From contig NC_015738.1 of NCBI RefSeq assembly GCF_000270285.1, positions 1,674,001-1,738,000 of the forward strand: 64,000 nucleotides of DNA, in the 5' to 3' direction. This document shows, piece by piece, positions 1-64,000 of this stretch (position 1 is the stretch's first letter; the number at the start of each line of letters is the position of its first letter). Source of the stretch: Eggerthella sp. YY7918 (GTDB lineage: Bacteria > Actinomycetota > Coriobacteriia > Coriobacteriales > Eggerthellaceae). The translations under genes were made by a program, and so were the position numbers. The notes below the pieces were generated by a model. The model was not told where the DNA came from. It made no database searches and saw only the letters and a list, made by a program, of their open reading frames with translations.

Positions 1-230
1 GACGCGCATCAGGTCGGAAAGACATGATTTCCCAAAGAATTCGGCAGGGTGCAGCTCGAGAACGTCGCATACGTGAACCTCGACGACAACCCCCCCAGGA
101 TGCAAGAACAGTTCGAGCCGGGCTACAACATCCCGCACATCGTTTCGGCCACTCAGTTCGAAACGGGGGGATCGTACCCGAAGGAGGCGCCCTCATCGTC
201 CTCGACGAGATTCAGGCATGCGGAGGACAT
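1..230 (+). pseudogene. broken AAA ATPase (DUF4143 type), N-terminal remnant
   Basis: Frame 1 opens inside a Walker A-like QVGKT (about bases 10-24), hits a TGA at 25-27, then continues with a segment around ENVAYVNLDD that is typical of the N-terminal AAA domain of DUF4143-type ATPases. At about 165-200 the similarity moves to another frame, where ALIVLDEIQAC, a Walker B-like strand, can be read. It therefore has one nonsense codon and one frameshift, and no C-terminal domain follows. The 5' end lies outside the window. In intact relatives this is a P-loop ATPase of unclear, often accessory-genome, role. It is clearly non-functional here. Confidence 0.7.
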
Positions 231-305
231 CGATGGGAGGATGGCCGCAATCGGATAGGGGCGCCGCCCCCATCAACTTCGCGTCGTCGCAGACTCATAT
301 CCCCG

Positions 306-334
306 TTGCCAAAAACAGCATTCGATGGTATAAA
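306..334 (+). promoter_or_regulatory. promoter of the DUF3800 unit
   Basis: TTGCCA at 306-311 and TATAAA at 329-334 are separated by 17 bp, a near-consensus sigma-70 arrangement. Transcription would start near 341, right at the first base-paired element of the RNA leader. Confidence 0.6.
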
Positions 335-340
335 TTAGCT

Positions 341-400
341 GGTTCTCCGATAGGAGGGCTTCCAAGTGCCGGGGGCGTTTTCCCCGGCTTTCTTTGTATT
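341..400 (+). ncRNA. structured leader upstream of DUF3800 (DUF3800 RNA-motif-like)
   Basis: Two hairpins follow the predicted start. CTCC at 345-348 pairs with GGAG at 353-356 around a GATA tetraloop. GCCGGGG at 368-374 pairs with CCCCGGC at 382-388 around a U-rich loop, followed by a short T-rich run. Comparative genomics has described several conserved RNA motifs (DUF3800-I to -XI) directly upstream of DUF3800 genes, and the position and compactness here fit that class. Assignment to a specific motif is inference. A plain attenuator is the alternative. Confidence 0.55.
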
Positions 401-415
401 AGGGGGGGGGGCGAA

Positions 416-1087
416 TTGCGCGAGCTCAGCCTGTTCATAGACGAGTCCGGGAGCGACAACCTGAAGGACAGGTACTACCTCCTCACGCTCGTGCTCCACG
501 AGCAGGACGAGGACATATCTGACAGCATCCGCTTGTACGAGCGGTCTCTCGCCGAGAAGGGGCTGCCCGACATCCCGTTTCATGCTTCCCCACTCCTGAA
601 CGGCCATGACGGCTACGAGAACATGGAGCCCGCCGACAGGAAGCGGCTCCTCTCGTCGTTTCGGGTGTTCTTCCGCCACATGCCGGTGCGCTACACGTGC
701 ATCACGCTCAAGACGAAGGAGCACGGCGACCTTGACGGGATGACCGCCGCGATGCGGAAGCGCCTCGTCGACTTCCTGTTCGACAAGCTGACATACTTCC
801 AAGACTTTGACGTCGTGAAGATCTACTACGACGACGGCCAGAAGTCGGTTGCAAGGGCGATCCACAAGGCTGTCGACTACGCCCTCGCAAAGGACGCGGT
901 GACATACAGGCTCGCGTCTTCCGCCGACTACAGGCTCAGCCAGATTGCGGACTACATCTGCACGATGGAACTGACCGCCCTCAAGTACGCCGACAAGGCG
1001 TCCACCGCTACCGATGAGAAGTTCTTCGGCTCGTGGTCCCAGTTCAGGAAGGGCATCCTCAAGGAAGTGCGAGCGAAGAGGGTTTAA
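416..1087 (+). CDS. DUF3800 domain-containing protein
   Basis: A 223-residue protein starting at the TTG at 416, which follows a G-run at 402-411. This start places the family's diagnostic DESG motif (residues 9-12, in SLFIDESG) at the N-terminus, as usual. Further acidic positions (YYDDGQ near residue 140, LSQIADYIC near 185) fit the RNase H-like fold proposed for the family, in which the first Asp would bind metal. Function is not established; the family is common in mobile and defence regions. The gene is isolated among pseudogenes but intact, with its own promoter and RNA leader. The frame is open further upstream, but that part would cover the leader and looks non-coding. Confidence 0.8.
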   Translation: MRELSLFIDESGSDNLKDRYYLLTLVLHEQDEDISDSIRLYERSLAEKGLPDIPFHASPLLNGHDGYENMEPADRKRLLSSFRVFFRHMPVRYTCITLKTKEHGDLDGMTAAMRKRLVDFLFDKLTYFQDFDVVKIYYDDGQKSVARAIHKAVDYALAKDAVTYRLASSADYRLSQIADYICTMELTALKYADKASTATDEKFFGSWSQFRKGILKEVRAKRV

Positions 1088-1109
1088 CTGCGCGATAATT
1101 GGGAGGTCT

Positions 1110-1340
1110 TGGGGCACTGTCCGCAAATCCCATGCGGCAATTGCCCGGGAAACACACGGCGCGCCCGCCCTCGTCGAACGCCTTGAGCCGTTCCTCCCGA
1201 TACCAGCGGATGTACGCCGAGAGCTCCTCGATGAAGCGCTCCGCCGTCCAGCCGGACCAGTCTCGGCCGTAGAAGAACTCGACCTTGAGCCTGCCGAAGA
1301 AGCCCTCGCAGGCGGCGTTTGTCTTTGATAGCTTTACCAC
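1110..1340 (-). pseudogene. IS3-family (IS150-like) transposase, C-terminal fragment
   Basis: The minus-strand reading contains NAACEGFFGRLKVEFFYGRDW and continues through an SAYIRWY segment, the C-terminal end of the rve/DDE integrase domain in IS150-type OrfB, including the catalytic Glu region (NAACE). The first two catalytic Asp motifs are absent and the tail runs into unrelated sequence, so only the last quarter of the gene remains. It abuts the flavoprotein remnant on its right, so this IS probably took part in truncating it. Confidence 0.75.
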
Positions 1341-1344
1341 TCTG

Positions 1345-1690
1345 GGTAAACAGCAAGGGCAAACGGTATGTCAATGAAGAAGTGGCTCTCGCCCTCATGA
1401 ACATGGGCACAGTCTACTGCCAGCTTAGGGACGGCATTAGCTGGACCGTCTTCGACGAAGATTTCCTCGAAAATCTCGAGACCAGGGGATCAGCACTCGC
1501 GATGGGCGAGTTCCTCCAGATCAACAAACCAGTCCTCAACGCTCGACCGGAAATCGATGAGAACTTCGCCCAGGGAGACCCCACGGTTGCGAAGGCGTGC
1601 ACCATCGACGTACCTGGCGGCACCAACGGCTTTGCCCACACTTCTGGGCGCATCGCCGGACGCAAGGCAATAGAAATCATCCAGGAATAA
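1345..1690 (+). pseudogene. fumarate reductase-type flavoprotein, internally deleted C-terminal remnant
   Basis: The reading starts in WVNSKGKRYVNEE, which in FAD-dependent fumarate/urocanate-reductase proteins lies near the middle of the chain. It runs through FAQGDPTVAKA and then jumps straight to PGGTNGFAHTSGRIAG, the FAD-binding C-terminal end. About 150 family residues between these points are missing, in frame. With the missing N-terminus and the adjacent IS3 fragment, this is a decayed relative of the flavoproteins common in Eggerthellaceae. It is in the same superfamily as TDR in this window but not a close copy. Confidence 0.7.
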
Positions 1691-1778
1691 CCGGCTCGCT
1701 TAAGGCTTGCCTTCCAACCACGAAGCCGTCTTTGGAGCCATGCACAAAGGGACTGTATCAAATCTAGTGCTACAGCAC

Positions 1779-1810
1779 GGCCCGCCAGGATCGAAAGGTC
1801 TTGACGGGCC
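1779..1810 (+). terminator. hairpin terminator between remnant and equol operon end
   Basis: GGCCCG at 1779-1784 pairs with CGGGCC at 1805-1810, with further pairing inside. On the plus strand it is followed by a T/C-rich stretch (1811-1820). It lies about 185 bp past the hydF stop and may also end the equol transcript, although there is no U-tract in that direction. Confidence 0.45.
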
Positions 1811-1851
1811 TCCCTTTCTCTGGCCCCACGCGTCTGTGCGAGTCAAGTTTC

Positions 1852-1955
1852 GTAGACGCTTTATTCGTCTTTCCCAGAGTTGCGGTAGACATCCGGGCTG
1901 GAGTTGGCATCGTGTCCGTAGACGCTGGGACTGTTTTCAACACAGGAGCGTAGAC
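1852..1955. repeat. four GTAGAC motifs phased at about 33 bp
   Basis: GTAGAC occurs at 1852, 1885, 1918 and 1950, so the steps are 33, 33 and 32 bp (about three helical turns). Three copies are preceded by C, and two extend to CGTAGACGCT. Sequence between motifs is not conserved, so this is not a normal CRISPR array. It occupies the intergenic stretch downstream of hydF. It may be phased protein-binding sites or decayed transposon-end repeats. Confidence 0.5.
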
Positions 1956-1996
1956 AGCGGCATCAAGGCAGGGCGTCTCGCGCCCATCCCTCCGCC

Positions 1997-3337
1997 TCAG
2001 GCCGATCGCGCGCTACCTTCCATGACCTGCTCTGCAACCCACGGGAAGGCGCGGATAGAGCGCTCGAACACTCCCGTGCAGTAGGCGATCGTGAGGCCGT
2101 AGTTGGACACGGGGACGCCTGCCTCCACGCAGGCCCGAACCCTGGAGAGAACCTGGCGGCGCGTGAACATGCAACCCCCGCAGTGGATCACCAGATCGTA
2201 GTCGCCCAGGTTGGCGGGGAAGTCCGCCCCCCTCACGTTGTCGATGGTCAGGCCCTCCCCCACCCTCTTGCGCAGCAGGCGGGGGATCTTCACCGTCCCT
2301 ATGTCCTCCTCGATGGGGTGGTGCGTGCAGGCCTCGGCGATCAGGACGCGGGACTCCTCCGTGAGCCCGGCGATGGCGAGCGTGCCCATGGCCTGGGTGA
2401 GCAGGTCGCCCTTGTTGCGGGCAAACGCAACGGAGAACCCTGTTAACGGGATGCTGTCTGGCACCATGGCCGCAACGCTGCCGAAGGCTTGGGAATCTGT
2501 CACCACCAAGGCGGGGGGCTCCTCGAGAGCCGCTAGGGCTGCCGGCAGCTCGGTGTCCCGGACGCAAAGCGGGATGCAGCCGCCGTCGAGCAGGTCGCGT
2601 ATGGTCTGCACCTGCGGCAGGATGAGCCTTCCGCGCGGCGCCTCCTTGTCGATGGGGATCACGAGGACGACCACGGAGCCAGCCGGCACGATGTCGGAGA
2701 GGATCGCGGGGGCGTTCACGAAACCGTCGGGCGCGTTGTCGAGCAGCGCCTGCCTGAGCTCGGCGACGCCCTTGCGCTCAGATGCCGCCATGCAGACAGC
2801 CGGCAGGCCCCTGGCCGCCGCGGGGATACCCTCGCGGCACAGCTCCATCAAGCCGTCTGCCCCGCCGGCCGCATGCAGGGGCAGCAGGTCCGTTTTGTTG
2901 AAGACCAGGATGACGGGGATGCCCTCATCCTGCAGCTTGGCGAGGATGCGGTCCTCGTACGCCCCCCAGACTCCGGCCTCCGTCACGAGAACGCCCATGT
3001 CGCAGCGGCTGTACACCTGCTCGGTGCGCTCGATGCGCAGCCTGCCGACCTCTCCCTCGTCGTCGATGCCGGCAGTGTCGACGAAGAGAACGGGGCCCAG
3101 GGGCAGCAGCTCCATGGGCTTGTCCACAGGGTCCGTGGTGGTGCCGGCATAGTCGCTCACTATGCTTGCCTGCTGGTTCGTGATGGCGTTCAGCACGCTG
3201 GACTTGCCCACGTTGCGGCGCCCGAACAGGCCTATGCCCAGCCTCGAGCCCCGAGGCGCCCGCATCAGGGCGTCCCCGCTCTCGCGCACGCTTGTAGCCT
3301 CTGGGCGGCTGCCCTCCCGGCTCTCAGTCTTCACCAT
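1997..3337 (-). CDS. hydF: [FeFe]-hydrogenase H-cluster maturation GTPase HydF
   Basis: A 446-residue scaffold GTPase on which the 2Fe subcluster is assembled before transfer to apo-HydA. The N-terminal GTPase domain shows a P-loop (GRRNVGKSS), the switch DYAGTTTDP, DTAG and NKTD. The C-terminal domain carries the cluster ligands ACTHH and, about 50 residues later, HCGGC, the CxHx(n)HCxxC pattern that defines HydF. The ATG at 3337 is chosen because the longer open frame would overlap the end of hydE by more than 80 bp. It is the last gene of the equol/hydrogenase operon, after hydG and hydE, so all three maturases are present. Confidence 0.93.
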   Translation of the reverse strand: MVKTESREGSRPEATSVRESGDALMRAPRGSRLGIGLFGRRNVGKSSVLNAITNQQASIVSDYAGTTTDPVDKPMELLPLGPVLFVDTAGIDDEGEVGRLRIERTEQVYSRCDMGVLVTEAGVWGAYEDRILAKLQDEGIPVILVFNKTDLLPLHAAGGADGLMELCREGIPAAARGLPAVCMAASERKGVAELRQALLDNAPDGFVNAPAILSDIVPAGSVVVLVIPIDKEAPRGRLILPQVQTIRDLLDGGCIPLCVRDTELPAALAALEEPPALVVTDSQAFGSVAAMVPDSIPLTGFSVAFARNKGDLLTQAMGTLAIAGLTEESRVLIAEACTHHPIEEDIGTVKIPRLLRKRVGEGLTIDNVRGADFPANLGDYDLVIHCGGCMFTRRQVLSRVRACVEAGVPVSNYGLTIAYCTGVFERSIRAFPWVAEQVMEGSARSA

Positions 3338-3393
3338 GGTATCCGCTCCAATCGTGTCAGTCCCCTTCGCGGGCGCTCCTGGGCGGGGCGTGC

Positions 3394-4455
3394 TCAGCCC
3401 ACCAGGGAGTCCCCGCGACCGACGACGAGCTCGTATCCGATGCGTGCCATCCGCGCCTGCAGGCAGAACCTGCACTCGGCTGCCTCCTCGCCGGTGCTGA
3501 GCTTGTTGTCATAGAGGTCGTAGTCCTTCCTGTGCTCGACCGGCGAGAGGTTGGGCATCACCACGTTGGCGCCGGACAGGATGCCCTGTTCCCTGCCCTT
3601 CGGGTCGATGGTGCCGAGCGCGGTTGTCGCCGGGATCAGCGCCTTGGGATGCGCGAGCCTCAGGCACGCGAGCATGAAGAGCGTAAGCTCGAGGCTGCCG
3701 GCCTGTTCACCTGCGTACATGGTGTGGCGGTGCGGGATGAACGGCCCGATGCCGATCATGTGGGGCTGCAGGTAATGCAGGAAATCCATGTCGCGCGCAA
3801 GCTGCTCTGCGGTCTGCCCCGGCGAGCCCACCATGAAGCCGCTACCCACCTGATAGCCGATCTCGCGCAGGGTGAAGAGGCACTTGTGCCTTCGGAAGGG
3901 ACTCATCTCCTGCGGGTGCAGGCTCTTGTAGTGCAGGTGGTCGGCGGTCTCGTGGCGCAGCAGGTAGCGCCCCGCCCCGGCGTCGAAAAGTGCCTGGTAG
4001 CTCTCGCGGCTGCGCTCCCCCATTGAAAGCGTGATGGCGCAGTCGGGGAAGGCCCCGTGGATCCGGGCGACCAGCGGCACTAAGCGCTCGTCGCTGAAGA
4101 AGAGATCCTCCCCGCCTTGAAGCACGAAGGTCCTGAAACCAAGCTTGTAGCCCTCCCTGCAGCACGCCATGACCTGCTCGTCGCTCAGCCTGTAGCGCAC
4201 CGCGTTGTTGTTCGAGCGGCGGATGCCGCAGTAATAGCAGTTGTTCTTGCAGTAGCTCGAGAGCTCGATGAGGCCGCGGGTGTATACCTTGCGGCCGTAG
4301 TGCTCGTCTCGCACCGCGCGGGCCCGCTCGCGGATGCAGGCGGCGCTCTCCGGGGTCCTGCCCCCGATGAGCTCCACCCACTCCCCTTCTTCGAGCCTCC
4401 GCTGCTCCTCCAGCTTGTCGATGAGCTGCTGCTGCCTCCTCAGCGCGTCTGACAT
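3394..4455 (-). CDS. hydE: [FeFe]-hydrogenase maturation radical SAM enzyme HydE
   Basis: A radical SAM TIM-barrel protein of about 353 residues. It has the CxxxCxxC cluster motif (CKNNCYYC, near residue 70), the family segment VLQGGED, and a C-terminal BATS-type region around NVVMPNLSP. HydE acts after HydG in building the dithiomethylamine ligand of the H-cluster. The start could be the GTG at 4461 or the ATG at 4455; the ATG has a GGCGGG sequence just upstream. It begins about 10 bp after the hydG stop and is surely co-transcribed with it. Confidence 0.93.
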   Translation of the reverse strand: MSDALRRQQQLIDKLEEQRRLEEGEWVELIGGRTPESAACIRERARAVRDEHYGRKVYTRGLIELSSYCKNNCYYCGIRRSNNNAVRYRLSDEQVMACCREGYKLGFRTFVLQGGEDLFFSDERLVPLVARIHGAFPDCAITLSMGERSRESYQALFDAGAGRYLLRHETADHLHYKSLHPQEMSPFRRHKCLFTLREIGYQVGSGFMVGSPGQTAEQLARDMDFLHYLQPHMIGIGPFIPHRHTMYAGEQAGSLELTLFMLACLRLAHPKALIPATTALGTIDPKGREQGILSGANVVMPNLSPVEHRKDYDLYDNKLSTGEEAAECRFCLQARMARIGYELVVGRGDSLVG

Positions 4456-4465
4456 GAGCACCCGC

Positions 4466-5890
4466 CTAGAACCTCAGATCCCTCGCGCCGCCCCTGATGG
4501 CGTCGAGGTTGCGCAGGAGCTGCCCGCGCATCCTCGACTGCCTGATGGTGGGGCTCTCGAGCTCGCGCTCCACGAGCGCCTCGCCGGCCTCGCGCACCGC
4601 AGGCGACGCGTAGTCGATGAGGTACTCCTCGAGGGTCATGAGGGCGTTGGGGTGGCAGAAGGCGGAAATCTGCTCTGCCTTGCACACCTCCATGAAGCGC
4701 TCTCCCTGGCGCCCCGCGCGGTAGCAGGCGGTGCAGAAGCTGGGGATGTAGCCCAGCTCGATGAGCCAGCCCATCACCTCGTCGAGCGAGCGGTTGTCGC
4801 TCACCTCGAACTGGCTCGTGCTCGAGTCCTCGGGCTCCGGCTCCAGGTAGCCGCCCACGCTCGTGCGCGAGCCTCCGCTGATCTGCGAGACGCCCAGCTC
4901 GAGTAGGCGCTCCCGGCACGCCCTGCTCTCGCGCGTGGAGACGATCATGCCGGTGTAGGGCACGGCGATGCGGATGCAGGCGACGATTTTCATGAAGGCG
5001 TCATCCGGCACGCCGTTGTCGAAGGCGCCTGGGTCGATGTCGTCTGCCCTGCGGATGCGCGGGACGCTGATGGTGTGGGGACCCACCCCGAAGGCGGCCT
5101 CCAGGTGCTCGGCGTGCATGAGCAGCCCCGCGAACTCGTAGTCGTAGCCCTCGAGGCCGAAGAGAACGCCCAGGCCGACGTCGTCGATGCCGCCTTGCAT
5201 GGCGCGGTCGTGCGCCTCCGTGTGCCAGGCGTAGTCGTGCTTGGGGCCGCTGGGGTGCAGCCGCTCGTAGCTCTCGCGGTTGTAGGTCTCCTGGAACAGG
5301 ATGTAGGTGCCGATCTCGGCCTCTTTCAGCCTGCGGTAGTTCTCGACCGTGGTGGCGGCGATGTTGACGTTGGCGCGGCGGATCGAGCCATTCTCGTGCT
5401 TGACGGAGTAGATGGTCTCAAGGCTCTCGAGCACGTACTCGATGGGGTTTTCCACGGGGTGCTCGCCCAGCTCGATGGCCAAGCGCTTGTGCCCCATGTC
5501 CTGAAGGGCGCGCACCTCGGCGGCGATCTCCTCCTGCGTGAGCTTCTTGCGCGGGATGTGCCTGTTCTGGGCGTGGTAGGGGCAGTACACGCAGCCGTTG
5601 ACGCAGTAGTTTGAGAGGTACAGCGGGGCGAAGAGCACGATGCGGTTGCCGTAGTAGGCCTGCTTGATGTCGCGCGCGATCTGGAAGACCCTCTGCGTGC
5701 GCTCCTCGTCGTGGCAGGCGAGCAGGACGCTGGCCTCGCGGTGCGTCAGGCCCTTCATCTTGGATGCCTTCTCCAAGATCGCGTCGACGAGCGCCAGGTC
5801 CTGGGAGGCGCGCTCGGCGTACTCGAGCGTGTCGAGTATCTCCTGGTGGTTTATGAATTCGTCTGCATGGGGTGATGCTGCGTCGTACAT
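4466..5890 (-). CDS. hydG: [FeFe]-hydrogenase maturation radical SAM tyrosine lyase HydG
   Basis: A 474-residue protein that cleaves tyrosine to make the CO and CN ligands of the H-cluster. The radical SAM motif is CVNGCVYC (about residue 95). The C-terminal auxiliary cluster site is CTACYRAGRQGERF with a third Cys about 22 residues later, which separates HydG from ThiH. The start at 5890 has a good AAGGAAAGG ribosome-binding sequence. It lies between the NAD kinase and hydE in one operon. Confidence 0.94.
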   Translation of the reverse strand: MYDAASPHADEFINHQEILDTLEYAERASQDLALVDAILEKASKMKGLTHREASVLLACHDEERTQRVFQIARDIKQAYYGNRIVLFAPLYLSNYCVNGCVYCPYHAQNRHIPRKKLTQEEIAAEVRALQDMGHKRLAIELGEHPVENPIEYVLESLETIYSVKHENGSIRRANVNIAATTVENYRRLKEAEIGTYILFQETYNRESYERLHPSGPKHDYAWHTEAHDRAMQGGIDDVGLGVLFGLEGYDYEFAGLLMHAEHLEAAFGVGPHTISVPRIRRADDIDPGAFDNGVPDDAFMKIVACIRIAVPYTGMIVSTRESRACRERLLELGVSQISGGSRTSVGGYLEPEPEDSSTSQFEVSDNRSLDEVMGWLIELGYIPSFCTACYRAGRQGERFMEVCKAEQISAFCHPNALMTLEEYLIDYASPAVREAGEALVERELESPTIRQSRMRGQLLRNLDAIRGGARDLRF

Positions 5891-5920
5891 TGCCTTTCCT
5901 TCTCTCTACTCCAGGCGCCG

Positions 5921-6802
5921 CTATTGCATGAGGAAAACGTTTGAGAACCGCTTGTAGAAGCCCTCTCCCCGCTGTCGGAGGAGCTCTGCCGTCAGCGCGC
6001 TGTTGCGCACGCGCACTCTATCGACCGGCTGGCAGGGGGTCTGCAGCTCTCCGTCGAGCTGTATGGACGGGTCGTCTTCCAAGCCCTCCCTGCAGGGGCG
6101 CAGGTCGATGTCCACCCAATCGTCCTGCCCCGTGACAATAGGGCGCGAGGCGAGGGCGTGAACTGCGATGGGGACCACGAGAAGGCCCCTGTTCGAGGGG
6201 GCGACCACGGGGCCTCCGGCAGAGAGCGCATAGGCCGTCGACCCCGTCGAGCTCGCAACCACGACCCCGTCTCCGCGCAGGGTGGCGAGATGGCAGCCGG
6301 AGATGCCCACGGCGCACTCGAGGATGTTCGCGGAGGGCGCCCGGTTCACCGCGACGTCGTTGAGGGCGAAGAGCCTCTGCGGGTATGTTCCCTCGGCGCC
6401 ATGCTGCAGCTCGACTTCCAGGCAAGGGAGCTTCTCGACCTGGCATTCCCCGGCCAGGGCGGAATCTATGAGGGAGGTGTCGCTCGCATCCCCCCGGTTG
6501 GAGAGAAAGCCCAGGTGGCCGTAGTTCATGCCGAGGATGGGGATGCCGAGCAGGACCGCCAGGCGGGAGGCGCGCAGGATCGAGCCGTCTCCCCCGAGGA
6601 CAACCATGAAGGAGAACGCCTCGCGCAGGCGCGTGTCCTGCAGGATGCCGGGGCTCTCCGCGTGCACCTGCGCGCAGTCCGGCATCTCTTCCAAGGTCAT
6701 TGCCTCGAAGCTGTGGCGGCGCTTGCGGAGGTACGTGCACAGGCTCACCGCTGCCTGGCTTGCCCGCCTGTTCTTTTGGCAGTAGACGACGAGGACGCGC
6801 AT
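5921..6802 (-). CDS. nadK: NAD kinase (operon-borne copy)
   Basis: An enzyme of about 293 residues that phosphorylates NAD to NADP. The ATP-binding GGDGS motif is near residue 65, the NE/D-type motif appears as ALNDVAVNR, and the glycine-rich substrate loop as GDGVVVASSTGSTAY. The ATG at 6802 is preferred over 6832 because GGAAAGG lies eight bases before it. Bacteria usually carry a housekeeping nadK elsewhere; placement between hydrogenase and maturase genes suggests a dedicated NADP supply for the hydrogenase and the NADPH-dependent isoflavone reductases. Whether a second nadK exists cannot be seen in this window. Confidence 0.9.
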   Translation of the reverse strand: MRVLVVYCQKNRRASQAAVSLCTYLRKRRHSFEAMTLEEMPDCAQVHAESPGILQDTRLREAFSFMVVLGGDGSILRASRLAVLLGIPILGMNYGHLGFLSNRGDASDTSLIDSALAGECQVEKLPCLEVELQHGAEGTYPQRLFALNDVAVNRAPSANILECAVGISGCHLATLRGDGVVVASSTGSTAYALSAGGPVVAPSNRGLLVVPIAVHALASRPIVTGQDDWVDIDLRPCREGLEDDPSIQLDGELQTPCQPVDRVRVRNSALTAELLRQRGEGFYKRFSNVFLMQ

Positions 6803-6862
6803 TTCCGAGACCTTTCCGAGGACTTTGTACATTCGCAGCGGGGACGGCAGGGTTGGATGACC

Positions 6863-6885
6863 GCCCCCGACTGCGCTGCCGGGGC
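6863..6885 (-). other. intercistronic hairpin, hydA-nadK
   Basis: GCCCC at 6863-6867 pairs with GGGGC at 6881-6885 in the 170-bp gap between hydA and nadK. No U-tract follows, so RNA processing or stability is more likely than termination. Confidence 0.35.
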
Positions 6886-6975
6886 AGTCTTGTTGGGCGG
6901 CGGCACGCTGCGCCCGGAATGGCAGCGCACCGCGCGATGTGTCAAGGTGCCGTCAGCACGGCGGCAGCCGGGAGC

Positions 6976-8694
6976 CTAGATGGTCCACTCCTCCTGGTTG
7001 GTGTGGAGCCACTCGTGCGCAACATGCGAGAGGGGCTTCTCCAGGCAGGTCTTGTAGAGCTTCTGGATGTCCGGGTTGTCATGCGACATCCTCAGGCTGT
7101 CCTCGGCGTCGAGCTTGTCCAGCACGGCGGTGCGCTCCTTGGCGAGCTCCCTGTTGAAGCGGATGGGCTGGCCGCCGCCGCCAACGCAGCCGCCGGGGCA
7201 TGCCATGATCTCGACGAAGTCGTATGCGACCTCGCCGCTCTCTAGGGCGTTAAGCAACTTCTCGGTGTTTCCCAGGCCGCTTGCCACGGCGATCCTCACG
7301 GTCAGGCCGGCGGCGCTGAGCTCCTTCTCCATCCACGGATGTTCCGGCGTTGCGGCCGTGCAGTCGCAGGCCTCGAAACTCGCCGGGGCGCCCTCGAGGA
7401 TGCTGACGGCAGTGCGCAGAGCCGCCTCCATGACGCCGCCGGTGCGGCCAAAGATCGTTGCCGCGCCGGTGGACAGGCCCAGCGGGCTGTCGAAGTCGGT
7501 CTCCTCCAGGGCGGCGCAGTCGACGGAGAACATGCGCAGCATACGGTCGAACTCGCGCACGGTGAGGACGGCGTCGACATCCCGGCCGCCCTCTGTGGAG
7601 AGCTCGGGGACGTCGCACTCGTACTTCTTTGCAACGCAGGGCATGACAGAGACGCAGAAGATCCTCTTCTTCCCGCCTGCCTCGGCTGCCTCCCTGAGGG
7701 TGTTCTTGACAAGCGCGCCCATCATCTGGTGGGGCGACTTCGCGCTGGAGAGCTGTGGGACGATCTCCGGGTGATGCAGCTTGGCGAAGCGCACCCAACC
7801 AGGACAGCAGGAAGTGAACATGGGCCGGGGCTTGTCGCTCTTGACGAACTCGAGGAACTCGCTGCCCTCTTCCATGATGGTGAGGTCGGCGGCGAAGTCC
7901 GTGTCGAAGACCCGGTCGAAGCCCAGCGCCCTGAGCGCGCTCGCCATGCGCCCGGGGGTCGCCTGCTCGCGGCTGAGCTTGACGCCCTCGCCCCAGGCGG
8001 CGCGAACGGCGGGGGCAACCTGGACGACGGTCATGACCTCGGGGTCGAGGAGAGCGTCCAGCACCTTGTCGATGTCGCTGCGGGCGGTGAGGGCACCCGT
8101 GGGGCAGTGAGTGATGCACTGGCCGCACAGGGCGCAGCCCGCCTCGGAGATATCGAGCCCGTCTTTCACCGCGACGCTCGCGCCCGTGCCGGAACCGGAC
8201 GGCTCCCAGACGGCGCAATGCTGGACCTTCTCGCAGAATGCGACGCATCGCATGCACTTGATGCACTTGGAGGAATCCCTGATCAGCGGGAAGTCCTCGT
8301 TCCAGGCACCCTTGGCGGGCATGTCACAGGTGCTTTCCCCCACTGCGAAGTCCGCGGCCAGCTTGCGCAGGGCGCAGGTGTCGACCCTGGCGCAGGAGGT
8401 GCACTCGGAGCGATGGGAGTCGAGCAGCGCCTCCACGTTTGCGCGGCGCATGGCGGCCACCTGCGGGGTGTCCGTCCTCACCTCCATGCCCTCGCGAACG
8501 GGGGTGCTGCAGGCTGCGCAGGGGGCCTCCTCCCCCTCCACCTGGACCAGGCAGACGCGGCACGATCCGATGATGTTGAGGTCCTTCAGCGCGCACAGGG
8601 TGGGGATCTTGATCCCAAGCCCCGCCGCGGCGTCGAGGATGGTGGAGCCCTCGCTGGCGGAGGTCTCTCGTCCGTCAATGCTGAGCTTTACCAT
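6976..8694 (-). CDS. hydA: [FeFe]-hydrogenase catalytic subunit (HydA/HndD type)
   Basis: A 572-residue group A hydrogenase of the M3 domain layout. It has an N-terminal [2Fe-2S] domain (C34, C45, C48, C62), a His-Cys [4Fe-4S] site (H94, C98, C101, C107) and two [4Fe-4S] sites (C144-C154 and C187-C197). The H-cluster motifs are TSCCPGW (294-300), MPCVAKKYE (351-359) and MACPGGC (497-503). All cluster ligands and the proton-transfer Cys297 are present, so it should be active and cytoplasmic. The start overlaps the upstream fusion gene by seven bases, suggesting translational coupling and a stable complex. The hydrogenase would supply reductant from H2, in line with the known stimulation of equol formation by hydrogen. 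Confidence 0.95.
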   Translation of the reverse strand: MVKLSIDGRETSASEGSTILDAAAGLGIKIPTLCALKDLNIIGSCRVCLVQVEGEEAPCAACSTPVREGMEVRTDTPQVAAMRRANVEALLDSHRSECTSCARVDTCALRKLAADFAVGESTCDMPAKGAWNEDFPLIRDSSKCIKCMRCVAFCEKVQHCAVWEPSGSGTGASVAVKDGLDISEAGCALCGQCITHCPTGALTARSDIDKVLDALLDPEVMTVVQVAPAVRAAWGEGVKLSREQATPGRMASALRALGFDRVFDTDFAADLTIMEEGSEFLEFVKSDKPRPMFTSCCPGWVRFAKLHHPEIVPQLSSAKSPHQMMGALVKNTLREAAEAGGKKRIFCVSVMPCVAKKYECDVPELSTEGGRDVDAVLTVREFDRMLRMFSVDCAALEETDFDSPLGLSTGAATIFGRTGGVMEAALRTAVSILEGAPASFEACDCTAATPEHPWMEKELSAAGLTVRIAVASGLGNTEKLLNALESGEVAYDFVEIMACPGGCVGGGGQPIRFNRELAKERTAVLDKLDAEDSLRMSHDNPDIQKLYKTCLEKPLSHVAHEWLHTNQEEWTI

Positions 8695-10526
8695 TGCCCC
8701 AACCCCTTTCCGTTAAGCGCGCCCACGCCGTAGTGGTCGCAGCGTAGGCAGCGGCCGCATTCCTGAGCGGCCTCCTCGGCGCTCATGGGCAGTTCTACGT
8801 AGTCGAAGTCTCCCTTGCGATCGCGAGCCGGGCGCTCGGCGATGTTCACGCGGCCGTAGGCGGTGCGATCGTTGGGCCTTGCCGGCGGAACCTCTGCACC
8901 GCAGTCGAGCTCGTGCTCGAAGCCGAGGTATGTGTCGATGTTGCGAGCGGCGGTCTTGCCGGCTGCGATCGCCATGATGACCGTCTTGGGGCCGGTCTGG
9001 CAGTCGCCGCCGACGAAGACGTTCTCGTGGCCCTTCGAGCGCAGGTAGCCGTCTGCCTCGAAGTAGGTCCTGTCCGCCGGCATGCCGAACTCCTCGAAGG
9101 GGGCGCTCTCGATGGCCTGGCCGACTGCGATCAAGACGATGTCGGCCTCGATGGTCTCCTCGGGCTTTGCCGCTGCGACGGGGGCGGGGCGGCCGCGCTT
9201 GACCGCGCCGATGCGCTGGGGCTGGACCACGAGGGCCCTCGCGTTTCCGCCCGCGTCGGCCTCGATGCGCACGGGAGCCTGCAGGGTGAGCATCTCGACG
9301 CCCTCGGCGATGGCGGCCTCGACCTCCTCGGGGAGCGCCGTCATGTCCTCGAGCCTGCGGCGGTACGCCACGGTGACGCTCTCCGCTCCTGCTCGCACGG
9401 AGGTGCGGGCGCAGTCCATGGCGACATTGCCGCCGCCCACGACCACGACCTTCTTGCCGGAGAAGTCCGGGTACTCGTCGTCGCCGATCTTGCCCAGCAG
9501 GTCGACCGCGGACATGACGCCCGTCGCGTCTGCGCCCTCGATGTCCAGGGTCTTGCCCCCCTGGGCGCCGATGGCAACGTAGACGGCGTCGTACCAGCCG
9601 GCGATCTTGCACATCTCCTCAGCGTCGACCGCATGCTCGTAGTCCACCTGGATGCTGCCGGCGCCGAGAATGGCGCGGATGTCCTCGTCCAGGCGCTCGC
9701 GGGGGAAGCGGTAGGCGGGGATGCCGTAGCGCATCATGCCGCCGAGCTTCTTGCGGGACTCGTAGACCTGGACCTCGTGTCCCATGAGCGCGAGGTAGTA
9801 GGCGCAGGTCATGCCGCTGGGCCCGCCGCCGATGACGGCCACGCGCTTGCCCGTGGGCTCGGCGCACGCGGGGGTGGAGACCTTGTCGGCGCCGACGGTG
9901 TCGACGGCGAACTTCTTGATGCCGCGGATGTTGAGCGGCGCGTCGATCATGGTGCGGCGGCAGTGTGCCTCGCAGGGATGCTCGCAAACCAGGGCGCATG
10001 CAGTGGGGAAGGGATTGTCCTTGCGGATCATCTTGACAGCGCCTGCGCAGTCGCCCTCCTGCACCAGGGAGATGTAGGCGGGGACGTTGACGTGGGCGGG
10101 GCACTCGGTGACGCAGGGCACGGTCTGGCGGGTGCCGGCGTCGCAGGTCGCCTTGGAGATGTGGCACTCGTACTCGTCCGCGAAGGACTCGAGGCCCTTG
10201 AGCACCTGTGCTCCGGCATCGTATCCGACGGCGCAGTCCGCCGTGTCCCTGAGCAGGCGCGCCCTCTTGGCGATCTCTGCCACGTCGGAGCGGTCGGCCT
10301 CGTAGCGGAGTACCTTGTCGAGCAGGGCCTTGATGCGCGGGATGCCCTCGCGGCAGGGCGTGCACTTGCCGCAGGTCTGGGCAGCGCTGGTCTCGAGCAG
10401 GCCCGCCTGCACTGCAATGGGGCACGTGCCGGGAGGCATGGCCTCGACGCGGCGCGCGTAGGCCTCGGAGAGCTCGACGATCTTGGCATCGGCCTTCGAG
10501 CGCTCGTCAATCAGAATCATTGACAT
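8688..10526 (-). CDS. NuoF Fe-S domain fused to GltD/NfnB-type NADPH flavoprotein
   Basis: A 612-residue diaphorase subunit for the hydrogenase. The N-terminal 110 residues keep only the C-terminal [4Fe-4S] domain of NuoF/HydB (CGKCTPCREG near residue 40); the FMN Rossmann and SLBB domains are missing. Then follows a complete GltD-like unit with N-terminal Fe-S cysteines (CVTECPAHV, CEHPCEAHC), an FAD motif (GGGPSG), a nucleotide motif (GGGNVAMDC) followed by AYRRR, which suggests NADPH preference, and a final CGRCLRC. The start is the ATG at 10526, 20 bp after fixX. It probably passes electrons between HydA and NADP(H), possibly with bifurcation; the direction is inference. Confidence 0.85.
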   Translation of the reverse strand: MSMILIDERSKADAKIVELSEAYARRVEAMPPGTCPIAVQAGLLETSAAQTCGKCTPCREGIPRIKALLDKVLRYEADRSDVAEIAKRARLLRDTADCAVGYDAGAQVLKGLESFADEYECHISKATCDAGTRQTVPCVTECPAHVNVPAYISLVQEGDCAGAVKMIRKDNPFPTACALVCEHPCEAHCRRTMIDAPLNIRGIKKFAVDTVGADKVSTPACAEPTGKRVAVIGGGPSGMTCAYYLALMGHEVQVYESRKKLGGMMRYGIPAYRFPRERLDEDIRAILGAGSIQVDYEHAVDAEEMCKIAGWYDAVYVAIGAQGGKTLDIEGADATGVMSAVDLLGKIGDDEYPDFSGKKVVVVGGGNVAMDCARTSVRAGAESVTVAYRRRLEDMTALPEEVEAAIAEGVEMLTLQAPVRIEADAGGNARALVVQPQRIGAVKRGRPAPVAAAKPEETIEADIVLIAVGQAIESAPFEEFGMPADRTYFEADGYLRSKGHENVFVGGDCQTGPKTVIMAIAAGKTAARNIDTYLGFEHELDCGAEVPPARPNDRTAYGRVNIAERPARDRKGDFDYVELPMSAEEAAQECGRCLRCDHYGVGALNGKGLGQW

Positions 10527-10546
10527 GGTGTCGGGCACCTTCCTCT

Positions 10547-10852
10547 CTAGCCGAACCTGTAGACGACACCCATCATGGGCTTGGGGTTCTCCCACTTGGA
10601 CAGGATGCTCCCCTCGCATGCGATGCGGCAGGTGCCGCACTCGAGGCAGCCGGCGTAGTCGAAGGACTTGCGGCCGTCGGGGCCAACCTTGTAGAGGGCG
10701 GCGGGGCACACGCGGACCAGCTTGCCGAACTCGGCGTCGTCGAGCTGGTCGATGTCGTCGTTGCAAAAGCCGATATGGACGTTCTCCTCGTCCACGTTGT
10801 ACTTGTTGGCGGCGATGTACTCGCTCACGTTGACAGTGATGTTCGGGCTCAT
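10547..10852 (-). CDS. fixX: FixX-like ferredoxin
   Basis: A 101-residue ferredoxin of the FixX family. The cluster ligands are CPAALY and CLECGTCRIAC, matching FixX partners of FixC. It overlaps the fixC stop by four bases (ATGA), so the two are translationally coupled. In EtfABCX complexes FixX sits on the quinone-oxidoreductase-like subunit and passes electrons to the acceptor. Here the partner EtfAB genes lie upstream in the same operon, separated by the isoflavone reductase genes. Confidence 0.9.
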   Translation of the reverse strand: MSPNITVNVSEYIAANKYNVDEENVHIGFCNDDIDQLDDAEFGKLVRVCPAALYKVGPDGRKSFDYAGCLECGTCRIACEGSILSKWENPKPMMGVVYRFG

Positions 10853-12162
10853 AGTGACATCAGCGCTCCCTTCACTTCCTTGAGCAGCTTGAAGAGGCCT
10901 CGCTTCTTGATGATGGGCATGAGGCGCTTGCGCAGGGGCTGGGACGGGGTGCCATCCACGACGAACATGGAGTTGAAGATCTCGCTGACCATCTTGGGGT
11001 ACTCGGTGAAGAGGCGATCCCAGCTCTCCATGGTGTGGGGCCAGTCCTTGAAGGTCTCCAGGTCCTTGATGACGAAGGAATCCCTCAATTTTGACTCGTA
11101 GGAGGAAAGGCCCGCCGCCGAGACGTCCTGCCTGTCGATGGCGTCGCATGCCGCCTCTGCCGCGATCTGGCCGGACGCCACCGCCAGGTCCATGCCGCGG
11201 ACGACGTAGCCCAGGTTCATGCAAAGCATGGCCGCGTCGCCTGCCACAAGGGCGCCCGGGTGCACTAGCTTGGGGATCATGTTGTAGCCGCCCTCGGGCA
11301 CCATGTGGCCGGAGTGCTCGACGACCTTGGCGCCGCGGATGATGGGGGCGACGGCAGGGTGGTTCTTGAAGTCCTCAAGGGCCTGGTAGATGGTGGTGTC
11401 AGACTTGCTGAGGTTCTCGATGGTGGCCACGAGGCCCAGGCTGATCGACTCCTTGTTGGTGTAGAGGAAGCCGCCTCCCACGTTTCCGTGGGTGCAGTCG
11501 CCCACGAAGAGCATGGCCGCGCCCTCACCTTCCTTGCACAGGAAGCGAGACTCGATGGTCTCTGCCGGGAGCTGGAAGACCTCCTTGATGCCGACTGCCA
11601 TCTCGTTGGGCTTGGGGCGCCTGGCGCCCAGGCCGCGCTCGGTGAGCAGGCTGTTGCACCCCTCGGCGATGATGGTGACATAGGCGGTGATGTCGTCCTC
11701 GCCGGCGCGGATGCCAATCACGTTGCCGGCCTCGTCCTTGAGCAGCTCCTCGACGGCGATTCCGGGGATGATGTCGCATCCGGCGTCCTCGCAGATGCCC
11801 ATGAGCCACTGGTCGAAGTCGCCTCGCAGGACAGAGTAGCTGTCCTGGCCCTCCATGCCGAGCTCGCGGCTGGTGAAGTCAAGGGTCAGGTTGCTCTCGG
11901 GGTCCATGATAGCGATGCGCTCATGGGTGATCCTGCGCTCGAACGGGATGTCCTCCCAGGCGATCTCGCCGCCTGCGTACTCGTCGATGACACGCCTGAG
12001 CGAGTGCGCGTAGATGCGACCGCCGGTCATGTTCTTGGCGCCGGCGTACTCGCCGCGCTCGACAACGAGGACGCTCTTGCCCCTCTTTGCCGCAACATAA
12101 GCAGCGATGGCGCCCGCGCAGCCGCATCCGACGACAATGATGTCGAAGTCGCGTTCCTCCAT
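10849..12162 (-). CDS. fixC: FixC-type electron transfer flavoprotein:quinone oxidoreductase
   Basis: A 437-residue FAD protein of the FixC/ETF-QO family. The dinucleotide fold is at the N-terminus (VVGCGCAG), followed by a GRIYAHSL segment and a second FAD motif, VAGDAAMLCMNLG. The ATG at 12162 is preceded by GAGGAAC; the upstream open frame has no ribosome-binding site. With FixX, EtfA and EtfB it would form an EtfABCX (FixABCX) system, known to bifurcate NADH electrons to ferredoxin and a quinone-level acceptor. In this operon a likely client is the flavoprotein TDR, which is inference. Confidence 0.9.
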   Translation of the reverse strand: MEERDFDIIVVGCGCAGAIAAYVAAKRGKSVLVVERGEYAGAKNMTGGRIYAHSLRRVIDEYAGGEIAWEDIPFERRITHERIAIMDPESNLTLDFTSRELGMEGQDSYSVLRGDFDQWLMGICEDAGCDIIPGIAVEELLKDEAGNVIGIRAGEDDITAYVTIIAEGCNSLLTERGLGARRPKPNEMAVGIKEVFQLPAETIESRFLCKEGEGAAMLFVGDCTHGNVGGGFLYTNKESISLGLVATIENLSKSDTTIYQALEDFKNHPAVAPIIRGAKVVEHSGHMVPEGGYNMIPKLVHPGALVAGDAAMLCMNLGYVVRGMDLAVASGQIAAEAACDAIDRQDVSAAGLSSYESKLRDSFVIKDLETFKDWPHTMESWDRLFTEYPKMVSEIFNSMFVVDGTPSQPLRKRLMPIIKKRGLFKLLKEVKGALMSL

Positions 12163-12260
12163 CGTTCCTCCAATCAGTAAGACACGCGCTTTGCCGGAAC
12201 AACAATCCATGAGGTCCATATCCTGCATGCGTACCGGCTTCGCATGTTGCCCTCAGTCGA

Positions 12261-12305
12261 CGGGCCGGAGGCGCGGCGCAGCTGCTTGCCCGCTCCTCCG
12301 GCCCG
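12261..12305 (-). other. long intercistronic hairpin, DZR-fixC
   Basis: CGGGCCGGAGG at 12261-12271 and CCTCCGGCCCG at 12295-12305 form a perfect 11-bp stem in the 200-bp gap between the DZR stop-side and fixC. There is no U-tract on the operon strand. It probably stabilises or punctuates the polycistronic RNA. Confidence 0.5.
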
Positions 12306-12363
12306 TTTGGTCAGAAGCGCCTCAAATCAAGGGTGTGGGTCCTTGGCTTCAGCGCCGTGTTGG

Positions 12364-14298
12364 CTACAGGTTGCAGCCAGCGAGGTAGCCCTCGTGGACA
12401 GCGTCCATGACCATGCGGGAGGCCTTGCAGTCGCCGATGCCGATGACCCTGACGTCCTCGCACTTCTCCTCGATCTGGGCGCGGAACTGGTTGAAGGTCG
12501 GGACGAAGCCAGAGGAGATGATTGTCTGGTCGACGTCCAGGGTCTCCAGGCCGCGGGGGCCGGCGAACATGGGCTTGCCGTCCTTGACGGCGACGAGCTG
12601 GGTGGAGGGCTTGATCGTGACTCCCGCCATACCCAGGCGAACCATGTAGGCGATGCCCATGACGCCGGGGACGAAGAACTCCGGGGAGCGGGTGGTGATG
12701 GTGACATCCTTGCCCCGCTCCTCCGCGAGGATCAGCGCGGTCTCGGCGCCCACGATGCCACCGCCGACAACGACGACCCTGTCGGCATCGCTCTTGCAGT
12801 CGTTGTCCAGGAAGTCCATCGCGTACACGACGGAGGGGTCGTCCTGGCCGTCGATGTTGAGGTTGCGCACGGTGGCGCCGCAGGCGACGATGGCGACGTC
12901 GAAGCCGCCGGCTACAACGGTGTCTGCAGTGGCCTCCTCGTAGATGACCTCGATGCCCTCCTTCTTGAGCTGGGTCTCGTAGTAGGTGATGAGGCGGCCG
13001 AGGTCCTCCTTGCTGTCGGAGACGGTAGCCTCCTTCAGAACGCCACCGATCTTGCGCTTCTCGTAGATGGTGACGTCATGGCCGCACTTCTTCGCGGTGA
13101 TGGCAGCCTCGCAGCCAGCGGGGCCTGCGCCGATGATGATGACCTTCTTGGGAACCTCAGCCTGCGGGTAGACGGGTTCGTCGAACTTGTACAGGGCCGC
13201 GTTGACGGCGCACTGGACGACGCCGCCGGAGAGCATGCCGCGGTCATGGCAGCCGACGCCGCAACCGATGCAGGGCCTGATGTCCTCAGGACGCCCCTCA
13301 GCTGCCTTCTTGGCCCACATGGGGTCGGCGAGCGCGGGCTTGCCGATGCCGATGAAGTCGCAGACGCCGTCCTCGAGCAGCTTCTCGCCGATCTCGGGGG
13401 AGTAGATGCCGCCGCACAGCATGGTGGGGATGCTAACAGCGTCCTTGATCATCTTCGCTGCCTCGACGTGGTTGGCGCCGTGCTTGGAGAGCAGGCCGGC
13501 CGCGTTTATGACCTCTGCATGGGAACCCCAGGTGATGTTGATGGCGTCCGCACCGGCTGCCTCGCACATCTTGGCGACCTCGCAGGTCTCCTCGATGGTG
13601 ATGCCGTCCGGTTCGAAGTCGATGCCGGAGAGTCGGATAGCCAGCGGGAGGTTGGGGCACTTCTTCTTGATGTCGCGGATGACCTCGAGCAGGAAGCGGG
13701 CGCGGTTGTGCAGGCTTCCGCCGTACATGTCGTTACGGGTGTTGTTGCGCGGCGAGAGGAAGTTGCTCAGCAGGACGCCGCATGCCGCGTGGACGTCGAC
13801 GATTTCGAAGCCCGCGGTCTGCGCGCGGAGTGCGCAGTCGCCGAAGTAACCGACGAAGTCGTGGATCTCCTCGATGGTGAGCTCGCGGGGAACAGCGCCG
13901 CCGTTCTCGTACCAGGGCTCCCACTGGATGCGGGAAGAGGAGATCAGGTCGTCACCGCGCACGAACGCCGCGTCGCGGCCCGGGTGGACGATCTGCAGGC
14001 CGGGGATGGCCCCGTGCTGCTTGATGGTCTTTGCGAGGACGGACATGGGGCCGATGTAGTTGTCGCTGGCCAGGGACAGTCCGACATGGTGGAACTGGGT
14101 CACGCCGGCGTTGTCCATGAACACGATGCCGGTTCCACCGTCGGCAGCCTCAGCGTACGCCTTGAAGGAGGCCCAGCTGGGAGAGCCGTCCGGGTTGCCC
14201 AGCTCGGTGCCCATCGGCATGCGGATCGCTCGGTTCTCGACCTCTAGGTTGCCGATGTAGCCGCGCTCGAAGGTCTTCGGATAGAACTTGTTCTTCAT
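12364..14298 (-). CDS. dzr: daidzein reductase (DZR), OYE/BaiCD-type flavoenzyme
   Basis: A 644-residue NAD(P)H:flavin oxidoreductase with an FMN-binding Old Yellow Enzyme barrel, a [4Fe-4S] site (CIGCGVGCHDRG) and a C-terminal FAD/NAD(P) domain (GAGPAGCEAA, GGGIVGAETA), the layout of 2,4-dienoyl-CoA reductase and BaiCD. Length and sequence match my memory of the Slackia daidzein reductase, which reduces daidzein to dihydrodaidzein using NADPH. Its neighbours DDR, TDR and the racemase support that assignment over a generic enoate reductase. The start at 14298 follows a GGAG sequence. Confidence 0.9.
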   Translation of the reverse strand: MKNKFYPKTFERGYIGNLEVENRAIRMPMGTELGNPDGSPSWASFKAYAEAADGGTGIVFMDNAGVTQFHHVGLSLASDNYIGPMSVLAKTIKQHGAIPGLQIVHPGRDAAFVRGDDLISSSRIQWEPWYENGGAVPRELTIEEIHDFVGYFGDCALRAQTAGFEIVDVHAACGVLLSNFLSPRNNTRNDMYGGSLHNRARFLLEVIRDIKKKCPNLPLAIRLSGIDFEPDGITIEETCEVAKMCEAAGADAINITWGSHAEVINAAGLLSKHGANHVEAAKMIKDAVSIPTMLCGGIYSPEIGEKLLEDGVCDFIGIGKPALADPMWAKKAAEGRPEDIRPCIGCGVGCHDRGMLSGGVVQCAVNAALYKFDEPVYPQAEVPKKVIIIGAGPAGCEAAITAKKCGHDVTIYEKRKIGGVLKEATVSDSKEDLGRLITYYETQLKKEGIEVIYEEATADTVVAGGFDVAIVACGATVRNLNIDGQDDPSVVYAMDFLDNDCKSDADRVVVVGGGIVGAETALILAEERGKDVTITTRSPEFFVPGVMGIAYMVRLGMAGVTIKPSTQLVAVKDGKPMFAGPRGLETLDVDQTIISSGFVPTFNQFRAQIEEKCEDVRVIGIGDCKASRMVMDAVHEGYLAGCNL

Positions 14299-14328
14299 GA
14301 TTGCTCCAATTCAAGATGGGTCTGCCTT

Positions 14329-14347
14329 CCCCTGAGACAAGCAGGGG
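14329..14347 (-). other. intercistronic hairpin, membrane protein-DZR
   Basis: CCCCTG at 14329-14334 pairs with CAGGGG at 14342-14347 with a seven-base loop, in the 70-bp gap before dzr. Confidence 0.4.
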
Positions 14348-14370
14348 TATTGAGGCACCTTGATAGGTTG

Positions 14371-14871
14371 TTAGTGCTGCTGTGCCTTTTCAGCCTTTGC
14401 GGGATTGAAACCGGAGAGTACAGCCGAAAGCGCCATGAAGGGCTTGACGAGCACGAATACGGCGATGATTGCCGCAATCTCAACAAAGCCAGCCCAGGTT
14501 GCGAAGCCGCCGAGGAACGCACCGATGCCGTCGGGCAGGTTGTTGATGAGCATGTTCCCACAGAGGATGAACATGCCGAAGTATGTGCCCAGGACAATAG
14601 CCTGGATGATCCAAGTGACGAAGCCGTTCGCCTTGAGAGCCCCTGCGATTTTGAGAGCCCAGCCCATCGGGTCGCCGATGCTGCCCACCGTGTAGCCGAT
14701 GACGAAGCTTGAAACCCAGCTTGCGATAACGGCCTCCGGCGTGATGACGTTCATGCCCACCTGCATGCAGACGGCGATGTTGATAGCGAGAGTGATGGTG
14801 ATGCCAATAACGATGTTCATCAAGATATTCATCCACTCACCAAAGCCCTGAGGACCTTTGAACTTGCTCAT
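14371..14871 (-). CDS. equol-cluster integral membrane protein of unknown function
   Basis: A 166-residue protein with four predicted membrane helices (around residues 15-35, 45-65, 85-105 and 120-145). The short termini are polar and the C-terminus is Lys/Ala-rich. The start at 14871 has a strong GGGAGGAA site. I do not recognise a family with confidence; the fold resembles small DUF2798-like or transporter-like proteins. It sits between ddr and dzr inside the isoflavone operon, so uptake of isoflavones, equol export or membrane anchoring of the electron-transfer complex are reasonable guesses, none shown by the sequence. Confidence 0.75.
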   Translation of the reverse strand: MSKFKGPQGFGEWMNILMNIVIGITITLAINIAVCMQVGMNVITPEAVIASWVSSFVIGYTVGSIGDPMGWALKIAGALKANGFVTWIIQAIVLGTYFGMFILCGNMLINNLPDGIGAFLGGFATWAGFVEIAAIIAVFVLVKPFMALSAVLSGFNPAKAEKAQQH

Positions 14872-14989
14872 TTCCTCCCCAATCCTTTCTGTAAATCGCG
14901 TTTCTCCAAGCAAAACCGAGGCCGAGGGGCGCCCTTACATGGAATTGCGCCCCTGCCTTGTTAGCCTCAGTCGTGCGGTCAGGGACCGA

Positions 14990-15850
14990 TTAGACCTCGA
15001 TCTCGCCCTGCATGCCGCCGGTCACAGCGCCGGCGCAGCCGCCGTCGACGGGGATGTTGGCAGCGGTGATCTGGCGGGACTCGTCGGATGCCAGGAACAG
15101 GTAGGCGTAGGCGATGTCCATCGGGTCGACAGCCTGCTGGGTGGTCTGGGCTGCGACCAGGCCGCTTGCCATCTCCTTGGGGATGTTGGACATGGCCTCG
15201 GTCCAGACCAGGCCCGGGGTGACGGAGTTGCAGCGGATGCCGAAGGGGCCGCCCTCAGCGGCGAGCTGGCGGGCCAGGGACAGGCAGGCGCCCTTGCAGG
15301 CAGCGTGGCAGGCCTGAGGGGAGTTGCTGCCCTGGAGGCCGACGGTGGAGGAGGTGATGATGATGGAGGCGCCGTCTGCCTTCTGCAGGTAGGGCCATGC
15401 GCAGTTGCAGACGTTGTAGACGAGGTCGAGCTCGTTCTTGACGCCGTAGTTCCAGATCTCCGGGGTCATCTCGCCGAAGGGGGCCATGCCGGGGTGGGAC
15501 GCGTTGTTGATGACGACGTCGATGCCGCCCATGAGCTCGGCGCACTCCTCAACCCACTTCTTCACGGCGTCGTAGTCAGACAGGTCGACGTCCATGCCGG
15601 CGGCCTGGTAGCCCTTGGCCTTCAGCTCGTCGGCGACGGAGGCTGCCACGCCGGGGGTGCGGCCGGAGCCGCAGACGAAGGCGCCGTGTGCGCACAGCAG
15701 CTCCTGGGTGACCCTGCCGACGCCCTTGGTGGTGCCGGTGAGCAGGATCTTCTTGCCCTTCAGGCGCTGGCCGACGGACTCCTCGGGGGAGATCCACTTG
15801 CCGAACACGGGTGCGCCGGGCATCTTGGGGACTTTGACTTCCTGTGCCAT
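14990..15850 (-). CDS. ddr: dihydrodaidzein reductase (DDR), short-chain dehydrogenase
   Basis: A 286-residue classical SDR. An N-terminal extension of about 35 residues precedes the cofactor motif GTTKGVG. NNAS and the catalytic Ser in ITSSTVG follow. At the usual YxxxK position it reads CHAACKG, so the catalytic Tyr is replaced by His while Lys is kept. It reduces the ketone of dihydrodaidzein to tetrahydrodaidzein with NADPH in characterised equol producers. It matches my memory of the Slackia enzyme and lies directly between tdr and the membrane protein. Confidence 0.9.
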   Translation of the reverse strand: MAQEVKVPKMPGAPVFGKWISPEESVGQRLKGKKILLTGTTKGVGRVTQELLCAHGAFVCGSGRTPGVAASVADELKAKGYQAAGMDVDLSDYDAVKKWVEECAELMGGIDVVINNASHPGMAPFGEMTPEIWNYGVKNELDLVYNVCNCAWPYLQKADGASIIITSSTVGLQGSNSPQACHAACKGACLSLARQLAAEGGPFGIRCNSVTPGLVWTEAMSNIPKEMASGLVAAQTTQQAVDPMDIAYAYLFLASDESRQITAANIPVDGGCAGAVTGGMQGEIEV

Positions 15851-15940
15851 GGTTGGTTCCTTTCCTTGTCTTGGGCCGTCTTCCTTTGCAGCCCATCTTT
15901 GGCTCGCAAAATGCGGGCTCATGTCCTAGTGAGGAGACGA

Positions 15941-15971
15941 TGCAGTGCAGCCTAGTCAGGATTGCACTGCA
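15941..15971 (-). other. intercistronic hairpin, tdr-ddr
   Basis: TGCAGTGCA at 15941-15949 and TGCACTGCA at 15963-15971 form a perfect nine-base stem in the 145-bp gap between tdr and ddr. No terminator U-tract. Confidence 0.5.
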
Positions 15972-15995
15972 GCGCCATGCCATTGAGGCAGGGTG

Positions 15996-17456
15996 CTACA
16001 TAGTGGAGATCGCGTGGCGGGCGGCGATGCGTCCGGAGGTGTGGGCGAAACCGTTTGCTGCGCCGGGAACCTCCATGTTGTAGGAGTCGCCGTAGAGACC
16101 CGTGGCGTCCAGACCGACCGCGTAGAGACCGGGAATGGCGTTGTAGTCGGCGTCGACGACCTGCATGTTGCCGTTAATGCGGATGCCGCCAGCAGAACCC
16201 ATGGTGCCGGTAGCCAGAGGGATGGCATAGAAGGGACCCTCGACCATCGGGCGGAGGTACTGGGGCTTCTTCATAAAGGCGTCGTCGTAGCCCTTCTCGC
16301 ATGCCTCGTTGTAGTCGGCCATAGTTGCGACGAAGGTGTCTACAGGCACGTCAATGAGGGCTGCGAGCTCCTCGAAGCTGCCAGCCTTCTTCACCAGGCC
16401 GGACTCGAGATGAGCCTCGAGCTCGATAGGGAGGCGCTCCATCGGCTTGTGGTACACGACGAACTCGCCGATCGCGATCTCGGAACCCTCGGCCACCAGA
16501 CGGTCGATGTCCGCCTGGGAGAGGATGGACCAGACCACGCCGCCGGGCTGCTTGCCGTAGTAGGTTCCGATGTCGCCGATGTTCTCGGCAACGGACTCGG
16601 CCGCGAAGCGCCTGCCGGTCTTGTTGATCCACACGCCGGGGTTGACGCCCGCGCCGCCGACCTGGGAGTCCATGGTCATGTCACGGCCGCCTGCTGCGAG
16701 AATCGGGCAGGTGGTGATGTAGGTGGGGTCTGCGCCCGCGGAGAGGGCGAGGTCGAGGCCGTCGCCGACGTTCTGCAGCGGGGTGAGGGTGTTCATGTTG
16801 TAGGCAGCGGGGGCGAACCAGCTGTACTTGAAGATGCGCTCCGGGCTGGAGCCCATGCCGCCGGTTGCCAGGATAACGGCCTTGCCGCCGACGCGCAGGG
16901 GCTCGCCGTCAGACTCTGCGACGACACCGACGACAGCGCCTTCCTCGATGATGAGCTCCTTGGCGGGGGTGGAGGTGAAGATGTCGACGTCGAGCTTCTG
17001 GATGGCGTCGAGCAGGACTTCCTGGCAATGGGCGCCGAGGCCCTCGGGCAGATGGAAGGTCCAGACCTCGTTGGGGTCGTCCTCTGCGGCGATGTCGCAG
17101 GCCTTGTAGACGACGCCGAGGTCGCGGTAGATGTCGATGGTCTCTGCGGAGTTCTCAACGAAAGCGCGGACGACGTCGTAGTTCGCGCGCTGATGGCTGT
17201 AGCCCATGAACTTCTCGATGCCCTCCTGCTTGGTCGGGAAGTGGTACTTGGAAAGACGCGGGGTGCCGAGCTCGTTCTGAATAGAGGACTCGAAGGCAGC
17301 GGTGCCTTCGGCGTACATGGAGAGGCCTCCGGTCTCGGGCATCTTCTCGAGCACCACGACGCGCTTGCCCTCACGGGCGGCGATCAGCGCTGCAGACTTT
17401 CCAGAGGCGCCTCCTCCAACGACAACAAGATCATACTCAACATCGAATTGTGCCAT
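15996..17456 (-). CDS. tdr: tetrahydrodaidzein reductase (TDR), FAD flavoprotein
   Basis: A 486-residue soluble flavoprotein of the fumarate reductase/succinate dehydrogenase superfamily. The FAD motif is GGGASGKSAA at the N-terminus and the second FAD region is GTMGSAGGIRING, ending in NGFAHTSGRIAA. It has no signal peptide, haem or FMN-binding domain, so it needs an external electron donor, and EtfAB is encoded directly upstream. In equol producers it converts tetrahydrodaidzein to S-equol, the last step. It matches my memory of the Slackia enzyme in length and sequence. Confidence 0.9.
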   Translation of the reverse strand: MAQFDVEYDLVVVGGGASGKSAALIAAREGKRVVVLEKMPETGGLSMYAEGTAAFESSIQNELGTPRLSKYHFPTKQEGIEKFMGYSHQRANYDVVRAFVENSAETIDIYRDLGVVYKACDIAAEDDPNEVWTFHLPEGLGAHCQEVLLDAIQKLDVDIFTSTPAKELIIEEGAVVGVVAESDGEPLRVGGKAVILATGGMGSSPERIFKYSWFAPAAYNMNTLTPLQNVGDGLDLALSAGADPTYITTCPILAAGGRDMTMDSQVGGAGVNPGVWINKTGRRFAAESVAENIGDIGTYYGKQPGGVVWSILSQADIDRLVAEGSEIAIGEFVVYHKPMERLPIELEAHLESGLVKKAGSFEELAALIDVPVDTFVATMADYNEACEKGYDDAFMKKPQYLRPMVEGPFYAIPLATGTMGSAGGIRINGNMQVVDADYNAIPGLYAVGLDATGLYGDSYNMEVPGAANGFAHTSGRIAARHAISTM

Positions 17457-17487
17457 GGTTTCCTCCTTCTTGGGAGTCTGATTTTCA

Positions 17488-17516
17488 CCGCTGCGTCGGC
17501 GAATCCGGCGCAGCGG
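17488..17516 (-). other. intercistronic hairpin, etfA-tdr
   Basis: CCGCTGCG at 17488-17495 pairs with CGCAGCGG at 17509-17516, extended by CGG/CCG inside. It lies in the 110-bp gap between etfA and tdr with no strong U-tract. Confidence 0.5.
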
Positions 17517-17567
17517 TATCGTCTAAGTGAATCGATCGAGTGCTGGATAAGCCCTGATCGTGCGCTG

Positions 17568-18482
17568 CTAGGCGCCTTTGATCGCTGCGGTCAGGACGGG
17601 GATTATCTCCTTCACGTCGCCTACGATGCCATACGCACACTCGCGGAAGATGGAAGCCTCCGAATCGTTGTTGACGGCGACGATGACCTTGGCTCCGCGA
17701 ACGCCGGTCATGTGCTGGGGCGCCCCGGAGGAGCCGAGGGTCAGGTACAGGCGAGGAGAGATTTTCTGGGTGGAGGTTCCGACCACGCGGTCGTGCTCGA
17801 ACCAGTGGTAGTTGTCGCACAGGGGCAGCGTGCAGGCGACCTCGGCGCCGAGAGCTGCGGCGAGCTCCTCAACCAGGGCGAGGTTCTCCTTGGCTCCGAT
17901 TCCCAGTCCCACGCCGACGACTTTCTCTGCGGTCAGCAGGCCGTTGGAGGCACACCCGTCACAGTTAGTGGCAAGCACGGTGAGAGAATCGAGCGCGCTA
18001 GCGCTCCCCGTGGCAACCTCAGCGGCCGCGCCTGCATCGGCCTCGTCCCCGCCGTCGGCAACGATGCAGACGGCGGGGCCGGATGTCTCAAGGACCTGCA
18101 CGGCAGCCGCATCGGCGACAAGGCGCTCGACGACCGTTTTGCCCTCTGAGACGCTGACGCTGGTAACCGCGGCGGCGACCGCTGCGGAGAGCTTCACGGC
18201 GATGGCGCCGGCGATGGCGCGGGCGGTGGCGTCGTCCGAACAGAGCACCGCTGCGGGCTGCTCCTGGGCAGCCCTATCCGCAATCGCGGGGGCGAGCGCC
18301 TCGGCGAGAGTGGCGCTGGTATCGTACAGGGTCACCGATGCGGGGCCGAGCGCGGCAACGGCGTCTGCACGGCTTGCGTCGCCGAAGACCAGAGCCTCGT
18401 AGGGCGCGCCGCTCTTGGATGCGACGTCGGCCACGTGGGCGGCGCTCATGTCATCGGCCACCAGAATCCAAACTTTGCTCAT
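17568..18482 (-). CDS. etfA: electron transfer flavoprotein alpha subunit (FixB type)
   Basis: A 304-residue protein. The C-terminal FAD domain is recognisable from GTSTQKISPRLYLTLG, then GAPQH and VNND, ending in a YGIVGDVKEIIPVL-type tail, which defines EtfA. The N-terminal half is rich in Ala. Its start codon follows the etfB stop with no gap (TAG then ATG). With EtfB it forms the heterodimer that takes electrons from NADH and hands them to FixC/FixX or directly to TDR; the exact route in equol formation is inference. Confidence 0.9.
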   Translation of the reverse strand: MSKVWILVADDMSAAHVADVASKSGAPYEALVFGDASRADAVAALGPASVTLYDTSATLAEALAPAIADRAAQEQPAAVLCSDDATARAIAGAIAVKLSAAVAAAVTSVSVSEGKTVVERLVADAAAVQVLETSGPAVCIVADGGDEADAGAAAEVATGSASALDSLTVLATNCDGCASNGLLTAEKVVGVGLGIGAKENLALVEELAAALGAEVACTLPLCDNYHWFEHDRVVGTSTQKISPRLYLTLGSSGAPQHMTGVRGAKVIVAVNNDSEASIFRECAYGIVGDVKEIIPVLTAAIKGA

Positions 18483-19205
18483 CTACAGCACCCCCTCGGA
18501 CTTGAGCGCAGCGACGAGCTGGTCGACAGCTGCCTGCGGGTCCGATCCGTCAAAGATCTTCGAAGGCTGGGCATCGGGCTCGTGGGTCCCGCCCACGGTG
18601 AAGGTAGCTGCGCCTTCGGTCTGCGCGCCAACCCTCTCAACCGGCTTCTTCCTAGCTACGAGGACAGCTCGCATACCGGGCTTGTTCTCCTCCTCGCGGC
18701 GGGCTGCGACGGCCAAGACAGCGGGGCCCTCGACGGCGATGTCCTGGGTGCCTGCGCCGAAGCGGCGGGTCACGACGAGCTTGCCGCCCTCCCTCTTTGC
18801 TGCATCGACTGCGTTGATGCAGGGCCAGCCAAGCAGACCGGCCAGCAAGCTCGGAACCATGGGCTGCCAGATGCAGTCACCGATGGCCACGAGGTCGACA
18901 CCCTCGACACCCTTGACGGCGTTTGCCAGCGCAGAGGCCAGCTCGGTGGGCTGAGCGAGGATGTCCACGCCCTGGACCGCCACGGTGGTCTCGATGCCGC
19001 GGGCAGCGCCAAAGGCGACGTCGCCGCTGTCCATCGTGACGCCCGTCACGTCGCCATCTCCGGCAGCGTCGAGCGCTACCTGGATAGCGGCGTGGTCGTC
19101 GTCCCCCACCTCGGGGCGATCGGCAAGCCACTTGACGGCTCCGTCTGCACCCACCCGCTCGTCTGTGGGGTTCATTGCCCATTTGAATACTGCGACAGTG
19201 GTCAT
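18483..19205 (-). CDS. etfB: electron transfer flavoprotein beta subunit (FixA type)
   Basis: A 240-residue EtfB with a typical nucleotide-binding layout (VAVFKWAMNP at the start, then the DHAAIQVALDAA and GTQDIAVEGPAVLAV segments). It lies 15 bp after the racemase gene and directly abuts etfA. FixA-type EtfB proteins bind the bifurcating FAD together with EtfA. Its position at the head of the operon shows that electron supply is built into the pathway. Confidence 0.88.
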   Translation of the reverse strand: MTTVAVFKWAMNPTDERVGADGAVKWLADRPEVGDDDHAAIQVALDAAGDGDVTGVTMDSGDVAFGAARGIETTVAVQGVDILAQPTELASALANAVKGVEGVDLVAIGDCIWQPMVPSLLAGLLGWPCINAVDAAKREGGKLVVTRRFGAGTQDIAVEGPAVLAVAARREEENKPGMRAVLVARKKPVERVGAQTEGAATFTVGGTHEPDAQPSKIFDGSDPQAAVDQLVAALKSEGVL

Positions 19206-19220
19206 GGTCTCACCGCGCCC

Positions 19221-19697
19221 TTACTTTGCGTCCCAGTCGCAGACGTCAGTCCAATCAACGCCCATGTCGAGGGCAACCTGGATAGCAGCGCCATTTGCAT
19301 CGGGGAACTCGTTGACGGCGATCTCCAGGTTGTGGGTGGCAGGCTGCGGGGGGAAGATCATCTCGCGGAACTTGCCGTGGTTGAACTCGACGGCAGGGGT
19401 CAGGCCCAGGGATGCGAAGTGCTCCTTGGCGGCGTCGAAGTCGTCGACGCGCATGGCGATGCCGCTGATGCCCTCGCCTACGGTCTGCAGGGCCTTGTAA
19501 GCGCCGATGGCGTCGTGGTCGTGCATGGGTGCCATGACCTCGATGCCGCCGGACTTGGGCAGTGCGACGCGCAGACCCATGTGCTCGTCGTCGTAGGGGC
19601 CGTAGAATGTCACCCCCAGAAGCTTATTCAGGTCCTCAACTGCCTTGTCGGCATCTGCAGCGCGCAAAGCGATGCGGTTGAGCTGTGCCTTGATCAT
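19221..19697 (-). CDS. ddrc: dihydrodaidzein racemase (VOC/glyoxalase superfamily)
   Basis: A 158-residue protein of two glyoxalase-like repeats, similar to methylmalonyl-CoA epimerase (ALRAADADKAVEDLNKLLG at the start, a second repeat near IAMRVDDFDAAKEHF, acidic metal ligands such as the E in NLEIAVNE). In equol producers such a protein interconverts R- and S-dihydrodaidzein so that DDR receives the right enantiomer; size and setting fit. It is the first gene of the operon, about 270 bp from the regulator's terminator, so the operon promoter should lie in 19700-19960. Confidence 0.88.
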   Translation of the reverse strand: MIKAQLNRIALRAADADKAVEDLNKLLGVTFYGPYDDEHMGLRVALPKSGGIEVMAPMHDHDAIGAYKALQTVGEGISGIAMRVDDFDAAKEHFASLGLTPAVEFNHGKFREMIFPPQPATHNLEIAVNEFPDANGAAIQVALDMGVDWTDVCDWDAK

Positions 19698-19879
19698 CCT
19701 TCACTCTCCTTTCGAATGAGCTTTCGCGCGGGCTGCCGGCTTTTGCCGAGCCTGCGTTCTTCGAGCTCAATTTTCCGGGGAAGCGCTGGTTCCGTGAGTA
19801 TCCCCTGAGTGACGAACGAATACTCTTGCGTAGTCGGATGGGTACTGCTTGGAGATGCCATCAGGGCCGCGTTGCGATA

Positions 19880-19892
19880 CTTTCGATACCCT
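19880..19892 (-). promoter_or_regulatory. candidate operator A (shared 13-mer) upstream of the equol operon
   Basis: The plus strand reads CTTTCGATACCCT; the same 13 bases occur upstream of the luxR-type gene at 21006-21018 in the same orientation. It lies about 185 bp before the racemase start. A partial half-site (GATAC) precedes it. No good -10 box follows, which would fit an activator-dependent promoter. Binding by the neighbouring regulator is inference. Confidence 0.45.
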
Positions 19893-19960
19893 GGGGACGT
19901 CGCGGCGCTGCTAGGCATGACGGTCTCATGGGAGCCGCCACCCGGAAAGCCAGGCAGGAC

Positions 19961-19992
19961 AAGAAAAAGACGGCCGCGCAATCGCGGCCGTC
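19961..19992 (-). terminator. intrinsic terminator of the luxR-type gene
   Basis: GACGGCCGCG at 19969-19978 and CGCGGCCGTC at 19983-19992 form a perfect 10-bp stem with a CAAT loop. On the minus strand it is followed by TCTTTTTCTT. It lies 38 bp after the regulator stop and separates the regulator transcript from the equol operon. Confidence 0.85.
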
Positions 19993-20029
19993 TCATGTCC
20001 CAAGCTTGCTTGATGTCCTGCCAGTCTGG

Positions 20030-20809
20030 CTAGCCCTCGTCTGCCTCGCCAAGGTACTCGCTGCGCCCGACCTTTGCCGCGAGTACTGCGGCTTGGGTGC
20101 GGTTGCTCACGTGGAGCTTGTGGATGATGCTCCCGATGGTCTTCTTCACCGTGGGCTCACTCAAGAAGAGGCGCTTGCTGATCTCTGCGTTTGAGAGGCC
20201 CTCTTCCAGCAGTGCGAGGACGCGCTTCTCGCGGTTGCCGAGCATCTTGATGCCCTCTGCGATGGCAGACTCCGCGCTTGTCACGTGGGAGTCTCCGAGC
20301 AAGGCGCCCTGGAGGATGGTCCCCAGCGAGCCGGAAAAAGCGATGTCGCCGCAGGCCTGTGCCCAGAGGAGGGACCTTAGGCGCGACGAGCTCATCTCGT
20401 CGCGCGAGCCGAATCCGCTCGCGCCGGCCCGCAGGGCATCGAGGACGTGGCCGCTCTCTCCCATCGAGGCCAAGACGAAGATGCGCAGATCGGGGTTGAG
20501 ATCCAGCATCTTCCTCACAGTTGGAGCGCAGCTGACCCCTTTGAACGTCGCACCTATCATGACTGCCTCCGGCTTATACCTCGCGCACGCGGTATAGGTC
20601 TCCTCGAGCGTGTACGCCTTGCCGACGAGCTTGAACTCGCCCCACTCGCGTATGAGAGCGACGATACCCTCGATGAAGATGAAATCGTCGTCGGCGACTA
20701 CCACGCGGAACGGCTCAGAGCGCAACGTCATGTGGACATCGTGCAAAAGCTCAGAGGACGGATCTAAATACTCCGCGCCCTCAGGCAAGCCCTTTTCCTC
20801 AGAACCCAT
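20030..20809 (-). CDS. LuxR/NarL-type regulator with degenerate receiver
   Basis: About 259 residues: an N-terminal extension, a receiver-like domain (residues about 35-150) and a C-terminal LuxR HTH (REKRVLALLEEGLSNAEISKRL). The acidic pair is kept (VVVADDD), but the phospho-acceptor Asp position reads VMIGATF (Gly) and the conserved Lys is Arg (FGSRDE). It should therefore not work by normal Asp phosphorylation, and no histidine kinase gene is nearby. The ATG at 20809 has a GGGGG run in front. Likely regulator of the divergently terminated equol operon; ligand or partner unknown. Confidence 0.85.
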   Translation of the reverse strand: MGSEEKGLPEGAEYLDPSSELLHDVHMTLRSEPFRVVVADDDFIFIEGIVALIREWGEFKLVGKAYTLEETYTACARYKPEAVMIGATFKGVSCAPTVRKMLDLNPDLRIFVLASMGESGHVLDALRAGASGFGSRDEMSSSRLRSLLWAQACGDIAFSGSLGTILQGALLGDSHVTSAESAIAEGIKMLGNREKRVLALLEEGLSNAEISKRLFLSEPTVKKTIGSIIHKLHVSNRTQAAVLAAKVGRSEYLGEADEG

Positions 20810-20997
20810 AGCATTCCCCCGCAATCTCTGCCGACAAGTGCATCAGAAGCTCTCGCCCTGCGCAAGCAACACGCGGGCCCTCTCCTGGAGAGCTTCCGCA
20901 CGATGGCGGCTTCTGGAAACAGATAAACAGGTACCAGTACCTGCATTTTACCATCCTGCCGCAAGTGCTGGGGTGAACCTTGCTGCCCGCTCGCCGT

Positions 20998-21018
20998 ATT
21001 ATATTCTTTCGATACCCT
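20998..21018 (-). promoter_or_regulatory. luxR-type gene promoter with operator B
   Basis: On the minus strand TATAAT (plus 20998-21003) is preceded two bases upstream by the 13-mer found at site A (plus 21006-21018). The -35 region is poor. The predicted transcript has a leader of about 180 bases before the ATG at 20809. Overlap of operator and -10 suggests autoregulation. Confidence 0.5.
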
Positions 21019-21310
21019 TGCTTCACGGGTGATTCTGGCGCGACTCGCATTATAGGGCTTCTGCCGTGCCGCGAAATACCCGGCTATCTGCCGTATTTGC
21101 TGATCTGCAAGAGGCAGGCTGTCAGCTGGCAAGCGACGGAAGAAACATCTGAAAGCTGAGCTTCCACGAACATTTGTATTGACAATCGCTCTTATAAAGC
21201 GCATCGTGAATACTCCCATTAAGTCGAATATATGTTCCTAATCACTCACGAATCGCAGCACGGGAAGAGAGGTTCCGCCGAAGGCGAGACCGATGAATCC
21301 ATAGCCTGAT
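21019..21310. other. intergenic region without recognised gene
   Basis: About 290 bp between the regulator promoter and an IS3 remnant. Open frames here are short and show no recognisable protein or good start. I see no clear structure. Confidence 0.5.
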
Positions 21311-21526
21311 TCTGCCCCGTTTTTCGTTGACAGGTCCTACGTCGCCCGCAGGCGGACCTCTTCCATGTACGCCCGCTCGAACTCGTCGGGGCTCATCCAC
21401 CCGAGCGCGGAGTGGATGCGGGCCCTGTTATAGAAGCACTCTATGTACTCGAATATCTCGATGGCCGCCTCGTCGCAGGTGGCGAGCGTGCGCGCGTGCG
21501 CGCACTCGCTCTTGACGATTGTCAAT
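21311..21526 (-). pseudogene. IS3-family element, terminal remnant with OrfB 3' end
   Basis: The left end starts with TCTGCCCCG and a TTGACAG-ending inverted-repeat sequence (21311-21333) like that of the full IS3 copy at 24979. The minus-strand reading gives ECAHARTLATCDEAAIEIF and continues to NRARIHSALGWMSPDEFER, the OrfB C-terminus including the last catalytic-region segment. It breaks off at about 21526 into an unrelated frame, so about the last 60 codons remain. It truncates the gene to its right. Confidence 0.8.
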
Positions 21527-21838
21527 CCCGATAACGACCCATCCGTTATCTTCTCGGCAGCCAAGAAGATGCCAGTATTCGTCCTTTGGAAACCAGCTAC
21601 GCCATTCCGCAAGCCACTGTTCCTTCGCAGGCTCGCCGTCCTCTTCCCAATACTCGTCTCGAAACTCCCGGAAAGTCATCCAATCGTCCGGGTTGCCTCG
21701 TTGCGCAACAATCCAGAGCTCCCGATAAGAGTTGTCATCAGAAAGCGGCTTTAAGGGTTCCATTTCTCGAATAATTCGCCAAGCGATTTCCTTGGTTGCC
21801 TCATCTCCCCTATCAGGATTGAGCCAAGATCTGCCTCG
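21527..21838 (-). pseudogene. truncated hypothetical protein interrupted by IS3 remnant
   Basis: An open minus-strand frame runs from about 21838 (just after a TAG, no start codon visible) to the IS junction. The protein is Trp- and acid-rich (DDWMTFREFRDEYWEEDGE, then WRSWFPKDEYWHLLG, ending WVVIGIDNRQ). The composition looks like real coding sequence, but both ends are lost. I do not recognise the family. Confidence 0.5.
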
Positions 21839-21841
21839 CTA

Positions 21842-22325
21842 GAGTATTCTATCAATTGCAGGTTCAAGCAACTTTGGATGACCGCTGTTTTCAACAGCGT
21901 CTACTGTGCAATTCTTTTCCTCGTGACACACCAATTCCACAGGATCTAGCCCTCCCAATTAATCTGGACTTGTCTCTACGCGTATACATTTCTTAATGGG
22001 CCAATTGGGTACGGAGGAGTGCGGAAGCGAATACGCCCGTTTCGAATGCCGAAAGCCCTCCATTCATCGAATGACGGCCAAAACCGAACTTCGCCGTCGC
22101 CTTGGGCATCGCGAGGATGCGCCTGTGGAAGTTTTTTGCGCGGGGTAAAGGGAGGAGCGCTTGGGTCCGTTCCAAGAACCGCCAACTGGACAACCCTATG
22201 GCACTGCTGACTGCAAAACCACGAACAGCCCGAACGATAAACCAGATGCAATCTTGATAGCCAGAAAAATCCCCGCACACGGAAAGATGGCCTTTGAATG
22301 CTTCCGATCGCAGCTCGAAAGACGA
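21842..22325. other. region without intact gene; possible decayed ORF
   Basis: About 480 bp. On the minus strand a hydrophobic run (GLSFGLFVVLQ, near 22215-22250) and, in another frame, a polar segment around PSFDEWRAFGIRNGRIRF (near 22010-22080) could be the two halves of a frameshifted small membrane protein. This is weak; no start, family or promoter is visible. Confidence 0.25.
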
Positions 22326-22838
22326 CTACAAATCGACTTCGAACGTCTGGGTCTGATTCGCCAAATCAAGCTCAAGCTGCAGGCGACTGATTTCTTCGCA
22401 CACCGCACGATAGTCTTTATCTGCCTGAGCGACATCGTAATTTGCATAGACGTACTCGACGACATTCGAATCGCCCAGATAATAGCGCGACGCACGCTCT
22501 TTGGGGCTGCGGGCGCGAAGGCTTGCAAGCCTTCTCTTTTGCTGATTGAGCTGAGCCATGCGCACAAGCGCCTCATCGATGGTGATACCGCTTTCGGGCA
22601 AAACGGTATGAGCGTTAAACAGGTGGACGGCATGGCGTAGCTTGAGCATGCGGGCGTCGATATTTTCAACCGCCGCACGAGTTTCCTCATACGAGTACTT
22701 GGGCGGGTCTGCCTCCTCGCCAAGCGCCAGCTCGTAGACGCATGACTTCAGCTCCGTCTCAAGGATGAAATCCTTCTCATCCTGAAGGCTCCGCAGGTAT
22801 TTATTCGCCGAAGCGGACGTGAACGTTCTTGCCATCAT
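22326..22838 (-). CDS. DIP1984 family protein
   Basis: A 170-residue, mostly helical, charged protein (DEKDFILETELKSCVYEL near the start, then YSYEETRAAVENIDARMLKL, ending in a heptad-like EEISRLQLELDLANQTQTFEV). This pattern is that of the DIP1984 (formerly septicolysin-like) family, whose function is unknown. Two adjacent ATGs are possible starts; AAAGGAG lies upstream. It is often found in accessory regions. It stands alone between a decayed stretch and the DUF1016 nuclease. Confidence 0.8.
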   Translation of the reverse strand: MMARTFTSASANKYLRSLQDEKDFILETELKSCVYELALGEEADPPKYSYEETRAAVENIDARMLKLRHAVHLFNAHTVLPESGITIDEALVRMAQLNQQKRRLASLRARSPKERASRYYLGDSNVVEYVYANYDVAQADKDYRAVCEEISRLQLELDLANQTQTFEVDL

Positions 22839-22902
22839 GCGACTCCTTTGCTTTTGATTCCGTGATTTCTATCAACAAAATACCAGCTCAAACACGCTTG
22901 CT

Positions 22903-22926
22903 TCAATAGTCGCATTAGTCCGATTT
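22903..22926 (+). repeat. 24-bp direct repeat, copy 1
   Basis: Identical over 24 bases to 24215-24238 in the same orientation; it begins TCAATAGTCGCA and ends GTCCGATTT. The two copies bracket the DUF1016 gene. Confidence 0.85.
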
Positions 22927-22945
22927 TGGGAATGTCGCGACAGCT

Positions 22946-24118
22946 CTATGCCGCGCGTTCATCCGCAATGAACAGATAGGTATACTCGGACGCGCCGCTT
23001 TTCGCAATTGCGCGCCCGCCCTCGTTCTTCCGATAGCGAGAAAACGAATTCAAAATCGCGATACGCTCGTCTTTGAGACGCGACAGTTCGTCACGAACCT
23101 CCCCCAGCTCCGAACGAAGCCGCTCGTTCTCCTCCAGGAGTTGCGAGATATATACCGCCTGCGGCGATTCGCACGAACCAGCGGGCAATGAAGCGCCCTC
23201 TCGCGCCCGAACGATGATTTCCTTCAAATCCACGTCTTGATGAGTGACCTTGCCCACCTTGAGATCGATAAGCACGTAACATTTGAGGATGACGTTGTAG
23301 AACACAAGGTCGATATAGTAATCGCCGTCCATCCCGCGCAGATGGAATTGCCGACCCATGAAAGCGTAGCCTTTCCCCAGTTCAAGCAGGAACTTTTGCA
23401 AATTCGCAATAAGCGCGTTTTCTAAATCGCTTTCATGAGGTTGCCCTTCAGTGGAGAAGCCAAGGAATTCCATTATGTACGGGCTTTTGACGAAATCGTA
23501 CTTCTCCTGATCGTTATCCCGATGCGACTCGGCGCGCTTCGCTTCTCCTTCGGTCGCGCGGTTGCCTTCGCACGAAGAAAGCAGTCGATAGTAATACTGG
23601 GTGGAGATATTGCGGTCGAGCGTACGCACGCTCCAACCCTGCTCGGCGGCTTCGCGCGTATACCATTCGCGCGCCGCAGGATCTTCCACTCGCAATAAAG
23701 TGCGGTAATGCGTCCATGAGAGTAATGGCGCAGATTGTTTACTCGCCGCGTAAACAATCGAGGGGTATGCCTTGTAGAACCGAACGAAGTACCAAAGATT
23801 CAGCTTCGAATACCCCTTGCCGTATTCTTTCGTAAGCGCCTTGGCGAGACCGACAATAACTTGCGCACCATACTCCGCGCGGCTCTCCCCCTTAAGCTCC
23901 TCCTCCGCGATGCGCTTCCCCAAATACCAATTGCGATACACCAACGTCGCATTCACCGAGCGATGCGCCCAACGCTGAGAACTCTCGATGATGAGGCGCG
24001 CATCGCCAACAATATCGTCGGTTTGGCGATACTCAACCACGGCAGACGCAGGCAAAGACTGAATGAAAGAATCGGCCCCTTGCCCCGCATCGAACATCGC
24101 ATTGCCCTCAGATGCCAT
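22946..24118 (-). CDS. DUF1016/YhcG-type PDDEXK nuclease, chimeric C-terminus
   Basis: A 390-residue protein. The DUF1016 N-terminal domain is clear (AHRSVNATLVYRNWYLGKRI, KGYSKLNLWYFVRF), followed by the PD-(D/E)XK core: DGDYYIDLVFYN with the metal Asp, then VLIDLKVGK with the D-x-K. After THQDV the usual family continuation is missing; instead there is an unrelated coiled-coil-like tail (LLEENERLRSELGEVRDEL) ending EYTYLFIADERAA. The gene therefore looks like a fusion made by deletion or recombination. YhcG-type nucleases are linked to recombination or defence. It lies between perfect direct repeats. Confidence 0.8.
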   Translation of the reverse strand: MASEGNAMFDAGQGADSFIQSLPASAVVEYRQTDDIVGDARLIIESSQRWAHRSVNATLVYRNWYLGKRIAEEELKGESRAEYGAQVIVGLAKALTKEYGKGYSKLNLWYFVRFYKAYPSIVYAASKQSAPLLSWTHYRTLLRVEDPAAREWYTREAAEQGWSVRTLDRNISTQYYYRLLSSCEGNRATEGEAKRAESHRDNDQEKYDFVKSPYIMEFLGFSTEGQPHESDLENALIANLQKFLLELGKGYAFMGRQFHLRGMDGDYYIDLVFYNVILKCYVLIDLKVGKVTHQDVDLKEIIVRAREGASLPAGSCESPQAVYISQLLEENERLRSELGEVRDELSRLKDERIAILNSFSRYRKNEGGRAIAKSGASEYTYLFIADERAA

Positions 24119-24214
24119 CGTCCCACGCCCTTCCCGCCAACTGCCCGGAGCCCCGCCCCAAGAACCTCAGTTGCCCCCTGAACACTTAACGATACCAACC
24201 GAGGCAGCACCCGC

Positions 24215-24238
24215 TCAATAGTCGCATTAGTCCGATTT
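24215..24238 (+). repeat. 24-bp direct repeat, copy 2
   Basis: Perfect match to 22903-22926. With copy 1 it bounds a 1.3-kb unit that contains only the DUF1016 gene. Confidence 0.85.
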
Positions 24239-24568
24239 CGCCCATTTCGACACCTCATTCGTTGGGCCGCGGAGGACGTAAGTAGACCCTGCAGCACGTC
24301 GGACACACGACAAGTTTCAAAGGCGCCGCATAGCGCCGACGGAGCCATGACGGCGGCCGGCAACGAGCTCGACGCCTCGGACAGCCGTCATCGGCACGCC
24401 TGCGACAAGGTGCTCCTCGAACGATTCAGCGGCGATGTTGTGTCCAGAAAGGAGGGAGGGAAGAAGAGCGCGGGGCTGAACGGGCAATCGCTTACCAAAA
24501 CAACGGCCAAAAGGGCATCAAGCCCGATGAGCACGCCCTTTAGTCCGCCCCGCCCCTCAATTCAACGC
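24239..24568. other. intergenic region without recognised gene
   Basis: About 330 bp. Short frames on both strands show no family features and no good ribosome-binding site. Confidence 0.4.
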
Positions 24569-24608
24569 GCCCCAGCGTGGCTGCACCTTTGCACAACCAC
24601 GCTGGGGC
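24569..24608 (-). terminator. hairpin terminator after surface protein
   Basis: GCCCCAGCGTGG at 24569-24580 and CCACGCTGGGGC at 24597-24608 form a perfect 12-bp stem with a 16-base loop, 13 bp past the surface-protein stop. The U-tract is weak. Confidence 0.65.
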
Positions 24609-24621
24609 AACTGGTCAAACG

Positions 24622-24978
24622 CTATTTCTGCATCCGACGCGATGCACGGATCGCTATTACCACCGCGCCTGCGGCGATCAGCGCAACGCCCGCGAAGGCG
24701 TAGGCCAAAACAGCGGTCGCATCGCCCGTTTTCGCGAGCTTCTCGGTATGCCGCTGGCCCTGGTCGGCCGATTTCGAGGGCGTCTCGCCCTCATTTTGCG
24801 GCGTCCCGGGCGTTTTGCCATCAGGATTCTCCCCGCTCGGGGGCGTCTCGCCGCCGGGGTTAGGGTCAGGCGTGTTGCCACCGTTACCGGGATCGGGGTC
24901 GGGAATGGGGTCTCCGCCACCGCCCTCGGTGCCTGAGCCCGGGTCGGGATCGGGGTCCGGGTTCTCGCCACCGGTGAA
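24622..24978 (-). pseudogene. LPxTG-like cell-surface protein, C-terminal fragment
   Basis: The minus-strand frame from the IS3 edge reads a Pro/Asp/Gly-rich stalk (repeats of PDPDPG and GGETPPSGENPDG), then a sorting signal LAKTGD, a hydrophobic helix of about 20 residues and a short basic tail (RASRRMQK) before TAG at 24622-24624. This is the classic sortase anchor layout, with LAKTG as a variant motif. The N-terminal functional part has been removed by the IS3 insertion and is not elsewhere in the window. Confidence 0.8.
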
Positions 24979-26282
24979 TCTACCCCGATTTCATTGACAG
25001 GTGCTACGCCGCTTCCTGGCGGCCTTCCTCCTCGGGCCAGTTGGCCCGCTCGAACTCCTCGGGGCTGAGGTACCCCAGCGCCGAGTGCGTCCTGACCCTG
25101 TTGTAGAAGCACTCTATGTAGTCGAAGACCTCGAGCGCCGCCTGGTCGCGGCTCTCGAAGGTGCGCGCGTGCACGCACTCGGCCTTGACGAGGCCCATGA
25201 GCGACTCCATGGCCGCGTTGTCCCAAGGCGACGCGATGGAGCCCATGGACGGCCTGATCCCCGCGTCCCGCATCGTCTTCCCCAGCTGCAGCGAGACGTA
25301 CTGGCTGCCGTGGTCGGAGTGGTGCACGCAGCCTGCGGGCGGCCTCCTGCGCGCGACGGCCATCTTCAGCGCGTCGTCGGCGAGCGAGGCGTCGATGCGG
25401 GGCGACATGGACCAGCCGACGATCCTGCGGGACCATATGTCCATCACGGCGGCCAGGTAGAGCCAGCCCTGGTGCGTGCGCACGTAGGTGATGTCGGCGA
25501 ACCACGCCCTGTTCGGGCCGTCCGCCGAGAAGTCGCGCCCCACCAGGTCGGGGGCGGCGCACGGCTGCGGCGCCGCCTGCTTTGCCTCGCCTTTGGGGCG
25601 CTTGGCGCAGCCGCGCGTCGTGCCGGCCCAGCCGTTGTCGCGCATGATGCGCGCCACGCGCTTGCGGGAGGTGCGCACGCCCGCCCTCTTGAGCTCCTGG
25701 AACACCTTCGGGGCGCCGTAGATGCCCCGGCTCGCCGAGTGGATCTCGGAGACCATGGCCGCCAGCTCCGCGTCGCGCAGGTCGTGCGCGCTGCGCGGCC
25801 GCTTTCTCCATGTGCGGTGGCCCTGCCTGGTGACGTGGAGGGCCGCGCACATCTCGGATATGCTCCAGGAGCCCTCGTTGAGCAGGATGAAAGCGGACCT
25901 CGCCTTCTTCGCCCCGGCGCCTACAGCTGCCTGCTGGCGAAGAAGGCGCTCGCTTTTAAAAGTATCTCGTTCTCCCTCCTCAGCCGCTCGTTCTCCCCTC
26001 CTCAGCCTGCGGTTCTCCTCGGCGACCTTGAAGGGGTTGCCCTCGGGGGGCGTCGTCGAGGCGTCGGCCCGCCTGACCCAGTCGGCCAGGCTCGACGGGT
26101 CGACGCCTATCTCGCGGGCGACCTCCGCGTAGGTGGTCCCCCTCTCGTTGTAGAGCCGCACGGCCTGCTGCTTGAACTCGGCCGTGTACTTGGGGCACGG
26201 TTTTCCCATTCTCTGCCTCCGTTCCTCCGCAACGGCAATGGTGCCGAAGCGGGACTCGATGTGTCAACGGATTCGGGGCAGA
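24979..26282 (-). mobile_element. IS3-family insertion sequence, complete ends
   Basis: Imperfect terminal inverted repeats of about 21 bp: the left end (24979-24999) begins TCTACCCCGATT and ends TTGACA; the right end (26262-26282) begins TGTCAACGG and ends CGGGGCAGA. One transposase reading frame fills the element. No target duplication is seen, and the two flanks are unrelated truncated genes, so an adjacent deletion or recombination between IS copies has occurred. A remnant of a related element lies at 21311. Confidence 0.85.
25004..26209 (-). CDS. IS3-family transposase, OrfA and OrfB in one frame
   Basis: A 401-residue protein. The N-terminal HTH (KYTAEFKQQAVRLYNE) belongs to OrfA. The C-terminal rve domain has the DDE residues in WFADITYV, HHSDHGSQY and AAMESLMGLVK. 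IS3 elements normally join two frames by programmed frameshifting. Here one extra base in the run at 25995-25998 seems to fuse them: the usual OrfA leucine-zipper end (ENERLRRENEILLKASAFF) is still readable in the neighbouring frame and ends in a stop. The fused protein thus lacks the normal zipper sequence and may be inactive. Confidence 0.85.
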   Translation of the reverse strand: MGKPCPKYTAEFKQQAVRLYNERGTTYAEVAREIGVDPSSLADWVRRADASTTPPEGNPFKVAEENRRLRRGERAAEEGERDTFKSERLLRQQAAVGAGAKKARSAFILLNEGSWSISEMCAALHVTRQGHRTWRKRPRSAHDLRDAELAAMVSEIHSASRGIYGAPKVFQELKRAGVRTSRKRVARIMRDNGWAGTTRGCAKRPKGEAKQAAPQPCAAPDLVGRDFSADGPNRAWFADITYVRTHQGWLYLAAVMDIWSRRIVGWSMSPRIDASLADDALKMAVARRRPPAGCVHHSDHGSQYVSLQLGKTMRDAGIRPSMGSIASPWDNAAMESLMGLVKAECVHARTFESRDQAALEVFDYIECFYNRVRTHSALGYLSPEEFERANWPEEEGRQEAA

Positions 26283-26491
26283 TTCAGATTCATCGCGCAC
26301 GCCTTGGCGGCGAGCTTCAGCCTGCCGTTCGCCGCGAGGTAGGCCGCCGCGATCGCCTGCAGGAGTACCGTCTCGAGCAGCCCGGTGACCAGCATGGCGG
26401 CGACCCCCACTGCCAGAAAGGACGCGAGGTGCGTCCTGGGGTCGAGTCCGAGGACCCCCGTCCTTATGTCCGCCTCTTCCGCCCGGCTCAT
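26283..26491 (-). pseudogene. ECF transporter T-component, N-terminal fragment
   Basis: About 69 codons before the IS3 right end: a short polar N-terminus, the LDPRTHLASFLAVG segment typical of EcfT/CbiQ N-termini and one hydrophobic stretch. The start overlaps the stop of the MptD-like gene by four bases, the normal S-T coupling. The coupling helices and the ATPase gene are lost, so this ECF system cannot work by itself. Confidence 0.75.
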
Positions 26492-27099
26492 GCGATCTTC
26501 GCCTTGCGGACGTGCTTCTTCAGGAACTTGGAGCCGATGAGGCCGCCGACGACCGTTCCCGCGACGAACATCGCCATCATGAGCAGGATCCAGGGAAGCT
26601 CCGTGTACTGGGCCACCATCGCCGCGACGTCCGCGGCGTCATAGTACGTTCCGAGCTGCTCCATGTAGGCCTCGCGGAAGAGCAGGTAGGGCATGATGCC
26701 GTGGAAGCCGAACGTCACCCAGTAGACGACGTAGCCGCCGACGATGCGCTTGATGTCGTGGTAGGAGCCCTTACCCCACATGACGAGCTCCCCGACGACG
26801 GCGACCGGGGCGCAGTAGAGCCCTCCCATGAACGTGTAGAGGACGCCGAACACCAGGATCGACGCGGCCAGCACCCCTCTCTTTCCGATACGGTCCGCCA
26901 TCACGACGTAGAACGGCGTCGAGAGCAGGGGGAACAGCCACGATCCCACGAAGAACGTGTTCTGGGGAGCGAGGAGCATGTCCTCGATCATCTTCGCCGC
27001 CATCGTGAGGAACACGATGACGAGGTTGAACACGACGAACGTCAGGATGTCTCGCGTGGTCCATCTGCCGCTTGCCGGTCGGGAGTTGTCTGCCTGCAT
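26488..27099 (-). CDS. MptD/Trep_Strep-type ECF transporter S-component
   Basis: A 203-residue protein with about five or six membrane helices and a conserved C-terminal GxxxGGLIGSKFLKKHVRKA tail, as in MptD family (Trep_Strep) substrate-binding S-components. A second member lies at 36889-37503. The start has an AAGGAGG site. The promoter region (27100-27150) is shared with the divergent AraC gene and holds a DtxR-like box. With its T-component cut by IS3, it could only work with the T and A parts encoded at 37554-39703. Substrate unknown; an iron-containing compound is likely from the setting. Confidence 0.8.
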   Translation of the reverse strand: MQADNSRPASGRWTTRDILTFVVFNLVIVFLTMAAKMIEDMLLAPQNTFFVGSWLFPLLSTPFYVVMADRIGKRGVLAASILVFGVLYTFMGGLYCAPVAVVGELVMWGKGSYHDIKRIVGGYVVYWVTFGFHGIMPYLLFREAYMEQLGTYYDAADVAAMVAQYTELPWILLMMAMFVAGTVVGGLIGSKFLKKHVRKAKIA

Positions 27100-27121
27100 C
27101 GGTAATCCTCCTTGACATGAT

Positions 27122-27151
27122 TGTTAGCCTTAAGAAACTTTGGTCTATAAT
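27122..27151 (+). promoter_or_regulatory. DtxR-like box and promoter, divergent mptD/araC
   Basis: GTTAGCCTTAAG (27123-27134) keeps the core of the DtxR/IdeR consensus (TTAGGTTAGCCTAACC...). A TATAAT box at 27146-27151 lies 17 bp downstream of GTTAGC. The box overlaps the -35 region of araC and the start-side region of the ECF gene, so a repressor bound here could block both directions. Confidence 0.5.
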
Positions 27152-27250
27152 GAGCGAAGAGGAGTCTCCGGAGACCGGAACCGGCGCAAGCGCGACCCGA
27201 TGCGGAAGAAGGGAGCCCAAACTCGGAAGGAAGCAGCTAGGAGTAGGCAA

Positions 27251-28273
27251 ATGAATAGTTTGGAGAAAGACCTTTACGGCGCGGCGTTTCGGAAGTGGGA
27301 AATCTCACCATCCTCGAAAACGCACGAATACGGGCCAGACGGCGCCCTTCGAACCTTCGAAAACGACTTTGGCGAGGGAGAGTACTGGTCTTATTTCCGC
27401 GGGAACCTCTTCGCGATCAACTCCTTCAACATGAGATTCAAGAAAGACTGGGTTTTGAGATACCGGTGCACTGAGCATCTCTGCATCGGGATCTACGACG
27501 AGATCGACGGAGTGGCGCAGAGACAGGGCGCCCCGCTCAGCGTTGGAGCGATTTCGGTGTACCTCGGAGGGGAGGGCGAGGAATACGAGGCACACGTTTC
27601 GGAAGGCGCATCGGCAAAAGGCACGTCGATCACCTTTTCCCCCGATTACTACCGCACGTATCTTCAAGGCAGGTTCGGAAGTATGGGGGACATGAGGAGG
27701 GCCTTTCTGGAAGCCGACGGGAGGCGCGATATGCCCGACCTCGTCAACCTGCTTCGAAAGGCGCGGAGCTACCAAGGCACGGGAATCGCGGCGGAACCCT
27801 TCTACGAAGGGGTGATCGCGGAAGCCGTCGCAACCGTCGTGCAGCATTCCTCTCTGTGCCCCGATAAGCGCGGCGCCGAGCGCCTGTCTCGCGAAGACCG
27901 CAGAGCCATCGATTACATCTGCGGGTATATCGCCTCCAATCTTGAGGGAGACCTTTCCTGCTCCCGTCTTGCAGAAGAACTATACATAGGGCAGACGAAA
28001 TTAAAGGCCCTCTTCAAGGCAGCAACGGGGATGCCCCCATCCTGCTACGTCGCACGAGAGCGCATGGAGGAAGCATCCAGGCTGCTCGTCGAGTCCGACT
28101 CCACGGTAGCCGAAATCGGAAGAGCGGTAGGCTACGCCAAACCCGGCGCATTCACGGAAGCGTTCCAAAGAGGCAAGGGCTGCACGCCTACACAGTTCAG
28201 AAGGCAGCGATGGCCGAATAGCAGTGAGCAGTATGCGCAAGGAGGGACTGCATGCCGGAATTCAGCGCTCTAG
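27251..28273 (+). CDS. AraC family transcriptional regulator
   Basis: About 340 residues. The C-terminal 100 residues form two HTH motifs (LSCSRLAEELYIGQTKLKALF and VAEIGRAVGYAKPGAFTEAF). The N-terminal 220 residues are a ligand-type domain without recognised motif. The ATG at 27251 follows AGGAG. It is divergent from the ECF S-component and overlaps the next methyltransferase gene by 22 bases. This class commonly activates siderophore or metallophore uptake genes in response to the bound ligand, which fits the neighbourhood. Confidence 0.88.
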   Translation: MNSLEKDLYGAAFRKWEISPSSKTHEYGPDGALRTFENDFGEGEYWSYFRGNLFAINSFNMRFKKDWVLRYRCTEHLCIGIYDEIDGVAQRQGAPLSVGAISVYLGGEGEEYEAHVSEGASAKGTSITFSPDYYRTYLQGRFGSMGDMRRAFLEADGRRDMPDLVNLLRKARSYQGTGIAAEPFYEGVIAEAVATVVQHSSLCPDKRGAERLSREDRRAIDYICGYIASNLEGDLSCSRLAEELYIGQTKLKALFKAATGMPPSCYVARERMEEASRLLVESDSTVAEIGRAVGYAKPGAFTEAFQRGKGCTPTQFRRQRWPNSSEQYAQGGTACRNSAL

Positions 28274-29085
28274 AAAACACATTGTTCATCCCGATGCTGG
28301 GCAGGATCTACGCCAGCGAGCATTTTCGGAACATCCTGTACGACGAAACGGCCCTGTCGCTGAAAGACGCGCTGCCAAAAGACCTCACGGACAAAGGCTC
28401 CCAGAGCCAGTACACCCTGCTGGCTTCCGCCTCCCGTTCCGCCAACATGGACCGATACGTCCAGTCCTTCCTTCGCCGCAAGCCAGGCGGCGTGATCGCG
28501 GAGCTGGGATGCGGGCTGGAAACCACCTATTACAGGAACGACGATGGACATACCCGCTGGTACGCCGTCGATCTGCCGGACGTGCTGGAATATCGCAAGG
28601 CGCTGCTGCCCAAGCCGCAACGACAGGCGTGCTTTGCCGGCGACGCCTTTTCGGGCGACTGGATCAGGCGGATCCGCAGCGGCGCGCCGGATGCGCCAGT
28701 GCTGGTTGTCGCCGGAGGCCTGTTCCACTACTTCAAAGAGGAGAAAGTGGTCGCCCTTCTGCGGATGCTGCACGGCTTCGGGAGTGTGGAGGTGGTGTTC
28801 GACGGCGTGAGCAGAATCGGAATGGGCATGATGCGGAAGAAATACATGAAGCAGATGGGGCATGCTGACGCAAGAATGTTCTTCTGCGTGGATTCCGCAG
28901 CGGAGCTCGCCCGAAGAATCGGCGGTGATGCTTGCGCCGTTGCGGAAGAGCCCTATTACCACCATATCGACAAGACCGGACTGAAGCTCTCCACGAAACT
29001 CAGCATGGGCGCATCCGACCGCTTGCGCATGGTGAAGATGATGCACGTGAGAGCGAACGTGGGGGTCGCCCCAACAAAGGGGTGA
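28252..29085 (+). CDS. class I SAM-dependent methyltransferase (LCM/Ppm1-like)
   Basis: A 277-residue protein with the SAM-binding GVIAELGCGLETTYYR motif near residue 85, YAVDLPDVLEYRK as the acidic second strand and a conserved AGGLFHYF motif. This is the pattern of leucine carboxyl methyltransferase-like O-methyltransferases often seen with polyketide or metallophore metabolism. Translation begins inside the end of the AraC gene, so they are coupled. A role in making or modifying a small molecule sensed by AraC is speculation. Confidence 0.82.
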   Translation: MPEFSALENTLFIPMLGRIYASEHFRNILYDETALSLKDALPKDLTDKGSQSQYTLLASASRSANMDRYVQSFLRRKPGGVIAELGCGLETTYYRNDDGHTRWYAVDLPDVLEYRKALLPKPQRQACFAGDAFSGDWIRRIRSGAPDAPVLVVAGGLFHYFKEEKVVALLRMLHGFGSVEVVFDGVSRIGMGMMRKKYMKQMGHADARMFFCVDSAAELARRIGGDACAVAEEPYYHHIDKTGLKLSTKLSMGASDRLRMVKMMHVRANVGVAPTKG

Positions 29086-29218
29086 TGGCGTCGCAAGAGC
29101 CGACCCTTTCCGGCAGGCGGCAATCCGCCTTGCCCCCGAAAACGAGGGAAGGCCCGGCGCCATCGTCGCCGCTCGGTATCGTGTCGTCGCCCGCACGGAT
29201 GCTTCCGAGAGGACGAAA

Positions 29219-29257
29219 GCGGCGCATGCCGCCTGCTGTACGGGTTGCATGCGCCGC
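29219..29257 (-). terminator. hairpin between convergent methyltransferase and feo-dtxR units
   Basis: GCGGCGCATG (29219-29228) pairs with CATGCGCCGC (29248-29257). On the minus strand it is followed by TTTCGTCC. It lies 44 bp beyond the dtxR stop and may serve both strands. Confidence 0.55.
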
Positions 29258-29300
29258 CGGGTTCAATGCGCTTCGCCTGGGCTTTCGGGCGCCCGGGCGG

Positions 29301-29699
29301 TCACCCGCCCCCGCCCTGCCCCCGCAGGCCCGCGAGGTGGTCCGCCAGGCGGCGGAAGGAGGAGCCGGAGATGCAGTGCTCCATGCGGCACGCCTCCTCT
29401 GATGCCGTCCCCCCGTCCACCCCGGCGTCGCAGAGCAGCCGCCTGAAGAACTCGTGCTTCTCGAGCGTGGCGCCGGCGAGGCGGCGCCCCTCGGGGGTGA
29501 GCCGCACGTCGCGGCCTGCCACCTCGACGAGCGACCGGGACGACAGGTTCGCCAACGCTTTGGTGACGCTCGGCCTCGCGACGCCCAGCCGCTCTGCGAT
29601 GTCTACGTTGCGGCAGAACCCCCGCTCGGCGCGGATGACGAGGATCGCCTCGAGGTAGTCCTCAGAGGATTCGGTCGCACCGGTGTTTTCGTACCTCAT
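29301..29699 (-). CDS. DtxR/MntR family metal-dependent repressor
   Basis: A 132-residue protein with the winged HTH (DIAERLGVARPSVTKALANLSSRSLVEV) and the start of the dimerisation domain with metal ligands (EKHEFFRRLL, EEACRMEHCIS). It ends shortly after the second domain and has no SH3-like C-terminus, as in MntR or short DtxR forms. It is 36 bp downstream of feoB, in one unit with feoA and feoB. Three DtxR-like boxes in this window lie before iron or ECF genes, which suggests it is the iron regulator of the region. Confidence 0.88.
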   Translation of the reverse strand: MRYENTGATESSEDYLEAILVIRAERGFCRNVDIAERLGVARPSVTKALANLSSRSLVEVAGRDVRLTPEGRRLAGATLEKHEFFRRLLCDAGVDGGTASEEACRMEHCISGSSFRRLADHLAGLRGQGGGG

Positions 29700-29735
29700 C
29701 TCATCAACCCCGTTCTTTCCCCGAAAAAGAATTTG

Positions 29736-31667
29736 CTAGAAAAACAGCAAACTCACGTGGTAGACCACACATCCGAGCAGAAGCGAGGAGGCTATGTAGA
29801 ACGCCGCCGTTATGACGGTCCACTTCGTCGAGTGGACTTCGGCCCAGGTAGCAGAGACGCTTGCCGCGCACGGCATATTGAACGTGAACGCGAAGATGAA
29901 GGCGAGCGCCTCGGGGGCTGAAATCACCTGAGACATGACCTCTCCGACGTTCGCCGCAGCCGCCCCGCCACCGGTCATGATCCCCACGAGGACGGCGTTC
30001 GGCGTCGCCGCGCCCGTAAAAAGACCCGAGAGCACGCCGAGGGCGGATTCCTTGAGGACGAGCGCGCAGAGCCACGCCGTGAAAGTCTGCCACCCCATGC
30101 CGAACAGCCTCGTCACCGGCTCGATAGCGGTGCCCAGCGCGTAGAGCGCAGACCCTTCAACGCCGCCGGTCGAAGTGTAGGTGAGCGCCCAGATGACGAA
30201 CGCGAAGATTGCGACCACGCGAATGGCACGAACGAACATCTGGCGGCTCTTGAGCAAGGCGCCGCGCACGACGCCCTTCAGATGGGGGCGGTGGTAGGGC
30301 GGAAGCTCCATAACCAAGCCCGAGCGCTCTCCATCCGCCACCAGGCGCGGCCCGAACACCTTGCCGACGATGCCCATGATGACAAGCATCATGGCGAATA
30401 TCCCCACGATCACGAGCGGCGCGCCAAATACGCCGAAGAACGCGACGGCCAGCACCGGCACCACGCCCCACGTGGAGCCGCACGGGATGGCCCAAGCCAT
30501 CATGACGGTGAGCATGCGCTGTCCCCACGAGTCGATGACGCGCGAGCCCGACACGCCGCCCATCGTGCACCCCAGGCACATAAGAAACGGCATGAGCGAC
30601 TTCCCCTGCAGCCCGAAGCGCGCCATGGTGTGGTCGAACACGTAGCCGATGCGCGCCATGTAGCCCGCCTCCTCGTAGAGGCCGAACACAAGGTTGATGC
30701 CGAATACGTAGCCCACCATCATCGTGCCGAAGCACAAGCTGTTGAACACCACGCCCGCGAGGAAACTGCCCACAACGTCAGGCGCGCCCGCCTGCGCGAG
30801 CGCCCCGGCAGCGACCTGCCCGAGCGAAGAGATTGCACCGCCGAGCATCATGATGGGTATGGCGGGAACGAACGCGAGAAGGAACCCTACGAGAATCATG
30901 GCGACGGTGATGGGTTTTGACCAGCGAGAGCCCGTGGCGAGCCGGTCGAAGCGCGACAGCGCGTGCGCTTTCTCGGGAGCGGACACCGCCCCGTCGAGGA
31001 GCCATTCGATCCAGGCGAACCGCGCCTTCCCCGCCCCCTGCGCCGTCGCCGGGGCGGAAGCCATCTCCCGACGCAAGCGGTCGTCGTCAATGGACGGGCG
31101 CTCGCGCGCCGTCCGCTCGATGGCGCAAAGCAGATTCCCGTACCCTTCCGGACGTGACGCCACGAGCGGCACGACAGGAATCCCGAGCCGCTGCTCGATA
31201 AGCGCCGAATCGATGCGCTTGCCTTGACCCTCCGCAACATCCATGAGATTCAAAGCAAGGAGAGAGGGCTGCTCCGGGTGCGCGGCAGCGAACTCGGCGA
31301 GCATGTAGAGGCTGCGCTCGAGCTGGGAGGCGTCGGCCATCACGACCACAACGTCCGCATCGCCGGACTCGAGGTAGTCACGCGTCACCTCCTCCTCGGG
31401 CGAGTTGGCGGAAAGGCCGTAGGCTCCGGGGAGGTCGACCACGCGGCACTGCGTATCGCCAATCCCGAACGACCCCTCTTTCCTCTCGACAGTCTTGCCC
31501 GGCCAGTTGCCCACATGCTGCCTCGCGCCCGTAAGGCCGTTGAACAGGGTAGACTTCCCGGAATTTGGCTGGCCAAGAAGAGCGACCGCAACACCGGCGC
31601 CCTGCCCTCCCGACGTTCTTGCCCCCTTGGCCGCAGGGCAAGCGGCCGCGCACGTCTCGCAACTCAC
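29736..31667 (-). CDS. feoB: ferrous iron transporter FeoB
   Basis: A 643-residue inner-membrane Fe(II) transporter. The N-terminal G domain has GQPNSGKST, DLPGAYGL and NLMD. It is followed by Gate-type membrane cores with conserved segments (GYMARIGYVFDHTMARFGLQG, CLGCTMGGVSGSR). The N-terminus carries a small Cys-rich stretch (CETCAAACPAA). The start overlaps the feoA stop by four bases. Full length for the family. Confidence 0.95.
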   Translation of the reverse strand: MSCETCAAACPAAKGARTSGGQGAGVAVALLGQPNSGKSTLFNGLTGARQHVGNWPGKTVERKEGSFGIGDTQCRVVDLPGAYGLSANSPEEEVTRDYLESGDADVVVVMADASQLERSLYMLAEFAAAHPEQPSLLALNLMDVAEGQGKRIDSALIEQRLGIPVVPLVASRPEGYGNLLCAIERTARERPSIDDDRLRREMASAPATAQGAGKARFAWIEWLLDGAVSAPEKAHALSRFDRLATGSRWSKPITVAMILVGFLLAFVPAIPIMMLGGAISSLGQVAAGALAQAGAPDVVGSFLAGVVFNSLCFGTMMVGYVFGINLVFGLYEEAGYMARIGYVFDHTMARFGLQGKSLMPFLMCLGCTMGGVSGSRVIDSWGQRMLTVMMAWAIPCGSTWGVVPVLAVAFFGVFGAPLVIVGIFAMMLVIMGIVGKVFGPRLVADGERSGLVMELPPYHRPHLKGVVRGALLKSRQMFVRAIRVVAIFAFVIWALTYTSTGGVEGSALYALGTAIEPVTRLFGMGWQTFTAWLCALVLKESALGVLSGLFTGAATPNAVLVGIMTGGGAAAANVGEVMSQVISAPEALAFIFAFTFNMPCAASVSATWAEVHSTKWTVITAAFYIASSLLLGCVVYHVSLLFF

Positions 31668-31888
31668 AAGGCCACCTCCACATCAATCAGTTCGCAATCC
31701 CCTCTGTCGATTGCAACGGCGCTGTCGCGGACGTATACCAGCACGGGGCGCTTTCGGACGTTCTGGAGGACTTCTATACGGCACCCTTCGGTGAGTCCGA
31801 CTGCGGTGACCCGCGAGACGAACCGCGCATCACCCGACACGGCCAAAACGCGCGCAGCCGACCCCTCTTTCATATCGTGCAGTTTCAT
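31664..31888 (-). CDS. feoA: ferrous iron transport protein FeoA
   Basis: A 74-residue SH3-like protein: LHDMKEGSAARVLAVSGD, then TAVGLTEGCRIEVL and a C-terminal VAIDRGDCELIDVEV strand, the standard FeoA layout. It is the first gene of feoA-feoB-dtxR; the start at 31888 has AAAGGAG. FeoA assists FeoB at the cytoplasmic face. The leader contains two hairpins and, further up, a DtxR-like box. Confidence 0.92.
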   Translation of the reverse strand: MKLHDMKEGSAARVLAVSGDARFVSRVTAVGLTEGCRIEVLQNVRKRPVLVYVRDSAVAIDRGDCELIDVEVAL

Positions 31889-31902
31889 TAATCAACTCCT
31901 TT

Positions 31903-31966
31903 CCAGGGCGGGCGTCGTGCCCGCAACCTGGAGAAAGCTTAAGGTTGAAGAGGAAACCTCCTCAAC
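31903..31966 (-). promoter_or_regulatory. two-hairpin leader of feoA
   Basis: Hairpin 1 (31903-31931): CCAGG-GCGGGC pairs with GCCCGC-CCTGG around a five-base loop, immediately upstream of the ribosome-binding site. Hairpin 2 (31944-31966): GTTGA-GAGG pairs with CCTC-TCAAC. Both lie between the predicted promoter and feoA and may control translation or transcript stability. Confidence 0.5.
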
Positions 31967-32000
31967 TCCATGCTATGCAGTCAGCTCCATATCTCAGTGA

Positions 32001-32020
32001 TGTTAGCTATAATTAACTAT
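32001..32020. promoter_or_regulatory. DtxR-like box, divergent feoA/araC
   Basis: TTAGCTATAATTAACTA (32003-32019) is a TTAG...CTA palindrome preceded by TG, resembling the DtxR/IdeR consensus. It includes a plus-strand TATAAT (32008-32013), so repressor binding would cover the promoter core of the AraC gene and lie upstream of feoA. Confidence 0.55.
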
Positions 32021-32078
32021 CAGAAATGCAATCGCCGCTGCCGGAAAGCAGCGGCACGTGTCGAAAGGGGATGGTGCC

Positions 32079-33092
32079 GTGGGCCGCGCATGCTCCGATA
32101 GAAAGACCGACGGACAACTCCTGAAAGCGAGGGTCGCCCCGGGAGTCGAGCTGGTTGAGGATCCCAAGGGCCTCTTCGAACTGCAGATCTCGAAACCGGT
32201 CGGAAGCGGCTCCATGCGCGGTCGCGCCCTGTCGCGCGGTTTGTTCATCGCCCTCGTTGACTTTACCTGCACGAGGTGCCCAAACATCCCTTCCGACACG
32301 CCCCTCCAGCTGCCCTCGTTCTCCAGCGGGATGTGGCTGACGGTGAACCTGTGCTGGGAGGGTCGGTGCGAAGTCGACATCCCCGACGGCGGACTGGGAG
32401 TAGTTGCCGCCGGGGATCTGTGCGTAAGCTACTCCCGGAAGCGGCCGGCCGAGTTCAGATACCCATCGGGGCGCTACCGCGGCGTCGAGCTGTTCGTGAA
32501 CGATCGAGTTGCCGAGGAACCGGCGTTCTCCCTGCTCGGCACAGGGGACAACGCCATCCGGCGCATCGCCCGCAAAGCGGGGCCGGCGGCCGTCCTCGCG
32601 GGAGACGCGGAGCTCAACGGACGCATGGAGCGCCTGGCAGCGCTTCTCGACGCGAACGACGACGCGATGGCGGAATACGAGGTTCTCGGACTGCTGCTCG
32701 GCCTCCAACGGCGCGACCTTTCAACGACGAAACCCCGCTTCCTGCTCACGCGTGCGCAGATGGGGATGGCTGCCGCAGCCCGCGACGAGATGGAGCGCGC
32801 CCTCAGCGCGCGTCACGACGCCCGGACGATGGCCGCCGCCTTCGGCGTGAGCGCAACGTCACTCAACGAGTACTTCACCCGCGCATATGGCAGCACGATC
32901 GCGACCTACCTCCGACGACGCCGAATGGAAGAGGCGGCAACGCAGCTCGCACAAGGCGCGAAGGTGACGGAAGCAGCAACGTATGTGGGCTACGCAAACC
33001 CGAGCAAGTTCGCCGCTGCGTTCAAGAAAGCCTATGGGGTGCCGCCGAGGGAGTGGAAGCACGCCAGTGGGATGGGGCTTCGCAGCGTGTAA
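32079..33092 (+). CDS. AraC family transcriptional regulator
   Basis: About 337 residues with a C-terminal AraC domain (DARTMAAAFGVSATSLNEYF, KVTEAATYVGYANPSKFAAAF) and an N-terminal sensor-like region. The GTG at 32079 is preferred because AAAGGGG lies eight bases upstream; a GTG at 32058 is also possible. It is divergent from feoA and convergent with the fused ABC transporter. Probable metallophore- or iron-linked regulator, by analogy with the other two AraC genes that share DtxR-like boxes. Confidence 0.85.
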   Translation: MGRACSDRKTDGQLLKARVAPGVELVEDPKGLFELQISKPVGSGSMRGRALSRGLFIALVDFTCTRCPNIPSDTPLQLPSFSSGMWLTVNLCWEGRCEVDIPDGGLGVVAAGDLCVSYSRKRPAEFRYPSGRYRGVELFVNDRVAEEPAFSLLGTGDNAIRRIARKAGPAAVLAGDAELNGRMERLAALLDANDDAMAEYEVLGLLLGLQRRDLSTTKPRFLLTRAQMGMAAAARDEMERALSARHDARTMAAAFGVSATSLNEYFTRAYGSTIATYLRRRRMEEAATQLAQGAKVTEAATYVGYANPSKFAAAFKKAYGVPPREWKHASGMGLRSV

Positions 33093-33172
33093 CCGCGTCA
33101 ACCTTGGGATTGGCAACCCTTCTCCGCCCAGCATAAACGCACGATTCTTCCCGAATATTGATTCGAAGGACA

Positions 33173-36100
33173 TCACTGCGCTCCCTCAGCTGACATACGC
33201 CCATTCGCTCCCCAGCTGCTGCTCTGCAGCTGGAGATCCCAAAGATGTCGGTAGAGGCCGTTGCTCGAAACGAGGTCGTCGTGGTTCCCCTCTTCGACGA
33301 TGTTCCCGCCGTCGAGAACGACGATCTTGTCCGCGTTGGCGATGGTCCTCAGACGATGTGCGATGACGATCACCGTCTTGCCCGCGCAGAGGGTTCCGAC
33401 CGCTCTCTGGATGAGCGTTTCGTTCTCCGGGTCGAGCGAGGCCGTGGCTTCGTCAAGAAGCACCACGGGGGCGTCTTTCAGAAGGGCCCGCGCGATGGAG
33501 AGGCGCTGGCGCTCCCCTCCGGAAAGAGCGGCGCCGTTCTCGCCCAGCATCGTGCCGAACCCCTGGGGAAGCCTCTCGATGAACTCCATGCAGTGCGCCG
33601 CCCTCGCCGCTTCCGCCACTTCTTGATCAGTTGCTCCCTCGCGGCCGATTCGGATGTTGTTCGCGACCGTGTCGTCGAAAAGGATCACGTCCTGAAAGAC
33701 TATGGAGACGTGCGCGAGCCACGATTCCTCGGAGAACCCGGCGATGTCCTTGCCCGAGCAGAGGATCCTGCCGCTGTCCGGCTCCCAGAATTTCGCCGCC
33801 AGCTGGGCGCAGGTCGACTTGCCCGAGCCGCTCGGCCCGACGAGGGCGGTGACTTTTCCTTCCTGCGCGTCGAAGCTGACGCCGTGAAGGACCTCCTCGT
33901 CGCCGTACCCGAACCGGACGTTTTGGAAAGATAGGCTATGGCCGGAGACATCCGCCGGAGCAGAGCCCTTCGCTTCAGGCTCGTCCATGACCGCCTTGAT
34001 CCGGGCCGTCTTAGTCGACAGGTTGAGAAGGTTGGGCAGCTGAGACACGAGGGCGAGAATGGGGCTGTACACACGCGAAACGATGAGCAGGAACATGAGC
34101 AGAACCATGAAGTCAACGCCGCCGGAGGTGAGAAGCATCGCGCCGATGCAGACGGTCAGGCCCACCCCCGAGCGAAGGATGGCGCTCGCAAGGGAGACGG
34201 AGACGTCGACAGCGAGCTCGACCCGCATCGTCACCCTCTTGAGCTCGAGCATCGCCTGCTCCATGGCGGCGGAGTCCTTGCCCACCGCCCTGCAGGCCCT
34301 TATGTCCTTGATGCCTTCGAGGTAGTCCTGCACGCGCGCCAGCGCATCCAGGCGGACGCGGTTCTGCCTTTCGAAAAGGCGCGACTGATGGCGTCGGCTC
34401 AAGGCGATGACCCCCGCCGAAAGCGGCAGCGTGATTATCACGCAGCAAGCGAGCCGCCAATCGAAGAAGGCGAGCATCACGCAGATGACCATGGTCGACA
34501 CGATTCCGGCGATGAGCTGCGGGAGCGTCGAAGACAGCATGGACTCCTGCGCCGTCACGTCCCCCATGATGCGGTCGGCCACGTCGGTCGTGTCCCGGCG
34601 GTTGAAGAAGCTCATGGGCAGTTTCCTCAGATGGTCGGCGAGGCGCAGGCGGATGCTTTCGGACTCGGTGTACGCGGCCACGTAGGTTTTCTTGTAGTCG
34701 TTCCTCGAGGTGACGAAGACCACCGCCATCCCCGCAAGCCCCACGGCGAAGATCGCCCAGAGCGCGGCGGCGTCGAACGGCTCGCCCGCAAGGGTCCCCA
34801 CGAGAGCCGCGAACGCGGCGACCGTGCAGACGAAGGGGATCATGAGCGCCAGATCGCTCAAGGTGCACGCGAGGGCCGAACGCTTGAGTCCGGCATAGCC
34901 CTCGCCGGAAAGGTTGAACGCCCTCTGAAGCCATGGCGCCCTGCCGTTCGACGGCTTGCCGGGCTTCTCCGCAGGGTCGTGCTCGCCGGCGGAAGCATCC
35001 TGCGCCGCATGCGGGGCGACCGCTTCGGAGGATCGGGCTTCGTCGCCGCCTGGAGCCGATTCGATGCCCCATTCGACCGCCTCCGTGTACTGGCTCCACA
35101 TCTTCGCATACGTCCCCGATGCGGCGAGGAGCTCTTCATGGGTGCCCTCCTCGACCTTGCGGCCGCCGTCGAGCACGACGATCTTGTCGGCGCCGACGAC
35201 GGTGGAGAGCCTGTGGGCGATCATGATCACGGTCTTGCCCGCCATGAGCCTCTCGAAGGCCTTCTGGATCAAGTGCTCGTTCTCGGGGTCGGAGAACGCG
35301 GTCGCCTCGTCCAGCACCACGATGGGCGCGTCCGAGATGATCGACCTGGCGATGGCTATCCGCTGCTGCTCGCCGCCGGACAGGTGCACGCCCTCGGAGC
35401 CTATTACCGTGGCGTAGCCGTGGGGAAGGCTGCTGATGAATCCGTCCGCCTGGGCGGCCTTCGCGGCCTCGACCACCTCGTCGTCGGTCGCCCCCGGCCT
35501 GCCGCGCCTGATGTTGTCCGCGATGCTCTCGCGGAACAGGTGGGAATCCTGGAACACCAGGCTGAGGCTGCCCATCAATTCGTCCTGGCTCATCTCGCGG
35601 ACGTCGACGCCGCCGACGAGCACCTGCCCCGAATCGACGTCCCAGAAACGGGCGACGAGGTTCGCCAGCGTCGATTTGCCCGAGCCGCTCGGCCCCACGA
35701 CCGCGCATACCGTGCCGGCAGGGATTTCCAGCGAGACGTCGCGCAACGCCGGCTCCGCGTCGTCCTCGTAGGAGAAAGTCACGTCCCGAAGGGACACCGA
35801 GGCGTCCTTCGGGGTTTTCGGCGCCTCGGGACAAGAGAGCTCCTCGATGCCGAGCACCGAGTCGATGCGGTCGATGTTCGCCTGGGCGAGCATCCCGTCC
35901 TCGCTCACGTAGAGGATCTTCGCGAACACGCTCGATATCGAATGCACGAACAGGAGGTAGAAGACGAGCGAGAGCACGAACGTCGGCCAGTCTTGCGCGC
36001 CCGGGGCGAGGAGTATGCCGACGGGCAGGACGAACAGGTACGCGTTGTTGATGATCGCCGTGAAGCCTGGCATGGAGTTCCGGAAGAAGAGCGTGACGTC

Positions 36101-36850
36101 GAGGGAAAGCCCCGTGTAGTCCTTGATCGCGTCTGTGAGCCGCTTGAACGATCTCGCCGTCTGGCCGAAGGCCTTCACGACGCGCATGCCGCGAACGTAC
36201 TCAACGGCGGCGTTGCCCATCTGCTCTTTCACTTCCTGGTAGCGCCCCATGCTCGCCATGACGCGCTTGTCGGCGTAGCCGGAGAACTGCACGACGCATG
36301 CGACGGCGACCGCCGCCAACGTAGCGACGCCGAAGCGCCAGTCGAAGACGAAGAGCAGCGCCACCAAGACGACGGGCGCGGCGGCGGTAGCCGCCAGGTC
36401 CGGGATGGAGTGCCCGATGAACTGCTCGATCCCGCCGACGCTTTCGTCCATGACCTTCGAGATCCTGCCCGTCCCGAGCCTGGCGACGTGCCCGAGGGGA
36501 ATCCTCCCGAGGTGGGCGGCGATGTCGAGCTTCGTGCGGTACTGCGCGTCGAATGCCGCGGCGTGGGAGCACAGAAGCGCGGCAAGATAGCACCCCACGT
36601 CAACGACTATGCCTGCCACCGCCAAGCCCGCGTAGCCCGTCATCGCCGAAACGTCGACGGCGGCCAGGTTCGGATAGACCCCGACCGCATCCCTGATCAT
36701 GAAGTAGATCGCCACGTATGGGACGAAGGACGCCGCCGCGGATAGGACCGCCAGCGCCATGGAGGCGAACACGAGGGGCTTTCTTCTCCCCGCGAACCGC
36801 AGGCAGCGGGAAAGGGCCCCCGGCTTCCTTCCTTTGCTTTCCTTGCTCAT
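33173..36850 (-). CDS. fused two-half ABC exporter-type transporter (IrtAB-like)
   Basis: A 1225-residue protein with TMD-NBD-TMD-NBD in one chain. NBD1 (about residues 355-595) has GPSGSGKST, LSGGEQQ and LDEATAFSDPENE; NBD2 (about 985-1215) has GPSGSGKST, LSGGERQ and LDEATASLDPENE. The ATAFxDPE form is typical of IrtA/IrtB and YbtP/YbtQ siderophore importers with exporter fold. These halves are usually two genes, so the fusion is unusual. Last gene of the ecfT-ecfA-ecfS operon, 38 bp after the S-component. Likely siderophore or haem-type transport. Confidence 0.85.
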   Translation of the reverse strand: MSKESKGRKPGALSRCLRFAGRRKPLVFASMALAVLSAAASFVPYVAIYFMIRDAVGVYPNLAAVDVSAMTGYAGLAVAGIVVDVGCYLAALLCSHAAAFDAQYRTKLDIAAHLGRIPLGHVARLGTGRISKVMDESVGGIEQFIGHSIPDLAATAAAPVVLVALLFVFDWRFGVATLAAVAVACVVQFSGYADKRVMASMGRYQEVKEQMGNAAVEYVRGMRVVKAFGQTARSFKRLTDAIKDYTGLSLDVTLFFRNSMPGFTAIINNAYLFVLPVGILLAPGAQDWPTFVLSLVFYLLFVHSISSVFAKILYVSEDGMLAQANIDRIDSVLGIEELSCPEAPKTPKDASVSLRDVTFSYEDDAEPALRDVSLEIPAGTVCAVVGPSGSGKSTLANLVARFWDVDSGQVLVGGVDVREMSQDELMGSLSLVFQDSHLFRESIADNIRRGRPGATDDEVVEAAKAAQADGFISSLPHGYATVIGSEGVHLSGGEQQRIAIARSIISDAPIVVLDEATAFSDPENEHLIQKAFERLMAGKTVIMIAHRLSTVVGADKIVVLDGGRKVEEGTHEELLAASGTYAKMWSQYTEAVEWGIESAPGGDEARSSEAVAPHAAQDASAGEHDPAEKPGKPSNGRAPWLQRAFNLSGEGYAGLKRSALACTLSDLALMIPFVCTVAAFAALVGTLAGEPFDAAALWAIFAVGLAGMAVVFVTSRNDYKKTYVAAYTESESIRLRLADHLRKLPMSFFNRRDTTDVADRIMGDVTAQESMLSSTLPQLIAGIVSTMVICVMLAFFDWRLACCVIITLPLSAGVIALSRRHQSRLFERQNRVRLDALARVQDYLEGIKDIRACRAVGKDSAAMEQAMLELKRVTMRVELAVDVSVSLASAILRSGVGLTVCIGAMLLTSGGVDFMVLLMFLLIVSRVYSPILALVSQLPNLLNLSTKTARIKAVMDEPEAKGSAPADVSGHSLSFQNVRFGYGDEEVLHGVSFDAQEGKVTALVGPSGSGKSTCAQLAAKFWEPDSGRILCSGKDIAGFSEESWLAHVSIVFQDVILFDDTVANNIRIGREGATDQEVAEAARAAHCMEFIERLPQGFGTMLGENGAALSGGERQRLSIARALLKDAPVVLLDEATASLDPENETLIQRAVGTLCAGKTVIVIAHRLRTIANADKIVVLDGGNIVEEGNHDDLVSSNGLYRHLWDLQLQSSSWGANGRMSAEGAQ

Positions 36851-36888
36851 CGAATACCTCTTCTCTCATGTTGCTTTGAAAAAGGGCG

Positions 36889-37503
36889 CTAGGCGATTCC
36901 CGCGCGCTCGAGGTGCTTCTTGAACACCGCCCGTCCGACCAGCGAGCCGATGATGCCGCCCGCGAAGGTCACGACCGCGATAATCGCGAACGTCTCGGGA
37001 GTCACCGTGGACAGAAGGGCTTCCATGTAGGCCGGGTCGATGCTGTTGGACCCCATCAGCTCGCGGTAGTAGTCCTGGGAGGCGAACATGGGAACGAAAA
37101 GGCCCGCCGCCCAGCAGGTCTCGAAAAGCGCGTACCCCACGGCGACGCCTGCGAACCTACCGTACCCGAGCGCTTTCCGCGCCAGCTCGGAGACGGCGCC
37201 GCCGACGGCGAGGCCGAGCGCCACGGGCCATCCCGACCCGATGACGAAGATGACCACGGCGAAGACGAGCGCCATGATAAGAGACGTCCCGGCGCGCGGC
37301 ACGCGCGCATGCATGTAGACCCAGACGATCCCGGCGGGTATCGCCGCGATGGCGCAGCAGCCGCAGTACGCCACGACGCTCATGGAGGTGATTCCCACGA
37401 CGAGCATGCTCACCACCATGAACAGCAGGGAGAAGACGCCGAGGGCTATGAGGTCCCTGGAGCTGAGGCTGCCGCTTTCCTTCTGTTTTACTTTTGCTGT
37501 CAT
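36889..37503 (-). CDS. MptD/Trep_Strep-type ECF transporter S-component
   Basis: A 204-residue, mostly hydrophobic protein with five or six helices and the same C-terminal GGIIGSLVGRAVFKKHLERAGIA-like tail pattern as the S-component at 26488. The ATG at 37503 follows AAAGGATTTGGAA. It is encoded between the fused ECF ATPase and the fused ABC transporter. It should bind the substrate for the T/A module; substrate unknown, probably an iron-linked compound. Confidence 0.82.
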   Translation of the reverse strand: MTAKVKQKESGSLSSRDLIALGVFSLLFMVVSMLVVGITSMSVVAYCGCCAIAAIPAGIVWVYMHARVPRAGTSLIMALVFAVVIFVIGSGWPVALGLAVGGAVSELARKALGYGRFAGVAVGYALFETCWAAGLFVPMFASQDYYRELMGSNSIDPAYMEALLSTVTPETFAIIAVVTFAGGIIGSLVGRAVFKKHLERAGIA

Positions 37504-37553
37504 TTCCAAATCCTTTCTTTCATAGGAATCCTTTTCAGTCTTTGCAGGCCGGC

Positions 37554-38969
37554 TCACTCGATGAGCACAATCTGGTCGCAGGCCTTCGACAGGAACTCCG
37601 TGTCATGGCTGACGACCGCCACCGTCTTCCCGCGAGACGCCTCTTCGCGCAAGATGAGCGCGAGGCGCTCCATGTTCCGGAAGTCCAGGCCGCTCGTGGG
37701 CTCGTCGAAGAGAAGCGCCTGCGCCCCCGATTCCGACGCGATAGCGCAGACGCACCGTTGCTTCTGACCGCCTGAGAGCGACGCCGGATGGCGGTCGGCG
37801 ACGTCGCCGAGGCCGAACGCCTCCAGGACCGCTTCGAGGCGAGGCTCGTCGGGATCAGAGGAAGACGGGGCCGCGGATGCCAACTCGTCGCGCACGCTCG
37901 GGCGAAAGAGCTGGTAGTCGGGGTCTTGCATGACCAGAAACGCATGATTGGGTCTTCTCTTGGGAGGGATCACCGAGCCTTGGAACCGGACATGCCCGAG
38001 CTCTTCTTTCTTGATCCCCGCCAGGCACTTGAGCAGGGTTGACTTGCCTGCCCCGTTTCGCCCGACCACGCCGACGACCCTCCCGGGGTCGAACGAGACG
38101 GTAATCCCCTCGAGGACCGGCACACCCTTCTCGTACCCCGCATAGATTCCCCTCGCCTCGACGGCGGGAAAGGCGGAGACGGGACGGGAAAGGCGCTGCA
38201 TCAGGTCGGCGAGCTTCGGCGGCTCGGAGGATCTGAGCCCGCAAGACTCTCGCTCGGAGTCGGGCAGCCCCAGGAATCGCTGCGCGTCCCATTCGGCGAC
38301 GACGGAACCGCCTTCGAAGAGCAGGTACCGGTCGGCGACGCCTGCGAGGTAGGAGAGCCTGTGCTCGGCGATGATCACGGCAGACCCGCTCGACTTGGCT
38401 TTCGAGATGAAGGAGGCGAGCTTCTCCATGGAGGGAGGATCCAGATTGCTCGACGGCTCGTCGAGGACGTAGACGCTCGGCCTGCAGGCCCATGCGCTCG
38501 CGAAGGCCACCGATTGCATCTGGCCCCCGGAGAGCTCGAAGATGCCCCTGCCCATCAGCCTCTCCATGCCGAGCTCGCGCGCGACATCGCGCACCCGCCC
38601 GTGCATCTCCTCCCTGGGAACGCCGAGGTTCTCCATGCCGAACGCGATCTCGCCGGTCGTGTCGAGGTTGAAGAACTGGGTGCGGGGATTCTGGAAAACG
38701 CTGCCCGTCAAGGACGAGAGCTCCCAATCCTCCAGGTCGTCGATGTCCCTGCTTGCTACAAGGACCTTCCCCGTCCGGCTGCCCTCGTAGAACCCTCCCG
38801 CCAGCCCGTTGACGATCCGGGTCGCGGTGGTCTTCCCGCAGCCGGACTCCCCACACAGGACGACGCATTCGCCCGGCGCGACGGCGAAGCTCACGTCTTT
38901 GATCGCCGGGGCGTCGAACCCCGCATAGGTGAAAGAGACGTTTCTGAGCTCGACGGAGCTTTTCGTCAC
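37554..38969 (-). CDS. ecfA: ECF transporter ATPase, two ATPase domains fused
   Basis: A 471-residue protein with two ABC ATPase domains: domain 1 has GESGCGKTT, LSGGQMQ and LDEPSSNLDP; domain 2 has GRNGAGKST, LSGGQKQ and FDEPTSGLD. This is an EcfA1-EcfA2 fusion. The start is a GTG at 38969 that overlaps the ecfT stop (GTGA), giving translational coupling; longer frames would run inside ecfT. It powers the S-component encoded next. Confidence 0.9.
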   Translation of the reverse strand: MTKSSVELRNVSFTYAGFDAPAIKDVSFAVAPGECVVLCGESGCGKTTATRIVNGLAGGFYEGSRTGKVLVASRDIDDLEDWELSSLTGSVFQNPRTQFFNLDTTGEIAFGMENLGVPREEMHGRVRDVARELGMERLMGRGIFELSGGQMQSVAFASAWACRPSVYVLDEPSSNLDPPSMEKLASFISKAKSSGSAVIIAEHRLSYLAGVADRYLLFEGGSVVAEWDAQRFLGLPDSERESCGLRSSEPPKLADLMQRLSRPVSAFPAVEARGIYAGYEKGVPVLEGITVSFDPGRVVGVVGRNGAGKSTLLKCLAGIKKEELGHVRFQGSVIPPKRRPNHAFLVMQDPDYQLFRPSVRDELASAAPSSSDPDEPRLEAVLEAFGLGDVADRHPASLSGGQKQRCVCAIASESGAQALLFDEPTSGLDFRNMERLALILREEASRGKTVAVVSHDTEFLSKACDQIVLIE

Positions 38970-39703
38970 AGCAGCCCTCCGATCCCCTGATTGACCTTCG
39001 CAGCTACGAGAAGCGAGCAGCAAACGGCAAGGAATGCGAGCGATAGGAAATCGGCCCACCCGAACCGGGGAGCGTTGTAGGAGGTCTTCCTCCCGGGCCG
39101 GTCGATGCCGCGCGCGACCGCCGCGGCGGCAAGCTCGTCAGCGATCTTCGCGCAGCGCAGCATCACGGGCACGACCGCCGATTCGAACATCAGGACCGGT
39201 TTCGAAACGAGATTCCTGAGCGATGGGGCAAGCCCCCTCACCTTCATCGCGTCAGCAACCGCCGAGCATTCTTCCCTGAGCGTCGGGAAGAACCGCACCG
39301 CTATCACCAGCGGAACGACGGCAGCCTTCGGGAGTCTCAGCCCGTAGAGGGCGGCGGTGAGGTCTCCTATCTTGGTGCTCGTCGCGAAGATCGCAGCGAA
39401 CAGGCAGATGGGCATGCACGTACGGCAAGCCAGGGCGAACGAGCCGAGGGCGCCGGCGGCGCTCGGCGGGAGCATCGTCGTGACCCAGAAAAGAGCCATA
39501 AAGAAGAGGTAGGCGAAGGAGAAGGATATCGCCGTCTTTCCGCGCCCGATCGCGAAGGAAAGGAGCACGACGACGGCGAAGAGGGCCGAGCCCAGAACGT
39601 AATCCTTCACGATGGCACCGGTCGCAATGAGCACGGCGAGCATCGCCATCTTGGTTCTGACGTCGATGCCCTCTGCGAGCGTTTTTTGCACTCTGCTTCG
39701 CAA
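38966..39703 (-). CDS. ecfT: ECF transporter T-component (EcfT/CbiQ)
   Basis: A 245-residue membrane protein with about five or six helices and the two coupling-helix Ala-Arg-Gly motifs of EcfT: DAMKVRG (near residue 155) and AVARGI (near 202). The N-terminus GIDVRTKMAM corresponds to the LDPRTK motif of the family. It is the first gene of the operon ecfT-ecfA-ecfS-ABC, transcribed from a divergent promoter shared with an AraC gene. Confidence 0.9.
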   Translation of the reverse strand: MRSRVQKTLAEGIDVRTKMAMLAVLIATGAIVKDYVLGSALFAVVVLLSFAIGRGKTAISFSFAYLFFMALFWVTTMLPPSAAGALGSFALACRTCMPICLFAAIFATSTKIGDLTAALYGLRLPKAAVVPLVIAVRFFPTLREECSAVADAMKVRGLAPSLRNLVSKPVLMFESAVVPVMLRCAKIADELAAAAVARGIDRPGRKTSYNAPRFGWADFLSLAFLAVCCSLLVAAKVNQGIGGLL

Positions 39704-39728
39704 AATCGAACAACCTTCCCTTCGCTGC

Positions 39729-39762
39729 TATAATCGACGTAAGAAATGTTAGCCATGACTAA
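39729..39762 (+). promoter_or_regulatory. promoter and DtxR-like box, divergent ecfT/araC
   Basis: TATAAT at 39729-39734 and, 14 bp downstream, TTAGCCATGACTAA (39749-39762) preceded by TG. The palindrome matches the DtxR consensus half-sites TTAG and CTAA and the GTTAGCC core. It lies between the divergent starts of ecfT (39703) and araC (39840). Confidence 0.6.
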
Positions 39763-39839
39763 TTCAAATAAGGATGCGCACGGAGGAAAAGGTCCGAGCG
39801 CACAGGAATTGCGTCCGAACGCAAACAAAGGATCGGAAG

Positions 39840-40877
39840 ATGCGCGGCAAGGAAACGACGTTCTCCCACCCAGCTCAAGACGCGGCGGAAACCTTCGCCG
39901 CCTCGCTCGAGGCGATCGGTCTCGTCTTGTCGGACGGGTGGAACGGAGAGGGGGCGCTCTTCGAAGGCGACGGGCTCAGATGCGAGGGATGGTATTGGGC
40001 GTGGCAAGCGCGGCGATCCTTCTCCGTCGTCTGCTGCGATTTCACGTTGAAAGAACGCCTGCCATTCCGTTTCGACTTCGACAGGTATTTCGCGGTTCGC
40101 TGCGAACGGCACGGCCTCATGCCGCAAGCAAGCGTCTCGGTTTTTCTGGAGACGACGCCGAAGACCAGCTCGATTCTCTTACCCCAAGGGGCGAGGTTTT
40201 CGTATACGGAGATCGAGTACTACGACGGGTACTGCCAAAGCGTCTTCGGGGAGAGGATCGACAAGGCGCTGAAGCCGTTGGCGACCAGCCTGAGAGGCCT
40301 TAGAGATCGGGCTTCCTGGGATCCGGAAATCGCAAAGATGCTCGGTGAGATATCCCCGAGAGAGGTTCGGGGGCCGGAAGCGGGTCTCCTGTATCCAGGC
40401 ATTGCGAACCTGGTGATGGCAAGGCTCCTCAAAATGGAGGAAGCACTGTGCGGAGGCGTGCCCGAACTGGACCGTCTTTCGATTATGGAGGTCATATCGC
40501 ATATCGAAAACAATCTAGGCGAGGCAATAAGGCAGAAGGACCTGCTTGAGATTGCGAACATGGGGTCGACCAAATTCAAGCGTTTGTTCAAACAGGTAAC
40601 GGGATCGACGGTGACCGGGTTCGTTTCGGCAGAGAGAATCGAGCTGGCGAAAAGGCTGCTCGCCAGCCAGGACATGAGCATAGAAGAGATAGCCCATCGC
40701 TGCGGATACGAAAGGGCGACGAGCTTTTCCGCTCTTTTTTCGAAATCGGTTGGCATGTCTCCGCGCGAGTGGAGGTCGATCGCGAAGGTCGCCTTCGACG
40801 ACGACCCGGAATCGAAGATGCTGGATGCCATCGCAAATAGAGGAGCCTATATCAACAATAAGCAAATCGCAGAATAA
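39840..40877 (+). CDS. AraC family transcriptional regulator
   Basis: About 345 residues: an N-terminal sensor-like region and a C-terminal AraC domain (RQKDLLEIANMGSTKFKRLF, SIEEIAHRCGYERATSFSALF). The ATG at 39840 has AAAGGA eight bases upstream; an in-frame ATG at 39774 lacks good spacing. It is divergent from the ECF/ABC operon and is expected to control it. Third AraC in a 14-kb stretch, all in the same kind of setting. Confidence 0.87.
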   Translation: MRGKETTFSHPAQDAAETFAASLEAIGLVLSDGWNGEGALFEGDGLRCEGWYWAWQARRSFSVVCCDFTLKERLPFRFDFDRYFAVRCERHGLMPQASVSVFLETTPKTSSILLPQGARFSYTEIEYYDGYCQSVFGERIDKALKPLATSLRGLRDRASWDPEIAKMLGEISPREVRGPEAGLLYPGIANLVMARLLKMEEALCGGVPELDRLSIMEVISHIENNLGEAIRQKDLLEIANMGSTKFKRLFKQVTGSTVTGFVSAERIELAKRLLASQDMSIEEIAHRCGYERATSFSALFSKSVGMSPREWRSIAKVAFDDDPESKMLDAIANRGAYINNKQIAE

Positions 40878-41004
40878 CCCGCTTATAAGTCGTTACCAAG
40901 GTATCGCCAGCTGTGGGGATGACGGAGCGTTGCGAAAGACGTGTCAAGAATCCTTTTGCAAAGGAGAAGAACACCTGTCCCGATAAGGATTTTAGCGGCA
41001 AGCC

Positions 41005-41223
41005 TCACGTCGCGTGGCGCTTGCTCCACTCGAGCAACTCGTCCCTGAGCGCGAAGCGGCCCCTCTTCCTGCTCATCATCCTCCTGAGCGGCAGGGGTCG
41101 TCCTCCAGGAGGCTCCACTCGTAGACCGCGTTCCTGCTCACTCGCAGGAGTATCGCTATCTCCGCCACCGAGTAGGTGTCCTGGATCGGCACAGGGACCT
41201 TGACGTACGGGTATCTCGCCTAG
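41005..41223 (-). pseudogene. excisionase/MerR-like HTH protein, frameshifted
   Basis: The minus strand reads VPIQDTYSVAEIAILLRVS and RNAVYEWSLLEDD, a helix-turn-helix of the excisionase (HTH_17) type. Near 41090 a frameshift moves the continuation (RKRGRFALRDELLEWSKRHAT) to the next frame, ending at 41005. No start codon is seen because a TAG precedes the frame. A remnant of a mobile-element gene at the left edge of the accessory island. Confidence 0.6.
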
Positions 41224-41680
41224 ATGGAGATCGAATCCACATCCACGAAGGACGTTCATTTTCTTCTTCCTTGCCGTCAACGCAGGGAGTGGCGGGTACT
41301 CCCCAATTCGAGAGGAGAATGCACAAGGACGCAGACTCTTGGAACAGTACTTTCGAAACGGAACGAGCCCAAACCCCCATCAGAGGCAGCGGCTTCGAGC
41401 ACTCCCATAAGACGCCAATGAAATCCGCGCTTATTCACTGTTGATGCCATGATCTATGTTCCGCAACAAGAAGGAAAGCGTCTCACGTCGTCAGCTTTTC
41501 AAGAAAGATATTTTATCCAAATTGCTGGATGATTGCCACGGTGCCCGAATCGTTTCCCACGAATCGGTTATGCTTGACATATACCGATAATCGGCAAGAG
41601 CGCTTTGAGAGAAAAGCTAAAGGCATCGTCAAGCAACTCGCCCAATTATCGCTTCGACTTGGTTTGTTTGGAGCTGCACG
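41224..41680. other. intergenic region before the PHP-ATPase operon
   Basis: About 450 bp without a convincing gene; base composition turns AT-richer. TTGACA at 41574-41579 is a possible -35 box, and a palindrome CCGATAATCGG sits at 41584-41594. No clear -10 with standard spacing. Confidence 0.4.
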
Positions 41681-44038
41681 ATGTTGAATGAGAACATAAA
41701 AATTGATTTGCACATCCACTCGATTGCCAGTAAATATAAAGAAAGTGTCGGAGTGGTTGACCAATCGACCGTTGAGAACCTGCCCGTGCTCTTCAAGAAA
41801 TTGGAGACGGAGAAAATCAATCTTATTTCCTTCACCGACCACAATACGTTCGATTCCAAGCTTTACATAGAAGCCGAGAGCCTTATTCGGCTAGGATCAT
41901 ACCCGTCAGTTAAAGGCATCATTGCCGGAATCGAATTTGATGTTTTGCTTGATACGGAAAAGCCATGTCACATCCTCGCCTATTTTGACTGCAAGACAAA
42001 AGAAGACTACGAGACCATCGAGCTTGTCATGAGCAGGCATGCTCCCAAGAATAAAGACCACAAGTATTCGAAAGATGGCTTTGAATCCATTCTTAAGGAA
42101 ATTAAACTTCCTGTCATTTTGGTTGCTTATCAAAGGAAGAGTCTTGACCCCGAGCAAAAGGGCGGTGCCAATTCCTTCAGCGATGCCTGCTCGGATTTTT
42201 TGGACTATTTGGAAATTGGGTATATTAGCGCAATTGAGATTCAGAGCCCCAATGTAGAAGGCATCGTAAAAAACAACCTGGTCGACATGAGTGAGTTCTG
42301 CAACTCCATCGGCTTGCTTATCGGCATTGACTGTCACGAATGGGCCGTATACCCCAACCATGACTCCAAGAACGTCAAACAGGGCGCTCCGGTCTTCACA
42401 ACCATCAGGGCCCTTCCCTCGTTTAGGGGTTTGCTGCTCGCAATCACTTCCCCCGAAACCAGATTTGGAAGAATCGACAGCGTCTCTTATCCATTCTTGG
42501 AAAAAGTAAGCGTAAATGGCGTTGATACGCAACTTAGCCCTGGGGTGAACGTCATCATTGGTGAAAACGGGTCAGGCAAATCAACACTTCTTAAACTGAT
42601 TTCAGGAAATGATTTAGAGAGCCATGTTAAAGCAGCAAAAAGGAATAACCGAATCGAGATACCCGCCCTGCCAAATAGGAGCAAGACGGTATTCCAAGGC
42701 GAGCTATTTAACGACTACAACAACAATAAAGACCTGTACCCTGACGGACGCTCTCTTTTTTCCGAAATCAACTGCCAAGATTTCAGGTCGCAAATCACAA
42801 CGTTCGCAAATCGGGTAATGGAATGGGTGCGCAGGCGCATAGGAGCAAAGCAAACGCTTGACGAAGCCGCGAGCAGCGCCTTGACCGTGAAGGAGGAATA
42901 CCTACGCAAGACGTTCTTTGTATCCGTATCAACCGAAGGCTTCGCGGCAAGAGACTACTCGCAACTCGAAAATCGCTTTGCGGCATTGAGGTCAATCATC
43001 GCACAACTAAAATCCGAGATCGAAGACAACGAACTCATATACACCCCCGACGAATTGAAGAGCCTGAATGAGGCACTGGCTTCGTTAAACGATGCCTTGT
43101 CTTCTGTCGAGAAAAGACTGACCTCCGAAAGACTATTCAGCTCTGTCGAGAACGTCATCCTCACCTCCATTACGCAGTACAAGGCTAGCACGAATAGGAC
43201 CTCCACGAATCTCGATCGACAAGCCGAAAGTTATAACGCACTGAAGCAAGCGGTCATCTCGAAAGTCATTCAGCAAGCGCAGGCGTTTCTGGACATCAAA
43301 GAAGAGTACCCTTCCTTCCCTTCACTGTCGAAATACTACGACCAGGGTATCGGCTACGTGGATAAACGTGCTGGCGGATATGTGTTCCGGTCTTACGCTC
43401 CATACGTGACCAAAACAGTCGAAGAGGTCGAAGAGGAATTCTACAAGTCCCTGTTCAATGACGGATTCGACAAAACCGCTATCGAAAAGATCGATGCGGA
43501 GGAATCCTTGTGCAACGCTGTCAGGGGAACTAGGCAGGTCGACAAGGTCGACGAAACGGTCAAGAAGAACCTCGAGTCTTTTCTGGATTCTCTTTGCAAA
43601 ACGGAGCAGGAGGTTAAACGTCAGAGCACCTCAGAACGAGTTATCGGCAACACGTTCGGCGAAAAGGCGCTGATATATTACGAAGTCTTGCTCGATCAAA
43701 ACGTGACCCAGGCAGATGTGTTACTTATCGACCAGCCCGAAGACAACATCTCTAACCTAAAGATTTCCAAAGAGCTATCTGCAGCAATCCAGGGGCTGAG
43801 GGACAAGGCGCAAGTTATACTCGTCACCCACAATCCTCTACTCGTCGTCAACCTAGACGCAGACAACGTGATCATCGCATCCGGTTCGCGCGACGACAAA
43901 AGACGCTTTTCGCTTTCGCTTAAGTCCGGATGCCTTGAGGACGAAGGCTGCGAAGCTCTTGAATGGATCGCGGAAAACATGGACGGCGGACGGCAGGCTC
44001 TGGCAAGGAGGTTGAAAGCGTATGGCACGCGAAATTAA
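41681..44038 (+). CDS. PHP-domain SMC-like ATPase (TrlF-like)
   Basis: A 785-residue protein. The N-terminal PHP phosphoesterase domain has a full set of likely metal ligands: H11-x-H13, TDH (52-54), E85 in GIEFD, H97, and D217-x-H219 in GIDCHEW. From about 270 an ABC/SMC-like ATPase follows with GENGSGKST (294-302), a central coiled-coil-like region (about 400-560), Walker B LLIDQPEDN and H-loop VTHNPLL near the C-terminus. NCBI-type naming would be TrlF-like. Such proteins are scattered in defence islands, with unproved function. GGAG precedes the ATG; the next gene overlaps the end by 17 bases. Confidence 0.85.
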   Translation: MLNENIKIDLHIHSIASKYKESVGVVDQSTVENLPVLFKKLETEKINLISFTDHNTFDSKLYIEAESLIRLGSYPSVKGIIAGIEFDVLLDTEKPCHILAYFDCKTKEDYETIELVMSRHAPKNKDHKYSKDGFESILKEIKLPVILVAYQRKSLDPEQKGGANSFSDACSDFLDYLEIGYISAIEIQSPNVEGIVKNNLVDMSEFCNSIGLLIGIDCHEWAVYPNHDSKNVKQGAPVFTTIRALPSFRGLLLAITSPETRFGRIDSVSYPFLEKVSVNGVDTQLSPGVNVIIGENGSGKSTLLKLISGNDLESHVKAAKRNNRIEIPALPNRSKTVFQGELFNDYNNNKDLYPDGRSLFSEINCQDFRSQITTFANRVMEWVRRRIGAKQTLDEAASSALTVKEEYLRKTFFVSVSTEGFAARDYSQLENRFAALRSIIAQLKSEIEDNELIYTPDELKSLNEALASLNDALSSVEKRLTSERLFSSVENVILTSITQYKASTNRTSTNLDRQAESYNALKQAVISKVIQQAQAFLDIKEEYPSFPSLSKYYDQGIGYVDKRAGGYVFRSYAPYVTKTVEEVEEEFYKSLFNDGFDKTAIEKIDAEESLCNAVRGTRQVDKVDETVKKNLESFLDSLCKTEQEVKRQSTSERVIGNTFGEKALIYYEVLLDQNVTQADVLLIDQPEDNISNLKISKELSAAIQGLRDKAQVILVTHNPLLVVNLDADNVIIASGSRDDKRRFSLSLKSGCLEDEGCEALEWIAENMDGGRQALARRLKAYGTRN

Positions 44039-44336
44039 AATCACTATAGAAGGCAACCAGCAGGAAGAAATCGTTCTCAGCAATAGCGAGGGAAAGCAGG
44101 TTGTCATTAAGGACAATTCAACCAACGCAAAGACGCTGTTCGAACTTTTCGATTTCGAACCTGGAAGCAAATACGAAATTGATGTCCAGGATGCTGGCAA
44201 GGTAAAGCAAAAGGTTTTTGACGAATTCGTATCCTTGCTAGAGGGAGTCAGGGATGGCATAAACAAGCTCCTGGAAGAGCAGAAATCAGAAGAGGTTGCC
44301 AAAAGCGATAAAAGCAGTGAGGAAGTCAGCTATTAA
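44022..44336 (+). CDS. small acidic partner of the PHP-ATPase
   Basis: A 104-residue protein starting 17 bases inside the ATPase gene, so translationally coupled. The N-terminal half is beta-like (REIKITIEGNQQEEIVLS, KQVVIKD), the C-terminal half helical and acidic (KQKVFDEFVSLLEGVRDGIN, ending in a Ser/Glu/Lys tail). No known family recognised. Coupling suggests it binds or controls the ATPase/phosphoesterase. Confidence 0.75.
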   Translation: MAREIKITIEGNQQEEIVLSNSEGKQVVIKDNSTNAKTLFELFDFEPGSKYEIDVQDAGKVKQKVFDEFVSLLEGVRDGINKLLEEQKSEEVAKSDKSSEEVSY

Positions 44337-45122
44337 TATCGACCACAGCGAAAAGGCTACAACTTTACGTTTACATCGACTTTAACTTCCTTTCGGTTTC
44401 CAAACAAAGGATGTAAAAGCGAGTCGAGCGCAATGGGCAGCGCTGTTGGACTCTCATGGGGCAAGAAAGAATGGTGGGTCTACAGCAGCTGTAGCAAGCC
44501 TTGGATTCGCAGTCCTGGCTGGCTCCCTTGATTTAACATCAACAAAACCCAGACAAGACAGTGTCCGATTCCATAGTACAAGCCAGCGTCAAAGGCTCGG
44601 TCGCTCTCGACGCGTGCTTGTGCCGGGGCTGCACCAGGGCAATGTGAGTCAACAAGACCGACAGAAGTCTCGCTTGTCCATCTAAGGACGGAAAACCGTT
44701 TCATCATATCGAGACCAGTTCCCCCCGAAGGCGCTGGGAGTTTATGCGGGAACAATAAGAAAGATGTATTGAACTGCGACGATGCCTATTTGAGTTTTGG
44801 AGAGAATGACACACGAATAGCCAGTACCAGCAGATAGAACGTTGCCATAAAGGCGTCTTCGAAAAAAGCATTGGATAAATAGAGGTACGACACATCGGGG
44901 ATAACGGATTTTCGCAGATCACGTAGCAAATCAATCCCTTTTCAGAACCCAGGCGTAAAACTCACGAAATGGTAAATGAAAAGAGCTGAGTTTGGGATGA
45001 GTTTTCCCTCAGAAGAGCTAACCGAATACGGCTGATAACAAGAAGAAACCATGAATAAAATAAGGGTGAAATCGCAAAAACAGAACATTTTTGTTTTATC
45101 GAGTGGGAGTAAGGAATCTTAA
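44337..45122. other. long intergenic region in the island
   Basis: About 790 bp. Frames of 75-90 codons on both strands (44446-44755) show no recognisable family, no good start and may be remnants of a mobile element. Near 45070-45100 an AT-rich inverted repeat (AAAACA...TGTTTT) precedes the next gene. Confidence 0.4.
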
Positions 45123-46355
45123 ATGACTGAATATTTTACGGGTCTGGATCGGAAGAATTAGGCAACTTATTTGATAGTCTTTAATGGAGATATAGTCTTC
45201 TCGGAAAAGGCGCTGAGAGCCTTTAACGAATCCCTTTATCTCTTCATCGAGCCTGTCATTGACTTAATGGATATTTTTCATTTGAATCCAAATAATTATG
45301 CAGAGATGGTTGCTGAGTTGGGAGATTATTTTCCAGATTATATCATCCGCGAAAACGCTAAAAAATGCATTGATACTCTCTTAGATCTCGCTTCGTGGAC
45401 ACAAGATAATTTTCTACACAAAATGGATGTTCTGCACGAATACGCCCTCTACAAAATCCTTCTTTATGAATGCGCTTATTTTGAAGAAATGGGAGAAGAA
45501 GGATCTGAAATGCTCAAAATGCGATTCTCTCATTCGGGAATAGAAGAGGTTCCGGAATCTGAGCGCGAGTTTTTTGAAGACATGGCTGAATTTGGATTCG
45601 ATTCAATAACCGATTGCATCTATAGGGATGTTGATTTTCTATCTGTCGATTATATAAGTTCATGGGAGCTGACTAATAGTCCGCTGAGGCATATGTTTGG
45701 AGCGGATATCGATCATCTATATCCGCTCTTTCCTCAAGATGTGAGAAAGCAAATTGACGAAATCCGCAACAATAATGATGTGTTCAAAATTCTAAGCGCT
45801 GTTCAAACGGTTTTGGAGAGCCTTGAAGGCAAACCAGCCTTGTTGGAGGAAAAATCAGAGGAGGAGATCAACGCTCAAATTGCAATGGGATTGAACTTTG
45901 CTTTAGCGCCCAAAGGGCTAGGAGTTTCGCAAGAGACACCCTTCGGATACTCTCCCTTGGGCACAGGTGAGGTTGATTTCTACATTTTCGAGAGCGATTT
46001 CCACCCTTTTCCCAAAGCTATTGGCGAAAGTAAAATGTGGGGTAGATTCCATACTCAAGTCGATCAGCTGATGGGATATATGCATGAAGATATCGACCTT
46101 GGTTTTACCATAACGATAAACAAGAGCCATAAGCTCAGCATGATATCGGAGAAGCAAAAAGCAATTTTAGATACCTATTCGATAGATTCCCAGGACTTTA
46201 GGATGCTAGATATCAGAAAATCAATATTTGGAGGATGGATTTGTTATCAGCAGCATCCAGAAAACGACCAGCCTTTCATAACCAATCATTTTGTTCTCAA
46301 TTTGTATCGACCTTCAAGGAAAAAGGCGGCTGTTTCACGACGGAAGAAACAATAG
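45123..46355 (+). pseudogene. PD-(D/E)XK-like protein with in-frame amber codon
   Basis: The best start is the ATG at 45123, with AAGGA at proper distance, but codon 13 is TAG (45159-45161); the same frame then stays open to 46355. The open part from a TTG at 45171 gives 394 residues. Near its residues 265-300 it carries a nuclease-like motif: GEVDF (D269), then GESK (E286, K288) and QVDQL, a PD-(D/E)XK arrangement. The long N-terminal part is helical and acidic, family unknown. Either a nonsense mutant with possible reinitiation, or a recoded gene. AT-rich unlike the chromosome core. Confidence 0.6.
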
Positions 46356-46485
46356 CAATTTTTTCATTTGACTTTACGCCTAGGTAAATCTCGTGCGAGC
46401 GGCGATCATGCGGGCCATCGTGATGCAGACTCGACCTCTTCTCTTCTTTAGTTCTTGTAATGCCCTACTACGTATCACAATCGTC

Positions 46486-46760
46486 AAAACACGGTAATCT
46501 CGCCGGGATAGGCCTTCGCACGGTCAAGTAAGGGGCCTTTTGCTCCATGGTGAAGGCGATGTCGCTGCTTCTGATGGCAAGCAGCTCCATTACCACCTGC
46601 ACGCCGAGGAGCCGCAGTGCCTCGCCGCTCAGCCGAATGACGCCGCCTTCGGTAACGCCCACCTAGCAGTACGAACGCCTCTTGAACGCCACAAACTCCC
46701 CTTCAACAACCAGATACAGGATCCCCATAATCGAGTTTCCCCAAATCAGCGGCGCAAGCC
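46486..46760 (-). pseudogene. diverged partial duplicate of the gene at 51604-52071
   Basis: The minus-strand reading VVEGEFVAFKRRSYC, a stop, then GGVIRLSGEALRLL, MELLAIRSSDIAF and PYLTVRRP parallels the C-terminal 90 residues of the protein at 51604 (AEGEFVPYKGRAYC, GGVIRLTSDMLRFL, MELLVIRSSDIAF). A conserved Trp is now TAG. The copy is in the same orientation, 5.1 kb away, and next to an integrase remnant. Confidence 0.75.
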
Positions 46761-46833
46761 TGAAGAGTGATGCATTGAACAGACCGGCGAGACATATGTA
46801 ATCACGAACATCTCCGGCAGTCGCGCCCCGCCT

Positions 46834-47050
46834 ATGAATCTCGGACGTTGGTGGATAGAAGACCGGAGTAAATTCGACAACTGGTGTCTCCACGAGCTCA
46901 GACATAGCTATCTTGCGCTTCATGCGCTCAATGGCGCGCACCCAAAAGCAATGCAAGAGCTTGCAGATCACTATAGTTCTAATATCATCATGGGCATTTA
47001 CGCTCAAGTCAACATGGATGTAAAGCGCGAAGCCGTAGCCGGTGTATCAA
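46834..47050 (+). pseudogene. tyrosine recombinase (phage integrase), C-terminal remnant
   Basis: Reading DNWCLHELRHSYLAL, ADHYSSNIIMGIYAQVNMD and KREAVAGVS shows the catalytic box II of tyrosine recombinases: HELRHSY, a changed G(D)HYSS and the nucleophile Tyr in IYAQV. The rest of the integrase is missing. It marks the left side of the cassette 47.1-51.6 kb. Confidence 0.75.
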
Positions 47051-47128
47051 AACCTGCCTGCAACTTTCATCGAAAGCAACATAATCCTCAACGACAAAGT
47101 GCTGCAACTCCAGATTTGCTTCTGCTTC

Positions 47129-47848
47129 TTAAAAGACAAGACGCGCTTTTTCATCCTTCTTTTCCAGCTCGCGATTCGCATAATTCATATGCCATTTTAG
47201 TTTTTGCAACACTTTAGGAGGGATATTGGTCCCTACTTCATGCTTCATTCGTTCAAATCCGGCCGCAAGTATTTTTCCACAATACCTCCAGTTTGATAGG
47301 TAGTTGAGGTAAAACACTCCATCGAAATCCCGATTTACAAAAGGAGACAACTCTTCATGTTTCATAAGAGAACGAGCTGCGCTTTCGTTAAACACCACTC
47401 GAGGGAAAACCGCGAGATTGTTTTCTAGATTGTAAGCTTCTACGAGCGCTTCGCCCCACACCATAACTTCATCTATGTAAGCATGACCGATAGTTATTCC
47501 TCCCCTCAACAGCCAACCGACACCATCTCCAACACATGAAGACTGTATGTTTGAAACGATTCGAAGAAACAAAGTGATCGCCCAAGGCGACTCCTTGTAA
47601 TTATCCGATAGAGGGAGAGCCACAACAAGGTTATCGGAAAAAACGCGGAAAGCAATACCTGCTTCTTGCTTGAATATTTCCTTTGCCGTTGAGGTATTGA
47701 AGGTATAAAGATTGTGAAGGATATTAAGCGTTTCGTTGGCATGGGCTTGATCTTTTATTCTTTCGGTTGTACCCAAGATGTCTAAATATGCCACAAGATA
47801 CAAACTTGATTCTCTATTGTAGGGATCGATCGCCCAACCGATATTCAT
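47129..47848 (-). CDS. class III nucleotide cyclase-fold protein
   Basis: A 239-residue protein that follows the class III cyclase plan: the first metal Asp in AYLDILG (D23), the second in FRVFSDNLVV (D72), RGGITIG (115-121) where cyclases have RxGIxxG, and WGEALVEAYNLE (131-142) in place of GxxVNxAxRLE. The C-terminal 80 residues are charged and helical. Catalysis is not certain: the purine-specifying and transition-state residues are not obvious. The ATG at 47848 (AAAGGTGG upstream) is preferred over 47941. It lies downstream of the RloC-like ATPase on the same strand; a cyclic-nucleotide signalling defence role is a hypothesis. Confidence 0.65.
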   Translation of the reverse strand: MNIGWAIDPYNRESSLYLVAYLDILGTTERIKDQAHANETLNILHNLYTFNTSTAKEIFKQEAGIAFRVFSDNLVVALPLSDNYKESPWAITLFLRIVSNIQSSCVGDGVGWLLRGGITIGHAYIDEVMVWGEALVEAYNLENNLAVFPRVVFNESAARSLMKHEELSPFVNRDFDGVFYLNYLSNWRYCGKILAAGFERMKHEVGTNIPPKVLQKLKWHMNYANRELEKKDEKARLVF

Positions 47849-48022
47849 ATGAAACCACCTTTCATGCTCGGCATCATGGTTCCATAATATAAGAGCTGTC
47901 GAAAGACTATTGTGTCGACTCAGCACTATTGAACACGTCATTTATGTGAAACCAGTATCCAAGAAAGCAAAGAAGATGCTTGTGTAACCAGCGCGAATAC
48001 CGTAGATACTTGGTAAATAGGT

Positions 48023-50284
48023 TTAAATTTGCAGCATTGCCTGCTCGTTAAAAACTATGTCTATTGCTTTTAACTGCCCTGGATAGCGTCGATAGATATG
48101 ATTCAAGATGGCGCCGCAAGCGCGTCTGATGCTGTCCTCATCAATAGACTGGTCCCTATCGTCGAGCAACGCCCCGTGAGATTGGTCGTTACACAAAAGA
48201 TAAAGGTAATCGAACTCAATAAGGTCCGAGCATTCATCACTATTGAGGTAATCAAGTAGATTGCTTGCTGCGGGATTATCAAAGCGCCAAAGTCCCTCTA
48301 TGACCTGACGAATCGAATTTCCTATCGTATGCGCAATGACGCCACCGTTAAATACAGCATCGATGTCTTTTAAGTGGGCGGCATAAGGCGCTATTCCGCT
48401 GTTTTTCGCTTGCTCGAGTACCCCATTGTGCAAGATATAATGTGCCTCTACAATTTTATTCCGACAGAGCATATTAAAGAATGCGCTGTTATGAGTCATA
48501 ACAAGTATGTGCAGATTTTTATTATTAATCCCGAACAACATCCCGAGCGTCTTAATTGTCTGAACAACACTGTAGACGAAATGATAGTCAAGACTGGAAA
48601 TAGGGTCATCAATGACAAAAAAGAGTTTTTGAGCGTCCTCTTCTTCTGTAATACACTCATATGTTGAGGCTACATAATGGCAGAATGCGACGATCGATTT
48701 TTCACCATCGCTTAAAATCTGTTCAGCATCCGAATTAAGAGCACTATGACCAAAGAGGATCGTGAATCGCTCCTTATCAAAGGTATACTTATCTCCAAAC
48801 ATACGATGCAACAGCATTTCGAATACTTCGGCCACCGCATCGCGTTTTGGCCGACGGCTGAGCGACTCATCATTTCGTATCTTATTACGCAGATCTTCAA
48901 ACTCTTTCAAAATACGGCCACGCTCCTCAATGGCTTCATCTTTTTCAGCTCTGACCTTCTTGGCCATTTCGGTGCAAAGCGTTTTACGTAGACTTGTTTT
49001 TGCAGTTTTTATTTTTTGGATAGAAGAGTTCATACTCTGGACCAACTCGTTAATTTCCTCAACTGTATGCAATACAGATTTAAGAAGCTTTGCGAGTCCG
49101 GCTACTGCGTCAGCGTTATACTCGATGGAAATGTTCTGGCACTTCATTTCTATCAAAGTTGTCACTGATTTAATCGCAGCATCAAGCTGCTCAATAGCAG
49201 GAATATCGGGAAGGGCTGTCTCTTTGAAATCCGCAAAGGCCGGCTTACGCCTGTCATACTCCTTTACGAGAGCAAGGCGAGATCCGATGAGTTGCAAATA
49301 ACTTTCTCGTAGAGCAGCGAGCTGCGAATCCTGTGCCTTGAGATCACTGATAACTTTTGCCTCTTGCCCATCTAGGTATTCGGTGTACAGGTGAATTAAT
49401 TTTCGTGCTTCGTCATTGTATTTCTGCCCACAGAAGGGGCAGAGGTCACCGTCGCCACTCAACCTTAAGCCCTCTTCCGCAAAATCTTGCTTAGATTTAA
49501 TAGCAATAAGAAAGTCTTCCGAAAAAGCAGCACGTGTATGGGCTTTAGCAAGCGTTGCAGCAAGGCCATCTAAATCTATGTGTTTCACTTCGATTTTCAA
49601 ATTACCCAGTTGAGCCAGATCGTCAGGCAAACCTTTTAAAACTTCATACTCTTTGAGTTTTTCATCGTATGCGTTGTTGCTTAATGCTAGCTCGCATATT
49701 TTCCCATAAGTCATTTCCCTGAATTCGGCTGTTTGCTTGCTTACCCCCAGTGCAAGAAGCGTCTTTTGTGCCTGATCTATTGCCGTTTGGATCTCGCCTT
49801 GCTTAGCTACGCCCCACTCCCTAAGCTCCTCGAGACGTTTTTTCTGATCTGTTACATCTATATTTTCCTTACCAACTATGTACCCTTCGATTTTTCCCGA
49901 GGGCGAGTATTTCAACGACGCAAGATTGTCCCTTACATAATCACTGTTAAAGACATGGAAGAGCAAATCGGTATCGTTAACAATGTCAGGAACATTTCCC
50001 GATCGTTTATTAATACGCAGACTACCTTTGACTCCACCACTGCCCTCCACTGTAAACTCAAAAGAACCAGAAGAATAACCTCTCGTTATATTGCTATCGG
50101 TAAGCTGATTTGCACCGACTTCAGCTGCTCTGAATAATCGACTGAGGCAGGTTTTACCTTGCCCATTGCCGGAGTAAACTGCGACCTTCGCTATAGGTTT
50201 CTGCCGATTGCTCCGCATCGTCCCATTAGCTTGATTGCCAAAAGGCCCAAATCCCTTAACCTTAAACGCCCATTCGAAGCTCAT
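48023..50284 (-). CDS. RloC/PrrC-like AAA ATPase with zinc hook, putative anticodon nuclease
   Basis: A 753-residue AAA_13-type protein. Walker A is GNGQGKT (39-45), a long coiled-coil region carries a CPFC zinc-hook motif (C282, C285), followed by a signature LSDGEK, Walker B FFVIDDPISSLD and H-loop VMTHN. The C-terminal domain shows R659-x3-E663 and a distal H703 in NDQSH, resembling the Arg-Glu-His triad of PrrC/RloC tRNA anticodon nucleases. No restriction-modification genes are nearby, as is normal for RloC. Its gene is followed by the cyclase-fold gene on the same strand. Confidence 0.8.
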   Translation of the reverse strand: MSFEWAFKVKGFGPFGNQANGTMRSNRQKPIAKVAVYSGNGQGKTCLSRLFRAAEVGANQLTDSNITRGYSSGSFEFTVEGSGGVKGSLRINKRSGNVPDIVNDTDLLFHVFNSDYVRDNLASLKYSPSGKIEGYIVGKENIDVTDQKKRLEELREWGVAKQGEIQTAIDQAQKTLLALGVSKQTAEFREMTYGKICELALSNNAYDEKLKEYEVLKGLPDDLAQLGNLKIEVKHIDLDGLAATLAKAHTRAAFSEDFLIAIKSKQDFAEEGLRLSGDGDLCPFCGQKYNDEARKLIHLYTEYLDGQEAKVISDLKAQDSQLAALRESYLQLIGSRLALVKEYDRRKPAFADFKETALPDIPAIEQLDAAIKSVTTLIEMKCQNISIEYNADAVAGLAKLLKSVLHTVEEINELVQSMNSSIQKIKTAKTSLRKTLCTEMAKKVRAEKDEAIEERGRILKEFEDLRNKIRNDESLSRRPKRDAVAEVFEMLLHRMFGDKYTFDKERFTILFGHSALNSDAEQILSDGEKSIVAFCHYVASTYECITEEEDAQKLFFVIDDPISSLDYHFVYSVVQTIKTLGMLFGINNKNLHILVMTHNSAFFNMLCRNKIVEAHYILHNGVLEQAKNSGIAPYAAHLKDIDAVFNGGVIAHTIGNSIRQVIEGLWRFDNPAASNLLDYLNSDECSDLIEFDYLYLLCNDQSHGALLDDRDQSIDEDSIRRACGAILNHIYRRYPGQLKAIDIVFNEQAMLQI

Positions 50285-50656
50285 TTCTTGCCCCTACACG
50301 CTCGCATAGTGATATTAGTTTTCGACGAAATACTTACATCTATCGCTAGGATCTGTTGTCGATTATTCTGTCGTATATATACCCATCATACGGCAATAAA
50401 AGCCTTTTTGTCAGCAAAAGCTTTGGTGAAGTTCCAACCAAGAATGGATAAGATCATCGATAGAATTTGGGCATCTGCACCAAGATAAATTGTTGCGATG
50501 CATTTTTACCGGGATACAAAAGCAATAGTTCCTTGATGGCGCATTGATCAATCCTTCGGCAACGCATCACCCAGATCAAAAGAGAGGCGTTGCGTTTTGC
50601 TTTCATGCAAGATCCGCTCGAAAGCAATTGACCATAAATATCGACTTTGGGTAGAT
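50285..50656. other. intergenic region between RloC-like and HepT-like genes
   Basis: About 370 bp. A 77-codon minus-strand frame overlaps the end of the HepT-like gene but shows no family features. I see no RNA gene or clear promoter. Confidence 0.4.
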
Positions 50657-50932
50657 TTATCCCCTTGCCATCAGGCCCGTTATCCACGTCTTTAGTCTCG
50701 GATAGTCTTCGACAGCAGTCTTGTAAACCGTCTCGAAGGAAAGCGTGAAATATCCATGAGCATATACATCGCGTGTACGAGCGGCGTACTTGAGTTCGCT
50801 TCCCGGATGCTCCTCAAAAAAATCGTCACTCAATCGCTTGGTATGCTCGCCGATGTTGATAGACGTCATTGCGACGGCGCGTTCTTTGGTTTCATCAGAC
50901 AGAAACTCATGGAGATCGACCCTCTCAAGCAT
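50657..50932 (-). CDS. HepT-like (DUF86) ribonuclease domain protein
   Basis: A 91-residue protein: INIGEHTKRLSDDFFEEHP and RTRDVYAHGYFTLSFETVYK, containing the R-x4-6-H-x-Y type RNase motif of HepT toxins. The N-terminus is shorter than usual by about 20 residues; homology seems to extend upstream of the ATG (EIEYLEA) to a TGA, so the 5' end may be lost. The usual MntA nucleotidyltransferase antitoxin is absent, so it may be a silent remnant. Confidence 0.65.
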   Translation of the reverse strand: MLERVDLHEFLSDETKERAVAMTSINIGEHTKRLSDDFFEEHPGSELKYAARTRDVYAHGYFTLSFETVYKTAVEDYPRLKTWITGLMARG

Positions 50933-51067
50933 CGCTTCAAGATACTCTATTTCGGAAACGCGGTTCTTAGAAGTGGCTCACGTTTTCTTGAGTCACTTCT
51001 TTTAAACGCATGTTTTATAGAATTACAGTACAATAAATCGTCTCTGTCGTATCCAAAGGAGGCCTTT

Positions 51068-51568
51068 ATGAGCACCATCGTTCTTGCTCACGCAGGAACA
51101 GGAAAAACCTACTGCGCCACACACTGGCCAGACCAATTCCTTGACTTAGTAAGTATGCCATACAAGTATATTTTGCCTGAACAAATATCAAAAAATGCAA
51201 AAGAGTCTGAGACAACAAAAGCTATTTATACCATTGAAGATATGAATCCAGAGTGGCCGCATAACTACTTCGATACCCTGGTCGTGCGTTTTCATCTTAA
51301 CCAATACGAGTACATCCTCGCCCCACCTGACTGGCGTATTGCAATCCTCTTAAACGCACACGAAATTCCTTATACATTGGCCTACCCTGATCGTTCACTT
51401 AAAAAGGAATATGAACAGCGCTTTCTTAAACGAGGAAACAACGCTGATTTTTTATCTATCTTCATTGACGACTGGGACGTTTTTATTGATCAAATGGATA
51501 GGATGCACCCTCAAAAGCGGATACGCCTTCAAAGTGGGCAGTTTTTGAGTGATGTGCTTCACAGATAA
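51068..51568 (+). CDS. small P-loop NTPase/kinase-like protein
   Basis: A 166-residue protein with an N-terminal Walker A (AHAGTGKTY), ending DQMDRMHPQKRIRLQSGQFLSDVL. A central DTLVVRFHLNQYEYILAPP strand could be the Walker B/Asp region of a nucleotide-kinase-like fold. The start at 51068 has a perfect AAAGGAGG site, so it is well expressed. The longer upstream frame is not needed. Function unknown; a phage-type nucleotide kinase or adenylate-kinase-like protein is possible. Confidence 0.65.
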   Translation: MSTIVLAHAGTGKTYCATHWPDQFLDLVSMPYKYILPEQISKNAKESETTKAIYTIEDMNPEWPHNYFDTLVVRFHLNQYEYILAPPDWRIAILLNAHEIPYTLAYPDRSLKKEYEQRFLKRGNNADFLSIFIDDWDVFIDQMDRMHPQKRIRLQSGQFLSDVLHR

Positions 51569-51603
51569 AGTATTACCACCTTCATGATTAACTTCATATG
51601 CTA

Positions 51604-52071
51604 TCAAAACACAGTAATCTCACCTGAATAGGCCTCCGCGCGGTCAAGTAAGGGGCCTTTTGCTCCCATAGCGAAGGCTATATCGCTGCTTCTGATGACG
51701 AGGAGTTCCATTCCCTCCCGCAGCTCAAGGAACCGCAGCATATCGCTGGTGAGCCGAATGACGCCGCCTGCGGAGATATTTGTCCAACAGTACGCGCGTC
51801 CTTTGTACGGCACAAACTCCCCTTCTGCAACCAGATAGTCGCGTAATTCGGGATTCTCCGAAAGAATGTGCCCCAGCTTCGAAGGCTGCAGCAAGCCCTT
51901 TCTTGTCACACAGAAACCGCCGGTACTCTTACTCCCCGTGAACAAGTAAACCCGATCTTCGGATGCGATTTCGTACTCCTCCACTGCTTGGACGGGTAGC
52001 TGCACCGTCAGGTCATCCCGTATCAGCGACTTTCCAAATATGAATTTGCCACCTCTATTCAACTGCGGCAT
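51604..52071 (-). CDS. conserved hypothetical protein
   Basis: A 155-residue protein beginning MPQLNRGGKFIFGKS, with EGEFVPYKGRAYC and MELLVIRSSDIAFAMGAKGPLL near the end. I do not recognise a characterised family; the final third resembles AbrB/SpoVT-type swapped-hairpin strands. It overlaps the tetR-type gene by 17 bases and is the second gene of that unit. A decayed copy of its last third lies at 46486. Confidence 0.65.
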   Translation of the reverse strand: MPQLNRGGKFIFGKSLIRDDLTVQLPVQAVEEYEIASEDRVYLFTGSKSTGGFCVTRKGLLQPSKLGHILSENPELRDYLVAEGEFVPYKGRAYCWTNISAGGVIRLTSDMLRFLELREGMELLVIRSSDIAFAMGAKGPLLDRAEAYSGEITVF

Positions 52072-52639
52072 TTCTTATGCTCCTTCCTTGTGCGAAGGCG
52101 ACGGCAGGTTTGGAGAATACGGACGATACCGCGTGGAAACAGCGATCGAGAGGTACCTCGTCATTATGCGACGCCCAGAAGCCGAGCATGCCTACGATGC
52201 CGCTTGCCATAAATTCTAGGACACACGCTACGTCCTCTTGAGTGTTATCCATATTGAACCGCTCGATCCACACCGCTTTTAGCGCCTCTTTCACCTGCTC
52301 TGCAGCTGCAGGCGAGCCACCCCTGCCTACCAGCAGGCACAGACGCTCAATCGACCGTCGTGCCTCCTTGTCAAGCGGCATGTCGATAAGTGCACCGGCG
52401 AAATACGCCTCCGCAAGGACTGGAATCTCAACAGGAATTGCCTCAGCGATAGCATGCGATGTCAGATCCTCAACGCTGTCAAAGTGATAGTAAAAGGTGT
52501 TCCGGTTACAGCCGACCACACGCACGATTTCGCTCACCGTGATCTGACTGACGCTTCTCTCGCGCAACAGCTGCCAAAACGTTGCCTTAATGCGCTCTTG
52601 CACTGAATCTTGCAGCCGATCTTTTCGTGGTCGCGCCAT
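52055..52639 (-). CDS. TetR family transcriptional regulator
   Basis: About 194 residues. The N-terminal HTH is ITVSEIVRVVGCNRNTFYYHFDSVEDL, a typical TetR recognition helix, followed by a helical ligand domain. The ATG at 52639 is preferred (GGGA six bases upstream), with ATGs at 52654 and 52645 also in frame. It is divergent from the YhgE/Pip-type transporter, with a palindrome between, so it most likely represses that gene. Confidence 0.88.
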   Translation of the reverse strand: MARPRKDRLQDSVQERIKATFWQLLRERSVSQITVSEIVRVVGCNRNTFYYHFDSVEDLTSHAIAEAIPVEIPVLAEAYFAGALIDMPLDKEARRSIERLCLLVGRGGSPAAAEQVKEALKAVWIERFNMDNTQEDVACVLEFMASGIVGMLGFWASHNDEVPLDRCFHAVSSVFSKPAVAFAQGRSIRNAAVE

Positions 52640-52709
52640 GTTCATTCCCATCATTCATCTTGTGATTGTCTGTTTTCTTCCTAGCTTGCACCGCCTATAG
52701 TCATATTAC

Positions 52710-52719
52710 GACAGCTGTC
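52710..52719. promoter_or_regulatory. candidate TetR operator
   Basis: GACAGCTGTC is a perfect 10-bp palindrome between the divergent starts of the tetR-type gene and the transporter. It overlaps a TAGACA that could be the -35 of the regulator (with TATAGG 16 bp on). Confidence 0.5.
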
Positions 52720-52760
52720 TAGTTTTGAACACAAACAGGACAAGACAGGAGGGAACTAAC

Positions 52761-54002
52761 ATGCTTGAACGTTTAGGAAAGAAGCGATACGCACTGCCGT
52801 TCGTCGTGTTTTTGGTGGTAGCGAGCGTCATGTCTATGGTGGTGTACCCCATGGTGACCGCCGAGCCGAGGAATCTGCCGCTCGGTATTCTCTCGCTCGA
52901 CGAGGGCATCGAAACGCCGCAAGGCACAGTGAATGCAGGTGAGGTCATCGTGGCGCAGGTCACGGAGACCGAAGCTAGCAACGCGGATGGAGCGCAGGCC
53001 GTCACGTGGTCCACTTACGAAACTCGAAAGGCGCTCGACGAGGCGATTGCTAACGAGGAATTGTACGCAGCTATCGTGATTCCTTCCGATTTCTCGGCAT
53101 CGCAGGTTCAGGCAAAAATGGCTGAGGCACAAGCTCTCGCAGCACAAGCAGCTCAAATCGCAGCGGCTCAAGCTGCGGCGGCAAACACAGGAACCCCCAC
53201 AAACCCACAAGAAGCTCCACCAACACTTCCGCAGAATGAGCAGCCGACAACCGACACTCCTGAGATTTCACCACTCTCTGTGATTATCGACGAGGGCAAG
53301 AACCCGATGGCCGCCTCAACTGTTGAGACTATGCTCACCACCATGCTCGCCCAGCAGAATCTCCCCTACACCATCGAGCGTGTCAACGAGGTCAACATCG
53401 GCGGCGGCACGCTCAATATGGCCCAACAGTTCACCGTGATCCCCGCCTTCATCATGACCATGATCTGCTCGGTGGCGCTCTACGCCCTCACGCGTGCACC
53501 CAAAACCACCTCACGCCGCGAGCGCTGGGGCATCGTTGGTATTCAAGCTGCGCTTGCGGTGTGCCTGTCGTGGCTGATCGGATTCGGCACCACGGCCATT
53601 CTTGAGACGGGCGGTCTTTCCATCCCCAGCCTGGATACCGGCTTGTTCTTGTGGCTCGCGAGTTTCTGCCTGATGCTGCTGTTCGTTGGTTGCCTCGATA
53701 TCGCGGCGCCACTTGGTGCGGTGATCATCCTTGTCTGCTTTGCAGGTGGCATGGCGTGCGGCAACCTGCCCTACGAACTCTTGCCGACGTTCTACCAGAA
53801 CTGGCTCTACCCTTGGGTACCCCAACACTTTATCGGCGAAGGTGTCCGCCAAATTTTCTACACTGGCGCTACCGTCACGAACCCAGCCGCTGCGTCCCTC
53901 GCATGGTTTGGCGTTATAGGAGCTGCAGCCCTGTGCGCTTCCGCATTTATTCCGCGCAGCGAAAGCAAAGACGGGCCAAAACCTGGGCCCGCCAACAAAT
54001 AG
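52761..54002 (+). CDS. YhgE/Pip or ABC-2-type membrane protein
   Basis: A 413-residue protein: an N-terminal membrane helix (FVVFLVVASVMSMVVYP), a long extracellular part with an Ala/Gln-rich coiled stretch and a Pro/Thr linker (about residues 125-185), then five or six membrane helices in the C-terminal half. This is the layout of YhgE/Pip and ABC-2 permease families. The ATG at 52761 follows AGGAGGGA. Under the divergent TetR-type regulator; likely drug, lipid or peptide export without its own ATPase gene here. Confidence 0.82.
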   Translation: MLERLGKKRYALPFVVFLVVASVMSMVVYPMVTAEPRNLPLGILSLDEGIETPQGTVNAGEVIVAQVTETEASNADGAQAVTWSTYETRKALDEAIANEELYAAIVIPSDFSASQVQAKMAEAQALAAQAAQIAAAQAAAANTGTPTNPQEAPPTLPQNEQPTTDTPEISPLSVIIDEGKNPMAASTVETMLTTMLAQQNLPYTIERVNEVNIGGGTLNMAQQFTVIPAFIMTMICSVALYALTRAPKTTSRRERWGIVGIQAALAVCLSWLIGFGTTAILETGGLSIPSLDTGLFLWLASFCLMLLFVGCLDIAAPLGAVIILVCFAGGMACGNLPYELLPTFYQNWLYPWVPQHFIGEGVRQIFYTGATVTNPAAASLAWFGVIGAAALCASAFIPRSESKDGPKPGPANK

Positions 54003-54059
54003 TCATTCTATCGGTGCGACGCGATAGAGCCATCTCGTCGCACCGATACCACAAGAGAA

Positions 54060-54419
54060 TTAAATTCGGTCGTATTTCGAAAGAAGCCCTACTGCAGCAG
54101 TGCAAGCTTCGCAATCGCAGTATTTTTCACCCTGCTCCTTGCGCTTAAGCTGCGTAGCAAGAATCTGATCAGCTACCTCCTTGCCAAATATCTCAACGGC
54201 GGGACCTTGTGCAAAGGCAATGACGCCGTCTACTGTGTTCGGACGACCTTCAAGGAAGTCGATAAACTTGATTGTGGCGGCCTCAATGGCTTCGTCGCTT
54301 GCACCTTCGACAGCGCTCTTCCATGCAAGCGCGGCTTCCTTTGTCTCCTGCTTGCTATTCTCTGAAGTAGCGAGAACATCCACGCGCTCAGCAACGTAAT
54401 CGAACAATTCCTTCTCCAT
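54060..54419 (-). CDS. conserved hypothetical protein with C-terminal CxC..C motif
   Basis: A 119-residue acidic helical protein (FDYVAERVDVLATSENSKQE, IKFIDFLEGRP) ending with YCDCEACTAAVGLLSKY, a small Cys cluster that could bind metal. The ATG at 54419 has AAAGGAGG. Eggerthellaceae genomes carry similar small proteins, sometimes misnamed as chaperones; function is unknown. Confidence 0.7.
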   Translation of the reverse strand: MEKELFDYVAERVDVLATSENSKQETKEAALAWKSAVEGASDEAIEAATIKFIDFLEGRPNTVDGVIAFAQGPAVEIFGKEVADQILATQLKRKEQGEKYCDCEACTAAVGLLSKYDRI

Positions 54420-54585
54420 AGCGCCTCCTTTGTGTTCGCTTACCAACGAGCAAATAGTAACACCAACCGCCCCTCACACCAACGGGGAGCTTGCTTAATA
54501 CCCCCTATCAAGCACGATGAAGCAACGTGGTAAAATCATACCGTCACGCCGAGACGCGCATACGCAAGAGAATGGAAGGCAAGGT

Positions 54586-55488
54586 ATGGCGGAACAGGAC
54601 ATGAGTGATCTCGAATACGCAACCGGTTACGAGAAAATGTACGGTGTAACCAACGAGCGCTATGAGTATCTCCTTCGCTTGCAGCAGCAACTCCGCCGCT
54701 TTGAGATAGTGCCAACCGCACCAACCTGCGACCGTAATCTTTTGCATCGTCTCGCTGATCAGCAGGCCATCCTTGCGCACAGCGGCTTCGACCCCGCCAA
54801 GGAAGATCATATTTTCGATGCCGTCAAAATCGACTTTGTACACACCACAGCGCGTATCGAAGGCAACACACTTTCACTCAAGGAGACGGGGCTTGTGCTC
54901 GAAGAGGACGCCACCATTCCTGGCAAGTCTTTGAGCGAACACTTAGAGATCGTCGATATCGCTGCCGCATTTGATCAGATGACCAAACTTGTGCGCGAAG
55001 AGAAGGATCTTTCCACTGAAGTGATTCTCGCGCTCCACCGCACAGCGTCCGCCCATCTCGATGACTGTGATGCGGGCGAATATCGCTGCGACCAACGCTA
55101 CATCACGTCGTCGCCCATTCTGCCGCCGCCTCCCGCACGCGTGCCGCAACTCATGGACGAGCTGATTGCCTGGGCAAAGCAAACAAGCGAATCACCTATT
55201 GAAACTACCGCCTTGTTCCATCTTGTATTCGAAGACATCCATCCCTTCCAAGACGGAAACGGTCGAACCGGACGCGTACTCCTGAACTTCATGCTAATGA
55301 GCGCAGGATACCCGCCAATCAGCCTCAAAGCTGATGAAGCAAGCATCGCCACGTATTACCGCGCCATCGACTCATTCGCCCGCGACATCGAAGGCCGCGA
55401 CGGTTCATCGATGGTCGACCTCGTTGCTCATCGGTTGGAAGATTCCATAGCTCAACGCATGCTACAGCTTGAGCAGTTGGGCAGGTAA
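54586..55488 (+). CDS. Fic family protein (AMP transferase type)
   Basis: A 300-residue protein with the full Fic motif HPFQDGNGRTGR near residue 220. An N-terminal inhibitory motif TARIEGN (S/T-x3-E-G) near residue 85 marks class II self-inhibited Fic proteins. The active His is present, so it should be able to AMPylate targets when released. The ATG at 54586 follows AAGGCAAGG. No antitoxin partner is nearby, as expected for class II. Confidence 0.9.
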   Translation: MAEQDMSDLEYATGYEKMYGVTNERYEYLLRLQQQLRRFEIVPTAPTCDRNLLHRLADQQAILAHSGFDPAKEDHIFDAVKIDFVHTTARIEGNTLSLKETGLVLEEDATIPGKSLSEHLEIVDIAAAFDQMTKLVREEKDLSTEVILALHRTASAHLDDCDAGEYRCDQRYITSSPILPPPPARVPQLMDELIAWAKQTSESPIETTALFHLVFEDIHPFQDGNGRTGRVLLNFMLMSAGYPPISLKADEASIATYYRAIDSFARDIEGRDGSSMVDLVAHRLEDSIAQRMLQLEQLGR

Positions 55489-55520
55489 TCAGCCGCTATC
55501 ACCCTACCCAGCACAACCGT

Positions 55521-56099
55521 TTAGCGCGTTTCGACCAGTTCTTGATACGCAAAGCAATCAACCACATGGTCGTTCACCATGCCGATGGATTGCATATAGG
55601 CGTAAACGATGGTTGAGCCGACGAATTTGAAGCCGCGTTGTTTGAGGTCTTTGCTGATGCGGTCGGAAAGCGGTGTGGTAGCTGGAATGTCGTTCTCGGT
55701 GCGCCAGTGGTTCACAATGGGATTGCCGTCCACGTACCCCCAGATAAACGCATCAAAGCTTCCGAATTCCTCGACCACATCCAGGAAGAGCTTGGCGTTT
55801 ACAATGGCTGCGGTGATCTTGCGACAGTTACGGACGATGCCCGCGTTCGTCATGAGTTCCTCGACCTTCGCGTCATCATAGAGCGCCACCTTAGCGGGAT
55901 CGAAGTTGTCGAATGCTTCGCGGTACGCCTCGCGCTTCTTGAGGATGGTCAGCCACGAGAGGCCCGCTTGCGCGCCCTCCAAAACCAGCAACTCGAATAG
56001 TTCGCGGTCGTCATGAGTGGGCCTTCCCCACTCGTTGTCGTGGTAGTCCACGTATATCGGGATGTCGCCCGCCCACGAGCATCGACACTTCGGCTCCAT
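55521..56099 (-). CDS. tag: DNA-3-methyladenine glycosylase I
   Basis: A 192-residue base-excision repair enzyme: CRCSWAG at the N-terminus (first zinc Cys), YHDNEWGRPTHDDRELFELLVLEG, then a C-terminal zinc-binding VVDCFAY region and the FKFVGSTIVYAYMQSIGMVNDH helix, all typical of Tag. It removes 3-methyladenine from alkylated DNA. The start at 56099 is eight bases from the end of the upstream epimerase gene. Confidence 0.93.
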   Translation of the reverse strand: MEPKCRCSWAGDIPIYVDYHDNEWGRPTHDDRELFELLVLEGAQAGLSWLTILKKREAYREAFDNFDPAKVALYDDAKVEELMTNAGIVRNCRKITAAIVNAKLFLDVVEEFGSFDAFIWGYVDGNPIVNHWRTENDIPATTPLSDRISKDLKQRGFKFVGSTIVYAYMQSIGMVNDHVVDCFAYQELVETR

Positions 56100-56107
56100 A
56101 ACAACTC

Positions 56108-57007
56108 CTATCGAAACGTCATCCGGTACGTAAGGGTGGCGCACTCGCCAGGAACAAGGGTACACACACCGGGCTTCTCGGCTAGCTCGTGCGGGGAGAA
56201 GTGTCCATCAGGGAGTGCCGACCACGGCTCAATACAGAGGTAGCGCGCGTCGTCTTGACCAGCTTTGGTCCAAATGCCCAGGTACGGGAAGTCCGGAAAT
56301 TCCACCGTCACCTCGTAATCGTTCTTCCCGCAACCCAGCGTGACGACGCTACCGGGAACGCTCTCAAGTACAATCGTATCGATGCCCAGCTGCTCGGGAG
56401 TTTTCGTCAGGCACCCATCCTCAAGTGGCACGGTTGTTTTCGACAGGGTGAGAATACCCGATTCGTCCATGCCAAACATCTCAATCACGTCGAGACCCTC
56501 AAATCGCACAAAATAGTCGGCCATATGCTCGCCCGGCAACAGGCGCGTCGCATATGCCTCGTGGCCACCCAGCTCAAACGGCATGGGTATAGTGCCTACG
56601 TTCTCGACGATATGCGTTTTCACAAGAGTCGACCCCTCAAGCGCGAACTCGACGGTCAGCCGAAAGTCGAAAGGATAGACAGCCTTGGTGTCCTCGTCAG
56701 AAGCCGTCGCAAAACACACCTCGGAAGCCGACGCCCGCTCAATGTCAAACATCCGATCACGACAAAACCCATGCGTCGGCGCATCTATGCGCTTACCATC
56801 AAGCGCATACCACCCATCGCGCAGCCGTCCGATCAGCGGAAACAAGAGCGGCGCCCGACGCCCCCACACCGCCGGGTCGCCACCCCACATACGCTCAACA
56901 CCGCCACGCACCACACTCTGTAGCTCTGCACCCCTACTTGAAATGCATGCTGCAAGTTCATCGCTTTCCAGTGTCACTCTCGTTTCAGTCCCCACAAAGA
57001 CCTCCAT
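56108..57007 (-). CDS. aldose 1-epimerase family protein
   Basis: A 299-residue galactose mutarotase-fold protein: RGAELQSVVRGG, WGRRAPLLFPLIGRLRDG, APTHGFCRDRMF (catalytic His region), NVGTIPMPFELGGHEAY and a C-terminal CIEPWSALPD, which matches LacX-like aldose 1-epimerase-related proteins. It interconverts anomers of sugars; the substrate is unknown. It lies directly upstream of tag on the same strand. Confidence 0.88.
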   Translation of the reverse strand: MEVFVGTETRVTLESDELAACISSRGAELQSVVRGGVERMWGGDPAVWGRRAPLLFPLIGRLRDGWYALDGKRIDAPTHGFCRDRMFDIERASASEVCFATASDEDTKAVYPFDFRLTVEFALEGSTLVKTHIVENVGTIPMPFELGGHEAYATRLLPGEHMADYFVRFEGLDVIEMFGMDESGILTLSKTTVPLEDGCLTKTPEQLGIDTIVLESVPGSVVTLGCGKNDYEVTVEFPDFPYLGIWTKAGQDDARYLCIEPWSALPDGHFSPHELAEKPGVCTLVPGECATLTYRMTFR

Positions 57008-57233
57008 GGTGCAATCTGCTACCGCTCTTTAGCAAAAAATCTATAGTACAATTGTACGATAAAAACTTTGTATTGGGGGAAACAAAGAGCAAACTATATT
57101 TGCAGAACAAAAACGAAAGCACGCTATGAAAAATTGGCATGCTTACAATCAAGAATTGTCGAAATCATCAAAGTTCTGCTCGGATGCGCACTGGCGAGAG
57201 CAAGCGTGCATCCGAGCAAAGAAACTTAGAAAC

Positions 57234-58982
57234 CTATTGGGTCGCGAGTCGTTTTCCCAGCAGATACGACAACGTGCCACAAACTCCGCCAAGATTCAGA
57301 CCGGGAAAAACAAAATTGTATACATTGCCATACATATCGCCCGTCATAATACCTGTGGTATACAGTCCCTGAATCGGATTATCACTTGCATCAAGTGCCT
57401 GCATTTGGGAATTAGTGCGAATACCCCCGCAGATAGTGAGGAACTGCGTCCCTACACTTTTTGCCGCATAGAATGGCGGTGTGCTAATCGGAAACAGTTC
57501 GGAAGGATTCACGCGGAATTCCTCATCAACGCCCTGTTCAGCGTAGCGATTGTAATCGTTTATCGTCTTGAGAGCCGCCTCGGTGTCCTCCAAGCCGTTT
57601 TCAGCAAGAATAGCCACGAGCTCTTCAAGGGTATCAGCTTTAAAGTACGTCCCAGCTTCAATATTCGCATCCCACGAAGCAGTCATCTCTTCTGGGGTAA
57701 AAGGCACACAACCGTTAACAGCATCAACTGTACAGCCATAATAATCCCAAGATGCTTGCGTATTCACATACTCACTGTCCCAAATACCGAATACGGTTTG
57801 TTTTGGCTGGTTTGTTATAGCAAATCCACCATAGGAAAAGTTTGTTGTTTCGTTGAAGTAACGCTTCCCCTTTATGTTCATATTAATACCGAAGAAGTTG
57901 CCCATGGGGCCTTGGCGGGTGGGGCCAGCGCATCCATTGCAGACCATCGGAGCACATGGGGTCTTTTGCCATGCAGCGCCAACCCACAGGGCCATCTTGT
58001 GGCCATCTCCCGGCATGAGGCCTGACCAATTTGCCTCGACGTTGTAATCGGGCTCATCGAAGGTAAGAACATCGCCAAACGTCTTTAAAGTCCAAGGTGC
58101 GTATTTCGCCATCATGTCTTTGTCGCGGCTAAAGTCACCTGTGGCAAGAACAACAGCTTTACTCGCTTCAAACTTAACATAGCTGCCATCAGCCACCTTG
58201 GCAATACAACCATCTACAGCGCCTTCTATTCCATTGGGTACACCGCCACGTGTAAGCTGCACAACGGGGCTATCGAAGTACACCGTACCCCCAAGATCAT
58301 TGGTGAAGATGTCAACCATAGCATTCACCTGCTGAGGAGCACCATCCTTAAAACCGAGAGGCAGCTCGTCGGTAAAGAAGTTATGCGCAGCGGCCGGCAT
58401 AGTAAGTACACCATCGGGATCGGTAAAACCCGGTTCAAGAGAGACATTGAGGCCCTTGGATGCAAGTTTGTCAATTTCCCAGTCCATGACTTCGGACGAA
58501 TGATTGAGGATATCCGCCCACTTTCCATTGTCAGCCAGGAAAGAACCTTGACCAAGCTGGGATTTCATATAGACACGCATATCGTCTTTTGTAATAGATA
58601 TGTCGTGCGCTTGCTGGGCCTTCGTTCCAAATCCGAAATTAGACCCTCCACGAGAGATACCTTTTGAGCTTGCTGAAACAACGATAACATCTGCACCGTC
58701 TTCCGCCGCTGCTACAGCAGTTACCATTCCAGCCAAACCTGAACCAACAACAACGATTTCGGCAGAATAAGTCTCTGCAACGTCGCTATCGGAAATTGGT
58801 TCTGGTGGAACTTCAAACGACCACTTTTGCTCGAGTGAATTTGCGTCAAGAATTCCTTCCGAATTACTGTTCGCTTTGGAATCAACCGCCTGTGGCGCGC
58901 ACCCCGCTAAACCGCCAAATGTAGCCAAAATTCCTGTAGCTGCTGCACCGGAAACAAACGACCTACGACTAATGGACTCCAT
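57234..58982 (-). CDS. Tat-exported FAD-dependent reductase (fumarate reductase-like)
   Basis: A 582-residue protein. The N-terminus has a twin-arginine signal (SRRSFVSG) and a lipobox (LAGC), so it is likely a Tat lipoprotein. The FAD motif VVVGSGLAGMVTAV and the C-terminal CGGIRTNSQMQALD, then MYGNVYNF place it in the fumarate/urocanate/artificial-acceptor reductase family expanded in Eggerthellaceae. It has no FMN-binding or haem domain, so it needs a separate electron donor. The ATG at 58982 follows AAGGGGAC. A membrane LuxR-type regulator is divergent. Confidence 0.88.
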   Translation of the reverse strand: MESISRRSFVSGAAATGILATFGGLAGCAPQAVDSKANSNSEGILDANSLEQKWSFEVPPEPISDSDVAETYSAEIVVVGSGLAGMVTAVAAAEDGADVIVVSASSKGISRGGSNFGFGTKAQQAHDISITKDDMRVYMKSQLGQGSFLADNGKWADILNHSSEVMDWEIDKLASKGLNVSLEPGFTDPDGVLTMPAAAHNFFTDELPLGFKDGAPQQVNAMVDIFTNDLGGTVYFDSPVVQLTRGGVPNGIEGAVDGCIAKVADGSYVKFEASKAVVLATGDFSRDKDMMAKYAPWTLKTFGDVLTFDEPDYNVEANWSGLMPGDGHKMALWVGAAWQKTPCAPMVCNGCAGPTRQGPMGNFFGINMNIKGKRYFNETTNFSYGGFAITNQPKQTVFGIWDSEYVNTQASWDYYGCTVDAVNGCVPFTPEEMTASWDANIEAGTYFKADTLEELVAILAENGLEDTEAALKTINDYNRYAEQGVDEEFRVNPSELFPISTPPFYAAKSVGTQFLTICGGIRTNSQMQALDASDNPIQGLYTTGIMTGDMYGNVYNFVFPGLNLGGVCGTLSYLLGKRLATQ

Positions 58983-59165
58983 ACCGTCCCCTTCCCTTTC
59001 ACCCCGTTCGACGCCCTGTTGCGTCGAAACGCACGACGACAATCTATAAACAAAATGCCTGTTACCCCTCGCACGATGTTTGCTATTTTGTCTACTTTCA
59101 TCCATTTGATGCGAGGTTATGTGGGAGAATCAAACTGGCGGAACGTAAAGGGAAAGGTTACTTTG

Positions 59166-60641
59166 ATGAGGCCTGCCATTCGACAGCTCTGGTCTATAGT
59201 AGGGTATGCAATCACCCTTCTCCTCATCATCTTGTTCACGCATGGGATGGGTCGAGTCTTCCAAAACGAAATCGAACTTGTCAACTACTCTTACTATCGT
59301 CTCTCTCTTTCGGTAGGCTTTGTTGGAACCCTCCTCGCGCTTGGCCTTAAGAACATCTTCTCCCCTCGCATGCTGACTCGTACTTTCATCATTTGTTCAA
59401 CTGTGCTTTCCTTAGTTGGAATTGTGCTGCTCCTCTTACATAACGTTGCGCTTTTCAGAAGCGCGTTAGCGTATCCCTCATCTTTCCTAATTGGAGTAGG
59501 GCTCGCTAGCATGTTTGCTCTGTGGCAGCAAACATTGGCAAATCAGGACATCGACATTGTGAAAAATAGTATTGTCGGAGGAACGGCGATTGCCGCACTT
59601 GCGGGTGCACCCTTCAATTTCGTAGTTGACCCGGGAATACTATTCATTGTGGCATCAATCTGCACTCTTGCTAACGGATTACTTCTCTACCGCTTCCAAA
59701 ATTTAGAGGAGGAGCCGAGCTTAAAGCCCTCACCAAACATCGGTTACGAATGGAAATCTCAATTCGAACGACTCATGCTCAGCACCTGGAGATATATCGT
59801 TTGCGTGGGAACGATCGGATTTGCCAGCCGCGTTTCACAGGTACTCATAGAAAACGACTCTGCCCCCAATCTCTATATAACAGCAGCAACGCTTCTTGCC
59901 GCAATAGTCCTTGGGATGGTATGGCGTAGAAATTATTCATTTAGAAAAGTATACGGAATACTGACCATTCTGGTTACCGCATGCTTTCTTCCCATTACGA
60001 TTCTCGGAGAACGTTTTTATGCCCCTATCGCAGGATTTACCTTTTTCGCATTCTCTCTTGTTTCGATGTTTATGGTTTTAACCACTGTGCAGATATCACG
60101 CGCAAGAGGAATGAATCCCACCGCCGTATTTGGTATTTTTACCGGATGTGTGTATCTGATAACCGACATCGGTCCGATCTTGATACATCTACTCGGTCAA
60201 GGGTTCGGCTTCTCTCAAGTCATCATAGCTTCCCTGTCAACGGTGTATTTGCTCTCCATAGGCGGCTATGTTATTGGGTCGCTCAGGTCGGAACATGGCG
60301 AAACACAGAAGGACTCTGAGGAGCAACAACACCCCATTGTCGCCCAACCGGAAGACAGATCGAGCTCCTTTGTCCAGACAGTCGTCATCCAACGCGACCT
60401 AATTCCCGTGTGTTGTGAACAGCTAAAAAGGACATACCGTCTCACTACAAGAGAAACCGAAGTGCTTGAACTCTTCGCAAGAGGACGCGATCTTCCGCGC
60501 ATAGCCGAAACCCTTTACGTATCGCAGAACACCATTCGCACGCACAGCAGAAACCTTTATCGCAAATTGGGCGTCTCGAGCAAACAAGATGCTCTCGACA
60601 TGCTTGAGCAATGCAAACGCGAGATCCTGGAAGAGAACTAA
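59166..60641 (+). CDS. membrane LuxR regulator with MFS-like N-terminal domain
   Basis: About 491 residues: about 12 hydrophobic helices (residues 10-395), a linker, then a LuxR HTH (TTRETEVLELFARGRDLPRIAETLYVSQNTIRTHSRNLYRKLGVS). This class is typical of Eggerthellaceae, where it sits beside flavoprotein reductases and is thought to sense their substrate at the membrane. The ATG at 59166 lies about 10 bases after AAAGG. It is divergent from the Tat flavoprotein, the expected target. Confidence 0.88.
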   Translation: MRPAIRQLWSIVGYAITLLLIILFTHGMGRVFQNEIELVNYSYYRLSLSVGFVGTLLALGLKNIFSPRMLTRTFIICSTVLSLVGIVLLLLHNVALFRSALAYPSSFLIGVGLASMFALWQQTLANQDIDIVKNSIVGGTAIAALAGAPFNFVVDPGILFIVASICTLANGLLLYRFQNLEEEPSLKPSPNIGYEWKSQFERLMLSTWRYIVCVGTIGFASRVSQVLIENDSAPNLYITAATLLAAIVLGMVWRRNYSFRKVYGILTILVTACFLPITILGERFYAPIAGFTFFAFSLVSMFMVLTTVQISRARGMNPTAVFGIFTGCVYLITDIGPILIHLLGQGFGFSQVIIASLSTVYLLSIGGYVIGSLRSEHGETQKDSEEQQHPIVAQPEDRSSSFVQTVVIQRDLIPVCCEQLKRTYRLTTRETEVLELFARGRDLPRIAETLYVSQNTIRTHSRNLYRKLGVSSKQDALDMLEQCKREILEEN

Positions 60642-60733
60642 GTGCCCTCTTACAACATCAGCACTTCGACTAATGCGCTCCTGAACAGCCGAACAGAAAA
60701 GACAACGTGACCTGCAATTGCTTCATTTTTGAC

Positions 60734-60794
60734 TATAGAATTTTATAGTTTCCAAGCGAATGCTATAACACGTTTCTAAGTATAGAATTTTATA
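60734..60794. repeat. direct repeat TATAGAATTTTATA, two copies
   Basis: The same 14-mer occurs at 60734-60747 and 60781-60794, 47 bp apart, between two convergent genes. It is almost palindromic. Confidence 0.7.
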
Positions 60795-60822
60795 CATTAA
60801 CAACATGGCATAAACGGCAAGA

Positions 60823-60854
60823 CTCGCCGCATAGTTTCCAAAGTTTGCGGCGAG
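60823..60854. terminator. hairpin between convergent luxR and fbp genes
   Basis: CTCGCCGC (60823-60830) and GCGGCGAG (60847-60854) form a perfect eight-base stem with a 16-base loop. It may serve as a terminator for either strand; no strong U-tract. Confidence 0.5.
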
Positions 60855-60899
60855 CCCTTAAAAACGTTTTATCAGGTAGGTCGACGTATCCCTGCCTTT

Positions 60900-62855
60900 T
60901 TACTTCTCCCGCTCGGCGATTTCGCCGCGGCGATACGCCGCCAGCAGCTGCTCCAGGTCGGCGATCTGCTGTTTGAGTTCAGCACCCGTATCGGTGTCGG
61001 CCACGAGGGTGCGGCCGTCGACGCGCTCCACCACGCTGCGGGACGAGTGGATATCCAGCTCGTTCACCACCGCAGCGCGCGCAGACTCCAGCGGCTCATG
61101 CGCAGCCAGCACAAAACCGTACGAGTTCGAAATGAGCGTGTAGCCCGCGATGCCGGTTGTGGGCTGGTAAGCCTTCGAGAAACCGCCGTCGATAGTGAGT
61201 ACCTTTCCCCCGCACTTCACCGGATCTTCGCCGTCCTTCACCTTCACGGGAATGTGACCGCACACGATGCGCGAGGTCTCAGGATCCATCCCGAAGTCCT
61301 CAAATACGCCAGCCATCACGCGCTCGTCGTCGAGGAAGGTATAGAACGGGTTTTTAACCTCCTTGCGCGCCTCCTTCTCCGCAATCAGGTACAGCTCAAA
61401 CGTCGCCATCTTGCTCTTCGCGAACAAAGGCGAACCCTCGCCGAGCCACATGTACCACAAAAGGTCGCGGCCGCGTTTACGCATCTCGGGATCAGGATCG
61501 TAGAACGCCGCACGCACATAGCGCTCCATAACATCATAGAGTGCGCGGCCCTTGTACTTCTGGCCGAACACGTCCGTTTCCATGAGCGAGCCGTCGGCAT
61601 TCAGCGGCACGCAGGCGTGGAACAACAGGTTGCCGTTGTATATCTTGTAGAGGCTGCCGGCTTCCAGGAAGAAATGCATGTGGCGCTGAAGCTTCTCACA
61701 GCCGGTGAACGCCTGTTCCAGGCGCTGCATGACTTCCTCTTCCTCGGGCGTAAGGCGGTAGGGGTCGTCCGGGTCCACTGTGGGGAACACCGTGTCGGTG
61801 AGTGCGTACTCCGTGCCATCCAACATCACGGTGCCGCGATCGAAGTCGATCTTGTCCAGGAGCTTGCGATTCTCCAAACCGAAGCCGGGGTTCTCGTCGA
61901 TGAGCTGCGCTTCCACCTTGAACTGGATGATGGCCATGGCCTTCTGAATCTTGATATTCATCTCCAGCTCTTGCGGCGGCAGATCTGGGTTGCCCTTGAG
62001 ACCGAACGCCACGCACGGATCGTCCTTGTACGCCTCGAGCGCGAACGACGCGAGCGGCAGGATGTTGATGCCGTACGCGTCCTCCAAGATGGACAGGTTG
62101 CCGTAACGTGCGCAGTTGCGCACCACGTGCGCGATGCAGCCTCGCTGGCCGAGCGCCGCGCCCATCCACACGATGTCATGGTTGCCCCACTGAATGTCGA
62201 CCGAGTGGTAGCTCCTCAGCGTTTCCATGATAACGTCGGGGTACGGCCCGCGGTCGTAAATGTCGCCGATAATATGCAGATGATCGATTGCCAGGCGCTG
62301 GATGAGCAGGCACAACGCCTCAATGAGCGCGCCCACACGATCGGTGCGGATAACCGCATCAATAATGGCGGCATAGTAGGCCTTCTTGTCGGCACCCTGA
62401 CTGTTCTCGGTCATCAGCTCTTCGATGATATACGCAAAGTCGCGCGGCAGCGCCTTGCGCACACGGGAGCGCGTGTACTTCTGCGCGGCGCGCTTGCACA
62501 CGGCAACCAGGCGCGGCAACGTGATCTCATACCATGCCTGCGCATCGTCTACCTGCGACAACACGAGTTCCATCTTCTCACGCGGATAGTAAATGAGCGT
62601 GGCGAGCGAGCGCTTTTCCTCCGCGCTCAGCGTGTCGCCGAACACGTCGTCAATCTTCAGACGGATGGAGCCGGAGCCGTTGCGCAGAATGTGCGAAAAC
62701 GCCTCGTACTCACCATGGATGTCCGAGGCGAAGAACTCGGTGCCCTTGGGCAGGTTCAAAATTGCGCTGAGGTTGATAATCTCCGCCGAAGCCTTCGCGG
62801 CAGTGGGAAACGATCGAGAGAGCAGTTCCAGGTAGCGCTTTTCCGTTGCATCCAT
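60900..62855 (-). CDS. fbp: fructose-1,6-bisphosphatase class III
   Basis: A 651-residue class III (Bacillus Fbp-like) enzyme. The metallophosphoesterase motifs are ASDIHGEYEAF (near residue 45), GDIYDRGPYPD, WGNHDIVWMGA and a later CGHIPVK, giving the metal site. Length and the long C-terminal domain fit the family. It hydrolyses fructose 1,6-bisphosphate in gluconeogenesis. The start is at 62855. Confidence 0.93.
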   Translation of the reverse strand: MDATEKRYLELLSRSFPTAAKASAEIINLSAILNLPKGTEFFASDIHGEYEAFSHILRNGSGSIRLKIDDVFGDTLSAEEKRSLATLIYYPREKMELVLSQVDDAQAWYEITLPRLVAVCKRAAQKYTRSRVRKALPRDFAYIIEELMTENSQGADKKAYYAAIIDAVIRTDRVGALIEALCLLIQRLAIDHLHIIGDIYDRGPYPDVIMETLRSYHSVDIQWGNHDIVWMGAALGQRGCIAHVVRNCARYGNLSILEDAYGINILPLASFALEAYKDDPCVAFGLKGNPDLPPQELEMNIKIQKAMAIIQFKVEAQLIDENPGFGLENRKLLDKIDFDRGTVMLDGTEYALTDTVFPTVDPDDPYRLTPEEEEVMQRLEQAFTGCEKLQRHMHFFLEAGSLYKIYNGNLLFHACVPLNADGSLMETDVFGQKYKGRALYDVMERYVRAAFYDPDPEMRKRGRDLLWYMWLGEGSPLFAKSKMATFELYLIAEKEARKEVKNPFYTFLDDERVMAGVFEDFGMDPETSRIVCGHIPVKVKDGEDPVKCGGKVLTIDGGFSKAYQPTTGIAGYTLISNSYGFVLAAHEPLESARAAVVNELDIHSSRSVVERVDGRTLVADTDTGAELKQQIADLEQLLAAYRRGEIAEREK

Positions 62856-62961
62856 GAAGGCCTCCTAGTTCGGTGCATCAACACGATGATTGCTACATGA
62901 TACCCGCTGACGGCGCCCCATAGGAGCTTGCTCCCAGGCTTTCCATATCTCCGCCGCGTTG

Positions 62962-62996
62962 CCCCACAAAATTGGGAAAGTCAATGAATTGTGGGG
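62962..62996. other. hairpin upstream of fbp / after arsC-like gene
   Basis: CCCCACAA (62962-62969) pairs with TTGTGGGG (62989-62996), loop of 19 bases. It follows the arsC-like gene on the minus strand and may terminate it; no U-tract. Confidence 0.45.
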
Positions 62997-63018
62997 TACA
63001 TCGTTAGGGAGGAAGAAC

Positions 63019-63360
63019 CTATTCCCAATTTTTCCAAATTTCGGGTGCGTAACCGACAGTGGCTTGACGACCGTTGCGAACAACTGGCTCGGCGAGGACG
63101 TGTTGGTTCTCCAGCAATTTGTCGAACTTCTGGTCCGGCGAGAGATAGGCAAACAGCGCCACAAGGTCTTGGTCTTTCGCCTTAGGGTCAATAAGCTGGT
63201 CGATACCACCCACCGCGCGCGCAACTGACTCCAGCTCGCCCTTACTTATCCCCTTCTCTTTCAAGTCGATGAACTGGAACTTCACGCGCCGCTCCTTAAA
63301 GTAGCGCTGCGCCTTCTTTGTGTCGAAGCTCTTATTGGTGCCAAATATCTGAATGTTCAT
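63019..63360 (-). CDS. ArsC/Spx family protein (YffB-like)
   Basis: A 113-residue thioredoxin-fold protein starting IQIFGTNKSFDTKKAQRYF, where arsenate reductases have a Cys motif. The later segments (FQFIDLKEKGISKGEL, LLENQHVLAEPVVRNGRQATVGY) match the ArsC-like family. Lack of the catalytic Cys near the N-terminus is usual for this GTNKSFDTKKA subgroup and does not mean it is a pseudogene. Function unknown. Confidence 0.82.
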   Translation of the reverse strand: MNIQIFGTNKSFDTKKAQRYFKERRVKFQFIDLKEKGISKGELESVARAVGGIDQLIDPKAKDQDLVALFAYLSPDQKFDKLLENQHVLAEPVVRNGRQATVGYAPEIWKNWE

Positions 63361-63543
63361 GGGCCTCCTGCCTCATAGGTTCGATCTTGTGCGGGTCCAT
63401 CATACCGTCACAAGACACCCTTGAAGCTCCAGCGCGCGAAAATCTACTATCACGAGCGAGCCACCCGCTTTCCGCGACGTTCGAGGTTGCGGCATCGCGT
63501 ATAATGGCTCGTTCGAAAGAACAACAAGAACGGAAGCGAAGTT

Positions 63544-64000
63544 ATGTCAAACATCGAACGCATTATTGCGCAGGAACTCGGAGTGTCGCCCGCTCAGGTG
63601 GCAGCGGTTGTGTCACTTGTCGACGAAGGGAACACGATTCCCTTTATCGCTCGTTACCGTAAGGAAGCCACGGGTGGCATGGATGACGTCGCGCTGCGTG
63701 AGCTGGACGAGCGACTGACCTACCTGCGTGCGCTTGAGGCGCGTAAGGCCGAAGTGCTGCACGCCATCGACGAGCAAGGGAAACTCACGGCCGACCTGCG
63801 CGAGAAGATTGAAGCCGCCACGGTGATGCAGCGTGTGGAAGATCTCTACAAGCCCTACAAGAAGAAGCGCGCCACCCGTGCGTCGAAGGCGCGCGAGGCC
63901 GGACTTGAGCCGCTCGCGGTGCTCGTGATGGCGCAGGCCACCACGCAGGGAGACCCCCTCGCGTTGGCCTCATCCTATGTGAACGCTGAGGCGGGATACG
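63544..64000 (+). CDS. tex: Tex family S1 RNA-binding transcription accessory protein, N-terminal part
   Basis: The first 152 codons of a Tex protein, running off the window. NIERIIAQELGVSPAQVAAVVSLV, then GNTIPFIARYRKEATGGMDD and VEDLYKPYKKKRATRASKAREAGLEPLA are the family N-terminus. Full Tex proteins are about 700-780 residues with a C-terminal S1 domain, not visible here. Confidence 0.93.
   Translation, partial: MSNIERIIAQELGVSPAQVAAVVSLVDEGNTIPFIARYRKEATGGMDDVALRELDERLTYLRALEARKAEVLHAIDEQGKLTADLREKIEAATVMQRVEDLYKPYKKKRATRASKAREAGLEPLAVLVMAQATTQGDPLALASSYVNAEAGY

Follow-up and report, generated by a model that had tools for sequence, protein, structure and literature searches.

Sequence comparisons suggest a separately added hydrogenase and an unusual electron transfer flavoprotein in the equol cluster of Eggerthella sp. 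YY7918

Introduction

Equol is a health-relevant metabolite that is made by the gut bacteria of only some people. In Eggerthella sp. YY7918, the genes for its formation stand in one run with genes for electron supply, raising the question of whether all of them share one history and how electrons reach the reductases. An earlier note on this DNA had read the run as a single inherited module leading from H2/NADH to equol by way of a bifurcating electron transfer flavoprotein (Etf). The cluster is the nadK-containing equol cluster described in print for YY7918, which PMC8618169 counts among the known equol producers, and for Slackia equolifaciens; the cluster, its electron genes and its transfer are already known (PMC8898433, PMC8618169). 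New here are comparisons which suggest that the hydrogenase was added separately and that an unusual Etf travels with the tetrahydrodaidzein reductase.

Results

A complete pathway and its electron genes in one run

In the window, the 64,000-nt stretch that was analysed, 15 genes spanning 1997..19697, all on the minus strand, were identified with Pfam and NCBIfam profiles and tblastn synteny; the gaps between them range from −7 to 201 bp. Profiles and synteny bore out both the complete pathway and the placing of the electron genes in the same run, as claimed in the earlier note. All four isoflavone enzymes are present: dihydrodaidzein racemase (DDRC, 19221..19697), with a glyoxalase fold (Pfam Glyoxalase_4); tetrahydrodaidzein reductase (TDR, 15996..17456), in which one FAD domain was detected (FAD_binding_2, 185 bits); dihydrodaidzein reductase (DDR, 14990..15850), a short-chain dehydrogenase (adh_short_C2, 150 bits); and daidzein reductase (DZR, 12364..14298), of the OYE/2,4-dienoyl-CoA reductase type (Oxidored_FMN, 158.7 bits, and Pyr_redox_2). 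TM (14371..14871), placed by synteny and identity comparisons and without a match in the Pfam search, is a small hydrophobic, probably membrane, protein, and is a predicted membrane protein in PMC8898433 as well.

The Etf genes encode a FixA-like EtfB (18483..19205; Pfam ETF and loop comparison) and a FixB-like EtfA with an FAD-binding domain (17568..18482; ETF_alpha, 85.5 bits, and PDB alignments). They are accompanied by FixC (10849..12162), of the ETF:quinone oxidoreductase type, for which Pfam and alignment found both the ETFQO_UQ-bd (32.2 bits, cut-off 27.7) and FAD domains, and by a ferredoxin-like FixX (10547..10855). Next come a GltD-like NAD(P)H oxidoreductase (8688..10526; Pfam NADH_4Fe-4S, Fer4_20 and Pyr_redox_2; PRK12771, 610.7 bits; PDB alignments), the catalytic subunit of an [FeFe]-hydrogenase, HydA (6976..8694; Fe_hyd_lg_C, 293.9 bits, and H-cluster motifs), and NAD kinase (nadK, 5921..6832), with both the N and C domains (NAD_kinase, 46.8 bits; NAD_kinase_C, 82.5 bits). 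The maturases HydG (4466..5890; TIGR03955, 843.3 bits), HydE (3394..4455; TIGR03956, 549.3 bits) and the GTPase HydF (1997..3337; TIGR03918, 506.8 bits; start uncertain between GTG 3475 and ATG 3337) all score above the curated NCBIfam cut-offs. A LuxR-type protein encoded on the same strand (20030..20809; GerE, 56.8 bits) probably regulates the cluster, and a homologue precedes the racemase gene in eight genomes (G098, G096, G071, G003, G069, G102, G109 and G070). Between this gene and the racemase gene lies a 12-pair terminator-like hairpin (19994-19967), which is weak evidence given 10 terminator-like sites in 1500-21300 and a mean of 9.4 in shuffled sequences.

Near-identity to the S. equolifaciens cluster

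The synteny comparison with Slackia and other equol loci that the earlier note had proposed yielded a shared backbone and near-identity to S. equolifaciens DSM 24851 (genome G098). Gene set and order are shared with this cluster, including the nadK insertion (EGYY_15680 in PMC8618169) and the hydG-hydE-hydF order, both found in the window. DNA identity was 99.4% over 1593-14415 and 98.8% over 14991-23230 (98-100% in 200-bp windows). At the protein level, identities of 99.5% (DZR), 99.3% (DDR) and 98.8% (TDR) rule out that these are distant relatives only, and the racemase was 100% identical, as against 49-91% in comparison with six other clusters. The TM allele differs (42% amino acid identity) although its neighbours are 98.8-100% identical, making it a single swapped gene in otherwise ∼99% identical DNA. 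Compared with genome G096, the DDR-TM-DZR tract showed 90-99% DNA identity, versus 51-83% outside this tract and TDR (windows with at least 100 aligned bases). By these measures, the reductase block is itself a mosaic.

The clusters of A. mucosicola and S. isoflavoniconvertens share a backbone of racemase, EtfBA, TDR, DDR, TM, DZR, GltD-like protein, HydA and Hyd maturases with the window, but have no nadK and a different maturase order; fixCX is also missing from that of S. isoflavoniconvertens, whose DZR shares just 44% identity. Among the seven equol-type clusters in which the place of nadK is visible, two carry the gene, and three more end at contig ends. Across ten equol-type clusters, fixCX is present in six and absent from three (G071, G102 and G109), with its place not visible in one.

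EtfAB accompanies TDR within and beyond the family

Within 138 family genomes, DZR was found in 9 (E ≤ 1e-100), a TDR-type gene in 13 (1e-90) and EtfB of the cluster type in 15 (1e-15), including all 13 with a TDR-type gene; HydA was found in 65 (1e-80) and HydG in 35 (1e-100). Extending the DZR search to 395 genomes of the order (E ≤ 1e-120) returned the same nine, all within the family, one of which (G021, 40% identity) had no TDR match at E ≤ 1e-90. In trees of 25 loci, hand-picked to span the groups, the ten equol-type TDRs formed one clade (support 100/99), and the EtfB+EtfA tree resembled the TDR tree. The exception was G122, whose EtfAB falls inside the equol-type group and whose TDR falls outside it (AU p 2.4e-13 for EtfAB and 1.3e-6 for TDR).

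A search by two short peptide patterns gave at least 45 loci. EtfB and EtfA were present in 19 of the 22 TDR-type loci outside the family that had enough flank, and FixC in 15; no Etf pair lies near the TDR-type gene of L084, L100 and L103. The EtfAB-TDR pair recurs in other phyla, mostly without an adjacent hydrogenase: where 8 kb downstream could be read (15 outside loci), a GltD-like gene was found in none and HydA in one. Taken together, these patterns suggest that EtfAB, unlike the hydrogenase, follows TDR. In a Clostridia MAG (L082/L087), the order racemase-EtfB-EtfA-TDR-DDR-TM was found, branching next to the equol clusters. In genome G209, which was kept out of the evidence, racemase-EtfB-EtfA occurs at 45-58%, the racemase frame is truncated and TDR is missing. 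Among the matches listed in a literature search for 'equol' and 'termite', no title concerned equol genes.

The cluster Etf is short of bifurcation markers

The FixABCX quartet is known as bifurcating in other organisms. Compared with fixABCX/ydiQRST of E. coli, the cluster FixC is 45% identical to FixC and 48% to YdiS, and FixX 47% to YdiT; the identity of EtfB drops to 26% with FixA and 28% with YdiQ. Group 2 bifurcating Etfs (CarDE, LctBC, Etf-Bcd) belong to the same Etf family and are marked by the motifs RxGV, RPxFGG and GxxSPTxV, as given in PMC10734219; RxGV, RPxFGG and the DGDTxQVG loop of the second FAD are missing here. None of 54 EtfB loci had DGDTxQVG, RPxFGG was likewise absent from all 54 EtfA loci, and the second Etf pairs of L104 and L091, which served as controls, carry both. 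The RxGV string, present in both control pairs, matched 8 of the 54 EtfB. GxxSPTxV was not found in the cluster Etf, and this pattern fails on the two control pairs as well. E. coli FixA/FixB and the Etf paralogues of the genome itself are likewise without the group 2 motifs.

Because other Etf lines also lack these motifs, GxxSPTxV missed the controls and RxGV occurs in some EtfB, we consider a shortened loop to be the best mark. Relative to E. coli FixA, the cluster EtfB is without three residues of the nucleotide-binding loop, which has 24 residues in 38 of 39 sequences and 25 in one, compared with 27 in FixA. Given this loss, EtfAB probably holds one FAD and would shuttle electrons without bifurcation. 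The Etf bifurcation module proposed earlier is not supported, the informative sequence markers being absent. Our literature search found no paper joining 'tetrahydrodaidzein reductase' with 'electron transfer flavoprotein'.

The hydrogenase has relatives of its own

HydA carries the H-cluster motifs L1-L3 (TSCCPGW, MPCVAKKYE and MACPGGCVGGGGQP) and accessory Fe-S domains; it scored 430.8 bits against TIGR02512 (cut-off 405.95) and 681 bits, below the cut-off of 765, against the group A6 NCBIfam. Its GltD-like partner, of ∼612 aa with a start near 10526, bears a NuoF-type 4Fe-4S domain, and the FMN domain of HydB/NuoF was not found in it with Pfam. Neither a NuoF/HydB FMN subunit nor NuoE/HydC was found across the gene run, ruling out a HydABC-type bifurcating hydrogenase (group A3). 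The [FeFe], GltD-linked group A2 of HydDB likewise combines HydA with a GltD-type partner. However, the HydDB rule, as given in PMC5037454, has this partner directly downstream and without NuoF, whereas in the window it lies directly upstream of HydA and has the NuoF-type domain. The AYRRR string in the GltD-like protein fails to separate NADP from NAD; we infer both its NADP preference and the direction of electron flow.

Many relatives that lack equol genes carry the GltD-like/HydA pair, and in the tree the HydA of G003 and that of G127 sit closest to HydA from congeneric genomes without an equol cluster. The HydA proteins of seven equol-cluster genomes, in a tree of 24, are not monophyletic (AU p 1.15e-27, log-likelihood loss 565); this test took in G127, whose hydrogenase genes are on a separate contig, and the G109 HydA, a long branch, was placed in another HydA tree and absent from that of the test. 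As judged from the trees, the history of HydA and the GltD-like protein differs from that of the reductases, and the failure of HydA to form one clade suggests that the hydrogenase joined the equol cluster separately.

Discussion

We propose that the equol operon consists of layers that differ in history and that electrons enter it by two branches, a reading whose chances we consider evenly balanced. The first layer, found across phyla, would pair EtfB-EtfA with an FAD reductase of the TDR type, to which FixCX and a short-chain dehydrogenase are often added. Electrons from menaquinol, or another FixCX donor, would pass through FixC/FixX and EtfAB to TDR, which would take the 4-hydroxyl off tetrahydrodaidzein; since three clusters are without FixCX, it cannot be the sole feed. 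DZR, racemase, DDR and TM would form a second layer of isoflavone specialists. The third, the GltD-like/HydA block with the maturases, is widespread in the family and may have joined the reductases on several occasions. Its most likely role is to couple H2 to NAD(P)+ and, together with NAD kinase, to feed NADPH to DZR and DDR, whose use of NADPH is taken from published papers. A putative supply from H2 via the hydrogenase/GltD-like pair is plausible. As PMC5994542 reports, daidzein use was 90%, versus ∼27%, when E. coli ydiS was driven alongside four equol genes, an effect its authors put down to equol resistance; greater tolerance by itself could raise yield in such strains. PMC8898433 describes ydiS as a distant fixA homologue, whereas here YdiS is a homologue of FixC.

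More broadly, and tentatively, as a reading that falls just short of an even chance, EtfB-EtfA-TDR, joined either by a short-chain dehydrogenase plus FixCX or by a small membrane protein, may be an unrecognised cross-phylum electron-carrier system for reductive hydroxyl removal, in which a short-loop, one-flavin Etf is reserved for a TDR-type reductase. Within it, the equol operon would be one specialised branch, perhaps split off before the Eggerthellaceae, as the Clostridia relative hints, to which the hydrogenase docked repeatedly.

The Etf, hydrogenase, maturase and NAD kinase genes could instead be hitch-hiking or general redox genes, co-expressed for redox balance or Fe-S maturation, which we think unlikely. 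According to PMC9281934, the four enzymes alone make equol in E. coli, where the yield reached 98% once NADPH regeneration was added, and PMC12645574 reports equol formation by lactic acid bacteria that carry equol genes; because the equol genes suffice there, EtfAB-FixCX and the hydrogenase are dispensable in these hosts. The hydrogenase block also stands alone in relatives, and the genome has two HydA but a single HydG above the family cut-off, that of the cluster, so that these maturases may act on the second hydrogenase or, per PMC8898433, on other pathway enzymes. Yet EtfB is in every TDR-type genome of the family and beside TDR in most outside loci, and PMC6566806 reports all 13 cluster genes of A. 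equolifaciens to be daidzein-enhanced and co-transcribed. Less probable again is a hydrogenase running in reverse, which vents surplus electrons as H2 without isoflavone or buffers the NADPH pool: sequence does not fix the direction, and HydDB gives group A2 an 'undetermined role' (PMC5037454), but H2 is reported to stimulate equol formation and daidzein likely diverts H2, pointing to uptake, though in mixed culture (PMC3965542). Least credible of all is a single chain from H2/NADH to equol, inherited together and using a bifurcating Etf, since the near-identity to S. equolifaciens indicates movement as a block but the HydA clade test, the mosaic identity to G096, the missing Etf markers and the lack of an FMN/NuoE subunit in the run speak against it. 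Of the single module claimed earlier, the block moved between YY7918 and S. equolifaciens stands; common descent of the whole is not supported, given the separate HydA/GltD-like history, the mosaic reductase block and the patchy nadK and fixCX.

Under the layered reading, these results bear on production, as some engineered equol strains are of low efficiency (PMC8898433). If a dedicated EtfAB, and not NADPH, feeds the last step, adding EtfAB-FixCX would be a direct test and improvement, for which the link between ydiS and FixC is an existing experimental lead. For the producers themselves, the different histories of the hydrogenase and the reductases raise the prospect that dependence on H2 may vary among them.

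Organization and relatives of the equol run

The equol run occupies 1997–19697 on the minus strand and encodes, in transcription order, dihydrodaidzein racemase, EtfB, EtfA, tetrahydrodaidzein reductase (TDR), dihydrodaidzein reductase (DDR), a small hydrophobic protein (TM), daidzein reductase (DZR), FixC, FixX, a GltD-like hydrogenase partner, HydA, NAD kinase, HydG, HydE and HydF. Its intergenic gaps span −7 to 201 bp, a gene for a LuxR-type regulator (20030–20809) lies upstream, and the genome is a single contig of 3,123,671 bp. This cluster is already known: fixABCX, nad_oxb, hndD, hydEFG and nadK have been reported in equol clusters, as has horizontal transfer of the nadK-containing version (PMC8898433), and the window matches both the nadK insertion (EGYY_15680) and the hydG/hydE interchange described for YY7918 and S. 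equolifaciens (PMC8618169). In A. equolifaciens, daidzein enhanced 13 of 13 cluster genes, which were co-transcribed and showed four patterns of expression (PMC6566806).

Compared with S. equolifaciens DSM 24851, DNA identity was 99.4% over 1593–14415 and 98.8% over 14991–23230, and, TM apart, the cluster was 98–100% identical when read in 200-bp windows. Related DNA at 93–98% extends leftward to genome position 1671283, ∼2.7 kb outside the window. Rightward it ends at 24974, 30 bp before an IS3-type transposase gene (25004–26209, minus strand) just beyond this limit; a DUF1016/YhcG-type PD-(D/E)XK nuclease gene (22946–24118, minus strand) lies close by. The G+C content is 65% in the cluster versus 55% in 26301–64000. 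S. equolifaciens lacks ∼0.6 kb corresponding to window 999–1592, and 1319–1690 (plus strand) holds a C-terminal FAD reductase fragment, recognized by eye and without a Pfam match, that adjoins an IS3-like transposase fragment.

The hydrogenase genes have a separate history

The earlier note had read the run as one inherited module leading from H2/NADH to equol. This reading holds only in part: its gene list was correct and the cluster is complete, but sequence comparisons point to the hydrogenase as a separate layer with its own history. Among 138 Eggerthellaceae genomes, DZR was found in 9 (E ≤ 1e-100), HydA in 65 (E ≤ 1e-80) and HydG in 35 (E ≤ 1e-100). GltD-like/HydA/HydE/HydG/HydF blocks also occurred at five loci (L050, L052, L132, L136 and L138) where the sequence covered held no equol genes, and whose source genomes gave no DZR match in the family search. 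The seven HydA sequences from equol-cluster genomes were not monophyletic in a 24-sequence tree, and constraining them to be so lowered the log-likelihood by 565 units (AU p = 1.15e-27). The HydA proteins of A. mucosicola and of G127 had their closest relatives in non-equol genomes of the same genus, and G127 carries its hydrogenase genes on a separate contig (L062) from its equol genes. The GltD-like tree (26 rows) required five label changes, at least four of them forced by well-supported branches.

At 438.6–442.1 kb, the window genome carries another GltD-like/HydA pair (L046:12586–16130; 74% and 67% identical). Around it, no maturase homologues were found on the 20-kb stretch read, and the only HydG over the cut-off in this genome is located in the equol island; the second HydA, if active, probably depends on the island's maturases. 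The congener G062 had neither HydA (E ≤ 1e-80) nor HydG (E ≤ 1e-100). H-cluster motif L1 was present in 26 of 26 HydA sequences, and L2 and L3 in 25 of 26. Six genomes (G113, G116, G117, G118, G119 and G124) had HydA at 71–72% and no HydG at E ≤ 1e-100, possibly reflecting hydrogenases without a HydG-type maturase, or assembly gaps.

EtfAB is the likely inherited partner of TDR

An EtfB of the window type was found (E ≤ 1e-15) in 15 of the 138 family genomes, including all 13 with a TDR-type gene (E ≤ 1e-90). FixC homologues (E ≤ 1e-60) occurred in 82 of 138, so the presence of FixC is not distinctive. A pattern search of named genomes identified 45 loci, which is a lower bound. Of these, 41 had a TDR-type gene with ≥43% identity: 11 in Eggerthellaceae and 30 outside, in Gracilibacteraceae, Desulfosporosinus, Sporomusa, Pectinatus, Erysipelotrichaceae, Sodalis, Martelella, Bifidobacteriaceae, Cellulomonas and others. 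Flanks of 2.5 kb or more upstream and 3 kb or more downstream were available for 22 of the outside loci; 19 of these had EtfB and EtfA and 15 had FixC, and no Etf pair was found in the other three (L084, L100 and L103). Where 8 kb downstream was available (15 outside loci), the GltD-like gene was found in none and HydA in one (L093, at 41%). The TDR and EtfB+EtfA trees (25 rows each) were largely concordant. They conflict for RUG13381, in which equol-type EtfBA-FixCX (67–72%) adjoins a different SDR (32%) and TDR (44%); both halves of this conflict were significant, on a single 7.9-kb MAG contig. Taken together, co-occurrence, loci and trees argue that EtfAB, rather than the hydrogenase, was inherited with TDR.

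In three Gracilibacteraceae MAG loci (L092, L093 and L094), SDR-EtfB-EtfA-TDR is followed by a TM homologue (32–34%) and FixCX was not found; TM could perhaps serve as membrane partner instead. Two EtfAB-FixCX-TDR-like clusters lack both DZR and racemase: one in Slackia sp. ZJ119 (L053), with GltD-like/HydA/HydG/HydF, and one in Adlercreutzia sp. ZJ304 (L056), adjoining large ORFs that by eye are molybdopterin oxidoreductase-like.

The earlier note had further proposed a bifurcating Etf. A DGDTAQVG-type loop of EtfB holds the second flavin, and this loop reads DGDTAQVG in LctB, CarD and Etf-Bcd. Published markers of the bifurcating type (group 2) are RxGV, GxxSPTxV and RPxFGG (PMC10734219). 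Window EtfAB had none of these three or the loop motif, which speaks against the proposal. Across 54 loci with this type of EtfB (some genomes included more than once), the loop motif was found in no EtfB and RPxFGG in no EtfA; RxGV matched as a string in eight EtfB and four EtfA. Control Etf pairs 3′ of FixCX in L104 and L091 had the loop motif, RxGV and RPxFGG; GxxSPTxV was unmatched there as well (only SPT), making this pattern uninformative. The group 2 motifs are also absent from E. coli FixAB and the window genome's other Etf pairs, so the test means only that the window Etf, judged by its motifs, is not group 2. Loop length was 24 residues in 38 of 39 EtfB sequences and 25 in one, compared with 27 in E. 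coli FixA, and the short loop is the feature that distinguishes this clade. Both L104 (8874–10717) and L091 (3′ of FixX) place a second, bifurcating-type EtfB-EtfA beside the short-loop EtfAB-TDR, giving two Etf types per cluster.

Exchange within the operon and a relative in Clostridia

TM was the only strongly divergent gene between the window and S. equolifaciens (42% amino acid identity); the TM proteins of S. equolifaciens and S. isoflavoniconvertens share 65% identity. Comparison with G096 reversed this pattern: TM was among the high-identity genes, with 90–99% DNA identity over ∼12201–15800 (DDR, TM and DZR), 78–92% in TDR and 51–83% in those remaining windows that had ≥100 aligned bases. 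Identity at fourfold-degenerate sites was 92% for DZR, 91% for TM, 75% for DDR, 56% for TDR and 40–60% for other genes. As 92% silent-site identity is beyond what protein constraint alone would give, operon segments have been exchanged separately. The S. isoflavoniconvertens DDR and TDR were 86–87% identical to those of the window, its DZR only 44%. An uncultured Slackia (G109) has racemase, EtfAB, TDR, DDR, TM, GltD-like and HydA genes; no DZR was found between TM and the GltD-like gene, and the best match genome-wide was 32%.

Although the cluster is stated to be restricted to Eggerthellaceae (PMC8898433), its DZR-less portion seems to extend beyond this family. Contigs L082 and L087 of the Gracilibacteraceae MAG Ct408_bin101, which overlap by 119 identical end bases, together carry racemase (58%), EtfB (48%), EtfA (47%), TDR (63%), DDR in two parts (63% and 56%) and TM (32%), in this order. 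The window racemase is 58% identical to this racemase versus 49% to that of A. mucosicola, and the MAG sits next to the equol clusters in the midpoint-rooted TDR and EtfB+EtfA trees. No true DZR was found in this one, possibly incomplete, MAG (best match 34%). Contamination is less likely because L087 also contains a TDR that is 79–89% identical to TDRs of other Gracilibacteraceae MAGs. In its order, 2 of 73 genomes had a racemase homologue (E ≤ 1e-15), this MAG and G209. The G209 locus (C74; L142:4510–8522), with a truncated racemase frame, EtfB and EtfA at 45–58% and then HydA at 42%, is perhaps a decayed copy.

A proposed electron supply

DZR and DDR require NADPH (PMC12645574, PMC9281934); the passages stating this do not name TDR as NADPH-dependent, and our domain search of TDR returned an FAD domain only. 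In the scheme that we consider most probable, H2 would feed the GltD-like/HydA pair, which with NAD kinase would provide NADPH for DZR and DDR, and FixCX would pass electrons through EtfAB to TDR as a second branch. H2 is reported to stimulate equol formation in mixed culture (PMC3965542). A strict need for the electron genes is countered by the fact that four genes are enough in E. coli, that equol genes work in lactic acid bacteria too, and that FixCX is missing from three equol-type clusters. Experimental support comes from E. coli carrying the four equol genes, in which a ydiS-driving transposon was associated with daidzein use of 90% versus ∼27% and with a higher amount of equol per cell (PMC5994542); since the authors read this as equol resistance, it offers a lead rather than proof. 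YdiS, with ydiS elsewhere called a distant fixA homologue (PMC8898433), is 48% identical to window FixC (209 of 435), whereas window EtfB shares 28% identity with YdiQ, a FixA paralogue of E. coli.

As far as our literature search shows, the new elements are YdiS as a FixC homologue in the equol context, single-gene exchange within the operon, the Clostridia relative, the hydrogenase's separate history and a short-loop Etf clade that accompanies TDR across phyla.
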